From NCBI GenBank assembly GCA_028753945.1, contig JAPNXP010000002.1, forward strand, positions 14,701,624 through 14,765,623: a stretch of DNA of 64,000 nucleotides. The letters are read 5' to 3'. Source of the stretch: Hexactinellida sp. DTS-2022 (Eukaryota > Porifera > Hexactinellida). Positions 1 to 64,000 of the stretch are shown in pieces (position 1 is the stretch's first letter; every line of letters starts with the position of its first letter). Position numbers and translations under genes: made by a program. Below the pieces are notes generated by a model. The model worked only from the letters and a program-made list of their open reading frames with translations, had not been told where the DNA came from and did no database searches.

Positions 1-822
1 ACTAGCATTGGTCTTTGAGTTAGCCCATGCTAATAGAGTATAGGAGAGACCAGAAGTTATTAAACTTGCAAATGCTATTCCTATCCATTCTTCCTGTGAG
101 ATATAGAATGCAGAGGGGGTGTTAACATAGTAGAGACTGGACAGACAAATGCATATGCCAGCAAATAGGTAGCTCCAGGTAGTAACCCAGATTGGGTGGT
201 CACGCCACATATTATCCGGCTGATCGAATATAAATCTTTTCTGACACACATAATAAATGCTCATCAGTAGAACGGAAAGCAGCACAGTGATATAGCCAAT
301 CCACGTGTGACGGTCGAAGGTACTTTCTAATGATGAGTGAAATAAAGTCATCTCAATTGCTCCCGCGATAGCAAACATAATTCCAACTAGTTTAAGCCAA
401 GTAGTTAATGTCTTTATGTTAGGGACCTTCTCAGTACGAGTGATTACTGTTAGAACGACAGTAATTATGGGAATAAGTTGTTGAATTATAACCGTTACGT
501 TGGCACCAATGAAAGGAACAGAGACCAAATAAAACAGCTGGGTTAAGAATAAACCGATTACGCCTAATACTACGAATACCAAACAATCTTTCCATTTCGG
601 TATTCCAAACCATCCTTCAAAGAGCAGCGCAAATACGAACAACAGGGGAAAGCAACATATATCCCGTAACATACTGAAAATTAAGAGATTAGACTTACTC
701 CCTATACCCAACCTCTTGATAACTACTGGGAATAAACCAAATCCGGTTTGTGCAGTTATTAACGCCAGTACAATAAGGAAAATATTTCCAGATGACTTAA
801 TATAAGAAATAATAGTCAACAT
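1..822 (-). CDS. EamA/DMT-family membrane transporter, copy 1 (3' end beyond window)
   Basis: An uninterrupted reading frame of 274 codons runs from an ATG at 820-822 to the window edge, so the C-terminus lies outside. The protein starts MLTIISYIKSSGNIFLIVLA and is a chain of hydrophobic segments with short polar loops, about eight visible membrane spans, in the two-repeat arrangement of drug/metabolite transporters of the EamA (WAT1-like) type. Hydrophobic helices alternate with conserved-looking stretches such as GFGLFPV and FSMLRD, and the second repeat contains YYVNTPSAFYIS. It would sit in a cellular membrane and move a small metabolite; the substrate cannot be read. A second copy lies immediately upstream at 1312-2730 and is broken. 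No frameshift or stop is seen in the visible part, so this copy is probably the functional one. No intron is evident. Confidence 0.72.
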   Translation of the reverse strand, partial: MLTIISYIKSSGNIFLIVLALITAQTGFGLFPVVIKRLGIGSKSNLLIFSMLRDICCFPLLFVFALLFEGWFGIPKWKDCLVFVVLGVIGLFLTQLFYLVSVPFIGANVTVIIQQLIPIITVVLTVITRTEKVPNIKTLTTWLKLVGIMFAIAGAIEMTLFHSSLESTFDRHTWIGYITVLLSVLLMSIYYVCQKRFIFDQPDNMWRDHPIWVTTWSYLFAGICICLSSLYYVNTPSAFYISQEEWIGIAFASLITSGLSYTLLAWANSKTNAS

Positions 823-1311
823 CAGTACGTACTTGTTCCTTGTGACTCTAATAATAAATAACGAGTAATTTAGATACCGAGTTATAGTTTAGTTTTGTAT
901 TTATAAGCTTCAATATTTTATTTGATGTTCCATTAAGGCTAAACAATGCAGCCTAATAATGCAACTCGAGTCCATATTAATATATAATGTTGATCTTAAG
1001 AATAAATAACTTCTTTTGTGTTAATCTATAATAGGAGTAGCACGGGTCCGGCTGGTCTTGGTATGCCATGGCAGGATCAGTTTTCATTGCTGTAACTATA
1101 TGTAGGAGGGTCCAGTTTTGACCGTCGACTTTACATAGCCGTACGACGGGTGTATTGTTGATTTGATGTGCGTTACTAAGCCAAGGTTAACTATGCTATG
1201 CGTATATGCTTAATAACAAAATAATGTAATCAAATAGCAAATTTTAATATCTAAAGAAGTATACGATACAATCAAAAATATATTATATACTGTATTATAA
1301 AATAAATTGAA
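823..1311. other. Intergenic, upstream of transporter copy 1
   Basis: AT-rich spacer between the ATG of copy 1 and the end of copy 2. Most of it is the duplicated upstream flank also found at about 2731-3080. It should contain the copy 1 promoter, but no clear TATA or initiator can be assigned. No coding exon is seen. Confidence 0.5.
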
Positions 1312-2730
1312 TTAACTTTGTTGTTCCGTATTTTCCCTCTTTTCTTCCAAGTATTTCCCAAACACAACTGCAAACAGTCCAGTGATTACCAGCACTGCTC
1401 CAATGTACTGGAGGGGATTGATAACTTCTCCGTTGATTAGATAGGAACCAATGAAACAAGGTACAACTTGGAAGGGCCAGAATGCAGCAACAATACTAGC
1501 ATTGGTCCTTGAGTTAGCCCAACCAATAAGAATATAAGAGAGACAGGAAGTTATTATAATGGTATAAATAAGGGCAGCCCATGTATCCAGGGAAATGTAG
1601 AATGCAGAGGGGGTGTTAACGTAGTAGAGACTGGACAGACAAATGCATATCGCACCAATTAGGTAGCTCAGGTGATAACCCAGATTGGACGACTTCGCCA
1701 TTTATTGTCCGGCTGATTAAATATATATTTCTTCTGTAGCCAGGGTTGTTTGATTTAAATCATTGATTTAAATCATGATTTAAATCAATGATTTTTATTA
1801 ATAAGAATCATGATTTTAATCAAAAATCCGATTTTAATCAAAAATCCGATTTTAATCAAAGAAGTCTGATTTAAATCAAAAAAGTCGGACTTTTTTGATT
1901 AAAATCAGATTTTTTATGTCTATTGTTTTTTGCGAAAAGAAAAGAAAATACATTGATAATGAGTCAAATTACATTGATAATGAGTCATTAACAATGTAAT
2001 TAATCTATTAGCCAAATAATATACGCCAGTGTGATATAGATTGCAAAAAAAAACAATTAAAATCAAAAAAATCTGATTTAAATCAAAAAAATCGGATTTT
2101 TTTGATTTTTTTAAAAAAATCATGATTTTTATCAACCCTGTCTGTAGCACAATAAATGCACTCAATAGTAATGTATTGAGAAGTACAAATAAATATCCAA
2201 GCGATGAGTGCGACTGTGGAGAATTGTTAGTTTTTTGTGATATTGGTTGAAACAAGCTAATTTCTACAGCACCACTGATTGCTAACACTATTCCCAATAT
2301 TTTAAGCCAAGTAGAAATTGTATTTATACTAGGAACTTTCTCGTACTAGAAATTACTGTTAGAAAGGTAGTCCATATGGGAATAAGCTGTTGAAAAATAG
2401 TAGTGATGTTGGCACCAATGTAAGTGACCTGAGTAAATAAAATAGCTGATTCAAATATATCCCGGTTACCCCTAGTACTATAAATACCAAACAGTCTCTC
2501 CAATTCGGTATTCCCTGCCATCCTTCTGATATCAATGAGAGTAACACCAACACTGGGAAAGCACAAGCGTCCCGCAGCATAGAGAATACCAATGGGTTAG
2601 CTGTGCTCCCTATTCCGAACCTCTTAGCTATTACTGGATACAAACCAAATCCAGTTTGTACAGTTAATAACGCCAGAACAATAAGGAAAATATTTCCAGA
2701 TGACTTAATATAAGAAATAATAGTCAACAT
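1312..2730 (-). pseudogene. EamA/DMT transporter, copy 2, disrupted
   Basis: This is a tandem paralogue of the gene at 1-822, but it is broken in at least three ways. The first 90 or so codons from the ATG at 2730 match copy 1 (MLTIISYIKSSGNIFL). The frame is then lost near 2440-2460, and matching sequence continues in another frame (GANITTIFQQLIP). Second, a 400-bp hAT-type element at 1741-2140 sits inside the codons for the segment that reads YYVCQKRF in copy 1. Third, near 1670-1675 one G is missing relative to copy 1, giving TGA after WVIT. The C-terminal 129 codons down to 1312 remain open (SYLINGEVINPLQYIG) and show what the end of copy 1 probably looks like. A transcript could still exist, but no full-length transporter can be made. 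Confidence 0.8.
1741..2140. mobile_element. hAT-type MITE with 8-bp target duplication
   Basis: A 400-bp AT-rich element is bounded by inverted ends CAGGGTTG (1741-1748) and CAACCCTG (2133-2140). It is flanked by a perfect 8-bp direct repeat TCTGTAGC at 1733-1740 and 2141-2148. Eight-base duplications and CAGGG ends are hallmarks of hAT transposons. The interior is made of repeated GATTTAAATCA-like words and has no transposase frame, so it is non-autonomous. It splits the transporter pseudogene. Confidence 0.9.
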
Positions 2731-3330
2731 CAGTATGTACTTGTTCCTTGGGACTCTAATAATAATGGACGAGTTATTTTGATAACGAGTTAGAGTTTAG
2801 TTTTGTATTTATAAGCTTCAATATTTTATTTGATGTTCCATTAAGGCTAAACAATGCAGCCTAATAATGCCACTCAAGTCCATATTAATATATCATGTTG
2901 ATCTTAAGAATAAATAATTTCTTTTGTGTTCATCTATATAGGAGTAGTACGCGGTCTGGCTGCTTGCCATGCCATGGCAGGATCAGTTTTCAGGGACCAG
3001 TTTTGGCCGGCGACGAACTGTTGTATTGTTGATTTGATATGCGATACTAAGCCAATGTTAACTATGCTATATACCACGGCTTTAAACTGCAACATATATT
3101 TATAAATATTTCGATAGAGAATGTGCCTTTATTTGTACAATAATCACGGCACGATGAAAAGTTAACTTCATCATAACTTACTAAACTTATATACTATCGT
3201 AATATATTGATGTGTCTTGTTTATTACCAAAATATTTTCGTATGTATGTAGTATAACGGTTAACTCTCAGTTCTATAAGTTAGAATTACAAAACTAGCAG
3301 AGACAAGCAATTAATATAGTAGCGTCGAGT
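2731..3330. other. Intergenic, upstream of transporter copy 2
   Basis: The part up to about 3080 is the second copy of the transporter upstream flank. The remainder to 3330 is AT-rich spacer downstream of the GTPase gene, with no exon, RNA gene or repeat that I can support. Confidence 0.5.
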
Positions 3331-4287
3331 CTACAATATCGTGCACAGGGTTGAGGATTCCTGAGTTAAATTATTCGACAGAAAAATGTCGGCAGATCCT
3401 AATAGTTCTTTGTATAACTTTACGAATTCAGTTTCTGATTGACAAAATCCCTCATCCTTGCCGTCCCATAGGCGTATACCTTGTCTATGACCTTGATTAA
3501 AATTGGTCACGAAATGAATTCTTGCGTTATGGAATTTAAGTTTATGGAATGCAGTCAGAATAGCGTCTTTCCGTCTGTCCACCTCTTCGCTGAAGTCCCT
3601 ACCGCTCTCGACTGACTGCTTATAAATAAGATCCAGACAGGTGACCACCACGATGGGCTCATATCTGTAGCAGAGGCAGTCTCGAAACACGTCTGTGAAG
3701 AACCGAACAGTCTCCCCGCTCAGAAACGGGTCCAGAGATCCGTCGAATACGAACACGACGCAGTGGGGCCTACAGCGAATGCTGCGTGTCCAGAAGAACC
3801 GCTGGGACCACCACTCCTTGTTGAACAGATGGAAGTCCTCGAGGAGCGCGCCGTTCTTGTAGAACCCCATTAGCTCCCGTCTGTGCAGGTCCTGTTCATG
3901 CGGGGAATACGCCTGGTCCCCCCTTGTGTCCTGAAACACAACAGTGCTGGCGATATTCCCCGTGTACTCCCGCCATCGGAGGGTCTTGTGCTGGTCGGGA
4001 TTTGGGTCGGAGAGCTCACGCTGGATCGAGGCGGGAAACGAATCATCGGGTCCCACGCTCCGGTAGAGACTGCCAATCAAGCTGCTCTTTCCAGAGCCGA
4101 CGGGGCCAAAGAATACAATGTTGGCGTGAGGGACTATGCTCCTGCTGTTTACGAGCGGGTCACCGGTGAGAGGATCCAACTGCACACTCTGGTGGTGCAC
4201 ATGGCTCTGTTCAGGGGGCGTGTAGCTGTTGATCTGTCGCCTCAACTCAGTTACTTCTAATTGGTAGGCAGGAATGTAGGCAGCCAT
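3331..4287 (-). CDS. P-loop GTPase, IFI44-like, with C-terminal CaaX box
   Basis: Single-exon frame of 318 residues from the ATG at 4285-4287. Residues 53-70 read PHANIVFFGPVGSGKSSL, a Walker A/G1 loop of the form GxxGxGKS. A candidate G3 motif DTRG lies at residues 120-123, and a hydrophobic strand ending VVVTCLD is where a G4 motif would be, although the usual NKxD is absent. The order resembles the interferon-induced 44 / dynamin-like GTPase group rather than Ras; that placement is by motif style only. The last four residues are CTIL, a CaaX box whose final Leu favours geranylgeranylation, so the protein is probably membrane-tethered. Upstream of the P-loop lies a 50-residue polar segment. 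The gene ends facing the transporter duplication, and its start is 210 bp from the last exon of the CIB gene. Confidence 0.7.
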   Translation of the reverse strand: MAAYIPAYQLEVTELRRQINSYTPPEQSHVHHQSVQLDPLTGDPLVNSRSIVPHANIVFFGPVGSGKSSLIGSLYRSVGPDDSFPASIQRELSDPNPDQHKTLRWREYTGNIASTVVFQDTRGDQAYSPHEQDLHRRELMGFYKNGALLEDFHLFNKEWWSQRFFWTRSIRCRPHCVVFVFDGSLDPFLSGETVRFFTDVFRDCLCYRYEPIVVVTCLDLIYKQSVESGRDFSEEVDRRKDAILTAFHKLKFHNARIHFVTNFNQGHRQGIRLWDGKDEGFCQSETEFVKLYKELLGSADIFLSNNLTQESSTLCTIL

Positions 4288-4496
4288 ACACCTACACTAT
4301 GTGCTATGACATCGTTATTAACTTATTATACGAGTTCGTAAAGGAAAATATTTCAATTGAAGATTTCAATGCACATGTTGATAAATAATTGTTGAATTGC
4401 TTGTACGTACAAGAATAGCAATTGGGAGAGAACCCAAAAAGTAATAAAATATTGTAATCCGTCAGGTTATAAGATCAAATCAGAGAGACATGTGTG

Positions 4497-7400
4497 CTAT
4501 ATTCTGACACGAAATGTCCTAAATGATAAAAGTAAAGTAAACTTGTAAAAACCCCGTAATAATTACAAACGGAAAGTAATACGTACTTGAAAAAATCAGG
4601 CGATTTAGAAATGATGTGTGCGAAATCGTCCAAACACAGCTTTTCCTCATTCGACATGAGACTCTCTTCGAATATCTATTCAAATGGAAGATTAATCCAA
4701 ATATAATATTAAAAGCACTGCTTTCCAATGGGGATATTTAACTTTACAATTAGTAACATACTTTGTCGATTATAACTTTCTTTTCATCATCACTGAGTCT
4801 GTTGGACTTGCCATCAGCTGACCTCGCTTGTCCGCCATCCCCTACTGAGGCAGTGGAGGTCTCCTGAAGAGAGAGACTACTTAATTAGTGGCACATCTCT
4901 AAGGTTACGAATAGCACAACTGAACCTACCACATCGTGGTGTTCTGTAGCATAGCCAACTTGAGACTCCTATAAATTAAATGTGTAATGTCGTATGTATT
5001 TACAATAGACTCTCGTTAATACAAACACAATATGTTTCGACAATCCCCTGGTGTTCATATTAACGAGGTTATACTGTAGTTAACAAGTGTAGATGGACTA
5101 TTACGTCTCGCCCGAGGGATTGCGACAAGACGGGAGGAGTCCAAACGACATCCGCAAGCTGCGGGCTAGTCTCGGCGTGCTGCCGGCTGCGAACGGTTCT
5201 GCTTACATCGAGCAGGGGAACACCAAGGTGTTGTGCTCAGTGTACGGCCCGCACGAGCCGAAAGGGCCCATGAGGGGGACTGTGGAGAAGGCTATTGTGA
5301 ACTGCCACTTAAGCATTGCTCCGTTCGCAATGGTTTCCAGGCGGAGACGGCCTCTCGGCATGGCGCGCACGCAGGAGATGGCTACCGCGATTGGGAACGC
5401 TCTCGAGGCTGCCCTACTAACTTCTGTATACCCTAGGTAGTAGCTACAGGGAACTCTCGTTATACGTAACGAAGTGCTTGGGACCTGTAAATTTCCTTGG
5501 TTATATTTGGGGGAAATCTCCATTTCGTTATAAGCGGTATTTCGTTATATCCTACTTCATTATAACGGGAGTTCACTGTAGTTCCTAATATGTGACGTAA
5601 ATATGAAGTTATGAACACATGTACTCGATTAACGGGGATGACTTGGGGTCAAAAATATAAATAGAAAAAACCCTTTCAATTTAAATTCAATTAAAATTCA
5701 ATTAACTTTCACATTCTTTCTATGAGTTTAATTAACAAGTGAGTTGTGTGTCTAACTTAGATAATTGGGGTTTAATGTCTATAGGTCACAGATCGATATC
5801 TACATTCAGGTGCTGCAGGCAGATGGGGGGATTCAGTGTGTAGCAATGAATGCAGCAACCCTCGCTACGATCGACGCTGGGATTCCCCTCTCTGACTACG
5901 TGTGTGCCTGTACAGCCACCTACCTCGAGGACAGGGCTCTGGTGGACATGAACCACACAGAGGAGATGGGGAAGGGGCCGGACCTCAGCGTGGGACTCCT
6001 GCCAAACAGCGGGAGAATCTCCATGCTACAGATGACAACCAAACTACACAGAGACGATTTGGAGAAAGTTATAAACTGCGCCATGAAGGGCTGTAGAGAT
6101 GTGTACACGCTACTGAATGGGATAGTGAAGCAAGGCGCAACCATTGATTAATTATAATTAATTTAATTGTATAGGAATTGAGTAAAATTAGTAGTTCCTT
6201 ACAGTTTGTTGTTCTAATTCAGAGTTGTAGCCACAAAGCCGGTCTAGTAGTTTCTCCAGGTCCTTGCGTCCTATGAAGTCATCGCCATCGAAATCTGATA
6301 AATTTGCATTAAAATAGTATTCATTGTCCCAATTAAACCAAATTATATGTTCCGCTTTAATTGGGACACCAGAGAGAAATATCAATTAATTAAGCGGAGT
6401 CAAGTGTTAATTAATTAATTAAAATTCTAGAACTACAATTATAGAATTCGTACATAAAACGAACCGTAAACTTTGAAGGCACATAGGATTTTATCATCTT
6501 TTCTAGCCTATAAGTTGCAAGTAAAATGTTGTAAATGTAATAAATGAATGACAATCGTACTTACATTATGACTAAGTACAGAGACCATGTCGAGAAAATC
6601 CTCAAAGCTGAGAGCCCCATCGCTCTCGGAGAAGTATTTGCATAGTTCTTCCTTGAACGGGTTCTCCTATAATAGCAAATCACAAGTAATACAGTATTGT
6701 GGAGAGATAATGGGAATAATATGAAACCATGTAGTTAACCACCCATAATATTATAATAGATAATAATATAGAAGTAGCTATACTAGTTCGGGAGTTGGAA
6801 TAAATTAATTTGTTCACGGTTCAGTCAATTGAGAGAATAGGTAAACCGTAAACCGACAAGGATTTATCTGGGTTGTAGATGGCGTCTTGGGATGATGATA
6901 ATTATGACCCTGACGATGGATTCGTCAACAAATTAGATGAAGATTCCAAAATATTGGCAGCAGTATCTATTGATACTAAAAAGCAGAAAAAAACTAGTGA
7001 GGGTAAGAAGCAAAGAGAGATTGAACAAAAGAGGGAATTGGCTGACGTGGGGGATTTTTTGGCCGTTAGTCCTGAGGAAGTAAATAGCAAACATATTTCA
7101 GAGCCTCCGTCAGACAATAAATCAAAAGATAAGCTAAAAGCTAGGCTGCTAGAAGCGAGCACTATAGATGACTTTATGCGGATTTCGTCTGAAATATCAG
7201 ACATTATAAACAGTGCCCGGGAGTCCGAGCACTATGTAAAGTTTCTGGTTGAAATAATTCGTAAATCCGCTAAGGACCTGCCTCCAGACGACATCCGGCA
7301 TCTCGCAGCTAACCTAAGCTCCCTACAAAGGTCCCAGGACAAGAAGAAGAAGGGAAAGCGTCCCAACCTCAAACTAGCCCCCGGGAAGAAGGGAGACGAA

Positions 7401-8181
7401 AAGGCAGTCTCCAACTTGTATGACGAATTCAGTCTGGAGGACAACCCACACGATATCGACTCAGGGGATGAGCAGTATTACAGGAAGGGCAAGGGGGAGG
7501 ATGTCGCAGTAGATGAAGATAAACTGTGAAGCGTTTAGGATAGCGATTAGCATAACTATTGATACCTTTTGTCTTGTTCTCATAAAGACCATTTGCAGTT
7601 AAGTAATATTAATATTAAGTCTTGTATGACAGTATGAGGAAATTGAATAAATAATTACTAGATATACAGCGACATAAGATAGATCGAACGTTTATATTAA
7701 GTTGTAGATAATCGATTTATTGTAAAAGGTAACAAATTTAAATAATAATTATCTCTCCCCTATCATGCAATAAAATATTCACCTACTGAATAGCTTAATT
7801 CAGTCGTTCCCAACCTGGGGTCCACAAGATCTCAAAATATATACCACGGTCAATGGGAGGGGGTCCACTCCACATAATGTCTAATATTTGCTATAAGGGG
7901 TCCACAGTTGAAAAAGGTTGGGAATCGCTGGCTTAATTAATTATTCAGTGGTCCTATGTTGAATACAAAGATAGGGGAGTAATAATGCAAGTTTGACAAT
8001 TTATAAGCTGGTTAACTATTCGGCACAACTCACTTTCAATTCAGGAAAGTGTTTCGTAAAAGCTTCCAGAGGGAGATGCAGAGCTACGAGCGCAATGTTG
8101 TTCTCATCAACTATTTCAACAGCGTATTCTGTATTGGCCTGCTTGTAGGATTTGTGGATATTCTCAAATTTCCTCCAGGCC
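4497..8181 (-). CDS. CIB: Calcium- and integrin-binding (CIB) family EF-hand protein, host of two nested genes; first exon(s) not found
   Basis: Eight consecutive minus-strand exons splice in frame with GT-AG borders: 8181-8034, 6666-6565, 6507-6465, 6294-6203, 4968-4930, 4863-4762, 4675-4587 and 4518-4497 (stop). The donor after 6465 (GTTCGT) is weak. The protein follows CIB2/CIB3: HFPELK joins ENPFKEELCKYF, then LSFEDFLDMVSVLS, AFKVYDFDGDDFIGRKD (an EF-hand loop), DDFAHIISKSPDF and the C-terminus FRVRI. CIB proteins are small Ca2+/Mg2+ sensors that bind integrin tails and channel complexes. The last EF loop is degenerate: LMSNEEKLCLDD replaces the usual acidic positions. Two extra exons (4968-4930 and most of 4863-4762) add about 33 polar residues between the EF-hands. 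The exon at 8181 starts in mid-codon, so an N-terminal exon lies upstream, probably beyond the minisatellite. EIF3J lies in the 8033-6667 intron and EXOSC4 in the 6202-4969 intron, both on the opposite strand. Confidence 0.85.
5093..6151 (+). CDS. EXOSC4: Exosome complex component RRP41 (EXOSC4)
   Basis: Two exons, 5093-5436 and 5785-6151, split the Arg codon of YPR/SQID and give 236 residues. The protein aligns along its whole length with RRP41, a RNase PH-fold subunit of the six-member ring of the RNA exosome, which degrades and trims RNA in nucleus and cytoplasm. Recognisable blocks are LRQDGRSPNDIRKLRASLG near residue 9, GSAYIEQGNTKVLCSVYGPH, then YIQVLQADGG, NAATLATIDAGIPLSDYVCA and RDVYTLLNGIV at the end. 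Animal RRP41 is structural rather than catalytic. Length matches the family (human about 245). The 348-bp intron carries a pogo-type MITE. The whole gene lies within one intron of the antisense CIB gene. Confidence 0.95.
5447..5578. mobile_element. Tc1/mariner-pogo type MITE in EXOSC4 intron
   Basis: 132 bp with inverted ends CAGGGAACTCTCGTTATA and (complement) CAGTGAACTCCCGTTATA, flanked by TA at 5445-5446 and 5579-5580. TA duplication and this type of end are typical of pogo/Tigger-like elements. It has no coding capacity. A more diverged relative may lie at about 5005-5080. Confidence 0.75.
6879..7529 (+). CDS. EIF3J: Translation initiation factor eIF3 subunit j
   Basis: A single exon encodes 216 residues. 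The N-terminus MASWDDDNYDPDD is the acidic, Trp-containing start usual in eIF3j. A charged Lys/Glu-rich helix follows (KKQREIEQKRELADVGDFL), then the conserved core DDFMRISSEISDIINSA, FLVEIIRKSAKDLPPDDI and LSSLQRS, then a basic stretch KKKKGKRPNLKLAPGKK and an acidic tail. eIF3j is the loosely bound eIF3 subunit that sits in the 40S decoding centre and helps mRNA recruitment and recycling. The human protein is about 258 residues, so this one is slightly short but complete. It lies on the plus strand inside a 1.37-kb intron of the minus-strand CIB gene. Confidence 0.9.
   Translation: MASWDDDNYDPDDGFVNKLDEDSKILAAVSIDTKKQKKTSEGKKQREIEQKRELADVGDFLAVSPEEVNSKHISEPPSDNKSKDKLKARLLEASTIDDFMRISSEISDIINSARESEHYVKFLVEIIRKSAKDLPPDDIRHLAANLSSLQRSQDKKKKGKRPNLKLAPGKKGDEKAVSNLYDEFSLEDNPHDIDSGDEQYYRKGKGEDVAVDEDKL
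7801..7930. mobile_element. hAT-type MITE, 130 bp
   Basis: Ends CAGTCGTTCCCAACC and GGTTGGGAATCGCTG are inverted repeats. An exact 8-bp duplication GCTTAATT flanks the element at 7793-7800 and 7931-7938. Related copies lie at 25511-25647 and 17866-17976. It is in the CIB intron downstream of EIF3J and has no coding frame. Confidence 0.9.
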
Positions 8182-8304
8182 CTAACAAATTATAAATATA
8201 CGAGCCCTTCGGTCTCGGTCGCTTTGCGACAGATCGGTGCTACGCACCTCAAGTTAACGGCCGCTGAGCGGCCTTACTCCTCACATTTTCTACCTGGAAA
8301 TGGT

Positions 8305-9330
8305 AGATAGCTATCTAATTTTCATAAATTTGTTTACCTATTTGTGTAAACAACAACAACAACAAATACTCATATTAGAATTTTATAAATGCGAAATTCG
8401 TATTCAGCACACTTATTTACTTATAATACCTATTGAAAGTTAACTTCTAGGTTGATTCTGAATTTTCATTAAATTGTTTAGCTATTTTGAGTAAACAACA
8501 ACAACAACAACAACAAATATTAATATGAGAAATTTATAAACGCGAAAATCGTGTTCAGCGTACTTGTTTACCTATAATACCCGTTGAAAGCTAACTTCTA
8601 GGTTGATTTTGAATTTTCATAAATTTGTTTACCTATTTTGTGTCAACAACAACAACAAATATTAATATGAGAAATTTATAAACGCGAAAATCGTGTTCAG
8701 CATACTTGTTTACCTATAATACCCGTTGAAAGCTAACTTCTAGGTTGATTTTGAATTTTCATTAATTTGTTTACCTATTTTGTGTCAACAACAACAACAA
8801 ATATTTATATTATAAATTTATAAATGCGAAATTCGTGTTCAGCATACTTGTTTACCTATAAATCCCGTTGGAAGCTAACTTCTAGGTTGATTTTGAATTT
8901 TCATTAATTTGTTTACCTATTTTGTGTAAACAACAACAACAAATATTAATATGAGAAATTTATAAACGCGAAATTCGTGTTCAGCATACTTGTTTACCTA
9001 TAATACCCGTTGAAAGCTAACTTCTAGGTTGATTTTGAATTTTCATAAATTTGTTTACCTATTTTGTGTCAACAACAACAACAAATATTAATATGAGAAA
9101 TTTATAAACGCGAAAATCGTGTTCAGCATACTTGTTTACCTATAAAACCCGTTGAAAGCTAACTTCTAGGTTGATTTTGAATTTTCATTAATTTGTTTAC
9201 CTATTTTGTGTAAACAACAACAACAAATATTAATATGAGAAATTTATAAACGCGAAATTCGTGTTCAGCACACTTGTTTACCTATTATAACATTTGTTTA
9301 CCAATTATAACATTTGAAAGTTAGTTTATA
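8305..9330. repeat. 142-bp tandem minisatellite, about seven units
   Basis: The marker GGTTGATTTTGAATTTTCAT recurs at about 8601, 8743, 8885, 9027 and 9169, exactly 142 bp apart, with an earlier, more diverged unit 151 bp upstream at about 8450. Each unit carries a short (CAA)n run and the words TTGTTTACCTATTTTGTGT and TATAAACGCGAAA. The (CAA)n length accounts for much of the unit-length variation. It lies upstream of the first identified CIB exon, probably in intron 1. Confidence 0.92.
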
Positions 9331-9382
9331 TCCCAATATTAATTGCGGTTTCTATTCCCCCATCACTTTAATACAATCCGGA

Positions 9383-9430
9383 CAAACAAACAAACAAACA
9401 CACACACACACACACACACAAACACACAAC
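9383..9430. repeat. (AAAC)n(AC)n microsatellite
   Basis: A run of CAAA units turns into a pure CA dinucleotide tract. A related sequence of CAAACACA words followed by ATATAGAT occurs at about 22890-22950, so this may be the tail of an interspersed repeat. Confidence 0.7.
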
Positions 9431-10100
9431 AATCGAGATTTAATAATATAGATATAACAATTTATTCTATAACTTGTTAAAAATAGCCTTAGGAGGCCAA
9501 TATAATTTGTTACATTCGTGAATTGACTGAACCAACAAAACACATGAAATTCTACTCTAAATAAAAATTGATTTTGTTTATGGAGAAGTTTTGAGTTCTG
9601 CGCACGTAGACACAACTAAAACCCAAAATTATGCAACTCTTAAGTGCGTAGTCAGCGCGTGGATTAATTCTGATTTCGAGATTGATGCATTAATTAGAAA
9701 ACCAGGTCCAAGTTAGCATACGAGTAGACTTAATTATTTTTTTGATTAGACAAAAAATACCTGGAAAATGAATAAATTTACGATATTTTTCAATTTATTG
9801 AAGTGATTTCAATAAACCATGTTTTTGTCAATGTAGTAAGTAGTAAATAGTAAATGCAATTAGTAGCTAAAACCTACAAGGTTAATAAATAAATAAAACG
9901 GTGATCCAACCAATATTAATTAGGTCAGACAGATCTAATTTCAAGTTGTTGATACTAGCATATGTTTAGGCATTATTATCGCTAAATAGGAGCTAAGACC
10001 ACTATTCGTGGTCGAACTATTATTTAACATTTTAATGCAAATTTAACGAGATGGAAACATTTAAATTGGGAACACTAGCTGCTAGTAATAAAGAGTAAAG
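9431..10100. other. Intergenic upstream of the receptor phosphatase
   Basis: AT-rich sequence without a recognisable exon on either strand. The missing N-terminal CIB exon was looked for here on the minus strand and not found. It should contain the promoter of the gene starting at 10101. Confidence 0.4.
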
Positions 10101-13100
10101 ATGATAGTATTCATTCTAACTCTAATCATTATTAACTTGTTCGGAGTTAGATCTATTAATGTTGAATTCACAGGTTTTGAAGAGGGAAACACTTATACTT
10201 ATATATTAAATGGAATTAATACTCATGTTAATTTAACTTGCAGAGCAAATGCGAGTAACGAGAGTATTTCTTTTCAAACAGCGTGGTACGAGAGGGGTAG
10301 CAGCTCTGTGCTTATACTGGAGAGAGAAATTCTACAATTCAGTCAAGTAGCCGAGTACACAGGGAAAGACAAGCTAAGAAACTATTACTGTTTGGCTACA
10401 GCAGATTCCCTTTCCATTGAGAGCCAGGATATAAGTGTACATGTAGTAGGTAGGTAGGTATTTGTATTTCTTCAAGAAAGTTTGGTATTAGTATCAGTTA
10501 CATACTTTCTTGGAATCTTATATTAACTGTTCGTAGATAATTCTACAATAACAATAAACTACAATGGTACGACTGAAGCGAGGACGAATAACATAAACCA
10601 CACTCAGCCGATACTGATCCCGGTCCTTGCCAGAGACGTGGTACTCTCGTGCAATGCTGCCGGCACTGGGTGGAGGTACACAGACAAGGGAACGAGCCAA
10701 CTCGAGGAGGTACAGGGAAGTCAGTTGGAGATAAGTGTACTCTCTCTGGACTGGATGGGAAGGATTGACTGTACTAGAAAGGCTGGGACATACCCGGCAT
10801 TCGTTGCAACAGGGATCGTTCTAATACCAGTAGGTCAGTAATAAACAGCTAAGCATAGTACACGATATTAACTGAGGCATTTATATGTAGGCAGTGGAAT
10901 TGGATTTCAAGGGAAAGATGGCTCATTCGACACAATAGAAGACAATAGTATATTGGAAATAACACAAGATACAACGGTTATATGTGCTACCAGTGACGTA
11001 ACAGCTACTAACTGGTTCTACAGAGGTAATTATGTGAATGGAAGCGATGAGATCATCAGTGGAAACGACAGTATAAGTGTAAACAAATCCGAGTTAAATA
11101 CAAGAGGAATTGTCAAGTTAGATATTAGCTACCCTCTTCACACTGAGATTTCCGGATACTATAGCTGTAATACTTTTGAGAAGATCTCTGATAGGGATTC
11201 AAGGATAACTAATCACATTATAAAGATTGTAGCAGCACCAAGTAAGGACAATAGGAAACAATGAAATACTAATTTAATTAATGCATTATCTCATTGCATT
11301 TCAATGTAATTACTAAATTATATTACTTCTTTCCTTCAGATAATACGAGTACTGATACCACAACCACCGAAAGTTCAACACAAGCAGTTGTTGGTAATCC
11401 TACTCAAGCAAATGTATTACTGACAACTGCCTCAAATGCAACTATTATGTTGCGTACAACCAATTCAACTCCCACTATGCAATCTGCTGCAAATACTGCT
11501 TTGAATAAAACTAACCAAACAGATACACAAATTATCACATCATCACCGAAGATTATAATTAATACAAACATTACTTCGAATACAACGCTACCTACTATAT
11601 CATCTATTTTGCCAAATATCACTATACCTTCTACTACCTCAAATAACACTTTAATTTCAATTTCCTCAAATGCCACTATGCCTACGCCAATCCAAAATAC
11701 AACTAAACTTGCTGTTACCCCAAACACCACTATACCTTCAATTTCCTCAAATATAGCTACTCAAACTACTATACCCACTGCTAATACACAAACTTCCATT
11801 TCATCTACTACAGATACACAAACCAATACATCATTCACGACAAATAAACATACAGATATTGCATCCACTACAAATACACAGACCGATATTGCATCCACTA
11901 CAAATACACAGACCGATATTGCATCCACTACAAATATACAAACCAATTCATCATTCACTACAGATACACAAACCAATACATCACCTATTTCAGAACGACT
12001 ACGATTGCTAGCTCCATATATTGGTGCTCTCTTTGGTTTGCTGATAATACTAGTCTCCCTATGCTTTGTAGTGATGTGCTTATGCTGTATAGTAAAGCGC
12101 AAATCTAAGCTGACCCTGGGGAGAGAGGAACTCGCACTAGCTCCACAAGATGACCGACTAGGATATAACAAACTATCAACACACTACACGCAACTGAAAG
12201 AATCTCACACATCGGCTGCTGTACAATCTCATTCAAACCAAATCGCGATAGAGACTCAGCTAACTAGTCCAATCAAAGCAATGCGAAAAGCTAGCTATTG
12301 CAAGCTAGAAGATACGGAATCCGTGGACATGCTCATTGTGAATGACACGCCTAAGTATTCAAAAGATAGGATAGAATCTCCTATATCGGGGAGTGTGTTG
12401 TCTCAAACTAGTGTGACAAGATATCAAGATGATCCCAATGCTATTCTGATAGAGCTACAGCACTATAAGCAGCATTTAGACAATCTGCTGTCAGAAAATC
12501 GAATGGAGAAAGAGTACAGTGCGTTAGGAGGCCTCGAGTTAAGACACGACTGTGAACATGCGTTTCTGGAACAGAACTACAATAAAAACAAATACAAGAT
12601 GATATATCCTTACGACAAATCGAGGGTGGTTATCAAGGACATCTCTTCCTGCGGAAACGATTACATAAACGCATCGTATATTCCCGGCTTTTACACAACA
12701 GAGTACTTTATTGCTGCGCAAGCACCGAAAGCTAACACCTTGAGTAGCTTCTGGCACATGGTGTGGGAGCAGGGCGTGAGGACAGTCGTGAGTCTAAGCA
12801 ACGTAGTCGAGCAGGGAAGGACAAAGTACATGCTGTATTGGCCTGACAGGATTGGAGACAGTGTTGACTATGGAGCAGTAAATGTTAGTTTACAGAAGGA
12901 AGAGGAATTCGTAGGCTATACAGTGAGAGAGCTGCTAGTAAGCGGGGTCAGCAATAGGAAGATACGAACAAAACAATTCCATTACACAGCATGGTCGGAC
13001 CACAGTGTTCCTCAGCTGTACAGTAACCTGCTAGCATTCATTCAGCTGGTTAAAGAGAGAGAGCGGAAGATCAACAGCTCACCAATCCTAGTGCATTGCA

Positions 13101-14223
13101 CCGCCGGGGTGGGTAGGTCGGGCACTTTCATAGCTCTGTACAACCTACAGGATGCCATAGACCAAGGAGTGCCTATAAGCGTATTCAGGCTAGTAAACGA
13201 GATGAGGGAGCATAGACCGCACATGATTCAAACGTTCCTGCAATACAAGTACATTTACCTGGCAATACTCGAGATGATTATGGGATGTACATCTATTTTC
13301 AATGAGGAATTTCGTGATACATTCAGTTTGTACATTCAAGCAGAAGAACCAGGTTACCTATCTGTGTTCAAACTGCAGTTCGATGAGCTAAACTACCAAA
13401 CTGAAAAGTGTTGCAATCACCAATGCAGTGTGGCATATTACCCAGAGAACGCGAATAAGAATACCGCGGACACAAGTGTCCCATTTGACGTCACGCGGGT
13501 GGTCCTATCCTCTCCCAGCTGGAACTGCGACTACGTTAACGCTAGCCACATTAGCGGCAGCAGACTGGTGGCTACGGCTCTGCCGCGGGAAGAGACACTG
13601 CAGGAGTTCCTACAGCTGCTGTACCAACTGGATAACCCCGTTGTAGTGGTGCTACTGAGCAGACAGGAATACGAGGCCGCGAGCAGAGGGACCGGAGACA
13701 TGGTGTGCTACTGGAGCGAGGAGAAAGGGAGTAAGGAGTTTGGAGCCTTCAAGGTAGAGATGGAGAGTATGATCAAATCACCTTTCTATATACAGCAGAA
13801 GATGAATGTGTGCAGTGGGTATGAGAACCAACAACGTAGTTTCTGTCAATACATTTCCTGCTCCTGGAGCGAGAGCGATATGTCAACAGACGCAGCGGCC
13901 GCTATAACACTACTGGACCACGTCACTATTAATCTAGCGGAGAATACGGACAAGAGCGCGGTATTCTGTTGTAGCGATAGCATAGGGAAGAGTGGAGTAA
14001 TGTTAGCTGTGTTACTCTCTATACAGAATGTGAAAGAATCAGGCTCAGTAGACCTGTTTCAGACCGTAAAGCGACTCAGGAACTCAAGGAATAATATGGT
14101 CCCAACAAAGGTAAGTCAATTTAAACTTAACCTAACATAAGTATTAAGTTTATTCTCTTTTAGGACCACTACATTTCCTGTTACTCTCTACTGGATGAAT
14201 ATTTCAGATTGAATATGGCGTAG
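10101..14223 (+). CDS. Receptor-type tyrosine phosphatase with Ig-like domains and mucin-like stalk
   Basis: Five exons join in frame: 10101-10449, 10537-10833, 10891-11241, 11340-14110 and 14164-14223, giving 1275 residues. In order: signal peptide MIVFILTLIIINLFGVRS; three Ig-like repeats (CRANAS...YYCLA; LSCNAAG...IDCTRK; VICATS...YYSCN); a Thr/Ser/Asn-rich stalk at about 333-553 with many N-glycosylation sites and 10-residue repeats; a membrane span at about 557-583; and two phosphatase domains. D1 has the KNKYKMIYPYD block, DYINASYIPG and an intact active site HCTAGVGRSG with Cys at about 919. Its WPD loop, however, reads WSD at about 884-886. D2 has CCSDSIGKSG at the active-site position, so the essential Arg is Lys and D2 is expected to be inactive. 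It would sense an outside ligand and dephosphorylate tyrosines inside the membrane. Confidence 0.92.
11851..11940 (+). repeat. 30-bp coding repeats in the mucin-like stalk
   Basis: Three adjacent 30-bp units each encode a version of TDIASTTNTQ. They are almost identical in DNA, so the stalk is probably length-variable. Confidence 0.8.
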
Positions 14224-15011
14224 GGGTGTTCATATCCAAATTTAAGGATTTTATTTGTTTGTCTGAGTTTAATTAAGCTGTAAATGATAACTCACTGTTT
14301 TATCTCATATTGGCTGAACACTGTTAGGGGCTACAAGAGACAGGATACAAGTTATTCGTGTTGTTAGTAGAATGGAATAGGAATGGTAAAATTGCATACC
14401 AACCAAAATATAATTATCTCTATAATTTACTTACCTCATATACTTCCAAAAGTTCTGTTGGAATCTTTGACTGCTTTTGTCCCATCACTGATTAAACTAT
14501 TTACATTGAAAAAGTGAATCAGTTTAACAAAATATTAAATAGTGGGTGAACTCCACACTAAATTGATTTGGTAGAATTCCAAATTAATAAGAGAATCCCA
14601 ATCTTTCAAAACAATGTAAATTTTTCACAATTGCGTTTAACTTCCCAGATAAACAAATGTATTGAACCAATTTTCAATACTAAACTCGTTTGCTTTATTT
14701 CAAATAATATAAGATTAAATTACCACATGTATTCCAAACTAATATCTCTTTCAGTACACAAAGTTGCTACTCACTAAATAACAGATTTATGATTCAATAA
14801 TATACAAATTCCCTAAGAAATAACTGATCGAGACAATCTATCTAGTCCCTGGGGGGATAATATATGTAATACTCAAACGAATGTACAAACACATACAACA
14901 GAACAACACAGTAAGAGAGTGTGAATGTTTGTTAGCTCAGATAAATTGAAGAGGTATTACTACCCTAATATAGACTGTACAAGGCATTGGGAGTTGTAGC
15001 GAGTAGATAAT
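14224..15011. other. Convergent spacer between PTPR and AP3D1
   Basis: 3' flanks of two genes that point at each other. AT-rich with several AATAAA-like words and no open frame that looks real; short frames here lack ATG starts and conserved motifs. I see nothing else. Confidence 0.5.
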
Positions 15012-18000
15012 TTAAACCAATTTTGAAACTTCAGTTGCTACACTCTGTGAGAGAACCTGATCAGAGGTTTTAACACTCACTGAGATCCCGCTTTGTAAGC
15101 TGTCCTTTACCAGTAAGCACACGTGGTGCTGTCCCATTGTGACTCCATATAGCGAGGCCCCTGTCCCCACACGCTCGATTATTAACACGTGGAGGCCGTT
15201 AGAAATTAGTGTGACAGCGTTGTTGAAATCTACCGCGCGGATAAATGGAAACTGTGACGTAACAGCGTCGCCTAGCTCGCCGCTTGCTAACACCTCCATG
15301 AAGTCGTTCTTGCTGAAATTAGAGGTGTGAATAAACGCAGAAACCGGAAATGGAATGCGAACGTCTAACTTCTCACTGGTGCTCCCCTCGGGACTGTTCA
15401 CGAAATACGTGAGAGTTCCTTTCAAAGTTTGGGCGACAACAACATTGCTGATATTAAATGGAATCTGAGTCTCTTGGCTGTTGGTCGGCATCAGTTGGAA
15501 GGGGAGTGCTATTGCGTCACGAGGCCCCACCCCAATGGGTCTGACTGCTTGTACGCTGAGAGAGTCGACTAGGTTAAACTCCATAGCAGTTATTGCAGAG
15601 GGAGATCTGCTGTTGATGGTGAGGTGTAGGATTAGCTGCTGGTTGTACATTTTATTCTGTTTTATTTCGTATTGTATTTGCATGTTTGCGTCTGCTGCTA
15701 ATTCCTCCAGCGGCGTCTTATTGGGGCTTAGGAATCCGAGCTCCAGAATATCGTTGGTAGCTTCGGGTAGCGCAGCTGTGTCTAGAAGCGGAGATTCTGC
15801 TGGCTTGTCGGTCTCAGGCTCGGGTTGTGTTTTATCTCGCTTCCTGTCTTTGTCTCGTTTGTGTTTCTTATGTTTCTTTCTGTGTGCGTCCTCTGCCGCC
15901 GGAGTTCCGTTCTCAGGGGGGAGGAGACCGGGGGTCGCTTCCGGTCCGTTCGTGTCTGGCGCGACAGGGGCGTGGTTGGCGTCTGTGGTCAGCCAGAAGT
16001 CTAAATCATCGTCTCCGATTTTGTTATCGCCTGAGTTTTCCTGGTTGTTTCCTGGTTTCGGCTCTTCCCTTACAGGGCTAGGCTCCGCTACAGTCGCAGT
16101 AATGACGCTCCCATCCTCTCCCTCTCCCATGTCCACCAAATCAGGCTCGTCTCCTCTCTTCTTGCGGTGTTTCCTCTTAGATTTCCTCTCCTCTCTCTCT
16201 TCACTTTTCTCCTTCTTCCTCTCCTCTCTATCTCCGTCTCTCTCGCCCTTATCTCTCTTGCTGTGCTTCTTCTCTTTCCGCCTTTTCCTCTCCTCCGCTT
16301 TTGACTCGGACGCCTCGACCGGTCGCTCCGCCACAGCCCCGGCCTCTCGGTGCTTCCTAATCGGAATCAGCTCCTCGTCTCTCAGAGGCGCGTCCAGGTT
16401 AATGTTAAGTTTGCTGTGCGGATTAGCGTCGGACTTGCCCTGAGCTCCTCGCGTCTCTGCGACAGACAGGACGGCTCCCTCTGGCATCTCTCCCAGGCTC
16501 GCATTCACTTTCTGTGCGGAGGGGACTATCTCTTCCTCAGAACTCTCGTTTCGCTTCTTTTTGCCTTTGCGACTTGATTTCCCTAGCAACAAGCCAAGTA
16601 GATAAGTATATTGAATAATAGTATACTTCGCTTATTTAATTGGGCCACTTTAGTCCGAGAGTAGTTTACCCAATTAACAGAAAGTAAGTCAAACTGTAAT
16701 TCTTCCCCGTAAACCCGCGAAATGTTGACCCGATTAACCGGATTCTACTGTGTTTAAATGAATACCAAATACCTACCCTTCTTTGCATGCTTTTTAACCT
16801 TTTCAACCGGCTCGCTTCTTGCCGTGTCCATTAGAATCGGGACAGACAGGTTGATAGGCTTGCTGAGTATATTAACGCCGCTTGATGTGCCAATAGAGTT
16901 AGCCTCTACGTCTGCCGGTATAATGCTACTGCCGGAAGCCTTTATATAGTGCGGGTTGTTGGCAAGAGACACCTCTCTCTGCTTCTTCTTGTCAGTGAGT
17001 TCCTCTTCTGTGGCCTGATAGGAATCCGCCTGAGGGACGTAGGCGGGGCTGATCTTGTCCGCACCGAACAGGACGCTGTCCCAGGGCATGTCCTCGGGCT
17101 CGCTGTCGGAGGGAGGCGGGTTTATCCACGCGTTCAGGTCCAGGCCCTCCGGAACTGGTACCTAAGCGAGTGTTAAGTTAACTGACAGTGTATTTAGGAC
17201 ATATGAGGCCTTCCATCTCGGACGCTTTGATACATTAATATTTATGTTTTTCATGAATTTTTATGATTTTTCATTTTTCCTGAATTTTTAGGAATTTTAA
17301 TATCCTCTAACTAACTTTGCCAAAGGTATATTCTATTGCTTTACTCTCACTCTATTTCCACTCTATTTACATTATAACCTTCTACTCTAACTGAAACCTT
17401 AACAAAGCAATGAATACAGAGACAGGAATATGACTGTACCTTCTCCTGAGCGATGGGCGCCACCGGGTTGAGCTCTCCCTCGAAGAGTCCCTTCAGCTCG
17501 CGTATAACCGACCCTCCCTTCCCCTCCACCTTAGCCATGTACCGGATAACCTGCATAATAACGCTGGCGCGTTCTTGCACCTCTATGTCCCCGCTCTGCA
17601 GGCTGGACTCCAGATTATCCATAAGGAAGGTTTTGGTGTTTGCTCTCAGCTCGTCTCCTGCGGGCCCCTCGGGACTCACTTCCAGCACGCGCGTGTACAG
17701 CTTGAGCGAGTTCTGTATTATCGTAGCCTAAGTGCAATATGCAACCATAATACTATAGCGGTTATAGCTTACGTACTCAGTGTTTTATTCAAGGCGTTTG
17801 GCAATGGTAGCCGTTTGCTGCAATAAGTTATCACATTAATACTACTAGTTGAATACTTTAAAATCCAGCGATTCCCAACCTTTTTTAACCGTGTACCCCC
17901 TATAGTAATTATTACACATTCTGTGGACAGTAATACAAATTTTTAGATCTTGTAGGACCTGGTTGGGAACCACTCCATCGAATCCTTAAAACACTGCAAA

Positions 18001-20825
18001 GATACGTACAACAACAACAACAACAACAACACTAACAACATACCTGTACGTACGCCGGCACCGCACTGAGTCTGGGCTGCTTGAAGAAGCACACGAGTGT
18101 ATCTCCCGGATCCTCCAGGTGAGATGCGAACTCCCCACAAATGTACGCCACGCAGAAGAGCGCCTCGGACATCTCGCTGGCCAGCACTTCGGTGTTGTCG
18201 AGCATGAGCGCCATTTGCCGCACGGAGAAGGTGCGCACGTCTGGCACGCGAATAGTCACGTCTAGGATCTGTCTCGCGATGGGGCCCGTGTCCTTAATCC
18301 CCTCAACCCGCAGCAGCTCAGTTAGCACCGTCAAATACCACTCAAAGTTGGCTACGTTGGAATAGCCAGCTTCGCTGCATATGGATATAATCTTGTTGAT
18401 AATCTCGTCCCTGTAGCCCGTGCTCTCGCTGTCCCCCAGATGCTGCCTGAGTCTGTTCACGATCTCAACCAGGTTCTTACGCGACACCATCCCCCCCAGC
18501 AAGTTGAGCGCCCGTCTCCGTATCGACTCGTCTCGGTCCTCCAGACACGTTATTATCTGAACAATAGAAGAATAATCACATTAGTCAGGTTCCTATACTA
18601 TCAACACTCAGGGGACATAAACTTTCTCTTATTACAAGTCATATGTAAGATGTTAAATTGGGACCATAGGGCTTGTTCAAAATAAAAAGTACAGTGGATG
18701 CCGGTTATATGAACATCGTCAGGAACTGCTTCTTACCAGCATAAATTATATAGGATATATGGCAACCGTTTTCCAGTAGAAGTCTTATATCCGGCATGTT
18801 CTTATATCCGCATTTACTGTATCTTATTTTAAGCAGACGAACGAATGCTCGCCTGACTACATAAAGGAAGATGTAATTATCTAGCCTGGATATCACGTAC
18901 GTACCATGTCTCTGAGGGGCTGTATGAGCTTGGGATGCTCCTTCACGATGTCCCCCAGGGCCAGCAGACCCAGGTACTTGAGGTTCTGGTCCGAGTCCTC
19001 CACGAAGAGTCTCAGTTTGTTAACGCACAGCTGCATGGAGCCATCGTGTGCGGGCACCCCCTTTATCATGGTCATGACGCACTCGTATAGCAGGGACATG
19101 GCAGAAGTGGTGTTGATGAGGTTAGTGAGAGGCTCCAGTAGCTTCTTGCCTGTGTGACAGAGTTACATTAAATCTCTATTATAAGTATTATAGGAGCAGA
19201 TCAAACATACACAATGATAAATATAGGAAAATTGACACCTACCTCCATATGTCACGCTTTTTAGACTTGTTTGTAATACAAAAAGCATGGTTTGTCACAC
19301 TCTCCTTTGAATTGTTACATAAGGTTTTAACGGGCTTATAAAAAGAGTTATATAGTCCCTGTGTCTACAATACTATACCATGCGTACCATGTAACTATGC
19401 CTCTAATTATAACTACCAAATGGAGCATTGAAATGTGGAGTTAGTTCTCACCTAGTCTCTGCTCCATCGGACAGAGAGAGCCGAATAGCTTTATTATCTT
19501 TATGAGCATCCAGTTGTTGGATGATGACGTCATAAGGTTGTAGAATATGGGCGCCATGCTGAGGTAGTTCTGCGGGTTGTGTCTGGCCAGCTCTGTGATG
19601 ACGTTAACAGCTGCGCACTGCACGCCCGGGTCCTCGTCCTCCAGCTTCTCCTTCAGGCGCGGGAACGCCGGTCGGAGGGCGTCCGGGAACTTCATGAAGA
19701 TGCAGTACATCGCGAGCGTAGACTTCTTCCTACAGATAAGCAATAATAATAATATTAATAAATAATACTACCATAAATATAGGGCCAATCTATACCGGAT
19801 AAATACACAATTTCATCGCAAATAACAAATAACTTTATTCCGATTCTTTTTGGCGGAACTAAAAAGTATAGTCCATATGCGCCAACTTGAAATTTTTTCG
19901 GGGACGGATCCCTTCAACCGTCAAGGTCTGGGGTATAATTTGTGTGATTTCCCAAACTCCCAACTTTTTTGTCCGGCCTCAAAAGTTGGCCCCTATGATC
20001 GCCTCCCCCGCCTATACGCTATAGTATAGATAGTATAGGGAGTGTGTACCTGATGATGGGCTTGGTGCTAATCATGAGCGCCATGACGTCATTGGCCAGG
20101 TCCATAGCCAGGTCCTGCGTGAGGAAGCAGGAGAGAGAGGAGAGCGCGATGCTGGATTCGTGCGTCTGAATGCTGAGCACGTCTTTCTTCACCAAGTTAG
20201 TCGCAAGCATCGCCACGTCTATGCCCTCGTGGAAGCACTGCGAAGCAGCCAAGTAGCCTATAGGAATGTGCAGCAACTAATTTAGTATACAGATGCTCTT
20301 ATACACATAAATCCATTCAAAGCCAAAACCAATACATTCAGAAATGCTGAACAAATGTAATTTGTGGGGAGTAGGCCCAATAGTTTATAGGGTTTACCTA
20401 TCGGCCAACAATTTTTCATTATAAAACCCAGCTTCGCACAGGTTAATTTTTGATGCCAAAAAATGACTTTGTCAGAAAATTACATTAGAAAAGGTTTTGA
20501 TGGTAAATTCCAGTTTATAATATTCAGTATAGACTGTGGGATACCAATAGCATAGTAATGATGCTATTGGAAGAGACCTACCAATCCTCTTGAATACGAA
20601 CTTGCTGCTGGACATAACTTCTATGATATTGAAAGCTGCCCAGCTCATGTCGTATCCCATCATGTGCAGGTAGGTTAGCTTAGCGACTGCGTTTGCCTTG
20701 TTGGACATGTTGTCAGTCCTCAGTTCCTTCTTTATCTCCAGGATGCACTCGGCGATGTAACCGGGCTCATCGTCCTTGTGCGCGCGAATGCCGCGAACTA
20801 GATCTGATAGGGTCTTTTCAAACAT
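15012..20825 (-). CDS. AP3D1: AP-3 adaptor complex subunit delta
   Basis: Eight minus-strand exons join in frame: 20825-20582, 20257-20050, 19729-19452, 19149-18905, 18556-18044, 17727-17440, 17161-16777 and 16582-15012, giving 1243 residues. An in-frame stop precedes the ATG. The N-terminal HEAT/Armadillo trunk is unmistakable: SDLVRGIRAHKDDE, AVAKLTYLHMMGYDMSWAAF, FPRLKEKLEDEDPGVQCAAV, NNWMLIKIIKLFGSLCP, EDSDQNLKYLGLLAL and GGMVSRKNLVEIV. A hinge rich in Lys/Glu/Arg (KKHKKHKRDKDRKRDK, DDLDFWLTTDA) leads to an ear-like domain ending HVCLLVKDSLQSG. AP-3 sorts membrane cargo from endosomes to lysosomes and related organelles; delta is the large subunit that binds sigma3 and Arf1. Human delta is about 1150 residues. 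Introns contain two MITEs and a (CAA)n tract near 18005-18040. Confidence 0.96.
17866..17976. mobile_element. Degenerate hAT-type MITE in AP3D1 intron
   Basis: Starts CAGCGATTCCCAACC and ends GGTTGGGAACCACTCC, the same family as 7801-7930. The interior also matches (TGTGGACAG, AGATCTTGTAGGACC), but I cannot find a clean 8-bp duplication. Confidence 0.65.
18692..18819. mobile_element. Tc1/mariner-pogo type MITE in AP3D1 intron
   Basis: 128 bp bounded by TA dinucleotides, with inverted ends CAGTGGATGCCGGTTATAT and (complement) CAGTAAATGCGGATATAA. The interior is another imperfect palindrome. It has no coding capacity. Confidence 0.7.
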
Positions 20826-21315
20826 CCTCAGTCTCGCTATTCATACAGTCTCAAACTTATATCAATATAATATCTACGGTGTCTATAATAAGAATTCCTA
20901 TTAGAATAGAGAATCAACACAAATAAACACTGTACATGACTCCTGTACTGAAATAGGATTATAATTAGAGAAGGCCTTACTCGGAGATACAATGATTTGT
21001 CCAGTTTGGGTAATCAATTAATTGAATTACGGATGCCATTATGTTAGTTGAATCATATTAGATAATATGCTATACAACACCTGAGCACAGTACAATAAGC
21101 AGTGACACGTTGTAACAGATGCTCTAAATAGCTGATAAAAGAATTATCCTTTTCTAGTACATGTTACTTACCCACTTTATGTCGATGAGTATAATAATGC
21201 AAAGATCGGGTACTTTTATTGTATAGATAATAAGGTGGTGACATTTGCATAATGTAATAGATAAAAACAAAACTTTGAATAAAATAAAAATAAAATCCGT
21301 AAGTGCTGACAAGTC
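20826..21315. other. Spacer between AP3D1 start and PITP end
   Basis: AT-rich sequence that must hold the AP3D1 promoter. No exon, repeat or RNA gene can be supported. Confidence 0.4.
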
Positions 21316-22173
21316 TCAGATATCTGTTTGTGCATCATGGAACTCGTCATCGCTGTCATCTGCTACAACCGCTAGCTGCTCCCACTTCACGATGACGTCA
21401 TCTCTGCTGTCCATAGCTCTAGCGTGCTGAGTCGTCTGCCCGACTAGCAGTAGCTCCAGGTCCCGTAGCTCTCCGTGGGTAATGTCGAACCAGTCGTCGA
21501 GCCAAAGGACTGAGTCCTTGTGTGTCTGCAGCAGAATCTCCCGCAGGCCCTCAGCTATGCCGCTCTCCGCTCTATTCTGTACACCGAGGATCGGAACAGA
21601 GGACCGTATAAGTTTGTAGGAACACATAACTTCGTTCTGCGTCTTAATCCAGTCTCTACAGAGAGGCCCGCGCTGCGCTCTTTCACACCTAATCCCTTGA
21701 ATATTGTACCTCCCTCCCTTGGTATTCTTGAGTCTATCATTGATTACATCCAGCACCTGCACTTCTCTGTGTTTCAGAACAGCTGGGTCTAAGTTAAACG
21801 CGTTATCGGTTGTGGCCTTATCGTTAATATAGCGACTGTACACCTCCACTCTCAGCCCGGGCAGCATCTTACACGTGAACACCGAGTAGCAGTGGTGCGG
21901 ATAGAAGTTCCAGCTCTCCTCCAGCACGTAGAAGGAGCTGGAGGGGATGAATGGCTGTACCCAAGCAGGCAGGTACGAACTGAGGTAGAACCTCTTCTCT
22001 TGGTGCACCCCCTCTCCGTATAACCCGTGCTGGCAGCGCTCCGAGAGCACCAGCATCACGCCCACCCCCTCCTCCATCGCGTCACGCTCCGCACGCGCTA
22101 TGGTGTACCTCTGGCCGCGACTGAACTCATCCACACTCAGTGGCATCACTATTCGGTACTCGCGGATCAACAT
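21316..22173 (-). CDS. Phosphatidylinositol transfer protein with FFAT-like tail
   Basis: Single exon, 285 residues, aligning with the START-like PITP fold from the first residues: MLIREYRIVMPLSVDEFSRG matches the family start. Further matches include LPAWVQPFIPSSSF, FTCKMLPGLRVEVYSRYI, LCRDWIKTQNEVMCSYK and WLDDWFDITHGELRDLE. PITPs shuttle phosphatidylinositol against phosphatidylcholine or phosphatidic acid between membranes. The C-terminus carries an acidic run followed by DDSDDEFHDAQTD, close to the FFAT motif (EFFDAxE) that binds VAP proteins on the ER and is found in the RdgB/Nir class. That would place the protein at ER contact sites, although the large C-terminal domains of RdgB-alpha are absent. 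The gene is intronless and runs the same way as AP3D1. Confidence 0.88.
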   Translation of the reverse strand: MLIREYRIVMPLSVDEFSRGQRYTIARAERDAMEEGVGVMLVLSERCQHGLYGEGVHQEKRFYLSSYLPAWVQPFIPSSSFYVLEESWNFYPHHCYSVFTCKMLPGLRVEVYSRYINDKATTDNAFNLDPAVLKHREVQVLDVINDRLKNTKGGRYNIQGIRCERAQRGPLCRDWIKTQNEVMCSYKLIRSSVPILGVQNRAESGIAEGLREILLQTHKDSVLWLDDWFDITHGELRDLELLLVGQTTQHARAMDSRDDVIVKWEQLAVVADDSDDEFHDAQTDI

Positions 22174-23142
22174 GGCTTAGATAGTCAGTTTGGATAGAGC
22201 AAAATTATATATTCAATTGCAAATGGTTACCAAATTGTAGCTGGAATCAAATTAAATGACAAATAGTTGCTAACTTAGAAACAACAAAATAAATGAGATA
22301 CGTGACTCACCCAATACTTATGGAACTCTAAAGTATCACGTATCATGCTCTAAAACCAACACCTTCTATAAATAAAGGTAACCTGGTATGTCTATAATTA
22401 TCTTTTACTGCACGTGCTGCACGTGAATCGATTTCTTCTAAAGCAATTATAATCTAGAGATAGACGGAGTAAAGGAATTACCATCTGCTATCAGGGGTGA
22501 AACCACTGCACTTATCAAGGAGTATTTAGAACTTCCTTTTGTGCATTAAAACTATTTAGTAAGAATCCCATGATCATTATTTAATATGGGAAATACAGTC
22601 CTGTAGACACCAATTTATTTTCAACAATAGTTCCATTGCGAGAAGAGTAACATTAATTAGAAACAGTAGAATTTTTAGGAATCCAGGTTTGCATAACAGT
22701 ATTAATATTATATTGCATTGTAAAGGATTGCTTGGATGGTTTATGAAACATTAAACCTTTTAAGGAAAAGGTTATCGTACTCACAATATTTCGCTTAGAA
22801 AACCAATTGACCCATGCCACTATGACAAACTACACCTATTTACAATTCAGCTCTCTAGGTAGTAAGATCTTTTCAACCATTTACGGACGAACATCCAAAC
22901 ACATAAACACACAAACAAACAACAATTGTGTTTTTAATATATAGATAATGGTAGCAGAATATACCCTCAAGTTTTTCCGGTCCACCAAGTTAGCTTAAAT
23001 TTCACAACGGTTTTGTGCCCACCCCTGAAAAAGACTTATGCAAAGTATAAGCTTGTTATAGCGCATAATAAATAGCAAATAAATATCAAGATTGTAAAAA
23101 GAGATTATAAATAGCAGAATTATGAAATAATTTGTTCAGTCA
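22174..23142. other. Intergenic between PITP and TDH
   Basis: AT-rich spacer. At about 22885-22950 there is a CAAACACA-rich stretch ending in ATATAGAT that resembles 9376-9455, probably a shared interspersed repeat. No coding exon is seen. Confidence 0.45.
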
Positions 23143-25126
<1,984 letters not shown>

Positions 25127-26111
25127 TTCCTTCTGAAAATTGCGAAATTATTCAAGCCATGATTATTTGTACTTTTTGGATTCATGTATAATCTGTTTTT
25201 CTCAAGAACATAGTTAGATAATTTCATTGGACCGTGCATAGATTGGAATGTTACATAGAAGTAACACCCATCCAGTTATGTTCATTGGCAAACTGTTTCT
25301 TGGAATTTATAATTCTTCCAAATTTATATTTGATAGACTTATTGTAATTATTAGTAAGTCAATCATGCTAAATTCTCGATAATTAGCCACCCCTCTAGTC
25401 CATTTGTCGCCCCTTTTTGAGAATTTTGTAATACAAATAATATGGTCTGTCAGACTATCTCATTTGGAAATGTTCGTATGTAACGTTTGAACGGTTCCTA
25501 CTGATTATTACAGCGGTTCCCAACCTGGGGTCCAAGGACTTCCGGCAGTAAGGGCTCCACAAGATCTCAAAATTATATCATGATCAATGGGAGTCCATAT
25601 AATGTTTGGTATTTGCTTTCCACGGTTGAAAATGGTTGGGAATCATGGATCAGTAATTGAGTAAGTTTTTTGTATAAGTAATTCCTCAGATTTGTTCGAA
25701 TATATAGAAGTGGTATCGGTTATACATAAATCGGATAATTAATATTTCGAAAGTCACCTGGTGGTGTGAGTACAAAAGAGAGTATCTAAATATCGATCAT
25801 AATATTGCAATAGGAAAGTGATAATTTTAGCTATCTACGAGCACTCGTAGCCTTAGATACATTCTACAAAAGATAATTCTGATATAATATCTTTCTGAAT
25901 ATGAATGAATAGGGCAGACTATCTCGTTTTCCTCAAAATCTAGTTTCACTTTCCAAATTCTATTCGAGAACGATCTATCATTTCTAACTTTATACAATTT
26001 CAAAAATATATCCGAGTTATTTTGGTGAGTTACTACTTATTACTATAGTACATATCAATCTTTCAATTATTGTCCACAATATTTAGCTTTCTATTTACAT
26101 TTTTCGACAGA
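25127..26111. other. Intergenic between TDH and the first TRAF-like gene
   Basis: Divergent spacer holding both promoters. It contains the hAT MITE at 25511-25647. At about 25420-25500 there is a copy of a repeat with the core TTTGTAATACAAA...TGGTCTGTCA, also seen at about 19250-19340 and, inverted, at 30615-30690. Nothing coding is seen. Confidence 0.5.
25511..25647. mobile_element. hAT-type MITE, second copy
   Basis: Starts CAGCGGTTCCCAACCTGGGG and ends with GGTTGGGAATCATG. The interior matches 7801-7930 (CCACAAGATCTCAAAAT, CAATGGGAG). The flanks GATTATTA and GATCAGTA look like a decayed 8-bp duplication. Confidence 0.75.
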
Positions 26112-27329
26112 ATGGATCATCAGAATATTGAGGCTTACGAAGACAAGATTTACTGTCAGCTCCCAGAAGGGCTGGAAGGGCGGGGCGGGTACAAACCCGA
26201 TATTCTAGTCGATAACCTCTCAGAGAGAGAGCTCAATCTGTTCATTTGTAGAATCTGCCATGGGATCAAGAGAGAGAGTTGTTTTAAAGGACACAGAGAC
26301 AGACCTGATCCCGACTCTCTAGTGAATACAGAAGAAATACTAAAGGAAATCGGAAACATAAAGGTTAGCTGTCCACTCAACAAGGCTCAGTGCAGATGGA
26401 TTGGAAAGTTATCTGAATTTGAGATTCATATCAAACAAATTGTTGATAATAAAGTGCCATTGATGGATTTGATGTGTCCCCATATAGCACGAGACGTGGA
26501 AAATATATTAAATAATTGTTGTTGTATCTCCTTAGTTAGCATTGCCATCTTTGTTACGTTATTTTTATACTTCAGCTGTCAAGTTCAGAATTTAGGTGAC
26601 AGGCATCAGAATTTAGGTGACAGGCATGATTATTTCCTAGAATATTTCACGAATCACCTCAATAGAATGAGTTTGAAATTCGCGACTAAAAATGAAGTAC
26701 GGCATAGTTCAGAAATTGAGCGCCTTAGATTAGATCAATTTGAACGAGAGTTAATTTGCATTCAAGATCAGATAAAACAAATAGGAAGAAACTTGGAAAA
26801 ATCAAATGAAAAAAATACCTTCTCAACTGTTATGAAATCTTTCAATGAATTACATGAATCTTACCAAAAAATACGACTTAATCCATATTCGCCACAGAAA
26901 GGAGTAATTTGGAATATCTACCAAGTCAGTGCCATGCTTGAAAAACCTACTGAGCTTACTGGTCCAGAGTTCTACGTAAATGAGTACAAATTCCAACCAA
27001 CAATCGATACCCTAAGGGATGGTGAGACTTGTCTTACTTTCTGCATTGCATTAGTCAATTGTAATCACTATGACAAAGTTAAATGGCCAATGGAACTTGA
27101 AGAGAGTGGATTTCGAGTGTTCCTAAATAGTCATAAGCATTCCTCGAATACACTGAACTTTGAAATTAACGAGGACAACAAAAGCAAATTCGAAAAGCCC
27201 ATAAATGAGAAAAACAAGCCTCTTTGCAAACAATGGCTATGCAAATCTCATTTGATGAACTATGTGGAGAATGATGCTCTCACAATGTATATTATAAATG
27301 AAAATACCTCTCAACCCGATTCACCTTAA
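26112..27329 (+). CDS. TRAF/MATH-like protein with degenerate RING and membrane span
   Basis: 405 residues from the ATG at 26112 (MDHQNIEAYEDK); upstream codons in this frame have no ATG. The N-terminus holds a short Cys/His cluster, FICRICHGIKRESC, too incomplete for a classical RING, then a zinc-finger-like block VSCPLNKAQCRWIG. A hydrophobic stretch at about 160-178 (CISLVSIAIFVTLFLYFS) could span a membrane, unusual for TRAFs. A duplicated QNLGDRH and a coiled coil (about 190-270) lead to a TRAF/MATH-type domain: IYQVSAMLEKPTELTGPEFYV, CLTFCIALVNC, VKWPMELEESGFRVFL and ending ENDALTMYIIN. TRAF proteins are adaptors for immune receptor signalling. With a broken RING this one is unlikely to be a ubiquitin ligase. 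Neighbouring 27575-30454 is a distant relative. The sequence CGACAG just before the ATG could be a splice acceptor of a 5' UTR intron. Confidence 0.75.
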   Translation: MDHQNIEAYEDKIYCQLPEGLEGRGGYKPDILVDNLSERELNLFICRICHGIKRESCFKGHRDRPDPDSLVNTEEILKEIGNIKVSCPLNKAQCRWIGKLSEFEIHIKQIVDNKVPLMDLMCPHIARDVENILNNCCCISLVSIAIFVTLFLYFSCQVQNLGDRHQNLGDRHDYFLEYFTNHLNRMSLKFATKNEVRHSSEIERLRLDQFERELICIQDQIKQIGRNLEKSNEKNTFSTVMKSFNELHESYQKIRLNPYSPQKGVIWNIYQVSAMLEKPTELTGPEFYVNEYKFQPTIDTLRDGETCLTFCIALVNCNHYDKVKWPMELEESGFRVFLNSHKHSSNTLNFEINEDNKSKFEKPINEKNKPLCKQWLCKSHLMNYVENDALTMYIINENTSQPDSP

Positions 27330-27574
27330 TTCGAAGAAAGCTAATATGTAACTCCTCTAAAACATTATTTATTCATTTATATTCTATTTTCATACTTCAT
27401 TGATTATCCCCATTCATAAGACTAGCCAAAAATGGCAGTTATGTACAGGTTAATTATAATACGGGAAGTAATATGGGGACATATTCTAAGTGGCCGCTAT
27501 AAACAGGTTCTACTGTAACTTATATTGGGTGCCAACTTAGTTCAACATTATACACATGTTATTAGATCTACCAC

Positions 27575-30454
27575 ATGATGTCTCTCCCGTGGAACACAGG
27601 AGTGAAGCTGTGTCCGAACAAGGACTACGGTTGCAACCGGAAGTACCTGAGCGAGGAGGAGCTGGAGGAGCACGTGCTCTCCTGCCAGTACCGCGGCGTG
27701 GACGTTAAGCTGCTCATACAGACCGTGCAGGGTCTGGAGGATAAGGTGGGGCGTCTGGAGGGGATGGGGGTCCCCTCGCTTCTGCGGCGAGTAGAGCTGC
27801 TGGAGAGCAGGGGCCGGGGGGACAGCAGGCGACAGGACGCCGGTCCCGAGCTGAGAGAGATCCGAGACAAACTCGGGGAGGTGGAGGCGGCCAGCCGGGC
27901 CATTCGCGAGGACCCGCGAGTGTCCGCGCTGGCCCGACAGCTGGAGCAGCTGCAGCAGCGCCTGCCAGAAACCGCGGAGAGAGAGGAGACAGACAGCAGG
28001 TACAGGGAGCTGAAGATAGGCTACCACAAGCTGACGAGTGACGTCAGTCAGCTGAGAGACTCCGCGGCGGGGACGGGGACGGGGAGGAGACGGGTGGAGT
28101 CAGCTGACGAGAGCGTGCAGACGCAGATAGCGGAGCTCCGCAAGAAGCAGCGCAGCGAGATGCGCGGCCTGGGAGAGCAGGTGGACTCTCTGACGCTAGC
28201 GAGCAATAGCACCAGCATGGACCTCAGGAAACTACGGATGAAGATAAACTCAGAGGTGCAGGCAGAGGTGAGTGAGCTGAAAGAGCGCCTGGACAAGGTG
28301 CAGCGGTCCTGTTGGACCCTGGAGGAGCAGCTGGAGGGGGGCAAGGGGGCCGGGAGGGAGGGGCCCGTCTCGGGACAAGCGGTGTCTAAAGATATGGTGA
28401 ACCAACTCTTGGATGATATGGGAGTGTTTGACAGCGCGAGAGATATGGACGGGGTATCTGTTGAGCTCAAACTCCTGCAAACTAAGGTATGTTATGGTTA
28501 TTTGAGGCTGCTTAATATGGATAATTTTATGTGAGTCCCAATTTAGCAACTTACATAGGGTTTGTATTAAGTTGATTCACTTATTATTAAGTCTCTCTAT
28601 TATGAAACAATCCCTTGAATGTTCATATATAATAACCTGGTTGTATGGAGATTTATGTGGAGTTGTTAGGTGGACATATTGGAGGAATCTCAGAAGGGAC
28701 TGAAACTGAGGCTGCGCTCCCAAAGCAACCGATCTGGCTCATTAGAATTATCGGAGCTGGGCGGGCCAGAAGACGAGGGGGTGGAGAAACTCTTCGAAGA
28801 GATTCGTAAGCTGAAGACCTCTCTCGCGGTTACCAACACGGAGCTGCAGGCCGGCTTCAAGCGCTCCGACGGCCGACTGGACCGATCTGAGAACTACATA
28901 TCGGAGATGCAGCAGGCAGTGGAGCTGGTTAAGTACCCCAGCGACTCACGAGTGACACGTCTGGAGGAACAGCTGGAGGAGCTGAGCGAGCAGCGGGCAG
29001 CGGCGCCCGCCGTATCCTACGAGCGTCAGGTGGAGGCCCTGAGACGGGAGCTGGGGAGTACGGTGTCTCGAGAGAGCGCAGAGGTGAGGAAGGAGCTGGA
29101 CGAGGCCCAGGAGCTGAATAGGGACAGCATAGACGTTATTCAGCAGAAGTGCAACTCTCTCTACTCCGAGTGCAGCTCTCTTAACCGCAAGGTGGAGCTG
29201 ATGAACCGCGAGAGGCTGTCCGCGGGCGGGGAGGGGGGCCCGGAGCTGCTGCTGCACCTGGAGCGGGGCGTGAAGGAACTGCAGGAGGCGTACGACTCGC
29301 GACTCGAGCAGGCCAGCCGCGAGAGCAGTCAGCTGGGCGTGAGTGTGGACAGCCTAACCAGGGACATGGAGCAGATGCAGAGCGGACTGGTGGCGCTGGA
29401 GAGAGACGCGAAGCGCGTGTGGGGCGAGGAGGGCGTGGTGCAGCGCCTGGAGGGCATTGAGGAGTTCCTGCAGAGGGACCTGCCCTCCATGGGACTGACC
29501 ACCTCGCAGAAAGCTACTCTAGAGAAACTTATCGAGGAGAGATCCGACTCTGTGAAGGCTGTGCTCACGGAGGAGATCGCGGAGCAGGTGGTGGAGATGC
29601 GGAAAATGATCCCCGACCTGCGGGGGCTCCAGGGGGCGGAGCTCTCTGCCCAGGAGAGAGAGGTGGAGGATAAGATGGAGCGCTTCAGGAGACAGGTGCG
29701 CGAGCTGGACCAGAACGCAGCCAGGATATTCCAGAGTCTCACAGCCGACATGCAGAAGCTGACACCCCGAGCAGACACCTCTCAGCTGGACCGGATATCC
29801 GGTCTCGAGCAGGAGCTGGCTGCTCTCAGAGAGGCGCTCAACCGCCGCGTTAAGCAGGAGGCAGTCCCCAAGCTGCCCCCGAGACAACCCGACTCACTAC
29901 CCCCTACAGAGCCCCCACCCCCTCCAGCTGTGGACAGGCCGGCTGTCCCTGTCCGGACGCCCCCTGTCCCCTCTCCCTCGGACGGCTACGCCGCCGAGCT
30001 GCTGAGACGGGCCGGCGAGAAGTGCCCCGTCTCGGGAGAGAGACTGGTGCGCGTCTCGCGCGTGCACCGGGCCATAGCGGAGCAGGGAACCCTGCTCAGC
30101 GACCCGTTCCTGTCCACGCAGGATGGTTACCAGATGCGGCTACAGGTATGTCTGATGCCCAGCCAGAGCGGAGTTCGCGTTAAGATATTCCTCGAGATTA
30201 TCCCCTCGGAGTCTGACGAGGCTCTACAGTGGCCAGTGGAGGGGAGCGTCCGTTATTACGTGCTTAACCAGATCCACGATTTCGCGCACATACACCTTGA
30301 TGACAGCTTCTTCTTCTATCGGCCGACGCGCTCCCCGCTCTCCCTAAAGAGCAGCGTCCTAACCGTCCCCAACACGGAGCCTAATGGCCCCTACTGCCTT
30401 AACGACTGCCTGTACGTTAGAGCACAGATACTTAACCTATCCAATGTATGCTAA
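27575..30454 (+). CDS. Long coiled-coil TRAF/MATH-domain protein
   Basis: Two exons, 27575-28486 and 28670-30454, join in frame (QTK/VDILEESQ) to give 898 residues. The N-terminus carries one TRAF-type zinc finger: VKLCPNKDYGCNRKYL ... EEHVLSCQYRGV. Most of the protein (about 40-740) is heptad-rich coiled coil full of Leu/Glu/Arg. A Pro-rich linker (PPTEPPPPPAVDRPAVPVRT) precedes a C-terminal TRAF domain: DGYQMRLQVCLMPSQSG, VKIFLEIIPSESDEALQWPV, VRYYVLNQ and YVRAQILNLSNVC. This matches the receptor-binding TRAF-C fold. No RING is present, so it would trimerise and act as scaffold or inhibitor. Base composition is far richer in G+C than neighbouring genes, with strong C/G-ending codon preference. 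It follows the TRAF-like gene at 26112 in the same direction, suggesting an old tandem pair now very different. Confidence 0.82.
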
Positions 30455-30826
30455 TACTAATCCCACACACCACATTCCAGCTAATATATCCTAGTTACAC
30501 GTAGAAATAGAACTGAACTCATATGTACGAATCTATATTTTATTTATTTACATACATACGTCATATGCCATGTTAAATACATTAAAAACTATATTTAGTA
30601 AGCACTTAATTATAAGGGCCGTTCAAACGTTTCATAACGCTTTAGCCAATGTGTGACAGACCATCCTTTTTGTGTTACAAATGGTCACGAAAATTTCGGG
30701 ATTTAACGTTACACAACGCATAACATTTGATTGTTTGAAAACTGCTCCGGGGTGAAGATATATTCCAGTCAGGCTCGTAAAACTAAGTTATAATACTATA
30801 CACACAAGTACACACATACAGTATAG
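30455..30826. other. Convergent spacer with interspersed repeat
   Basis: At about 30615-30735 lies a repeat beginning GGGCCGTTCAAACGTTTCAT with the core GTGTGACAGACCATCCTTTT. Inverted, it matches 25420-25500 and 19250-19340. It is probably a MITE, but its exact ends are not clear. The rest is AT-rich 3' flank. Confidence 0.5.
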
Positions 30827-32317
30827 CTATAAGAAGGCTAGCACCAGACTAATGGCTAGAGTCAGCAGAGAGAGATAGGCAGTCAGCTGACAGCTGCCAT
30901 TGAACACTCGTCTCATCTCCGCGGAGCAAACTGACTCGTATTCAGACACCGCTGTGTAGTACAGTTCGCTGTCTCCCCCTATGGCACTGCAGGGGTCAGT
31001 AGCGCCTGATATACCCGCCGTCTCCGCTAGGAACTCCTCTCGGTCCCACTCCACGCCCGCGGCCCTGTACACTCTCTCCACTGCATACAGACTTGTGTCC
31101 ATGGTGTGTGTGTAGAGCAGGTAGGGAGCTACCTGTGTGCCGTTCCAGCACTTATCACTGCGGCTGTCATTGCAGAGACTGGAGACAACACTTCTGAAGA
31201 GAGGCACCAGTCTCCGAGGGGGCAGTGGTAGCGAGAACTGCTGCACTTCTCTTCTGTCCCGTCCGTGGTCCACATGTGTACTCGCCAGGTCACTTATCGC
31301 AGTCGTGTTGAGAGCTATATCGCAGCATTTGAAGCCACACTCTTCAGCTATTTGTGGGAGTTTCCTAACTAAGTCCAGTGTGCGTGTGCGCTGTATAGCC
31401 TGTACCGTTAGTGCCTGCAGCTCGTCTGCTATACCCGCTATAGAAGGCACGTCTGTACTGCCGTGTGCTAACAGCGTCTCGGCCAGAGCCCGCTTGTACC
31501 TTATGACGTCATCAGCCGCCCTCAGCGCGCGCAGGAGCGGGGCGAGACACACCCACAGAGTGGAGGCGCAGAGGCCCTGGCAGGCCCGGGGCAGGGGGGC
31601 GCCTGTGGCGGAGCTGTTGCAGGCCCGACAGGCTACGTTAGCGACCCAGGCTCTGCGGCAGGTGTCGCCCAGTCTGTATCTAGCCAGCACCTCGCGGATG
31701 CTCTGTATCGCAAGTCTGCTCTCTGAGTGGGACCCCAGTGCCCGCACAGCTCTCAATAGGGACAGGAGTCGATAGTATAACCTTAAGGCATTGGCTCTGT
31801 CAGGTGACTCGATTAATCGGTTTATAAAGCTGCGTACACATAGTTTGTTGTTCTTAATTGCGATGATAAGTTCGGTTAGTTTCTCGCGGTTAATAACACT
31901 TCTGCTATTCTCCCTCTCGCGCTCGAGCACGCGAATTAGCTCTTGCAGAGACACAGCTCTGCTGTGCTCAATCAGCTGATTCTGGATATCATCGTCTCCG
32001 CTTCGATCAGCTGTTAATAGGAAGCTACGCATGCTCTGATTAAACGCGCGGCTTATATCAGCTAGCTCAGCCAGCCCCATGCCCAGTCTCCGGGAGAGAT
32101 ACTCGCCTACGCCAGTAGTCATCTCGCTACGAGCGTCGTACTCGCTTAGCTCTCTCACCTTACTGGCGAGCTGCTGCCTAACTAAGCTATAGAGTCTGTT
32201 TAAGTGCTCACTAGTGTGTGCCTCTAGGTGATTAGGCTGACAGGAATTTCTGTCTCTGCATTGGTAGGGTTGAGCCGAGCAGAGGTATAGCGTGAGTGTG
32301 AGCAGAATTAGCTTCAT
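30827..32317 (-). CDS. GPC: Glypican, first of a tandem pair
   Basis: Single exon, 496 residues. Signal peptide MKLILLTLTLYLCSAQ, then a helical Cys-rich ectodomain. The central block ACRACNSSATGAPLPRACQG followed by LCASTLWVCLAPLLR matches the glypican CxxC...PCxGyCxNVxxGC signature. KCWNGTQVAPY matches the conserved CWNG segment. DHGRDRREVQQ is a candidate furin-type site, consistent with the convertase cleavage known in glypicans. The C-terminus is hydrophobic (YLSLLTLAISLVLAFL), as expected for GPI anchoring. Glypicans are cell-surface heparan sulfate proteoglycans that tune Hedgehog, Wnt, BMP and FGF signals. Ser-Gly sites are sparse (ISGAT, RSGDDD), so the extent of heparan sulfate attachment is uncertain. 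The gene is more G+C-rich than surrounding spacers. Confidence 0.87.
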   Translation of the reverse strand: MKLILLTLTLYLCSAQPYQCRDRNSCQPNHLEAHTSEHLNRLYSLVRQQLASKVRELSEYDARSEMTTGVGEYLSRRLGMGLAELADISRAFNQSMRSFLLTADRSGDDDIQNQLIEHSRAVSLQELIRVLERERENSRSVINREKLTELIIAIKNNKLCVRSFINRLIESPDRANALRLYYRLLSLLRAVRALGSHSESRLAIQSIREVLARYRLGDTCRRAWVANVACRACNSSATGAPLPRACQGLCASTLWVCLAPLLRALRAADDVIRYKRALAETLLAHGSTDVPSIAGIADELQALTVQAIQRTRTLDLVRKLPQIAEECGFKCCDIALNTTAISDLASTHVDHGRDRREVQQFSLPLPPRRLVPLFRSVVSSLCNDSRSDKCWNGTQVAPYLLYTHTMDTSLYAVERVYRAAGVEWDREEFLAETAGISGATDPCSAIGGDSELYYTAVSEYESVCSAEMRRVFNGSCQLTAYLSLLTLAISLVLAFL

Positions 32318-32795
32318 TTGAGATAGTATTGCAAACCATTGTGAGCGAGGAGCATTTATAGAACTGAGAATTCACACCCAATATATCCATTTGTATTCTG
32401 TCAGTCCGTTGTTGAACTCACAGCCACGAAATCACTTCGCTGTCAATAAGATCATATCCATCAATGCACCAATAGGGAATCTTAATAACAGGTTAATTAA
32501 TAACAAATAATGAGTGTTGATATCTCGTTATACGGTTAAATGGAATGTGAAAGAATCACTTATCCTATTTGGCTAACTAACAAGCTGCAAACATATGACT
32601 CAATACAATCTACTTTATTCCTAAACCAACAACCACACATAAAATAAATATCTATACAAACGTATGGCCTAACAATAATATACAAATCTTAAAAGCTAAT
32701 TCAAAAATCCAATACAAACTATGGGAATCTCACAATACAAACCTTATACGAACCAAGGGACTCATAATACACATGTAGAGACTAGAACATAGAGA
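32318..32795. other. Spacer between the two glypican genes
   Basis: AT-rich spacer that should contain the promoter of the downstream glypican (30827-32317) and the 3' flank of the upstream one. A short direct repeat of AGAGACTAGAACAT is seen at about 32777-32805. Nothing coding. Confidence 0.45.
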
Positions 32796-34403
32796 CTAGA
32801 ACATGTATAGACTGTGGATGGCTAGGATGGACAGGAGCAGGAATAGGGACCCTGCCAGTAGGGTGGCTCCGCTCCCGTTAAGCTCGCTGAAGCAGGCCTC
32901 GCTGGAGCTGGAGAGCTCGTTGTACAGACTCGCGTTGCTGCCCAGGGATTCGCAGACCTGGCTCCCGGTGGTGGCGGAGGTGGCGGAAAGCGCACTCACT
33001 GCGGTCTGCGCGCTGCTGACCGCCTCAGCTGTTGAGAACTCCGCGAAACGCACCACCGGGTTCCTAGCCTGGTCTGCCACCGAGAAGCCAGCTGTGTCTT
33101 CGGGTCGGTAGGGAGCAATCGCGGTTCCGTTCCAGCACTGGTCAGCTGACCGACTGCTGCTGGGCAGGTTCTCGCAGAAGTCGTCTACCACGAGCTCCAG
33201 GAGCTTGTCCAGGAGAGGCAGCTCGTCTTGGTTGATGAGGCGGCGTCTCCGACTGAAAAAGCTGTTGAAATAGTCTATTGCGTTAGCGAGTCTGTCTCGT
33301 ATCCTGGCGAGGGCAGCTTCTATCGCTGCTTTTATAGCGGCCAGGGCCTCGCGCACCGCCGTTCTGAATGCATTGTAGAGATCTCGAATATCCTGGCTTA
33401 TTCCAGGGAAGCACTCGTTAGCTACGTCACGGATAAACTCAGCGAAATCAAATCCTTGTAGGAAGTTAATCACACTCTCCCCGAGCTCTTCAACGGATGT
33501 GGCCAGTGCGCTAAACGAAAGGAGCGTTGCGCTAAACCTGTCCTCTATTACCCTCCCCTCCAGAGCCTCCGATGTGAGCTTAATTATCCTCACCACGTCC
33601 CTCACGTCTGGGAGGGCGCCGCGTACAACCGAGAGACAGTAGGTCACGGCCTGATCGCAGAAGCCGAAACACGGACGTGCCTGAAGTGTAATCTGGTTGT
33701 CAGGGTACTGACAGAGCCTGCAGCCTAGACTAGTGGAGAATATCTGGAGACAGGACGGGATTGGAATGAAGTTGTTCAATATAGCTGTTATCCTATCGTT
33801 CACAGGCGCTAAGTTTGCAAGAGCGGTGCGAGTAAGCGTAGAAATCCTCTCAATGGTATTCCTACTGCGTGTAATCACAGTTCTCACTGCACTGGTTGTG
33901 TTCATGAACCCCCGTTCGTATAGGTTGTCCAGGAAGCATTGTTTCGCGTTGCGAATACCAGTTATGATATCTCGATATCTTTCAGAATCCCGAAAATTGT
34001 CTACAATCATCTCGAAATAATCGAAGGAAATGCGACTGGTGTATTCCTTAATGCTATCGTCAATAGACGCAGTGGCTCCCATCAGAAGCTTGATTAGGTT
34101 GTTAACGAACTCGTCAGCACCAGTGCGAAATTCCACCAGGTTTCCGGACAGTTCCTCCCTCACATTAGCCCTGAATTCATCACTCGTGATAGCCTGTACA
34201 ATCCTCAGTTGTGTAAGGTTCAGTCTCTCTATGAGAGAGCTGAGTCGAGTGCGCACTGCTTGTGTGAGGTTAACTCTCGCCTCCTCGGCTATGCTGCGCA
34301 GCCTATCAGAGTCGCAGACTGTACCGACAATACACCGGTAGTCCTGGGCAAACGACACGGAGATTGCCAATAGGATTAGCAAACTAACTGTTTGCAGCTT
34401 CAT
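32796..34403 (-). CDS. GPC: Glypican, second of a tandem pair
   Basis: Single exon, 535 residues from the ATG at 34401-34403, chosen because it begins the signal peptide MKLQTVSLLILLAISVSFAQ; codons further upstream have no ATG. The ectodomain is helix-rich with the glypican Cys pattern: CRLCQYPDNQITLQARPCFG followed by FCDQAVTYCLSVVRG, and QCWNGTAIAPYR near residue 420. A basic run FFSRRRRLINQ is a good furin-type cleavage site. The C-terminal part contains NGSG followed by a hydrophobic tail (LLAGSLFLLLSILAIHSLYMF in total), fitting GPI anchoring with one Ser-Gly close to the membrane. It is clearly paralogous to 30827-32317, although the two are strongly diverged, so the duplication is old. 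The function as surface proteoglycan co-receptor is inferred from the family. Confidence 0.87.
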   Translation of the reverse strand: MKLQTVSLLILLAISVSFAQDYRCIVGTVCDSDRLRSIAEEARVNLTQAVRTRLSSLIERLNLTQLRIVQAITSDEFRANVREELSGNLVEFRTGADEFVNNLIKLLMGATASIDDSIKEYTSRISFDYFEMIVDNFRDSERYRDIITGIRNAKQCFLDNLYERGFMNTTSAVRTVITRSRNTIERISTLTRTALANLAPVNDRITAILNNFIPIPSCLQIFSTSLGCRLCQYPDNQITLQARPCFGFCDQAVTYCLSVVRGALPDVRDVVRIIKLTSEALEGRVIEDRFSATLLSFSALATSVEELGESVINFLQGFDFAEFIRDVANECFPGISQDIRDLYNAFRTAVREALAAIKAAIEAALARIRDRLANAIDYFNSFFSRRRRLINQDELPLLDKLLELVVDDFCENLPSSSRSADQCWNGTAIAPYRPEDTAGFSVADQARNPVVRFAEFSTAEAVSSAQTAVSALSATSATTGSQVCESLGSNASLYNELSSSSEACFSELNGSGATLLAGSLFLLLSILAIHSLYMF

Positions 34404-35337
34404 CGAATGAATGTTTCTAGTAATTTGAAAGTGTGTCAAATAAAACTGTAGTACGTATTGTAATGCAAATAGCTAACATTTCGTGCAACTATTCTGCAAC
34501 CATTAATTAATTAATTAATATTAATAATGCTTTAGATTTGTTAACCAGACGGTAGAATATTAATAATTAATTAATTAATTAATTAACTGGTGTTATTGTA
34601 ACAGTAAGCGAACAAACAACTCAGTGAATATTGGAACGTGTACAGTTCTCAATGAGCGGAAGAGGGACTAATGGCTAAATAGTAAATATGACTAAATATT
34701 ATATATACAAAATAAATTCAATATTCTGTGAATAATGAATTGGATATCCTTATAAGTGTATCAAATCTAGATAAAATCATTGGATTTGAATTAAATATGA
34801 AATAATTTATTACTAAAGTTTCAACCATAAACTTGACAAGGTGCCTAATAGATTAATTATTAGTATATTGGACCTCGTGTCTCAAGTTAATCATAAGTTA
34901 TTGGTAATACGAGCCTGTTCATAAATCTAACATTAGGCCAGAAAATATAGCAGACTTTCAGGCACTACAGCACTTGCATTAGTTGAATAATTTAGTAAAT
35001 GATTTATCAACATCGAATTATAATTATAATATACAAGCATTTCTAATGCTTGTATTAATTAATTGCAACATTTACTGTGTTGCAAATGTTGCATAAGTCT
35101 AGTTTTCAAGCATGCTAACGAACTAAATTAGATGACAAAGCGTTCATTAGTTTTTGTAATTTACAGCTTTTGAGGTATCACTAACGAGAAAGAATGCTTG
35201 TGTATTTTGTTCCATTAGTTTAATTCCCTCATTTGTAATTACCCTCTATTAGGGAGAATTGGCTGTAGCAACTTCCCATTAATGATTTATGGGAATTTAT
35301 TCTTGCATACTGTTATAGAATAATATAGATCAACATA
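34404..35337. other. Intergenic between glypican and SELENOK, with hairpins
   Basis: Very AT-rich. TAATTAATTAAT runs occur at about 34502-34520 and 34561-34587. At about 35032-35057 there is a perfect inverted repeat ATACAAGCAT/ATGCTTGTAT. Directly after it, at about 35066-35094, a second hairpin GCAACATTT/AAATGTTGC occurs. No further SELENOK exon was recognised here. Confidence 0.5.
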
Positions 35338-35574
35338 ATGACCTCTTATATCGTTCAAATACAAGATTTCTTCTATAAACTATGGAACATTGTATTCCTC
35401 TTCTTCATGACTCTAATACCGACCACTAATTCAAACAGGTACGGTAGAACACAGTATGGATACAGTGGTGGGAGTGCGACCGGAACGCAGAGAAGATTTG
35501 GAACTTTGAGGCATGGAGGGAAAGGACCAAAGGGTCCACCAATGGCGGGTGGGGGCGGATGAGGTCCAAGATAG
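35338..35574 (+). CDS. SELENOK: Selenoprotein K, with in-frame UGA (Sec)
   Basis: The frame from the ATG at 35338 runs 74 codons to TGA at 35560-35562, then GGT CCA AGA and TAG at 35572-35574. The protein has a hydrophobic N-terminal helix (FFYKLWNIVFLFFMTLI) and a Gly/Arg/Pro-rich tail that ends GPPMAGGGG-Sec-GPR. This matches SELENOK, whose tail is PPPMAGG-Sec-GR. SELENOK is a single-span ER membrane protein that acts in ER-associated degradation and as cofactor of the palmitoyltransferase DHHC6. The UGA is read as selenocysteine because a SECIS-like fold lies 50-120 bases downstream. The N-terminus is about 15 residues shorter than in vertebrates. An in-frame TAG lies just upstream of the ATG, so either this is the start or a short upstream exon was missed. 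Confidence 0.9.
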
Positions 35575-35610
35575 GCAGGTAAATAGACCTGCCACGTTCC
35601 ATAACTGAGT

Positions 35611-35684
35611 AATGCCAGCTGCTATAAATATGACGTCTGTTTTTAAACCTCTGGAGTAAACAAGACCGATCTGGTAGTATGGCG
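35611..35684 (+). promoter_or_regulatory. SECIS element of SELENOK
   Basis: 3' UTR fold with the SECIS hallmarks. ATGA at 35630-35633 stands opposite CGAT at 35667-35670, giving the non-Watson-Crick GA quartet. The upper helix pairs GTCTGTTT with AAACAAGAC (one bulge), with an unpaired AAA at 35645-35647 in the apical loop. The lower helix pairs AATGCCA with TGGCGTT and CTGCTA with TGGTAG. It recruits SBP2 and directs Sec insertion at the UGA. Confidence 0.85.
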
Positions 35685-36617
35685 TTATGAAACCACATTT
35701 ATTTAATTGAATTGTTTACTTTGATTTCTCTCAGTCAGTTAAGTGTACAGTTATTATTCACATGTTTCACAAACAAGTAAGCTGTTGATTTGGAGGAGTC
35801 ATAATAGTTTGTTTCCACAGGTTAATTTATTGGTATAAGTTTTTATAGTATGTAAATCCTTAAATCGTACTTTTGCAAACTTTACACATCAATGGAGAAG
35901 AAGAAATTATAAACCTTATAATTTGGGGGGAAAGTAATTGATACAGTAGACTCGCTTAATTGGTAACTTTGGTTTCAGAGAGTTGTTCCAAATGAATTGG
36001 AATCTATTGTACGTACGTATATTTAAATTATTTAAGAATAGCGATTAAAATAAATCGCCTAACTCCTTATGATACTGTATGTAGTTTTAATTGATAAATT
36101 TAGAACAGGTTTTTTTTTTCGGTAAATTTGTGGAAATGTATTTGGCATTACTGTACCTTGATATGAAAGGTTTTACACAATAGTAGAATAATAAATATGA
36201 ATCTATTGAAATATAACTAACACGTATAAAAGTACATTAGGGTATTAGTCAGAAATATTCCATAAAAGTACTTCATGCAAAGTATTTCAATTTATTCATT
36301 AAGAAAAACATTTAATCCCTATGGTATATCCTTTTGTTAATGTTGCGGGGTATAAATTAGATTGTGAATAAATCTAGATTATTATATGTTGTGTAGATAA
36401 ATTGTGCAAGTTACCTTTTAAATTTTTCAGACGGTCTATCTACTAATTACTAAAGTTTAATAAAATAATATTACAAGTAATAACTTCGAGACATATTTAT
36501 TGTAAATTTGTTTAAACAAGTTTATTTGAAACGTTAAAATTACCAAGTTAATCCTAGCTATATTATTGTACACTATTTTATAACTTTGCGGATGTTATTT
36601 CCATTTAGCGATTTCCA
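35685..36617. other. Intergenic before the GTPase-MACPF-Hog array
   Basis: Very AT-rich. At about 35943-36010, TACAGTAGACTCGCTTAATTGG and a complementary TTGGAATCTATTGTA suggest a small TA-flanked MITE. Otherwise nothing coding or structured is seen. Confidence 0.4.
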
Positions 36618-39569
36618 ATGGCATTAATCAGGAGCAAATTAGAACCAAACTCAGAGCAAGATCGAGAAATATTGCAAGAGAATGAATCACAATCAAGCTC
36701 AAATATGCCATACTTGAATCTTCCCTCTACAATGCATGATGTTCAAAAGTTAGCTCTGAAAGGTATAGAACACCCTGGAATGAGAATGCTTAGTAACAGC
36801 CTTATGGCACACAGATCATCAAACAAGGCTATTATTTTCCTCTACGGAATGACTGGATCGGGGAAATCATCAACTCTAAATCACCTCTTCAATAACCTGG
36901 ATATGCTAAAAGTTTCTGACTATCGATCTTGCACCAAAGATGTTGTTGAGTATGTTGTAACAATGACAAGTGATGATTGTAGAGTTCACAACCTTGAAAT
37001 TGGTTTCATTGATACCCCGGGGTGGGGTGATACTGATGGCACAATCCAGGACGCTGTTAATCTGTCTTCAATTGCAACATTCCTACAAATGCATCCACTA
37101 TTGAGCTCAAAAAGTCATTCTCTATTTCCAAACATTGTGCTGATAGTAGTGTCAGCTGTTGACAAACGTCTAGGCGGGGAATTTTCAAATTGTGCCTACA
37201 TGTTGAGAGCTCTATCCAAGCTTCATGTTGTCGACAAATCACGCCCGAATGTTGTATTTGTATTGACTAATGCGAGTTCAGTTCCCAAAGGCAGATATAA
37301 ATGTGTGAAAAAGTATAAGACGGATCAAATTAAAGTTATGTGTCGTCAGTATCTGGGAATATCATCACCTGTGGTCTGGATTGAAAATGATTTTGTCGGC
37401 AATGAGCTGGAGAGGGATGGTGACTGGACTTTCCTTTTTGATAGAGAAAAGCAACCGCTAAATCTTTTTGAGGCAATGATCTCACTTTTCACAGAGAGCA
37501 GAGACGATATAGGCTTAGAGGCTGTCCGTATGTGTTTCAGCGGGAATTGTTCTAACCTTTTGAACCCCAAACCAGGCTTGAGCGTCCCAGGCAGAGCAGT
37601 ATCCCGTAAAGGTGCGAGTAAAGTGGTTGAATTGAATGATCAGGAAATGAACTGGCATTTAAGTATAATCAAAGAACTTAAATTATTGGTAAATACTGAA
37701 GTTACACAGGAACTTAGGGAATATACTAACTCGCATAAAGACATTGCTCGTTTTGAAGAAATGGTCCCAATGTTAACATATTTGCAAGAATCAGGAATCA
37801 CAAAGTTATCTGAACTCGAAAAAAGAACGCTATACGAAATTGAGAGCATGCTTAAACCATTTCTTATCAACAGAACAGATAAGTTTATACTTTTGGAAGT
37901 TTTCAAAGTACACTACAAGTCTTTCTTGGACATAGTGCAAGTTGTTGGCTGTGGCTATAACACTGAAAATAGAAGTATCTCGGACTTACGAATTTTCGAT
38001 ATAAAAACATTGGATTGTGAATTTGACTACAACGTTGGCATTTACATTCCAAAATGTATTGACACAACTCTTATACAGTACACAACAATAACTTGTGTAG
38101 AAAATGATCAGCCAGCTCATGATACAGATACGCATAATACTGAAGTTGTTCCGGCTAGAATATTTGGATTTGAGATCATTCATAATCTATACACTTTCGA
38201 AACAAACAAACACCTTGCAAAAATAAACCATAATCAAGGAATTGTAAAATCAATACAGGAGCTGCCAACTTCTGCAATCGATAACAGCAACACTGTTACT
38301 CGTGCCTATTCAGATTTTTTTAGAATTTATGGAAACTTGGAGATACACAGTGCGGTGGTAAGTGGGAGAATATCCGGTTGTGTGACGATGTATAATAGTT
38401 CCAATCAATATATCGTCGAGCGTCAAATATGTGCAGTTCTTGAGAATAAAATAACTGCAATCAAGGAGAATAATATCCAAAATGATGTTTTTTTAGAAGT
38501 TGACTTTGATGTTGACAATGTACCTTTGGAATTTGTTGGAGGTGATCAAAGCCACTATTGCCCTACTATAAACCAATTAACCCATGAAAAGTGGAATGCT
38601 TGGGTTGACTCAATTCTAAGCAATCCAATATTTCACCCTGATTATTATGGAATGTCGCCTATTTATAACCTGGTAAAAACGATCGATTCTAACAAAGGAA
38701 ATGAAATGCAAATAGCATACGATACGGTATACAAGAACATAACCCATAGACTATGTAACCCACTTTCGAATATAATCTCAGATAAAGAACCCGATAGATT
38801 GAGAGACGCAAAGTCAAGATTGCATGCTAGTAATATAGCAAAACACACTATAAATCATAGCAACACTAACAATGCATGTTTCCCAGGGAATGCAAGAGTG
38901 GAGTTGAGAGGAGGAGAGAGAGTTAGGATGGATGAATTGAAGATAGGAGACCACGTGTTATCCATCCACCCAACTACAGGCAAACCTGTCTACTCCAGAG
39001 TGTACCTCTGGGCACACCGAGACACACACATCACAGCCACATTCCTCCACATCACACATCCTCACGGACACCTGCACATCTCTGCTAGCCATCTGATCCT
39101 GAGTGGAGACCAGAGGAGACCAGTGCCAGCTGATCAGTTGCGAGTGGGAGACAGTATCCACTTTCTCTCTCCCTGTCTGTCCCAGCAGCAGCAGCAGCAG
39201 CAGCAGCTGGATGGGAAGGAGGAGGGGGAGAGAGGAGACTCCCACACACTCATCTCAGTGCCCGTGCTACACATACACACGTGTACACAGGTGGGGTACT
39301 ACGCTCCCTTCACTATGAACAGCTATATATTAGTGGATGGCATAGCAGCCAGTGTATTCAGTGTAACAGAACAATCAATGTCTCAGATTGCATATTTTCA
39401 AACCATTGGACAGTCTCTATTCTACCCGATGCGTTTACTCGACAGACTTGGATTTGGGACAATAGTTGGTACTTATTTGGATAAAGACACCAAAATTCAT
39501 AAGTACGCTCAGTTTCTAAAAGGCTCATATCAGGTACTTAAACCTTTAATGAATTGTTTAAAATATTAA
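36618..39569 (+). CDS. GTPase-MACPF-Hog protein, array member 1 (mosaic C-terminus)
   Basis: One exon, 983 residues. The P-loop GYG-type GTPase starts with GMTGSGKS at 77-84, with IDTPGWGDT as G3. G4 is atypical (VLTNASS). A helical linker follows, then a MACPF/perforin-like domain from about VVGCGYN to SPIYNLV, with its signature YSDFFRIYGNL at 564 and FVGG...WNAWVDSILSNP after it. Unlike its neighbours it has no degenerate Hint: the MACPF leads straight to a Hint whose Cys is residue 754 (ACFPGNARVELRGG), with the SASH motif and eight Gln. DNA from 38877 to about 39313 is nearly identical to the other members. After that the sequence departs: TMNSYILVDGIAASVFS, then a different tail with FYPMRLLDRLG and IHKYAQFL, a Hedgehog-like sterol-recognition region. 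There is no signal peptide. GTPase and pore-former roles are inferred. Confidence 0.8.
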   Translation: MALIRSKLEPNSEQDREILQENESQSSSNMPYLNLPSTMHDVQKLALKGIEHPGMRMLSNSLMAHRSSNKAIIFLYGMTGSGKSSTLNHLFNNLDMLKVSDYRSCTKDVVEYVVTMTSDDCRVHNLEIGFIDTPGWGDTDGTIQDAVNLSSIATFLQMHPLLSSKSHSLFPNIVLIVVSAVDKRLGGEFSNCAYMLRALSKLHVVDKSRPNVVFVLTNASSVPKGRYKCVKKYKTDQIKVMCRQYLGISSPVVWIENDFVGNELERDGDWTFLFDREKQPLNLFEAMISLFTESRDDIGLEAVRMCFSGNCSNLLNPKPGLSVPGRAVSRKGASKVVELNDQEMNWHLSIIKELKLLVNTEVTQELREYTNSHKDIARFEEMVPMLTYLQESGITKLSELEKRTLYEIESMLKPFLINRTDKFILLEVFKVHYKSFLDIVQVVGCGYNTENRSISDLRIFDIKTLDCEFDYNVGIYIPKCIDTTLIQYTTITCVENDQPAHDTDTHNTEVVPARIFGFEIIHNLYTFETNKHLAKINHNQGIVKSIQELPTSAIDNSNTVTRAYSDFFRIYGNLEIHSAVVSGRISGCVTMYNSSNQYIVERQICAVLENKITAIKENNIQNDVFLEVDFDVDNVPLEFVGGDQSHYCPTINQLTHEKWNAWVDSILSNPIFHPDYYGMSPIYNLVKTIDSNKGNEMQIAYDTVYKNITHRLCNPLSNIISDKEPDRLRDAKSRLHASNIAKHTINHSNTNNACFPGNARVELRGGERVRMDELKIGDHVLSIHPTTGKPVYSRVYLWAHRDTHITATFLHITHPHGHLHISASHLILSGDQRRPVPADQLRVGDSIHFLSPCLSQQQQQQQQLDGKEEGERGDSHTLISVPVLHIHTCTQVGYYAPFTMNSYILVDGIAASVFSVTEQSMSQIAYFQTIGQSLFYPMRLLDRLGFGTIVGTYLDKDTKIHKYAQFLKGSYQVLKPLMNCLKY

Positions 39570-39752
39570 ACTCAAATAATAAACTATTAGTCAAGTTTGA
39601 GTAATTGTAATTATTTCTTGAATATGTAGAGTGTAAGAGCTTCACTGTAAACTAATATTCAACGTTAAATTGCCGAAATAAACTGGTTATTAAATATTAA
39701 CATTTAAAGTCTAAATTGTTTACAGCAGCATTAGCAACATTATTACACTGCA

Positions 39753-42700
39753 ATGAATTATTTTCAGCTACCCTCATCTCCCATTGAAGTGAACTGTATG
39801 ATGAAAACGAATTATCACCATGGGATGAGAATGGTGCAGGCAAGTTTGAATGCACAACGAGCTTGCAATGAAGCAATAATATTTGTTTATGGCCAGACTG
39901 GAGCGGGTAAAACATCCTCCCTTAATCACTTATTTGATTCTGAAATTATTCCAAAGTCGAAAAGAGGAATATCTGATACACATTCTGTTTCAGAGTATAT
40001 GTCAGTGATGAGTAGTCCTAAATGGGAGGTGACAAACCTTGAAATTGGGTTTATTGATCTCCCAGGTTGGGGTGACACACATGGAGATGCACAAGACGCT
40101 AGGAATTTAGCCGCAATTGAACAGTTCACAATGGGTCATCGTCATTTGGGTTCTAGACTTTACAAGTGCTATCCCAACATAATCCTTATAGTATTCAATG
40201 TCATGGAAGAACGGTTGGAAGGCCCAGAATCGAACGCAGCGAGAATGCTACGGATGCTAAATGAACTTCGTGTGGTGGATATTAAACACCCTAACGTCGT
40301 GGTGGTGTTGACTCACGCAATGAGTCTCCCACCCCTTATATTCCAAGAATCTTTGAGGGACATAGAACGGATTATTAAAACTCTAACCAAGACATTTTTG
40401 AAAGTTGAAGCTAGGGTTGTATATGTTGAAAACAACACTTCAGGGTTTCCTCTGAAGAAAGAAGGGGAATGGACTGTTCTAGCGGATGGAACACTGCAAC
40501 CTATAAACCTCTTCGATGCAATGATTGATCTCATGACGGAGTCTGGTGACGAAGTGGGGGTGGAAGCAGTTAGATTGTACTTTCGGGATAGAGGATCGAA
40601 CAAACCGATCGAACTAAGGAAAGTAGAAACTAACTGTGTACCTAGGACAGCCGAAGAAAAGTGGAGAGCAATTATAATCCTAAATAATAAGAAGATGACT
40701 GATACCGAAGTTCTGCGTAGAATTAAGGTATACCGTCGAGAACATCCAGATATAGCTCAAGACAGATTACTTCCGTTATCTTTTGAATTGAATAAAGCGG
40801 GTTTCATGAAAATAGCAGATTTCGAGTCTCTTAATGTTGATGAGGTAGAGAGTTATCTTGAACCTTATTTGCTGGGTGAGCTGGAGAAAAAGATTCTAAT
40901 GGAAGTGTTCGGAGTGAAGTCAAGAACTTTGCCAGATTTAGTCAATTCAGTAGGACGAGGATTCGATATAGAGCATCACTGCTTTCTCCATCCAATCCTA
41001 AAACCAATGACAGATTATTATATTACTAATGGGGTGAATGTTCCAACATGTATGAGGGCAGTCCCATTGGAAGAGTTAATGATGGTTTGTAAAGTAGAAG
41101 AGCTCGATGATAAGGATACCTCATTTAAAGCAAGCAAACCGCCATCGCTGCATATGGAATCTAAGGATAACTGTCAGCAGAAATTAAAACCAGTTTCCCT
41201 TTGTCCTATAAGTCCTATTACATCAGAGGCTAAATACTTCCCTGAAGAACTAAGTATTTATAAATTTATATTCACAATAACTCGCAATGTAATGAACATA
41301 GAATTCGTGATTCACGAAGAACTTATTAAGCAAGTGAGTGAGGAGTTCATTCAAGATATCAACGAACTTCCGTTGAACTTTACCTTGCTTGAAGAGGACA
41401 CTATTGCAGTAGACGTTGCTTATGAGCAATTCTTTAAGAAATACGGACAATACTTTGTGCTAGGATGCAAGAGTGGGGGTCGCATTATCGGAGAATTAAA
41501 TCTAAAATGCAGAGATCAAGATGTGATTCAAACCAAAGCAATAGTCCAACAGTATGTGAGTGCGTACTTAGCTACACTACAGTCGACTACAGATAAAAAC
41601 GAATACAAATTTGATGATGAACTCTTCAACAAAATCCTACAGGCACCTCTAAGCTGGGAAGGAGGGATTAAACCAGAATTCTGTGAGAGCTTAAGAGACA
41701 TCAGTTCAGAACTTTGGCATGTCTGGATCAAATCGCTAAAACAAAAATCGAATATTTTAACCGATGTGGATAACAACTTAAGACTAATTCCAATCTACCA
41801 ATTCGCAAGTTGCATAAGCAAACCAATCAGTGAACGACTCAAAGAAGCAATCTCTGTCTTAAGCCCTGGACTCTATTTATTTGATACTGAATTTACCATC
41901 GAACAAACTCCGATACCAGAAGATAGCATCCATGATGAGGGATTTGGAGCTAATCGTAGGAGAACTCAGAGTAGATCTAAACAAACTAGATCGGTACCAA
42001 CTTTGACCAGAAATTTAGCATCCGATGAAGCTGACACTGGGACTAGTGATTGTTCGAAAGGCGGATTTCCAGGAAATGCAAAAGTAAGGAAAAGGGGGGT
42101 CAATGGAGGGCCAATTGAAGTAAATATGGATACAATCAAAGAAGGTGATTACTTATTGTGTGCTAATTCACAAGGTAAAGTAAATTATGAAATAATAAGT
42201 CACATGAAAAAGGAAGCAAAGAAAAAAGTAATATATCTTATAATTTCCGATAATGTTGATAAGGTTACAATTGGGTACAAACATCGGATAGTACACGGAG
42301 GCCTTAGTAGTGCAACAGTAGCAGAAGAACTTAAGTTGGGGCACAAAATTTACAGTGTTGCATTTAAAGCAAATGAAGTTAAACCAACTACATTACTAAA
42401 TATTGGTATTATCCCACAAGTTGGAAACTATATACCCATAATGGAGAAAGGAAATATAATTGTTAATGGGATTGTATGTGAAAATCCAGATAATTGTTTC
42501 CCAGGGAATGCAAGAGTGGAGTTGAGAGGAGGAGAGAGAGTTAGGATGGATGAATTGAAGATAGGAGACCACGTGTTATCCATCCATCCAACTACAGGCA
42601 AACCTGTCTACTCCAGAGTGTACCTCTGGGCACACCGAGACACACACATCACAGCCACATTCCTCCACATCACACATCCTCACGGACACCTGCACATCTC

Positions 42701-43238
42701 TGCTAGCCATCTGATCCTGAGTGGAGACCAGAGGAGACCAGTGCCAGCTGATCAGTTGCGAGTGGGAGACAGTATCCACTTTCTCTCTCCCTGTCTGTCC
42801 CAGCAGCAGCAGCAGCAGCAGCAGCAGCTGGATGGGAAGGAGGAGGGGGAGAGAGGAGACTCCCACACACTCATCTCAGTGCCCGTGCTACACATACACA
42901 CATGTACACAGGTGGGGTACTACGCTCCCTTCACCAACAACGGATTCATTGTGGTGGATGGCATAGCAGCCAGTGTGTACAGTCATCTCTCTACTCACTC
43001 TCAATCAGACAGCAGCAGCAGCAGCTGGCTGTGGAGTGGCGTGTGTCGCGGTGTGACTAGTGGACTGGTGCACCAGTTTGGTATGCATAGAGTGGGTCAG
43101 TGTGTGCTGACACCAGTACGAGTGGCATATAAGTTGGGTGCGGGGAGTGTGCTGAGTCGCCAGATGGACACAAACACACACATACACAAGTACTGTCAGT
43201 GGTTACTAGACACTTTTAATCCATCCAATATTACATAA
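39753..43238 (+). CDS. GTPase-MACPF-pseudoHint-Hog protein, array member 2
   Basis: One exon, 1161 residues; an in-frame TAG precedes the ATG. Domains in order: GTPase with G1 GQTGAGKT at 47-54 and G3 DLPG at 102-105, and LTHAMS at the G4 position without the usual Asp; a helical linker (about 300-395); and MACPF-like (about 397-705), with VGRGFDI at its start, signature YEQFFKKYGQYF at 557, then WEGG and LWHVWIKSLKQ. A first Hint-like module at 770 begins GGFPGNAKVRKRG with Gly instead of the catalytic Cys. A canonical Hint follows with Cys915 (NCFPGNARVELRGG), GDHVLSIHPTTGKPVYS, SASHLILS, nine Gln, YYAPFTNNGFIVVDGIAASVY, and a C-terminal region ending HIHKYCQWLL. The last corresponds to the Hog sterol-recognition tail. 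Predicted autoprocessing would cut before Cys915. No signal peptide or membrane span is seen. Confidence 0.82.
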   Translation: MNYFQLPSSPIEVNCMMKTNYHHGMRMVQASLNAQRACNEAIIFVYGQTGAGKTSSLNHLFDSEIIPKSKRGISDTHSVSEYMSVMSSPKWEVTNLEIGFIDLPGWGDTHGDAQDARNLAAIEQFTMGHRHLGSRLYKCYPNIILIVFNVMEERLEGPESNAARMLRMLNELRVVDIKHPNVVVVLTHAMSLPPLIFQESLRDIERIIKTLTKTFLKVEARVVYVENNTSGFPLKKEGEWTVLADGTLQPINLFDAMIDLMTESGDEVGVEAVRLYFRDRGSNKPIELRKVETNCVPRTAEEKWRAIIILNNKKMTDTEVLRRIKVYRREHPDIAQDRLLPLSFELNKAGFMKIADFESLNVDEVESYLEPYLLGELEKKILMEVFGVKSRTLPDLVNSVGRGFDIEHHCFLHPILKPMTDYYITNGVNVPTCMRAVPLEELMMVCKVEELDDKDTSFKASKPPSLHMESKDNCQQKLKPVSLCPISPITSEAKYFPEELSIYKFIFTITRNVMNIEFVIHEELIKQVSEEFIQDINELPLNFTLLEEDTIAVDVAYEQFFKKYGQYFVLGCKSGGRIIGELNLKCRDQDVIQTKAIVQQYVSAYLATLQSTTDKNEYKFDDELFNKILQAPLSWEGGIKPEFCESLRDISSELWHVWIKSLKQKSNILTDVDNNLRLIPIYQFASCISKPISERLKEAISVLSPGLYLFDTEFTIEQTPIPEDSIHDEGFGANRRRTQSRSKQTRSVPTLTRNLASDEADTGTSDCSKGGFPGNAKVRKRGVNGGPIEVNMDTIKEGDYLLCANSQGKVNYEIISHMKKEAKKKVIYLIISDNVDKVTIGYKHRIVHGGLSSATVAEELKLGHKIYSVAFKANEVKPTTLLNIGIIPQVGNYIPIMEKGNIIVNGIVCENPDNCFPGNARVELRGGERVRMDELKIGDHVLSIHPTTGKPVYSRVYLWAHRDTHITATFLHITHPHGHLHISASHLILSGDQRRPVPADQLRVGDSIHFLSPCLSQQQQQQQQQLDGKEEGERGDSHTLISVPVLHIHTCTQVGYYAPFTNNGFIVVDGIAASVYSHLSTHSQSDSSSSSWLWSGVCRGVTSGLVHQFGMHRVGQCVLTPVRVAYKLGAGSVLSRQMDTNTHIHKYCQWLLDTFNPSNIT
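42495..43207 (+). repeat. Homogenised Hog-coding tract, present eight times
   Basis: About 0.7 kb of nearly identical DNA, including silent sites, begins at the TGT codon of the catalytic Cys. Copies: 38877-39313 (truncated match), 42495-43207, 46587-47303, 50474-51192, 54127-54868, 58290-59037, 60331-59620 (minus) and 64000-63371 (minus, partial). Each has a CAG run giving 8, 9, 10, 11, 7, 9, 7 and 8 Gln respectively. The tract is visibly richer in G+C than the preceding 2-3 kb of each gene. Confidence 0.93.
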
Positions 43239-43736
43239 TGATTTCTATTTTGAACATATTGGGAATTATTGTATTTACAATTAGTTGTAATTTGTAATAC
43301 TGTTTCTAATCTTAAATTGTTGCCTTTGAACTCTATGCCCAATTTTATCATCGTTGATTTAACAGTATTCATTTGTTTTGCATTTCCTTTTATGAAAGGA
43401 GTGAATAAGTAATATCATTGATTATTGTAACTAAAATTAAGTACAGTGGAGTTCGCTTGATAGCAGCCCTTATTTGCCACTATTAAAATCTGGTTGCTAA
43501 TAGGCAAATGTTGCTAATAGGGGAATTAAATTAACTGTATTATCACGCTTGGGCTAATAAAGCAATATTATTAATAATTATAATAAATTGCTAATAGGGG
43601 AGTTGATAATAAAGCAACTCCACAGTATTTCGAATTGACCATATCCTATTACCTATTTATATTGAATAGGGATATAATATATTGGTACATACTAATTGTA
43701 TACCTGTTCCATAATTTATTTAATAGAATATTTAGA
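43239..43736. other. Spacer between array members 2 and 3
   Basis: AT-rich spacer mostly filled by the inverted-repeat element at 43444-43625. No coding content is seen apart from an ATG-less upstream extension of member 3. Confidence 0.45.
43444..43625. mobile_element. TA-flanked inverted-repeat MITE
   Basis: Flanked by TA at 43442-43443 and 43626-43627, with inverted ends CAGTGGAGTTCGCTTGATA and (complement) CTGTGGAGTTGCTTTATTA. Internal GCTAATAGG words repeat. This is a mariner/pogo-type non-autonomous element just upstream of member 3. Confidence 0.7.
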
Positions 43737-46700
43737 ATGGCAGAACGTCTCGCCAGGTCAGAGAACAATCAAGACAATTCGGATTATCTAAAACTACCGG
43801 ATTCGCTTATTGAAGCCTCAAAAATTAGAAAACAAAACTATGACCATAAAGCAATGTATATGATTGGAGCGAGCATTGAAGCCAAGCGTGCCTGCAATGA
43901 AGCTATAATATTTGCGTACGGGGCGACGGGAACAGGAGCTTCTGCAACTTTAAATCATCTCTTCAACCTCGACATTATTCCCACAAGCGATTCAAAGTCT
44001 CAAACTACAACAGTGACTGAGTATGTATCAACACTAGAGAGCGAAGATTGGAAAGCTAAGAATCTTCGGATTTGCTTCATAAACCCACCAGGATATGGCG
44101 ATACAAAAGGAGATATGCAGGATATCATGAATCTTGCTGCAATTGAAGAATTGATTTCCAAACAAAGGCATTTAGGAACGAAATTCTATAAGTGTTACCC
44201 AAACATTGTTCTGATTACTATAAATGCAAATGATTATCGTATTCGAGGAGAACGATCGCATTTCAATAATATGCTGAATGCTCTCAAACATTTTGGATTA
44301 GTAGATACTCACAAGCCTAATTTAGTAATTGTACTGACACATGTCATGAGCATACCAAAGGGTAACTTTACCAATAAGATTCAGGAACAATCAGAATGTA
44401 TCCAAGAAATAATAAGAACAACTTTTGGCATAGAAGGAAGCATAGTTTATATTGAGAATTGCGCACAATCTTATATTCTTGAGAAAGATGGAGATTGGAC
44501 TGTTTTAGCAGATGGCACAAGACAACCGCTCAACTTATTCGAAGCCATGATTAAATTAATGAAAAATAATTGCGACGAAGTTGGAGTGGAAGCGATTAGA
44601 CTCTTCTTCCCAGATAAAAGAGTGAGAGATCCCATCGTAGGAATGGTTGTGGAGATTGGAACCGATAACGAAGAGAAAATACAGCGCTGGAGCAGAGTTA
44701 TTAACCACAAAAAACTTAGAATTCTAGACAATGATTGTACGATTGAAATTAGGGACCATCAGAGGAAAAACCCGACAATTCCTAAAGATGATCTCCTCCC
44801 CCTCATGTCAGAGCTAAATAGAGCTAAAATACTGCATCCAAATGATATCAGAGGAAAGAACATCTCTGAAATACAAAAACTGGTATGGCCGTACCAACTC
44901 ACAGTGTTAGATAAGGAAACCCTCATTTACTTGTTTGATATACAACCAGCCCAATACACACAGTTTCTAGTAGAGATTGGCCATGGGTGTTATACTAACG
45001 AAATAATGCCAACTGCAACAGAGTCAATGTTCAATTTTACAAATCGAGAAAAACCTTTGAAAATTCGTAATGGGGGAGTATACCTGCCGCATTGTATGGA
45101 AATTGAATTTTCAGAAGACACAACTGTATACTGTTACTGCCCAACATTAACTAAAGAAGAAAATCTAATCGAGGACATTGTTAAAAGTATTATTACTTTT
45201 TCAGGAATTCAATCAGAGAGTTTCACAAAGAAACAATACACATTTGTATTCATGGTAACACACACTGTATTCAATCTTCAAATACAGTTCCCAAAAGAAC
45301 TACCAGAATATCTAAACCCTGAATTGAGAAAATCATTTGAGAATCTACCATATGATTGCATTGTAGAAGTAACAGAAGAAGGAACGAACTGTCACCCACT
45401 CTACCTGGAATTCTTGCAGAAATATGGTCACTGTCTTCTAACACATTGGAATGGAGGAGGGATTGTTAGTGGCCAGATAACGGTAGAAATATTCCATTCA
45501 GATATTCCGAAAACGGAAGGGATAATTAATAATTATCTCAGAATGTATTTTACCTCATCACATCTGACCAAAGAATCATATCAAGAAGAATTAGTCAACT
45601 CTGTGGTAGAAGCATTGCATTCTGCAAAATTGACATATAAAGGAGGCATAGCCCCGCTCGTAAAAGACAACCTTCTAGGCAGGCTTAATTCAAATAAAAT
45701 AGAGGAGTGGAAACGCTCTCTTTTGGATTATCCAATCCCTTTGGAGAATATTCAACTTAGCAAACTTAACATCGCTATCTATGAAGTTCTTAAGAATTTT
45801 AGTGACGACAAGTGTGCTAAGTTAAAGCAAGTGTTGGATATAATAGCTCCGGAATACGACATCGATGATAGATTATCAGAAATGGAGGCAGATTATTTTG
45901 TAAATGATAGTGCATTTTTTGCAGTGAAACAACGGGATCCCAAACATACTATTGAACAGCCAGCTACCCCTGAGCACATGGCTACCCCTGAGCCTAGATC
46001 GCGAAGATGTAGTTTCCTCCTACAAGAAGATGAAATTCTCAGAGACTACTGCAATATAACGATGGGTGACATACTGGGAAACTCTACGAGAGAGATTGCA
46101 GCTATGAGGGCTAAGAGTAACGCAATTAACACAATACAGTATGGATTTCCAGCAAATGCTAGGGTTTGGAGGAAAAAGCATGAGGACTTTGATCCAGAGG
46201 AAATTGAGATAATAAACTTGGAAGTAGGTGATCTAGTAGAATGCGTTAGTCGGAATCAACTTCGTTTGTACGTACCTGTGCTCAATATAGCCAAAATAAT
46301 GGGGGATTTCCAATTTATTCAGGCTGATCATGATCACGGAAAAATAGTGATAGGTGAATTTAATTATATCGTAAAAGGAAACCGATTGAAGAAAGTAACT
46401 GCAAAAAAGTTAAAAATAGGAGACAAGTTGGTCTGGGCTCAACCAAGTGCAACAAAGCTTAAAATAACACACATTAAACGGTTGAGTCTGGTGAAAGAGA
46501 CAGGAAACATCCAGCCAAGTTTTAACGATAATGATTTTGTATATATTGTTGTAAATGGAATAATTTGTGGTAAACAAGGCAACGGGTGTTTCCCAGGGAA
46601 TGCAAGAGTGGTGTTGAGAGGAGGAGAGAGAGTTAGGATGGATGAATTGAAGATAGGAGACCACGTGTTATCCATCCATCCAACTACAGGCAAACCTGTC

Positions 46701-46891
46701 TACTCCAGAGTGTACCTCTGGGCACACCGAGACACACACATCACAGCCACATTCCTCCACATCACACATCCTCACGGACACCTGCACATCTCTGCTAGCC
46801 ATCTGATCCTGAGTGGAGACCAGAGGAGACCAGTGCCAGCTGATCAGTTGCGAGTGGGAGACAGTATCCACTTTCTCTCTCCCTGTCTGTC

Positions 46892-46923
<32 letters not shown>

Positions 46924-47348
46924 TGGATGGGAAGGAGGAGGGGGAGAGAGGAGACTCCCACACACTCATCTCAGTGCCCGTGCTACACATACGCACGTGT
47001 ACACAGGTGGGGTACTACGCTCCCTTCACCAACAACGGATTCATTGTGGTGGATGGCATAGCAGCCAGTGTGTACAGTCATCTCTCTACTCACTCTCAAT
47101 CAGACAGCAGCAGCAGCAGCTGGCTGTGGAGTGGCGTGTGTCGCAGTGTGACTAGTGGACTGGTGCACCAGTTTGGTATGCATAGAGTGGGTCAGTGTGT
47201 GCTGACACCAGTACGAGTGGCATGTAAGCTGGGTGCGGGGAGTGTGCTGAGTCGCCAGATGGACACAAACACACACATACACAAGTACTGTCAGTGGTTA
47301 CTCAATTTAATGGAGATCGACTCGGCGAATATTTTAGCATTACACTAA
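43737..47348 (+). CDS. pseudoGTPase-MACPF-pseudoHint-Hog protein, array member 3
   Basis: One exon, 1203 residues from the ATG at 43737 (MAERLARSENNQ); codons upstream in frame lack ATG. The GTPase fold is recognisable from RACNEAIIFAYGATGTG, but the P-loop reads GATGTGAS: the essential Lys is Ala68. The G3 Asp is also lost (FINPPGYGDT, Asn116). Nucleotide binding is therefore doubtful. The MACPF-like domain has HGCYT near its start, signature YLEFLQKYGHC at 556 and GGG six residues on, then YKGG and WKRSLLDYP. The degenerate Hint starts at about 803 (GFPANARVWRKK), with a non-Cys residue in place of the nucleophile. The intact Hint has Cys951, ten Gln and the common Hog tail. The gene may act as a regulator that pairs with catalytic members, or be decaying; it is otherwise fully open. 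Confidence 0.8.
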
Positions 47349-47695
47349 TACTATAATATTATAAATAAGTTTGAACTAATCATAGGTTTTTTGAAGGTTT
47401 TATTAAATCAATTTTAAAAAACCCATCATGTGGAATCAATTTGCATGGTAGGATGAACTATTATATTATTGTGTTGTTTAAAGTATAGTATTATAACATT
47501 GCTCGGACATAATGAGTTAAAGCTATATATGTATTGCTTATTTGGTATTAGTAATAAGTTATTATTATTAATACAGACCTGATTCGATCGTAATGCGTGT
47601 ACTTTGGACATAAAATGATTTGGTTTTGATTTACGATAAAGAACATAAATATAAATGAAATATAGTATATCTATTATATTATATTAGCTTAATTA
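47349..47695. other. Spacer between array members 3 and 4
   Basis: 347 bp of AT-rich DNA with no recognisable feature. It must hold the 3' end of member 3 and the promoter of member 4. Confidence 0.4.
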
Positions 47696-50600
47696 ATGGC
47701 GGAGAGAGACCCAATTGGTTTATCTGTTAGTGAGCATTTCGAACAATCAGAAAGAGCTGTAGTAGAAGAAATCATTCCAAACAGGGAACACTACCTGCAT
47801 CTACCTGCCAATCTATTGCAAGCATACGCAATGAAAACAAACCAACACACAGGAATGTATATGGTACAGTTAAGTATTGAGGCGCAGAGAGCTTGTAACG
47901 AAGCTATAGTATTCGTCTATGGCCTGTCTGGTCACGGTAAATCGCAGTCATTAAATCATTTATTCGGATTCCCAATTATCCCAATTGCAAAAAACAGTAA
48001 AGCGTCAGACACAAAATCTGTCACTGAATATGTAGTTAAGTTGGTAAGCGACAGCTGGGAAGTGAAAAACTTGGAAATGGGTTTCATTGACCCACCAGGT
48101 TGGGGAGATACAGAAGGGGAACACCAAGACGCTAAAAACATGGCAGCCATCCAGCAATTCATCGAGCATCACCCTCACCTAGGCTCTCGCATACACAAGT
48201 GCTATCCAAACATAATTTTAATCGCAGTGAACGCAATAGAAGAACGTTTGGATGGACCCGAAAGTGCACTTAGCAAAATGCTAAATGCTTTGAAGCAGTT
48301 GAACATCGTTGACAAAAAAAGGCCAAATATATTGTTTATACTAACACATGCAATGGCTGTACCACCATTGAATTTCGATGAAGAAATAGGCCTAAAAATT
48401 GGCATCATAAAGCGTAGTTGCAAATCCTATTTGGGAGTTGAGCCGATGGTTGTATGTCTAGAGAATAAGCCAGAAACATATGGCTTGGTTATAGATGGTG
48501 ACTGGACAGTATTGGAACGGAATGGTGAGAGACAACCACTCAATTTGTTTCGAGCGATGGTAAAGTTAATGACAAGTAACGGAGACGAAGTTGGTGTGGA
48601 AGCAGTGCGGATTTACTTTCCAAATCGAGGAGAAAACCCTCCTATAGAGAGATCTACCATTAGCGCAGATCAGATTAAATTGGATAATGTGCAGAAATGG
48701 CGACGTATTATTACTGAAAAGAGTAAAGCAATTATCAATGATGAGTGTACCAAGTTAATCAAAAAGTACGAACAAGAAAATAAAAACATACCGAAGGATA
48801 CCTTCAAACCACTCATGTACGAATTCAACAAAGCCGGAATCAATACCAAACAGAAAATACAGGGTAAAGATATTGTTGAAGTCCAGGAATTATTTTACCC
48901 CTTTATTCTTGGAGAATTGGAAATTGATTTGATAATAAGTCAATTCGGAGTTCGGTCAGTCCACTATCCAGAAATCCTTCAAGATTTTGGGACAGGCCTG
49001 TTTCGGAATGACAATACTAGATTAGCAGAAAGTCCTATTTTTCAATACGCACCAGCATTAACAAGAAAAGGCGTGATGCTCCCAGAGTGTGTACATATAC
49101 GCTACTGTGACGATACACAAGTGGTATGCAGTTGCATGACAGAAAAAGGCCAGGAAGATTCTAACTCGCTTATACCAGGTGGTATTGCACGTTTCAGACC
49201 AACAAATACAGAACAGTTACTGATTTCTCAAAACCCGCGAATGCAAAATATAGCCATAGATTTACAGAATCATAAATTCATATTTGCGATAATCCACAAT
49301 ATATTCCGTATGGACTTGCAAATGAATCAAGCAATGCTGCAACATGTCAGTAATGGATTTAAACAATCAATACAAGATCTTCCAGATCCTCAAAGTAGGG
49401 AAGAAGACCATGAGTATTTACAGTTCATCCAAACATATGGAGATTGCTTCAGGAGCACACTAGAAGGTGGCGGTATCATCACAGGAGAGATAGAACTGCA
49501 CATTCCGAAAGGTCACATTGCACAAACTGAATTGTTGGTAAAAAATCACATCCAAATTTATCTGACCACAATGAAGTGCAACCAAGCTGAAGAAACCCAA
49601 TTGATAGAAGACAGGAGCAGTAGACAAATACTAGATGAACTGTTCAAGTGCCCATTGAATTGGGCCGGTGGAACTAAACCAGAATTGTACGAAAATAATT
49701 TAAAAGAATTGAATCATGATGATTTCAGCCACTGGAAAAGATCCTTACATAGAAACCCCATAACGGTTGATAAGGTGTATTCAATAATAGGTACTAACCA
49801 CGTTTACGAGATAGTCGGTCATTTCAACAGGGATAAGGCAAAAAAAATAAAACAGTGTCTCGTACACCGTGTAGATGAAAGGGCAAACTTTAATAACAAA
49901 GAATTCGAAATCACAATGTTAATAAATGATAAAACTCAGCGACAAGATACTCCTGCACCACAAGAGGCAGTACCTCCAGAACCTGAACCTCCTAATAGAG
50001 AAGATGCAGTAAAAGCAAAAATACAGATTAATGGATACCCAAAAATAGCTATGGTAACGAGAAAAAGGGATAGAGAACAGGATGCAGAAAGAGTGAGTAT
50101 TGAACACGTGAGAGAGGGGGAATGGATTCTGTGTGTAGACGAAAATTTCAATTTGATCTATGATCAAGTGGAGCGTGCTGATATTACTGATGGGGACTTC
50201 TATTATTTAAAATTTGGGTATGGAAGAGTAAAAAACTTTATCGCAGCTAGCAAATGTAATATAATGAGCAGAAATATGAGAGCAAAGAGGGCCGACAAAA
50301 TATTGGTGAGGGACAAGGTATACTCAGTCATTATAGGTGAAGAGACACAATATAAAGAGTATGAGGTTGGGTCAGTTAGAATCTGTAAAGAACCTGGAAA
50401 TGTTCGTCTTCAAATGTACAACAAAGATGATTTGTTTTTAATAGTGGATGGAATTGTATTTGGTGAACCTGCTTGTTTCCCAGGGAATGCAAGAGTGGAG
50501 TTGAGAGGAGGAGAGAGAGTTAGGATGGATGAATTGAAGATAGGAGACTACGTGTTATCCATCCATCCAACTACAGGCAAACCTGTCTACTCCAGAGTGT

Positions 50601-50778
50601 ACCTCTGGGCACACCGAGACACACACATCACAGCCACATTCCTCCACATCACACATCCTCACGGACACCTGCACATCTCTGCTAGCCATCTGATCCTGAG
50701 TGGAGACCAGAGGAGACCAGTGCCAGCTGATCAGTTGCGAGTGGGAGACAGTATCCACTTTCTCTCTCCCTGTCTGTC

Positions 50779-50813
<35 letters not shown>

Positions 50814-51211
50814 TGGATGGGAAGGAGGAGGGGGAGAGAGGAGACTCCCACACACTCATCTCAGTGCCCGTGCTACACATACACACATGTACACAGGTGG
50901 GGTACTACGCTCCCTTCACCAACAACGGATTCATTGTGGTGGATGGCATAGCAGCCAGTGTGTACAGTCATCTCTCTACTCACTCTCAATCAGACAGCAG
51001 CAGCAGCAGCTGGCTGTGGAGTGGCGTGTGTCGCAGTGTGACTAGTGGACTGGTGCACCAGTTTGGTATGCATAGAGTGGGTCAGTGTGTGCTGACACCA
51101 GTACGAGTGGCATGTAAGTTGGGTGCGGGGAGTGCGCTGAGTCGCCAGATGGACACAAACACACACATACACAAGTACTGTCAGTGGTTGCTCAATATGT
51201 ACATGAATTAA
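47696..51211 (+). CDS. GTPase-MACPF-pseudoHint-Hog protein, array member 4
   Basis: One exon, 1171 residues. The acidic, hydrophilic N-terminus has no signal peptide. GTPase G1 is GLSGHGKS at 76-83, G3 is FIDPPGWGDTEG, and LTHAMAVPP stands at the G4 position. The MACPF-like domain has signature YLQFIQTYGDC at 574 followed by GGG, then WAGGTKPEL and HWKRSLHRNPITV, the GG...W..S...P pattern typical of the end of MACPF domains. A Pro/Glu-rich linker (PAPQEAVPPEPEPPNRE) precedes the most diverged pseudo-Hint (from about 780, GYPKIAMVTRKRDRE, no Cys). The active-type Hint has Cys927 and eleven Gln, the longest run in the array, plus one substitution GDYVLS for GDHVLS. The common Hog tail ends HKYCQWLLNMYMN. 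Confidence 0.81.
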
Positions 51212-51411
51212 GACCCAAAATAAATATTCGTATTAATTTAGTTGTGACTACGTTTCTGTATGTGGTTGTCTTGAATGTAGCTGGTTGTTTAGAATTTCAG
51301 TAACAAAATGCTATTTCAATGTTTGTGGTTTTATAATTTATATATATATATATTATAAATAGTATTTCCTGTATGATAAATAACCATTTCTCAATAAACT
51401 CGTTTAGCTAA

Positions 51412-54400
51412 ATGGCCACAAACAGCAATGACTATACGGAATTTCTTTCTTTACCTTCAAACGTCTACGAAGCAAAGGATATGAACGTTGCATTCCTAAA
51501 TGGAAGTATAACACACGAGTCAGGATTTAGAATGGTTAAAAATAGCTTGAGGGCTCAAAGAGCCTGTAATGAAGCTATAATATTTGCATATGGGTTATCT
51601 GGTGCTGGTAAGAGCTCAACTCTTAATCACTTATTTGGATTCGAAAAGGAGAAGATATTTATTGAAAATTATAATGAGACTGATACAAAATTTGTTTCAG
51701 AGTACACTGCAACAATGACAAGTGTTGAGTGGGGAGTTAGTAATTTAGAAATAGGTTTTATTGATGTTCCCGGGTGGAAAGATACAAACGGAGAGTATTA
51801 TGATGCAAGAAATCTCGCAAATATTGAACACTTTATGATAAATCACCCGTATCTCGGTTGCAAAGCATACAGGTGTTACCCCAGCATCTTACTAATAGCT
51901 ATTGACGCAACGCAAAAGAGAATGATAGGTGAAAAAGCGGATCTAAACATCATGATGAGGGCACTTTCCAAACTGAATGTCGTTGATAAAACGCGGCCAA
52001 ATGTGCTTTTCGTCCTCACAAATGTGATGAGCATACCAGCAGGAGAATACAAGGAAGCTCTAGAAACAATAGAATCAATTCTAAAAAAATTATCAAAGCA
52101 ACTTTTAGGAGTGGAAGTTAAAATAACACATATAGAAAATCATTGGAAAGCTCATAATCTCCCAAAATCAGGACATTCAACAATTTTACGAGATGGTAGC
52201 CATCAACCTGACAACGTGTTTGAAGAAATGATGGCACTTACTAGAAAATGTAATGATTCAGTGGGTCAAGAGGCAATTAAACTCTACTTTAATTCAAGGA
52301 GTAAGAATAGAAATCTAATTTGTAAGAGAAAATCTCGTCCTGAAGATCTTTCCGAATTTCAAATAAGAAAATGGGAAAATTTCTTAGCAGATGAATTTAA
52401 ATATATTCCAGATAACGAAGTTAACGAAGCACTACGTATTTATGCAAAGCAGAACCTAAAAAAATTATTCGGCAACCAATTTGTTCTCAACAAACTAATG
52501 AATGAACTACATAAGAAGGAACTCACAAATTTGAATACTCTTGCAAACTTGACACTGAATCGAATTAAAGAAAAAATGCTACCTTTCATCTTAAATGATA
52601 TCGAATGCGAAGCATTGATAAATGTCTGTGGAGTTAAACCTTTCGATCTCTCTCATATCATCGACACGATTGGATATGGTCTAAATGGAGATTTAATGGA
52701 ACAAACAAACTCCTCACTAGTTAAACTCAATAAAGAATTTCATGTTATGGCACACCTGAGATTGCCTAAATGTATGGAAGCAGGAGCTTCTATAGAAAAA
52801 ATCCGAATAAGATGCAAACGATTGGCATATCCTACACCCGAGGGGAGTGGCCAGATAACATCACCATCAACAGAAACACCCGTTAAGTACCAATTCCAGA
52901 TAATCTATAGTATCTACACAGTCAAGTTGATTCTATCTGACCATCAGCTGTTAGCGTCTCAACTCAGTCCTGGCTTCAAGGAGGCAGTGGCTGCTCTTCC
53001 CGAGAGTGGCATTGCAGAGGGGAATCTAGTGAGGAGAGAGTATGTTGACTTCCTCAACACGTATGGACACTGGGTGGTTGTTGGTTGTGAGTGTGGAGGG
53101 TGTGTAGAGGGAGAGTTGGAGATGGAAGAGAGGGAGGGTTTGCATTTACAAGAATACATCAGAACCTATATCCGCAGTTTAGTGGATAGACTAGAGTCAG
53201 AAGAAGTTGCAGAAGAAGATGCAGACGCGAATAACAATGCAGTCGGAATTATTCCTTACGATTGCATTAATGTCTTCCACCTAATAGATAATTGCAAACT
53301 CAGTTGGACTGGCGGTAAGACAATGGAAGGTCATTGGACTTTGAAAAGTCTTAGAAAGGTAGACTGGATATCATGGGTTAATTCATTAAGCGATAAAGCC
53401 AAACTAGTTAGTTCCCATCATATGAGAAACGAAATAGTTGTTCCAGTATCCGAAATCGTAATATTATTCGACAATGAAAAATCTAAAGAAATTAGACTAG
53501 CACACGAAAATCTTGACAAATCATTTGGTCAAATCTTCGATAATGATGTACTTGAATCACTACAAGAGGAGATACCATTTAGTGCAGATATCTTGGATTC
53601 GTATGACCATATATCCATGTTTGAATACGATCCAACAAATACGGACAGAACACGGAGATGTAAACAAGCAATTAGTGGGTTTCCAAACACAGCTAAACTC
53701 ATAAAAGTGGAAAATCCAAAAAACCAACCATCATTCACTTCTGTGTTAATTGGCACAATCAAACGCGGTGATTTAATACTTAGCTTACGTGGGATTAGAA
53801 CTAGATATCATAAGGTTAAAAGAGTTGTCAGCAATACAGGCCATTCCAATTATATATTTCTGAACATAAAACATGAGCAAGGAGAGATTATAATTGCTAG
53901 CAAGCAGCCGATACTTATAATTAAAGGGACACTATGCTCATATAATTTTGCAAAAAACTTACGAGTAGGAAATACAATAGCATTTTACAACTTAGATCAA
54001 AGAAAATTCAAGAGAGTGCGAGTTAATAAAATGAGCAAAGTTACATGCAGAGTTAATTACTCCATCGAAATAGAAGACAATTCAAATTTTATTTTAGATC
54101 AAATCGTGGTTGGAGATGACAACGGGTGTTTCCCAGGGAACGCAAGAGTGGTGTTGAGGGGAGGAGAGAGAGTTAGGATGAATGAATTGAAGATAGGAGA
54201 CCACGTGTTATCCATCCATCCAACTACAGGCAAACCTGTCTACTCCAGAGTGTACCTCTGGGCACACCGAGACACACACATCACAGCCACTTTCCTCCAC
54301 ATCACACATCCTCACGGACACCTGCACATCTCTGCTAGCCATCTGATCCTGAGTGGAGACCAGAGGAGACAAGTGCCAGCTGATCAGTTGCGAGTGGGAG

Positions 54401-54855
54401 ACAGTATCCACTTTCTCTCTCCCTGTCTGTCCCAGCAGCAGCAGCAGCAGCAGCTGGATGGGAAGGAGGAGGGGGGGAGAGGAGACTCCCACACACTCAT
54501 CTCAGTGCCCGTGCTACACATACACACGTGTACACAGGTGGGGTACTACGCTCCCTTCACCAACAACGGATTCATTGTGGTGGATGGCATAGCAGCCAGT
54601 GTGTACAGTCATCTCTCTACTCACTCTCAATCAGACAGCAGCAGCAGCAGCAGGCTGTGGAGTGGCGTGTGTCGCAGTGTGACTAGTGGACTGGTGCACC
54701 AGTTTGGTATGCATAGAGTGGGTCAGTGTGTGCTGACACCAGTACGAGTGGCATGTAAGTTGGGTGCGGGGAGTGTGCTGAGTCGACAGATGGACACAAA
54801 CACACACATACACAAGTACTGTCAGTGGTTACTCAACGTATACAGGAATATATGA
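51412..54855 (+). CDS. GTPase-MACPF-pseudoHint-Hog protein, array member 5
   Basis: One exon, 1147 residues, starting 200 bp after member 4. G1 is GLSGAGKS at 61-68, G3 is FIDVPGWKDTNG, and LTNVMS is at the G4 position. The MACPF-like domain carries signature YVDFLNTYGHWVVVGCECGG from 544. DNA from 52856 to about 53137 is nearly identical to members 6 and 7, although the flanks are very different, marking a conversion patch. The degenerate Hint begins about 756 (GFPNTAKLIKVEN) without Cys. The canonical Hint has Cys906 and seven Gln, with small differences (MNELKIG, RRQVPAD, EEGGRGD). The tail ends LNVYRNI, shared with member 6 together with the first bases after the stop. Intact frame throughout. 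Confidence 0.81.
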   Translation: MATNSNDYTEFLSLPSNVYEAKDMNVAFLNGSITHESGFRMVKNSLRAQRACNEAIIFAYGLSGAGKSSTLNHLFGFEKEKIFIENYNETDTKFVSEYTATMTSVEWGVSNLEIGFIDVPGWKDTNGEYYDARNLANIEHFMINHPYLGCKAYRCYPSILLIAIDATQKRMIGEKADLNIMMRALSKLNVVDKTRPNVLFVLTNVMSIPAGEYKEALETIESILKKLSKQLLGVEVKITHIENHWKAHNLPKSGHSTILRDGSHQPDNVFEEMMALTRKCNDSVGQEAIKLYFNSRSKNRNLICKRKSRPEDLSEFQIRKWENFLADEFKYIPDNEVNEALRIYAKQNLKKLFGNQFVLNKLMNELHKKELTNLNTLANLTLNRIKEKMLPFILNDIECEALINVCGVKPFDLSHIIDTIGYGLNGDLMEQTNSSLVKLNKEFHVMAHLRLPKCMEAGASIEKIRIRCKRLAYPTPEGSGQITSPSTETPVKYQFQIIYSIYTVKLILSDHQLLASQLSPGFKEAVAALPESGIAEGNLVRREYVDFLNTYGHWVVVGCECGGCVEGELEMEEREGLHLQEYIRTYIRSLVDRLESEEVAEEDADANNNAVGIIPYDCINVFHLIDNCKLSWTGGKTMEGHWTLKSLRKVDWISWVNSLSDKAKLVSSHHMRNEIVVPVSEIVILFDNEKSKEIRLAHENLDKSFGQIFDNDVLESLQEEIPFSADILDSYDHISMFEYDPTNTDRTRRCKQAISGFPNTAKLIKVENPKNQPSFTSVLIGTIKRGDLILSLRGIRTRYHKVKRVVSNTGHSNYIFLNIKHEQGEIIIASKQPILIIKGTLCSYNFAKNLRVGNTIAFYNLDQRKFKRVRVNKMSKVTCRVNYSIEIEDNSNFILDQIVVGDDNGCFPGNARVVLRGGERVRMNELKIGDHVLSIHPTTGKPVYSRVYLWAHRDTHITATFLHITHPHGHLHISASHLILSGDQRRQVPADQLRVGDSIHFLSPCLSQQQQQQQLDGKEEGGRGDSHTLISVPVLHIHTCTQVGYYAPFTNNGFIVVDGIAASVYSHLSTHSQSDSSSSSRLWSGVCRSVTSGLVHQFGMHRVGQCVLTPVRVACKLGAGSVLSRQMDTNTHIHKYCQWLLNVYRNI
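52856..53137 (+). repeat. Homogenised MACPF-core tract shared by members 5, 6 and 7
   Basis: About 282 bp that differs at only a handful of sites from 57056-57337 (member 6), and matches member 7 at about 61570-61300. On both sides members 5 and 6 fall to a distant relationship. The tract encodes the MACPF signature region. Confidence 0.85.
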
Positions 54856-55566
54856 AACTTGTTGAGCGAGTAATCGTATATTACTTTTAATTTTTAAAGA
54901 TTTATATGTCAAGTTACTTGATTGTACTAATTATAGTATTGTTACCAAAAGTTACATTTTAGGTTCATAACTAGATACTCGGCAGAATAGACCTTATAGC
55001 AAACTGAATTAATAAGCTTAACACTACTTAAGAATGTTAAAAATACACATTTTGAATTTTTTTTTACTTACCTGAGAAACTAATAGATCAACGGTGCTAG
55101 TAGATAATTTAAAAATAATTTGCTGTTCCAAGTTCTATTCTGGCCTATTGCTTGGAATTTAAGTAATCTCTACAATCAATGCCAGTAGTCAATTTCCACC
55201 TACTATATGTGAATGAATTGACTAAAAATTAACAATGAATTAGCTAAGAATTAACTCTGTAATAACAATGTAAAGTGCAAAGGAATCTTCTACACACTAA
55301 TATTGGGTTGAAGTTGAATTGGGACACGTTATTTCCATATAATTTTTCTCCATTAACCTACAAATTTTACAGTAAAATCTAAATTGGGACCTATTCGTTG
55401 TTGGATATTTATTGCGACTAACCGGTGTCCCAATTAATTGGAGTCGATGGTATATAAAATTTAGAAAATTCATTATGCAAATTGGTTTAGAGCTGATGGT
55501 AAAACAAATATCATATTACACATTAAATTTTTAATTAAGGAGCAAGAAGTAACTTTAGAACCGATA
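54856..55566. other. Spacer between array members 5 and 6
   Basis: AT-rich. The first bases past the stop (GAAACTTGTTGAG) match those after member 6. At about 55317-55445, AATTGGGACAC and GTGTCCCAATT form an inverted pair, possibly a decayed MITE. No gene. Confidence 0.45.
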
Positions 55567-58500
55567 ATGGCAGAGAACTTGTGTTATCAAGAATCAACTG
55601 ATGACGAAATTGAGAGATCGAAATTAACAACTGTTGACAATAAACACAGCTATGAAGAGTACTGGCAGTTACCAGATAGCGTGTTAAAAGTAAGCATGTT
55701 CTCAAAAAACGGTATCTTAAATAAAGGAATGGAAATGGTAGGAAAAAGTCTGAAAGCGCATAGATCTTGTAATGAGGCTATAATATTTGTGTACGGATTA
55801 ACGGGAGCTGGAAAAACATCATCTTTAAATCACCTATTCGGGTTTGATGTTATCAGTATATCAGATGAAAAGGCATCTGACACTAAACTTGTCACAGAGT
55901 ATGTAGCGACAATGGAGAGTGACGATTGGGGAGTTTCTAATCTACAAATTGGGTTCATAGATATGCCAGGTTGGAATGACGCAAGAGGAGAGGAGCAAGA
56001 CATTCTGAATATGGCCACGATCGATCAATTTATCTCAAATCACCCATACTTAGGCTCAATCGCATACAAACGTTACCCCAGTATTGTAATGGTTGCTATT
56101 AATGCTTTTGATAGGAGAATAAAAGGAGAAAACTCACATGTCGTACAAATGTTCCGAGCTCTGAATAAATTGAAAATTATAGATAAAGAAAGGCCCAATC
56201 TCCTAATCGTACTAACACATATAATGAACATTCGAAAGAAAAATTACAAGGAAAACGTGAACAATATAATCGCTTTAGTGAAAGAACAAGCTTTTAGATA
56301 TCTTAACATTGACCCTGCGATTGTGTACATGGATAACGATATTGAAGATCATGAACTAGAAGTAAAGGGAGATTGGACAATTCTCAGAGACGGAACCCTA
56401 CAACCAAAGAATGTGTTCGAGGCAATGATGCAACTGACAGATAAGCACAAAGATGAAGTGGGACACGAGGCCATCAGACTCTACTTTGCATCCAGAGGTG
56501 CCAACAAGCCAGTCAACAAAAGACAGTCATTACCAGATACACTTATGAAATATCAAATTAAGAAATGGAGATCTATTATAGCTCAAGAATTTGCTAACGC
56601 TCCCAGGAATGAAGTCACTGAAGCACTACAGACCTATGCACACAGTCACCCTGACATATGTACTGAGAGAAGTCTGGTTACTCTTATGATTGAGTTAAAT
56701 GCTCGGTTACTCACTCAGTTAGACTCTCTCCAGTCCATGACATTGAACCAGGTGCAAGAGAGACTAGCTCCGTACCAACTCTCACTGATCGAGAATCAGT
56801 CGTTAGTAGAAGGCTGTGGAGTGAAGCCCTACGAGTTCCCAAACATTCTCCACAACATTGGCTATGGCCTGAATGCAGAGACAGGCGAACTGACTCGCAC
56901 TCCTACACTGGAGCTGTCCAGTGAGTGGTATGTTCAGAGAGGAGTGAAGTTACCAAAGTCCATGCATGTAGTTAAGCCCATGGAAAAACGACGAGTGCAA
57001 TGGAAGCGATTGAGTGAATCTGATTTTGCTTACGATAAGCTGACAGGCCAAATGCTAACATCACCATCAACAGAAACACCCGTTAAGTACCAATTCCAGA
57101 TAATCTATAGTCTCTACACAGTCAAGTTGATTCTATCTGACCATCAGCTGTTAGCGTCTCAACTCAGTCCTGGCTTCAAGGAAGCAGTGACAGCTCTTCC
57201 CGAGAGTGGCATTGCAGAGGGGAATCTAGCGAGGAGAGAGTATGTTGACTTCCTCAACACGTATGGACACTGGGTGGTTGTTGGTTGTGAGTGTGGAGGG
57301 TGTGTAGAGGGAGAGTTGGAGATGGAAGAGAGGGAGGCCATGTATGTGCAGGAACACATCTCCTTGTACATCAACAGCTTGCTTGACAGGTTAGAGTCTG
57401 GAGATGATCCAGCATCTTATCTTTAGCCAGTGAGGACATTCATGAGGCAGAACAGATGTTTGAATCAATCGGGAGACAGGTCCTGAACTGGAGGGGCGGT
57501 GACTATCCTGGTCAATTTTCTCTAGCCACAATCACTCCACAGATATGGCAACAATGGACTATCTCTCTCTTTGAGAAACCTATAACTCTGGATGTTGTTG
57601 GCCCAAGCAATTCCAAGCAATTACAGATCTATCAGCTTGTATCAATCTTGGATAAATTTAAATGTTATGAACTACAAAAAGTTATTAATAAACTTAATGT
57701 AGAGTTCGATACAGAAGCTTTGAATATGAAGAGTGTTGAATCTTCATCTTCTGGATCTAAAGAATACGCTATAAATCAGACTGTAGATAACACCAGAGAG
57801 GGAACAAGCAAGCAACACGCGTCAAATACACTTAAACAAGTTTCAGGAGGTTTTCCTGGTGACTCGATTTGTATCCGTGGGAATTTCGAAGATTTTTCCA
57901 AAGTTGAAATTAAAGATATTGTAGAAAATGATGAAATATTAGTTTGCAAAGATCTATGGTGGATACATTTCGAAAATCGGACAGCAATTAAATTGGAAGG
58001 TAAAAAATTTGAATACATCAATATTACGCATGAACTTGGGGAAATTAAAATAGGCAAACGTGCAACTCTCTTAGTGAAGGTACAAAATGGATATCCCAAA
58101 CTAGTTCCTGCAGAAAATGTACGTTTGGGGGATATCATACATTACGTCGATATTGGTAATAGAAATACCCGAAGATCAAAAGTTAATGGAATCAAGACTC
58201 TTGAAGGAAAAGGAAATTACTCCTTTCAAAGAGGCAAGTTCAGTATGATAACAGTGAACCAAGTTGTAACTGGAGACGAAGAACCTGCTTGTTTCCCAGG
58301 GAATGCAAGAGTGGAGTTGAGAGGAGGAGAGAGAGTTAGGATGGATGAATTGAAGATAGGAGACCACGTGTTATCCATCCATCCAACTACAGGCAAACCT
58401 GTCTACTCCAGAGTGTACCTCTGGGCACACCGAGACACACACATCACAGCCACATTCCTCCACATCACACATCCTCACGGACACCTGCACATCTCTGCTA

Positions 58501-59024
58501 GCCATCTGATCCTGAGTGGAGACCAGAGGAGACCAGTGCCAGCTGATCAGTTGCGAGTGGGAGACAGTATCCACTTTCTCTCTCCCTGTCTGTCCCAGCA
58601 GCAGCAGCAGCAGCAGCAGCAGCTGGATGGGAAGGAGGAGGGGGAGAGAGGAGACTCCCACACACTCATCTCAGTGCCCGTGCTACGCATACACACGTGT
58701 ACACAGGTGGGGTACTACGCTCCCTTCACCAACAACGGATTCATTGTGGTGGATGGCATAGCAGCCAGTGTGTACAGTCATCTCTCTACTCACTCTCAAT
58801 CAGACAGCAGCAGCAGCAGCAGGCTGTGGAGTGGCGTGTGTCGCAGTGTGACTAGTGGACTGGTGCACCAGTTTGGTATGCATAGAGTGGGTCAGTGTGT
58901 GCTGACACCAGTACGAGTGGCATGTAAGTTGGGTGCGGGGAGTGTGCTGAGTCGCCAGATGGACACAAACACACACATACACAAGTACTGTCTGTGGTTG
59001 CTCAACGTATACAGGAATATATGA
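55567..59024 (+). pseudogene. GTPase-MACPF-pseudoHint-Hog, array member 6, one frameshift
   Basis: A first frame of 619 codons (55567-57426) encodes an intact GTPase (G1 GLTGAGKT at 77-84, G3 FIDMPGWNDARG), linker and most of the MACPF-like domain with its signature at 559. Compared with member 7, one base is missing at about 57411-57417, producing a TAG at 57424-57426. The following frame is then open without a break to 59024. It carries the rest of the MACPF, the degenerate Hint (GGFPGDSICIRG), the canonical Hint with its Cys codon at 58290-58292, nine Gln and the tail LNVYRNI. As it stands the gene would give a truncated GTPase-MACPF protein lacking any Hint. With only one lesion it is a very young pseudogene, a segregating allele or an assembly error. 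It is the closest relative of member 7 over its whole length. Confidence 0.8.
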
Positions 59025-59608
59025 AACTTGTTGAGAGAAATTTATATATAATTTTACTAGGTAGTATATAATATTGTTGTTTGTTGTAAATAACTTATTA
59101 TTTATAACCATCAGTTGTATTCCTGGAGCTTCTGGGGCATAGGAAGCAGGTTTGTGGTTATGGGGCCTTGACCCCCTATGTCAGAAGCTGGGGGATCTGA
59201 TAGAGGATGGGAATCACGTTTGTTTACTCTATTTTCCAGATTTTTTTTCTGAAGAAACAAATCGGGAAATATATATAGTGAGCCCCCAGGTACCCCCCTC
59301 CCTCCCCAATCTTTGATTATATTTTCCCAAACTTGACGCCTAGTATCTGGAGGAAATATATTTCGCAAATATCCAGCGTTAAAATAGGTCTTTCAATGCC
59401 GTCATAACTGGGCATGCAAATGTAGTCAATGGATTGATAAACCATCAAACATTTAAAGCATTTATTCTAATCAAGACTTGAATGTTTATACCACATGTAT
59501 TAAACTTCTACAAACTTTTATAAAACTAATAACAATATTACTACATATACAAATATAGAAAGGCGTTAAAGTTTCTATACAAATTGTATCAAATGTAAAC
59601 AATTAACA
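59025..59608. other. Tail-to-tail spacer between members 6 and 7
   Basis: Here the array changes direction: member 6 ends at 59024 and member 7 ends at 59609 on the other strand. The spacer is mixed in composition, with a GGGGGATCTGATAGAGGATGGG stretch and C-runs at about 59285-59310. The 85-residue minus frame here looks random. No gene is supported. Confidence 0.45.
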
Positions 59609-62600
59609 TTAATAAAATAATTTGAGTAACCACTGACAGTACTTGTGTATGTGTGTGTTTGTGTCCATCTGGCGACTCAGCACACTCCCCGCACCCAACT
59701 TACATGCCACTCGTACTGGTGTCAGCACACACTGACCCACTCTATGCATACCAAACTGGTGCACCAGTCCACTAGTCACACTGCGACACACGCCACTCCA
59801 CAGCCAGCTGCTGCTGCTGCTGTCTGATTGAGAGTGAGTAGAGAGATGACTGTACACACTGGCTGCTATGCCATCCACCACAATGAATCCGTTGTTGGTG
59901 AAGGGAGCGTAGTACCCCACCTGTGTACATGTGTGTATGTGTAGCACGGGCACTGAGATGAGTGTGTGGGAGTCTCCTCTCTCCCCCTCCTCCTTCCCAT
60001 CCAGCTGCTGCTGCTGCTGCTGCTGGGACAGACAGGGAGAGAGAAAGTGGATACTGTCTCCCACTCGCAACTGATCAGCTGGCACTGGTCTCCTCTGGTC
60101 TCCACTCAGGATCAGATGGCTAGCAGAGATGTGCAGGTGTCCGTGAGGATGTGTGATGTGGAGGAATGTGGCTGTGATGTGTGTGTCTCGGTGTGCCCAG
60201 AGGTACACTCTGGAGTAGACAGGTTTGCCTGTAGTTGGATGGATGGATAACACGTGGTCTCCTATCTTCAATTCATCCATCCTAACTCTCTCTCCTCCTC
60301 TCAACACCACTCTTGCATTCCCTGGGAAACAAGAAGGTTCTCCGCCTCCAGTTATAACTTGATTCACAGCTACCATGGTCATCCTTCCCGTTTGGAACGA
60401 GTAATTTCCCTTTCGTTCAACAAGGCTGATTTCATTAATCAATGATTTAATAGTACTTCTCTTATCGACATCAATATAATAGATCACATCACCTGGTCTG
60501 ATATTCTTAACGAGTTTTAGTTCGGGTGGCTTAAATGGATACTTAACCAAAACTGTATGTAGGTGTCCTAATGCAATATCCCCATACTCATGTGTAATCT
60601 TGATAAACTCATACATGCTACAATTTTCTCCCACATTTCGAAATCCAAATTTCTTCGCTTTCTCAAATTTTATCCAATATGGGTCTCTGCATAATATGTT
60701 ATCATTTTCCGAAATATCGCTTATTTGAACTTTGGAATAATCTTCAAAATTCCCACAGATACAAATCGAGTCACCAGGAAAACCTCCTGAACCTTGTTTA
60801 AGTGTATTTGACGCGTGTTGCTTACTTGTTCCCTCTCTGGTGTAATCTACAGTCTGATTTATAGCGTATTCTTTAGATCCAGAAGATAAAGATTCAACAC
60901 TCTTCATATTCAAAGGTTCTGTATCGAACTCTCCATTAAGTGTATTAAGAACTTTTTGTAGCTCATTAGATTTGAAATTATCCATAATTGATACAAGCTG
61001 ATAGATCTGTAATTGCTTGGAATTGCTTGGGCCAAAATCATCCAGAGTTATAGGTTTCTCATAGAGAGAGGTAGTCCATTGTTGCCATATCTGTGGAGTG
61101 ATTGTGGTTAGAGTAAATTGACCAGGATAGTCACCACCCCTCCAATTCAGGACCTGTCTCCCGATTGATTCAAACATCTGTTCTGCCTCATGAATGTCCT
61201 CACTGGCTAAAGATAAGGAAGCTGGATCATCTCCAGACTCTAACCTGTCAAGCAAGCTGTTGATGTACAAGGAGATGTGTTCCTGCACATACATGGCCTC
61301 CCTCTCTTCCATCTCCAACTCTCCCTCTACACACCCTCCACACTCACAACCAACAACCACCCAGTGTCCATACGTGTTGAGGAAGTCAACATACTCTCTC
61401 CTCACTAGATTCCCCTCTGCAATGCCACTCTCGGGAAGAGCTGCCACTGCCTCCTTGAAGCCAGGACTGAGTTGAGACGCTAACAGCTGATGGTCAGATA
61501 GAATCAACTTGACTGTGTAGAGACTATAGATTATCTGGAATTGGTACTTAACGGGTGTTTCTGTTGATGGTGATGTTAGCATTTGGCCTGTCAGCTTATC
61601 GTAAGCAAAATCAGATTCACTCAATCGCTTCCATTGCACTCGTCGTTTTTCCATGGGCTTAACTACATGCATGGACTTTGGTAACTTCACTCCTCTCTGA
61701 ACATACCACTCACTGGACAGCTCCAGTGTAGGAGTGCGAGTCAGTTCGCCTGTCTCTGCATTCAGGCCATAGCCAATGTTGTGGAGAATGTTTGGGAACT
61801 CGTAGGGCTTCACTCCACAGCCTTCTACTAACGACTGATTCTCGATCAGTGAGAGTTGGTACGGAGCTAGTCTCTCTTGCACCTGGTTCAATGTCATGGA
61901 CTGGAGAGAGGCTAACTGAGTGAGTAACCGAGCATTTAACTCAATCATAAGAGTAACCAGACTTCTCTCAGTAGATATGTCAGGGTGACTGTGTGCATAG
62001 GTCTGTAGTGCTTCAGTGACTTCATTCCTGGGAGCGTTAGCAAATTCTTGAGCTATAATAGATCTCCATTTCTTAATTTGATATTTCATAAGTGTATCTG
62101 GTATTGACTGTCTTTTGATGACTGGCTTGTTGGCACCTCTGGATGCAAAGTAGAGTCTGATGGCCTCGTGTCCCACTTCATCTTTGTGTTTATCTGTCAG
62201 TTGCATCATTGCCTCGAACACATTCTTTGGTTGTAGGGTTCCGTCTCTGAGCATTGTCCAATCTCCTTTTACTTCTAGTTCGTTGTCTTCATATTTGTTC
62301 TCTACATAAGTTATGACAGGCTCAATGTCAAGATAACATTTTGCTAACTCTTTTACAATAATTATCAGGCTATTTAATTTATCTTTGAAACTCCTTTTTC
62401 CAACATCCACAACATGTGTCAGTATAATGAGGAGATTGGGTCTGACTTTGTCTATAATTTTCAGCTTGCTAAGAGCACGGAACATACGTACAACTTGTGA
62501 GTTGTCCCCTACTATCCTGTTATCACTCGCCTTGATAGCAACCATTACAATACTGGGGTAACATTTGTATGCGATTGAGCCTAAGTATGGGTGATTTGAG

Positions 62601-63055
62601 ATAAATTGATCGATCGTGGCCATATTCAGAATGTCTTGCTCCTCTCCTCTTGCGTCATTCCAACCTGGCATATCTATGAACCCAATTTGTAGATTAGAAA
62701 CTCCCCAATCGTCACTCTCCATTGTCGCTACATACTCTGTGACAAGTTTTGTGTCAGATGCCTTTTCATCTGATATACTGATAACATCAAACCCGAACAT
62801 ATGATTCAAAGATTGCGATTTCCCAGCACCAGTCACCCCGTACACAAATATAATAGCCTCATTACAAGATCTATGTGCTTTCAGACTGTTTCCTACCATT
62901 TCCATTCCTCGATTTAATATCCCTTTTTTTGATAGCAAATATGCCTTAAATATGTTGTCTGGTAGCTCAAAATATTTTTCAATACTTTCACTGGTTATTA
63001 TAGAAGTCTCAACTTCCTCATCTGTTATTTCTAGAAAACCCAACTTTTCTGCCAT
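59609..63055 (-). CDS. GTPase-MACPF-pseudoHint-Hog protein, array member 7
   Basis: One exon on the minus strand, 1148 residues, uninterrupted. Start MAEKLGFLEITDEE. G1 is GVTGAGKS at 73-80, G3 is FIDMPGWNDARG, and LTHVVDVG stands at the G4 position, here with an Asp. The linker and MACPF-like domain have IGYGLNAETGE at the start, signature YVDFLNTYGHW at 555, then WRGGDYPG and WTTSLYEKP. The degenerate Hint starts at about 757 (GGFPGDSICICGN). The canonical Hint has Cys909 and seven Gln. The Hog tail ends HKYCQWLLKLFY. It is very similar to member 6 in the first 720 residues, so an inverted duplication is recent. It is the best intact reference for the family's architecture. Confidence 0.83.
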   Translation of the reverse strand: MAEKLGFLEITDEEVETSIITSESIEKYFELPDNIFKAYLLSKKGILNRGMEMVGNSLKAHRSCNEAIIFVYGVTGAGKSQSLNHMFGFDVISISDEKASDTKLVTEYVATMESDDWGVSNLQIGFIDMPGWNDARGEEQDILNMATIDQFISNHPYLGSIAYKCYPSIVMVAIKASDNRIVGDNSQVVRMFRALSKLKIIDKVRPNLLIILTHVVDVGKRSFKDKLNSLIIIVKELAKCYLDIEPVITYVENKYEDNELEVKGDWTMLRDGTLQPKNVFEAMMQLTDKHKDEVGHEAIRLYFASRGANKPVIKRQSIPDTLMKYQIKKWRSIIAQEFANAPRNEVTEALQTYAHSHPDISTERSLVTLMIELNARLLTQLASLQSMTLNQVQERLAPYQLSLIENQSLVEGCGVKPYEFPNILHNIGYGLNAETGELTRTPTLELSSEWYVQRGVKLPKSMHVVKPMEKRRVQWKRLSESDFAYDKLTGQMLTSPSTETPVKYQFQIIYSLYTVKLILSDHQLLASQLSPGFKEAVAALPESGIAEGNLVRREYVDFLNTYGHWVVVGCECGGCVEGELEMEEREAMYVQEHISLYINSLLDRLESGDDPASLSLASEDIHEAEQMFESIGRQVLNWRGGDYPGQFTLTTITPQIWQQWTTSLYEKPITLDDFGPSNSKQLQIYQLVSIMDNFKSNELQKVLNTLNGEFDTEPLNMKSVESLSSGSKEYAINQTVDYTREGTSKQHASNTLKQGSGGFPGDSICICGNFEDYSKVQISDISENDNILCRDPYWIKFEKAKKFGFRNVGENCSMYEFIKITHEYGDIALGHLHTVLVKYPFKPPELKLVKNIRPGDVIYYIDVDKRSTIKSLINEISLVERKGNYSFQTGRMTMVAVNQVITGGGEPSCFPGNARVVLRGGERVRMDELKIGDHVLSIHPTTGKPVYSRVYLWAHRDTHITATFLHITHPHGHLHISASHLILSGDQRRPVPADQLRVGDSIHFLSPCLSQQQQQQQLDGKEEGERGDSHTLISVPVLHIHTCTQVGYYAPFTNNGFIVVDGIAASVYSHLSTHSQSDSSSSSWLWSGVCRSVTSGLVHQFGMHRVGQCVLTPVRVACKLGAGSVLSRQMDTNTHIHKYCQWLLKLFY

Positions 63056-63370
63056 GTTTGTTTGTTATTTTACTAGGAATAGCTTTTGTTGTATTTATTG
63101 GCAAATTGCCTCCTATAAATACATTATATGCAACATTTGATATGCTTTCAAGCAAAGGCCTACTCAATTACAATCTTCCTACATTGCTTAATTAATGTTT
63201 ACCAATGGTAACATTGAGTTCCTTGTGAAAGTACTCAACTTCCAAATCCATTTAAATATATGCTTAGAGACATTATTTAATCAGGACTCTGCTTAGTTCC
63301 TTAATTAATTACAAACACTCATTCAAAAAATATAGCACAAAAAACTATTGTCGTTATAAAGTTATTCCAA
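63056..63370. other. Spacer between members 7 and 8
   Basis: 315 bp AT-rich spacer holding the promoter of member 7 and the 3' end of member 8. No feature beyond that is seen. Confidence 0.4.
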
Positions 63371-64000
63371 TTATACAGAATTGAGCAACCACAGACAGCA
63401 CTTGTGTATGTGTGTGTTTGTGTCCATCTGGCGACTCAGCACACTCCCCGCACCCAACTTACATGCCACACGTACTGGTGTCAGCACACAGTGACCCACT
63501 CTATGCATACCAAACTGGTGCACCAGTCCACTAGTCACACTGCGACACACGCCACTCCACAGCCAGCTGCTGCTGCTGCTGTCTGATTGAGAGTGAGTAG
63601 AGAGATGACTGTACACACTGGCTGCTATGCCATCCACCACAATGAATCCGTTGTTGGTGAAGGGAGCGTAGTACCCCACCTGTGTACATGTGTGTATGTG
63701 TAGCACGGGCACTGAGATGAGTGTGTGGGAGTCTCCTCTCTCCCCCTCCTCCTTCCCATCCAGCTGCTGCTGCTGCTGCTGCTGCTGGGACAGACAGGGA
63801 GAGAGAAAGTGGATACTGTGTCCCACTCGCAACTGATCAGCTGGCACTGGTCTCCTCTGGTCTCCACTCAGGATCAGATGGCTAGCAGAGATGTGCAGGT
63901 GTCCGTGAGGATGTGTGATGTGGATGAATGTGGCTGTGATGTGTGTGTCTCGGTGTGCCCAGAGGTACACTCTGGAGTAGACAGGTTTGCCTGTAGTTGG
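63371..64000 (-). CDS. Hog-domain C-terminus of array member 8 (cut by window edge)
   Basis: 210 codons open from the window edge to a stop at 63371. The visible part begins inside the canonical Hint (PTTGKPVYSRVYLWAHRDTH) and includes SASHLILS, eight Gln, YYAPFTNNGFIVVDG and the tail ending HIHKCCLWLLNSV. It is nearly identical in DNA to the other members, with a few differences (FIHI for FLHI, VGHSIHF, HKCC for HKYC). The GTPase and MACPF parts, if present, lie beyond 64000. It has the same orientation as member 7, so the array continues outside the window. Confidence 0.85.
   Translation of the reverse strand, partial: PTTGKPVYSRVYLWAHRDTHITATFIHITHPHGHLHISASHLILSGDQRRPVPADQLRVGHSIHFLSPCLSQQQQQQQQLDGKEEGERGDSHTLISVPVLHIHTCTQVGYYAPFTNNGFIVVDGIAASVYSHLSTHSQSDSSSSSWLWSGVCRSVTSGLVHQFGMHRVGHCVLTPVRVACKLGAGSVLSRQMDTNTHIHKCCLWLLNSV

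What the first reader, a model, noticed from the sequence alone, without database searches (positions are those of the whole stretch)
36618..64000. Array of GTPase-MACPF-Hint/Hog fusion genes: a candidate undescribed effector system
Seen: eight clustered genes; seven are visible in full (one frameshifted), each encoding a P-loop GTPase (GxTGxGKS/T, DxPGW), then a domain with the MACPF/perforin signature Y..F...YG.......GG plus the later GG...W..S...P pattern, then Hedgehog-type Hint and sterol-region sequences. Known: MACPF domains make membrane pores in immunity and attack; Hog domains self-cleave at Cys1 and in Hedgehog attach cholesterol to the released N-part. Inference: a GTP-switched, self-processing and perhaps lipid-tailed pore former, working like an autoprocessed executioner in innate immunity or allorecognition. 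No signal peptides are seen, so action from inside the cell is likely. I know of no named family with this order.
Basis: partly seen in the sequence, partly recalled or inferred. Interest (0 to 1): 0.97.

Follow-up and report, generated by a model that had tools for sequence, protein, structure and literature searches.

The report
Self-processing GTPase–perforin family of glass sponges
In a glass sponge genome, a row of genes joins a GTP-binding domain to a perforin-like domain and to the self-cutting, sterol-attaching kind of tail known from Hedgehog, while sister genes end in an ordinary lipid-attachment signal instead, which points to an undescribed kind of lipid-anchored membrane-acting protein.

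Summary

Three results go further. (1) Many Hint-less relatives, two of them in the same array, end in CaaX prenylation boxes; one tree split separates 24 CaaX from 53 Hint rows without mixing. (2) The Hog tract is homogenised among array paralogs from exactly the Cys1 codon to near the stop, while most upstream sequence has diverged; the same edge appears in six other sets of relatives. I read this as a footprint of self-cleavage. (3) Hedgehog's catalytic Asp is His in 24 of 24 aligned members, a swap that keeps activity in Drosophila Hh.

Best model: a cytosolic, GTP-controlled pore former that gains a C-terminal lipid, by Hog or by prenylation. Cleavage, lipid, pore and immune role are untested.

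The parts
36618..39569 (+). m1: GTPase - MACPF-like - Hog, no dead Hint; Hog Cys1 codon at 38877; Hint part homogenised with neighbours, SRR private (shared with ortholog P0067)
39753..43238 (+). m2: GTPase - MACPF - dead Hint (about 42042-42476) - Hog, Cys1 at 42495
43737..47348 (+). m3: GTPase-like domain with P-loop Lys->Ala (GTGAS) - MACPF region - dead Hint - Hog, Cys1 at 46587
47696..51211 (+). m4: complete reference member, 1171 aa
47873..48625 (+). m4 GTPase (about residues 60-310; G1 YGLSGHGKS, G3 DPPGWGD, G4 LTHAM)
48953..49906 (+). m4 MACPF domain (about residues 420-737)
   Evidence: 29.1 bits, cut-off 21.5; AF2 model and fold search
50033..50461 (+). m4 dead Hint (residues 780-922; Gly780 in the place of Cys1)
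50474..51208 (+). m4 Hog (Hint + SRR), Cys1 = residue 927; tract homogenised between paralogs
51412..54855 (+). m5: GTPase - MACPF - dead Hint - Hog, Cys1 at 54127
55567..57426 (+). m6, first piece: GTPase and start of MACPF, ends at an early stop
57456..59024 (+). m6, second piece: end of MACPF, dead Hint, Hog, Cys1 at 58290 (the two pieces were never joined)
59609..63055 (-). m7: GTPase - MACPF - dead Hint - Hog, Cys1 (residue 909) codon at 60331 downwards
63371..64000 (-). m8: 3' part (Hog); rest of the gene lies beyond the window (contig C11 up to 14768449)

Best explanation
A glass-sponge family of cytosolic membrane effectors: a septin/AIG1-like GTPase controls a MACPF pore-forming domain, and the protein is fixed to a membrane by a lipid on its C-terminus. 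There are two ways to get the lipid. CaaX members are prenylated. Hog members cut themselves before Cys1 of the last Hint domain, shedding about 240 residues and passing the new C-terminus to a sterol or similar alcohol. GTP binding then drives self-assembly on the target membrane and the MACPF domains insert; the most likely job is cell-autonomous defence against microbes inside the sponge's syncytium. Shown here: domain order, predicted folds, catalytic residues, CaaX tails, the homogenisation edge. Inferred: cleavage (I give about 0.8), lipid attachment (about 0.6), pore formation (about 0.5), defence role (about 0.5).
Against: No transcript, cleavage, lipid or membrane data. Thr326 of Hh is Ser in 20 of 24 (Thr in 4) and Cys400 is Val in 24 of 24. 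16 of 38 Hint-less proteins have no CaaX; eleven are short or cut models, but P0024, P0025, P0062, P0068 and probably P0056 are full length with neither tail. Under a looser CaaX rule (Thr allowed at a2) one Hint protein, P0060 (CITK), would match. m3's ortholog group lacks the P-loop lysine. Foldseek TM-score to perforin is only 0.39 on the 471-residue model, and a stretch that I take for the first membrane hairpin is low confidence (model residues 186-220), so insertion competence is unknown. The C18 Hog is not homogenised, and the Hogs of P0020, P0046, P0047 and P0049 differ plainly.
Confidence: 0.5

Rival explanations
1. The Hog domain only cuts: Cys1 forms the thioester, which is hydrolysed or attacked by a cellular thiol, so the head is released without a lipid, an autoproteolytic activation step.
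For: The Asp general base needed for cholesterol in Drosophila Hh is replaced; Drosophila D303A cleaves with DTT but cannot attach cholesterol fully (PMC9163320 passage). The edge at Cys1 speaks for cleavage, not for lipid.
Against: The replacement is His in all 24 rows, a swap reported to keep autoprocessing; an SRR-like part follows the Hint and is conserved between orthologs even where private (m1/P0067 81%); the sister clade carries CaaX lipid signals.
Confidence: 0.25
2. The MACPF domain is not lytic; the family are membrane scaffolds or trafficking GTPases (astrotactin-like use of the fold), perhaps serving the syncytium or spicule formation.
For: Some MACPF proteins are not pore formers (recalled; astrotactin-2 is among the fold hits); m1 lacks the full MACPF signature; a likely hairpin region is poorly predicted.
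Against: The best structural matches are mostly pore formers: MPEG1, C6, perforin, Mpf2Ba1, further down C9 and pleurotolysin B; tandem expansion with exchange between copies is more usual for defence genes than for housekeeping scaffolds (general knowledge).
Confidence: 0.3
3. The Hog is a catalytically dead domain kept for protein binding.
For: Thr326->Ser in 20 of 24, Cys400->Val and Asp303->His in 24 of 24; a dead Hint copy already sits upstream in 15 of 24 rows.
Against: Cys1 invariant in 24 of 24 while the adjacent dead copy has Gly there in 15 of 15, an internal control; homogenisation stops at Cys1 in seven sets of genes, the window's included.
Confidence: 0.1
4. The Hog tract is a mobile, intein-like element that copied itself into the array, and its exact ends are insertion ends.
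For: Sharp ends at Cys1 and just before the stop; near-identical copies.
Against: Several head groups have orthologs in other genomes that bear a Hog at the same place, and Hogs resemble their own genome's paralogs more than the orthologs', which is concerted evolution, not fresh insertion; m1 and P0067 share a private SRR behind a converted Hint; Pfam reports no homing endonuclease.
Confidence: 0.05

Closest known systems
GmGIN1 of Glomus mosseae (AIG1-like GTPase + Hog)
   Same: GTPase of the AIG1 kind followed by a bona fide Hog domain, no signal peptide (PMC2362128, passages)
   Different: The paper's main text has no word MACPF, perforin, prenyl or CaaX; fungus
Biomphalaria glabrata AIG gene with C-terminal Hint/hedgehog domain
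   Same: Animal AIG1 GTPase with a C-terminal Hint (PMC7053062, passages)
   Different: The main text has no word MACPF, perforin, prenyl or CaaX; an unusual member of a GIMAP-type family
Perforin / MPEG1 / C6-C9 (MACPF effectors)
   Same: MACPF fold by sequence profile and by predicted structure
   Different: Those are secreted or lumenal and carry other partner domains (recalled); here no signal-like N-terminus, a fused GTPase and a Hog or CaaX tail
Guanylate-binding proteins and GIMAPs
   Same: Works-like comparison: immune GTPases, some with a C-terminal CaaX or other membrane anchor (recalled)
   Different: Only distant similarity of the G domain to GIMAPs; GBPs have no MACPF domain (recalled)
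Hedgehog and Hh-related Hog proteins
   Same: Hint fold, Cys1, His, SRR-like part
   Different: No Hedge domain, no signal-like N-terminus, His for Asp303, mostly Ser for Thr326, Val for Cys400
Single-exon AIG1 gene expansion in Aphrocallistes vastus
   Same: Tandem, largely single-exon AIG1-type genes in a glass sponge (PMC10282587, section 6)
   Different: The paper names only AIG1 domains; whether it is the same family was not tested here

Membership tests
MACPF superfamily | MACPF sequence profile | tested here: met
   PF01823 over cut-off in m2, m4 and several relatives; family profile to perforin-1 E 2.3e-11; below cut-off in m5, m6, m7 and not reported for m1 and m3 singly
MACPF superfamily | MACPF fold | tested here: met
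MACPF superfamily | Membrane insertion | not testable with these tools
   needs a liposome assay
Hog domain (Hint + SRR) | Hint fold and Cys1/TxxH catalytic residues | tested here: met
Hog domain (Hint + SRR) | SRR after the Hint | tested here: met
   Pfam match past profile position 200 of 213 in 5 of 7 window Hogs; helices predicted there in m4
Hog domain (Hint + SRR) | Self-cleavage and sterol transfer | not testable with these tools
   indirect only: homogenisation edge
Hedgehog ligands | N-terminal Hedge domain and secretion signal | tested here: not met
   no Hedge family among the Pfam hits, GTPase and MACPF instead; no hydrophobic N-terminus in window members
Inteins | Downstream extein and splicing | tested here: not met
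   the Hog runs to the stop codon
AIG1/GIMAP GTPases | AIG1 profile over cut-off | tested here: inconclusive
   below cut-off or absent in window members, over it in CaaX relatives P0070, P0073, P0078, P0079; septin and MMR_HSR1 profiles compete
Septins | Septin profile over the whole G domain | tested here: inconclusive
   over cut-off in some CaaX relatives but over 67-161 residues only
Guanylate-binding proteins | GBP G-domain profile | tested here: not met
   no GBP family in the Pfam output at the thresholds used
CaaX proteins (Hint-less clade) | Cys at -4 with aliphatic or Phe a2 | tested here: met
   22 of 38 Hint-less database proteins plus two genes of this genome
CaaX proteins (Hint-less clade) | Prenylation | not testable with these tools
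   needs a prenyltransferase assay or mass spectrometry

The most novel reading that the evidence does not exclude
Glass sponges evolved a GTP-gated, cytosolic perforin whose membrane anchor is written in two alternative codes, prenylation (CaaX) or self-catalysed sterol attachment (Hog), using a His-based Hog like the laboratory mutant D46H of Drosophila; the genome keeps the self-removing Hog as a shared, homogenised cassette that ends exactly at the cleavage point while the effector heads diversify.
Probability: 0.35. Interest if true: 0.95.

Novelty: new variant of a known kind. Interest (0 to 1): 0.86.

Why it matters
If true it would be an intracellular use of Hedgehog-type protein lipidation, outside signalling, and a pore former under direct GTP control. 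It asks what Hog domains do besides making Hedgehog: here they seem to stand in for a prenylation site. It also suggests a way to see a self-cleavage site without an experiment: the edge of gene conversion falls on the scissile residue in several sets of genes. The family makes cell-autonomous defence in syncytial sponges testable with single purified proteins.

Tried and rejected
Prokaryotic origin: a scan of genome contigs with the GTPase-MACPF profile matched 98 stretches by pattern and none encoded a relative by tblastn. Relatives outside sponges: three protein searches returned only proteins named Oopsacas minuta, unnamed ENA proteins, and two Salvelinus GIMAP8-like proteins at E 2.3e-5; one search scored only the 8000 best candidates and all three depend on shared 5-residue words, so absence elsewhere is not proven, and the unnamed proteins need not all be hexactinellid. 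Positive selection on the heads: not found; pN is below pS in nearly all blocks (exceptions are small, e.g. the m6b-m7 linker 0.07 vs 0.06 and the m4-m9 N-terminus 0.59 vs 0.53) and many blocks are saturated. Literature for GTPase-MACPF-Hint: one search found 0 papers with all four terms, one search found 0; some searches found 103, 16, 373, 1047 and 896 papers and listed 15, 15, 12, 10 and 12, none of which I recognised as this; only a few were opened, by passages. The two glass-sponge genome papers' main texts do not hold MACPF, perforin, hedgehog or GTPase (PMC10280926, PMC10282587; word counts). Fisher p for CaaX versus Hint (1.1e-9) is not a probability, since the tree shows essentially one split. 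Mobile-element reading of the Hog tract: rejected on orthology. NCBIfam gave nothing for m4.

Limits and rows dropped: 'genomes' other than the window's are told apart only by equal contig length, and some may be one species; the O. minuta pair lies on two contigs. One search left out P0020, P0046, P0047, P0049 and m6a (no CFPGN motif) and lists ortholog pairs only above 55% head identity. Trees: searches left out short proteins, one search also P0051; both are quick trees with long-branch warnings; m6a was labelled Hint by its gene. One search left out m8 and m9. One search left out the two fish proteins; its patterns failed on 9 of 41 Hogs for the WxH test and 2 of 41 for the TxxH test, so I cite the 24-row alignment instead.
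Full report
What is there. The window is C11:14701624-14765623 of a 112-Mb genome in 18 contigs. Its nearest named relatives are proteins of the glass sponge Oopsacas minuta, so I take it for a hexactinellid. From 36618 on there are seven complete genes, m1-m7 (m6 in two pieces), and the 3' end of an eighth. Apart from m6 each is a single long open frame. The array goes on for 12 kb beyond the window with m8, m9 and two Hint-less genes. More distant copies lie on C1, C5, C11 and C18; a C11 copy near 14.295 Mb is a remnant, and the C5 copies are split over several frames.

A dead and a live Hint. In 15 of the 15 aligned rows that have the upstream Hint, Gly stands where Cys1 belongs; in the downstream Hint, Cys1 and the TxxH histidine are invariant in 24 of 24. 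Nine of the 24, m1 among them, lack the upstream copy. Seven of the 24 rows are from the window. At the place of Hh Asp303 (Asp46 of Hint), the general base for cholesterol, all 24 have His. A review states that the D303H swap in Drosophila preserves structure and activity and widens the substrate range (PMC9163320, passages; also PMC8529194, passage). Thr326 is Ser in 20 and Thr in 4; Cys400 is Val in 24. The residue before Cys1 is small or polar in most of 41 Hogs (S 11, A 9, N 6, G 5, T 5; P, D, Q, V, I one each).

Two tails. Among the 79 sponge-like database proteins carry a precomputed Hint and 38 do not. 22 of the 38 end in C-x-[VILMF]-x; none of the 41 does, though three have Cys at -4 (CKRT, CIEK, CITK), the last of which a looser rule would accept. 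Of the 16 others eleven are short or cut models; P0024, P0025, P0062, P0068 and probably P0056 are full length with neither tail and sit inside the Hint side of the tree. Two genes of this very array, at C11:14772964-14775285 and 14775549-14777798, end in CRIF and CVIL. A tree of the shared GTPase-MACPF part (87 rows) has one branch, SH-aLRT 100, with 24 CaaX and 2 tail-less rows on one side and 53 Hint and 8 tail-less rows on the other. So the two tails part the family once; the label count is about one event, not many. I infer that both tails do the same work, fixing the C-terminus to a membrane.

The edge at Cys1. Between array paralogs the heads have mostly diverged to saturation: four-fold degenerate sites in the GTPase agree at 21-47% in 27 of 28 pairs (m7-m8: 76%), while in the Hog they agree at 94-100% in all 28. 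At base resolution the seven window genes become nearly identical at the TGT of Cys1 and, m1 excepted, part again only in the last codons before the stop. The C18 copy is not homogenised (four-fold 68-74%). m1 shares the Hint part but has its own SRR, and so has its ortholog P0067 in another contig (m1-P0067: Hint 88%, tail 81%; against other paralogs the tail is 29-38%). In six other sets (five unnamed contigs and O. minuta), paralogs share 0-1 of the 15 residues before Cys1 and 12-15 of the 15 after it, in 10 of 10 pairs; in the 28 window pairs 0-7 before and 14-15 after. In the nine outside pairs, heads are 30-36% and Hogs 90-98% identical, whereas orthologous heads across genomes (only pairs above 55% were listed) are 55-88% and their Hogs 70-92%. 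The Hogs of P0020, P0046, P0047 and P0049 belong to another, plainly different set and were not in that comparison. Contigs, told apart by length, stand in for genomes here; some may belong to one species. The simplest reading is recurrent gene conversion of the Hog, bounded by selection at the point where the shed part begins. That is indirect evidence that these proteins really cut themselves before Cys1; a drop of homology upstream that merely happens to lie there is the weaker alternative.

Mosaic heads. m6, m7 and m8 are nearly identical from about residue 281 through the MACPF core (dS 0.01-0.06; 0.05-0.10 in the short second m6 piece) but differ in the N-terminus, part of the GTPase and above all the dead Hint (24-51% aa identity over m4 residues 801-920). 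The dead Hint stands where other MACPF proteins often have a targeting domain (recalled), so it may choose the target; this is speculation. pN is below pS nearly throughout: the genes are under constraint.

GTPase. G1 and G3 are typical in six of seven window genes; G4 is LTHxx or LTNxx. In the m3 group (m3, P0008, P0009, P0015, P0051) the P-loop lysine is Ala in 5 of 5, so one lineage is probably a non-hydrolysing partner.

Mechanism. No N-terminal signal in the window members, so I place the protein in the cytosol. I think GTP loading drives assembly, the C-terminal lipid holds the head on a membrane, and MACPF domains insert, most likely against microbes or their vacuoles. A glass sponge is syncytial (section title in PMC10280926), which favours local attack over cell suicide; this is inference. 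Confidence: cleavage 0.8, lipid 0.6, pore 0.5, defence 0.5.

Known relatives. AIG1-like GTPase-Hog fusions exist: GmGIN1, also without a signal peptide (PMC2362128, passages), and a Biomphalaria AIG gene (PMC7053062, passages). Neither paper's main text holds MACPF, perforin, prenyl or CaaX. A. vastus has a tandem, largely single-exon AIG1 expansion (PMC10282587, section 6); whether it is this family was not tested. I found no paper with this order (searches; most hits were seen only as listings). I therefore rate it a new variant of a known kind: GTPase-Hog fusions with an inserted MACPF domain and a CaaX sister clade.

Noticed in passing
window 3331-4287 (-): 318-aa P-loop NTPase that also ends in a CaaX box (CTIL); Pfam gives only sub-threshold hits (GTP_EFTU 16.9 bits) and PDB nothing clear. 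It reminds me of IFI44-type GTPases (recalled, not tested).
   Followed up: partly
window 30827-32317 and 32796-34439 (-): Two adjacent glypican-like genes (PF01153 18.5 and 23.1 bits, cut-off 26.4) just upstream of the array; glypicans are Hedgehog co-factors elsewhere (recalled), probably coincidence.
   Followed up: no
window 26070-27329 and 28670-30454 (+): TRAF/MATH-type genes: MATH_2 24.5 bits, below cut-off, in the first, TRAF-mep_MATH 36.4 bits, over cut-off, in the second: innate-signalling-like neighbours.
   Followed up: no
window 11294-14140 (+): Receptor-like gene with two tyrosine-phosphatase stretches (PF00102 349 bits) after a Thr/Ser-rich part.
   Followed up: no
window 15012-16592 (-): Part of an AP-3 delta subunit (PF06375 33.1 bits).
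   Followed up: no
window 43737-47348 (m3): P-loop lysine replaced by Ala, conserved in four relatives: a pseudo-GTPase lineage.
   Followed up: partly
L037, G000 C11:14294750-14297666: Remnant copy about 440 kb upstream, broken within the GTPase and at the start of the Hog.
   Followed up: no
L003, G000 C8:2132647-2133171: A separate MACPF gene (446-aa frame) that was not among the matches of the m4 query.
   Followed up: no
   Followed up: partly
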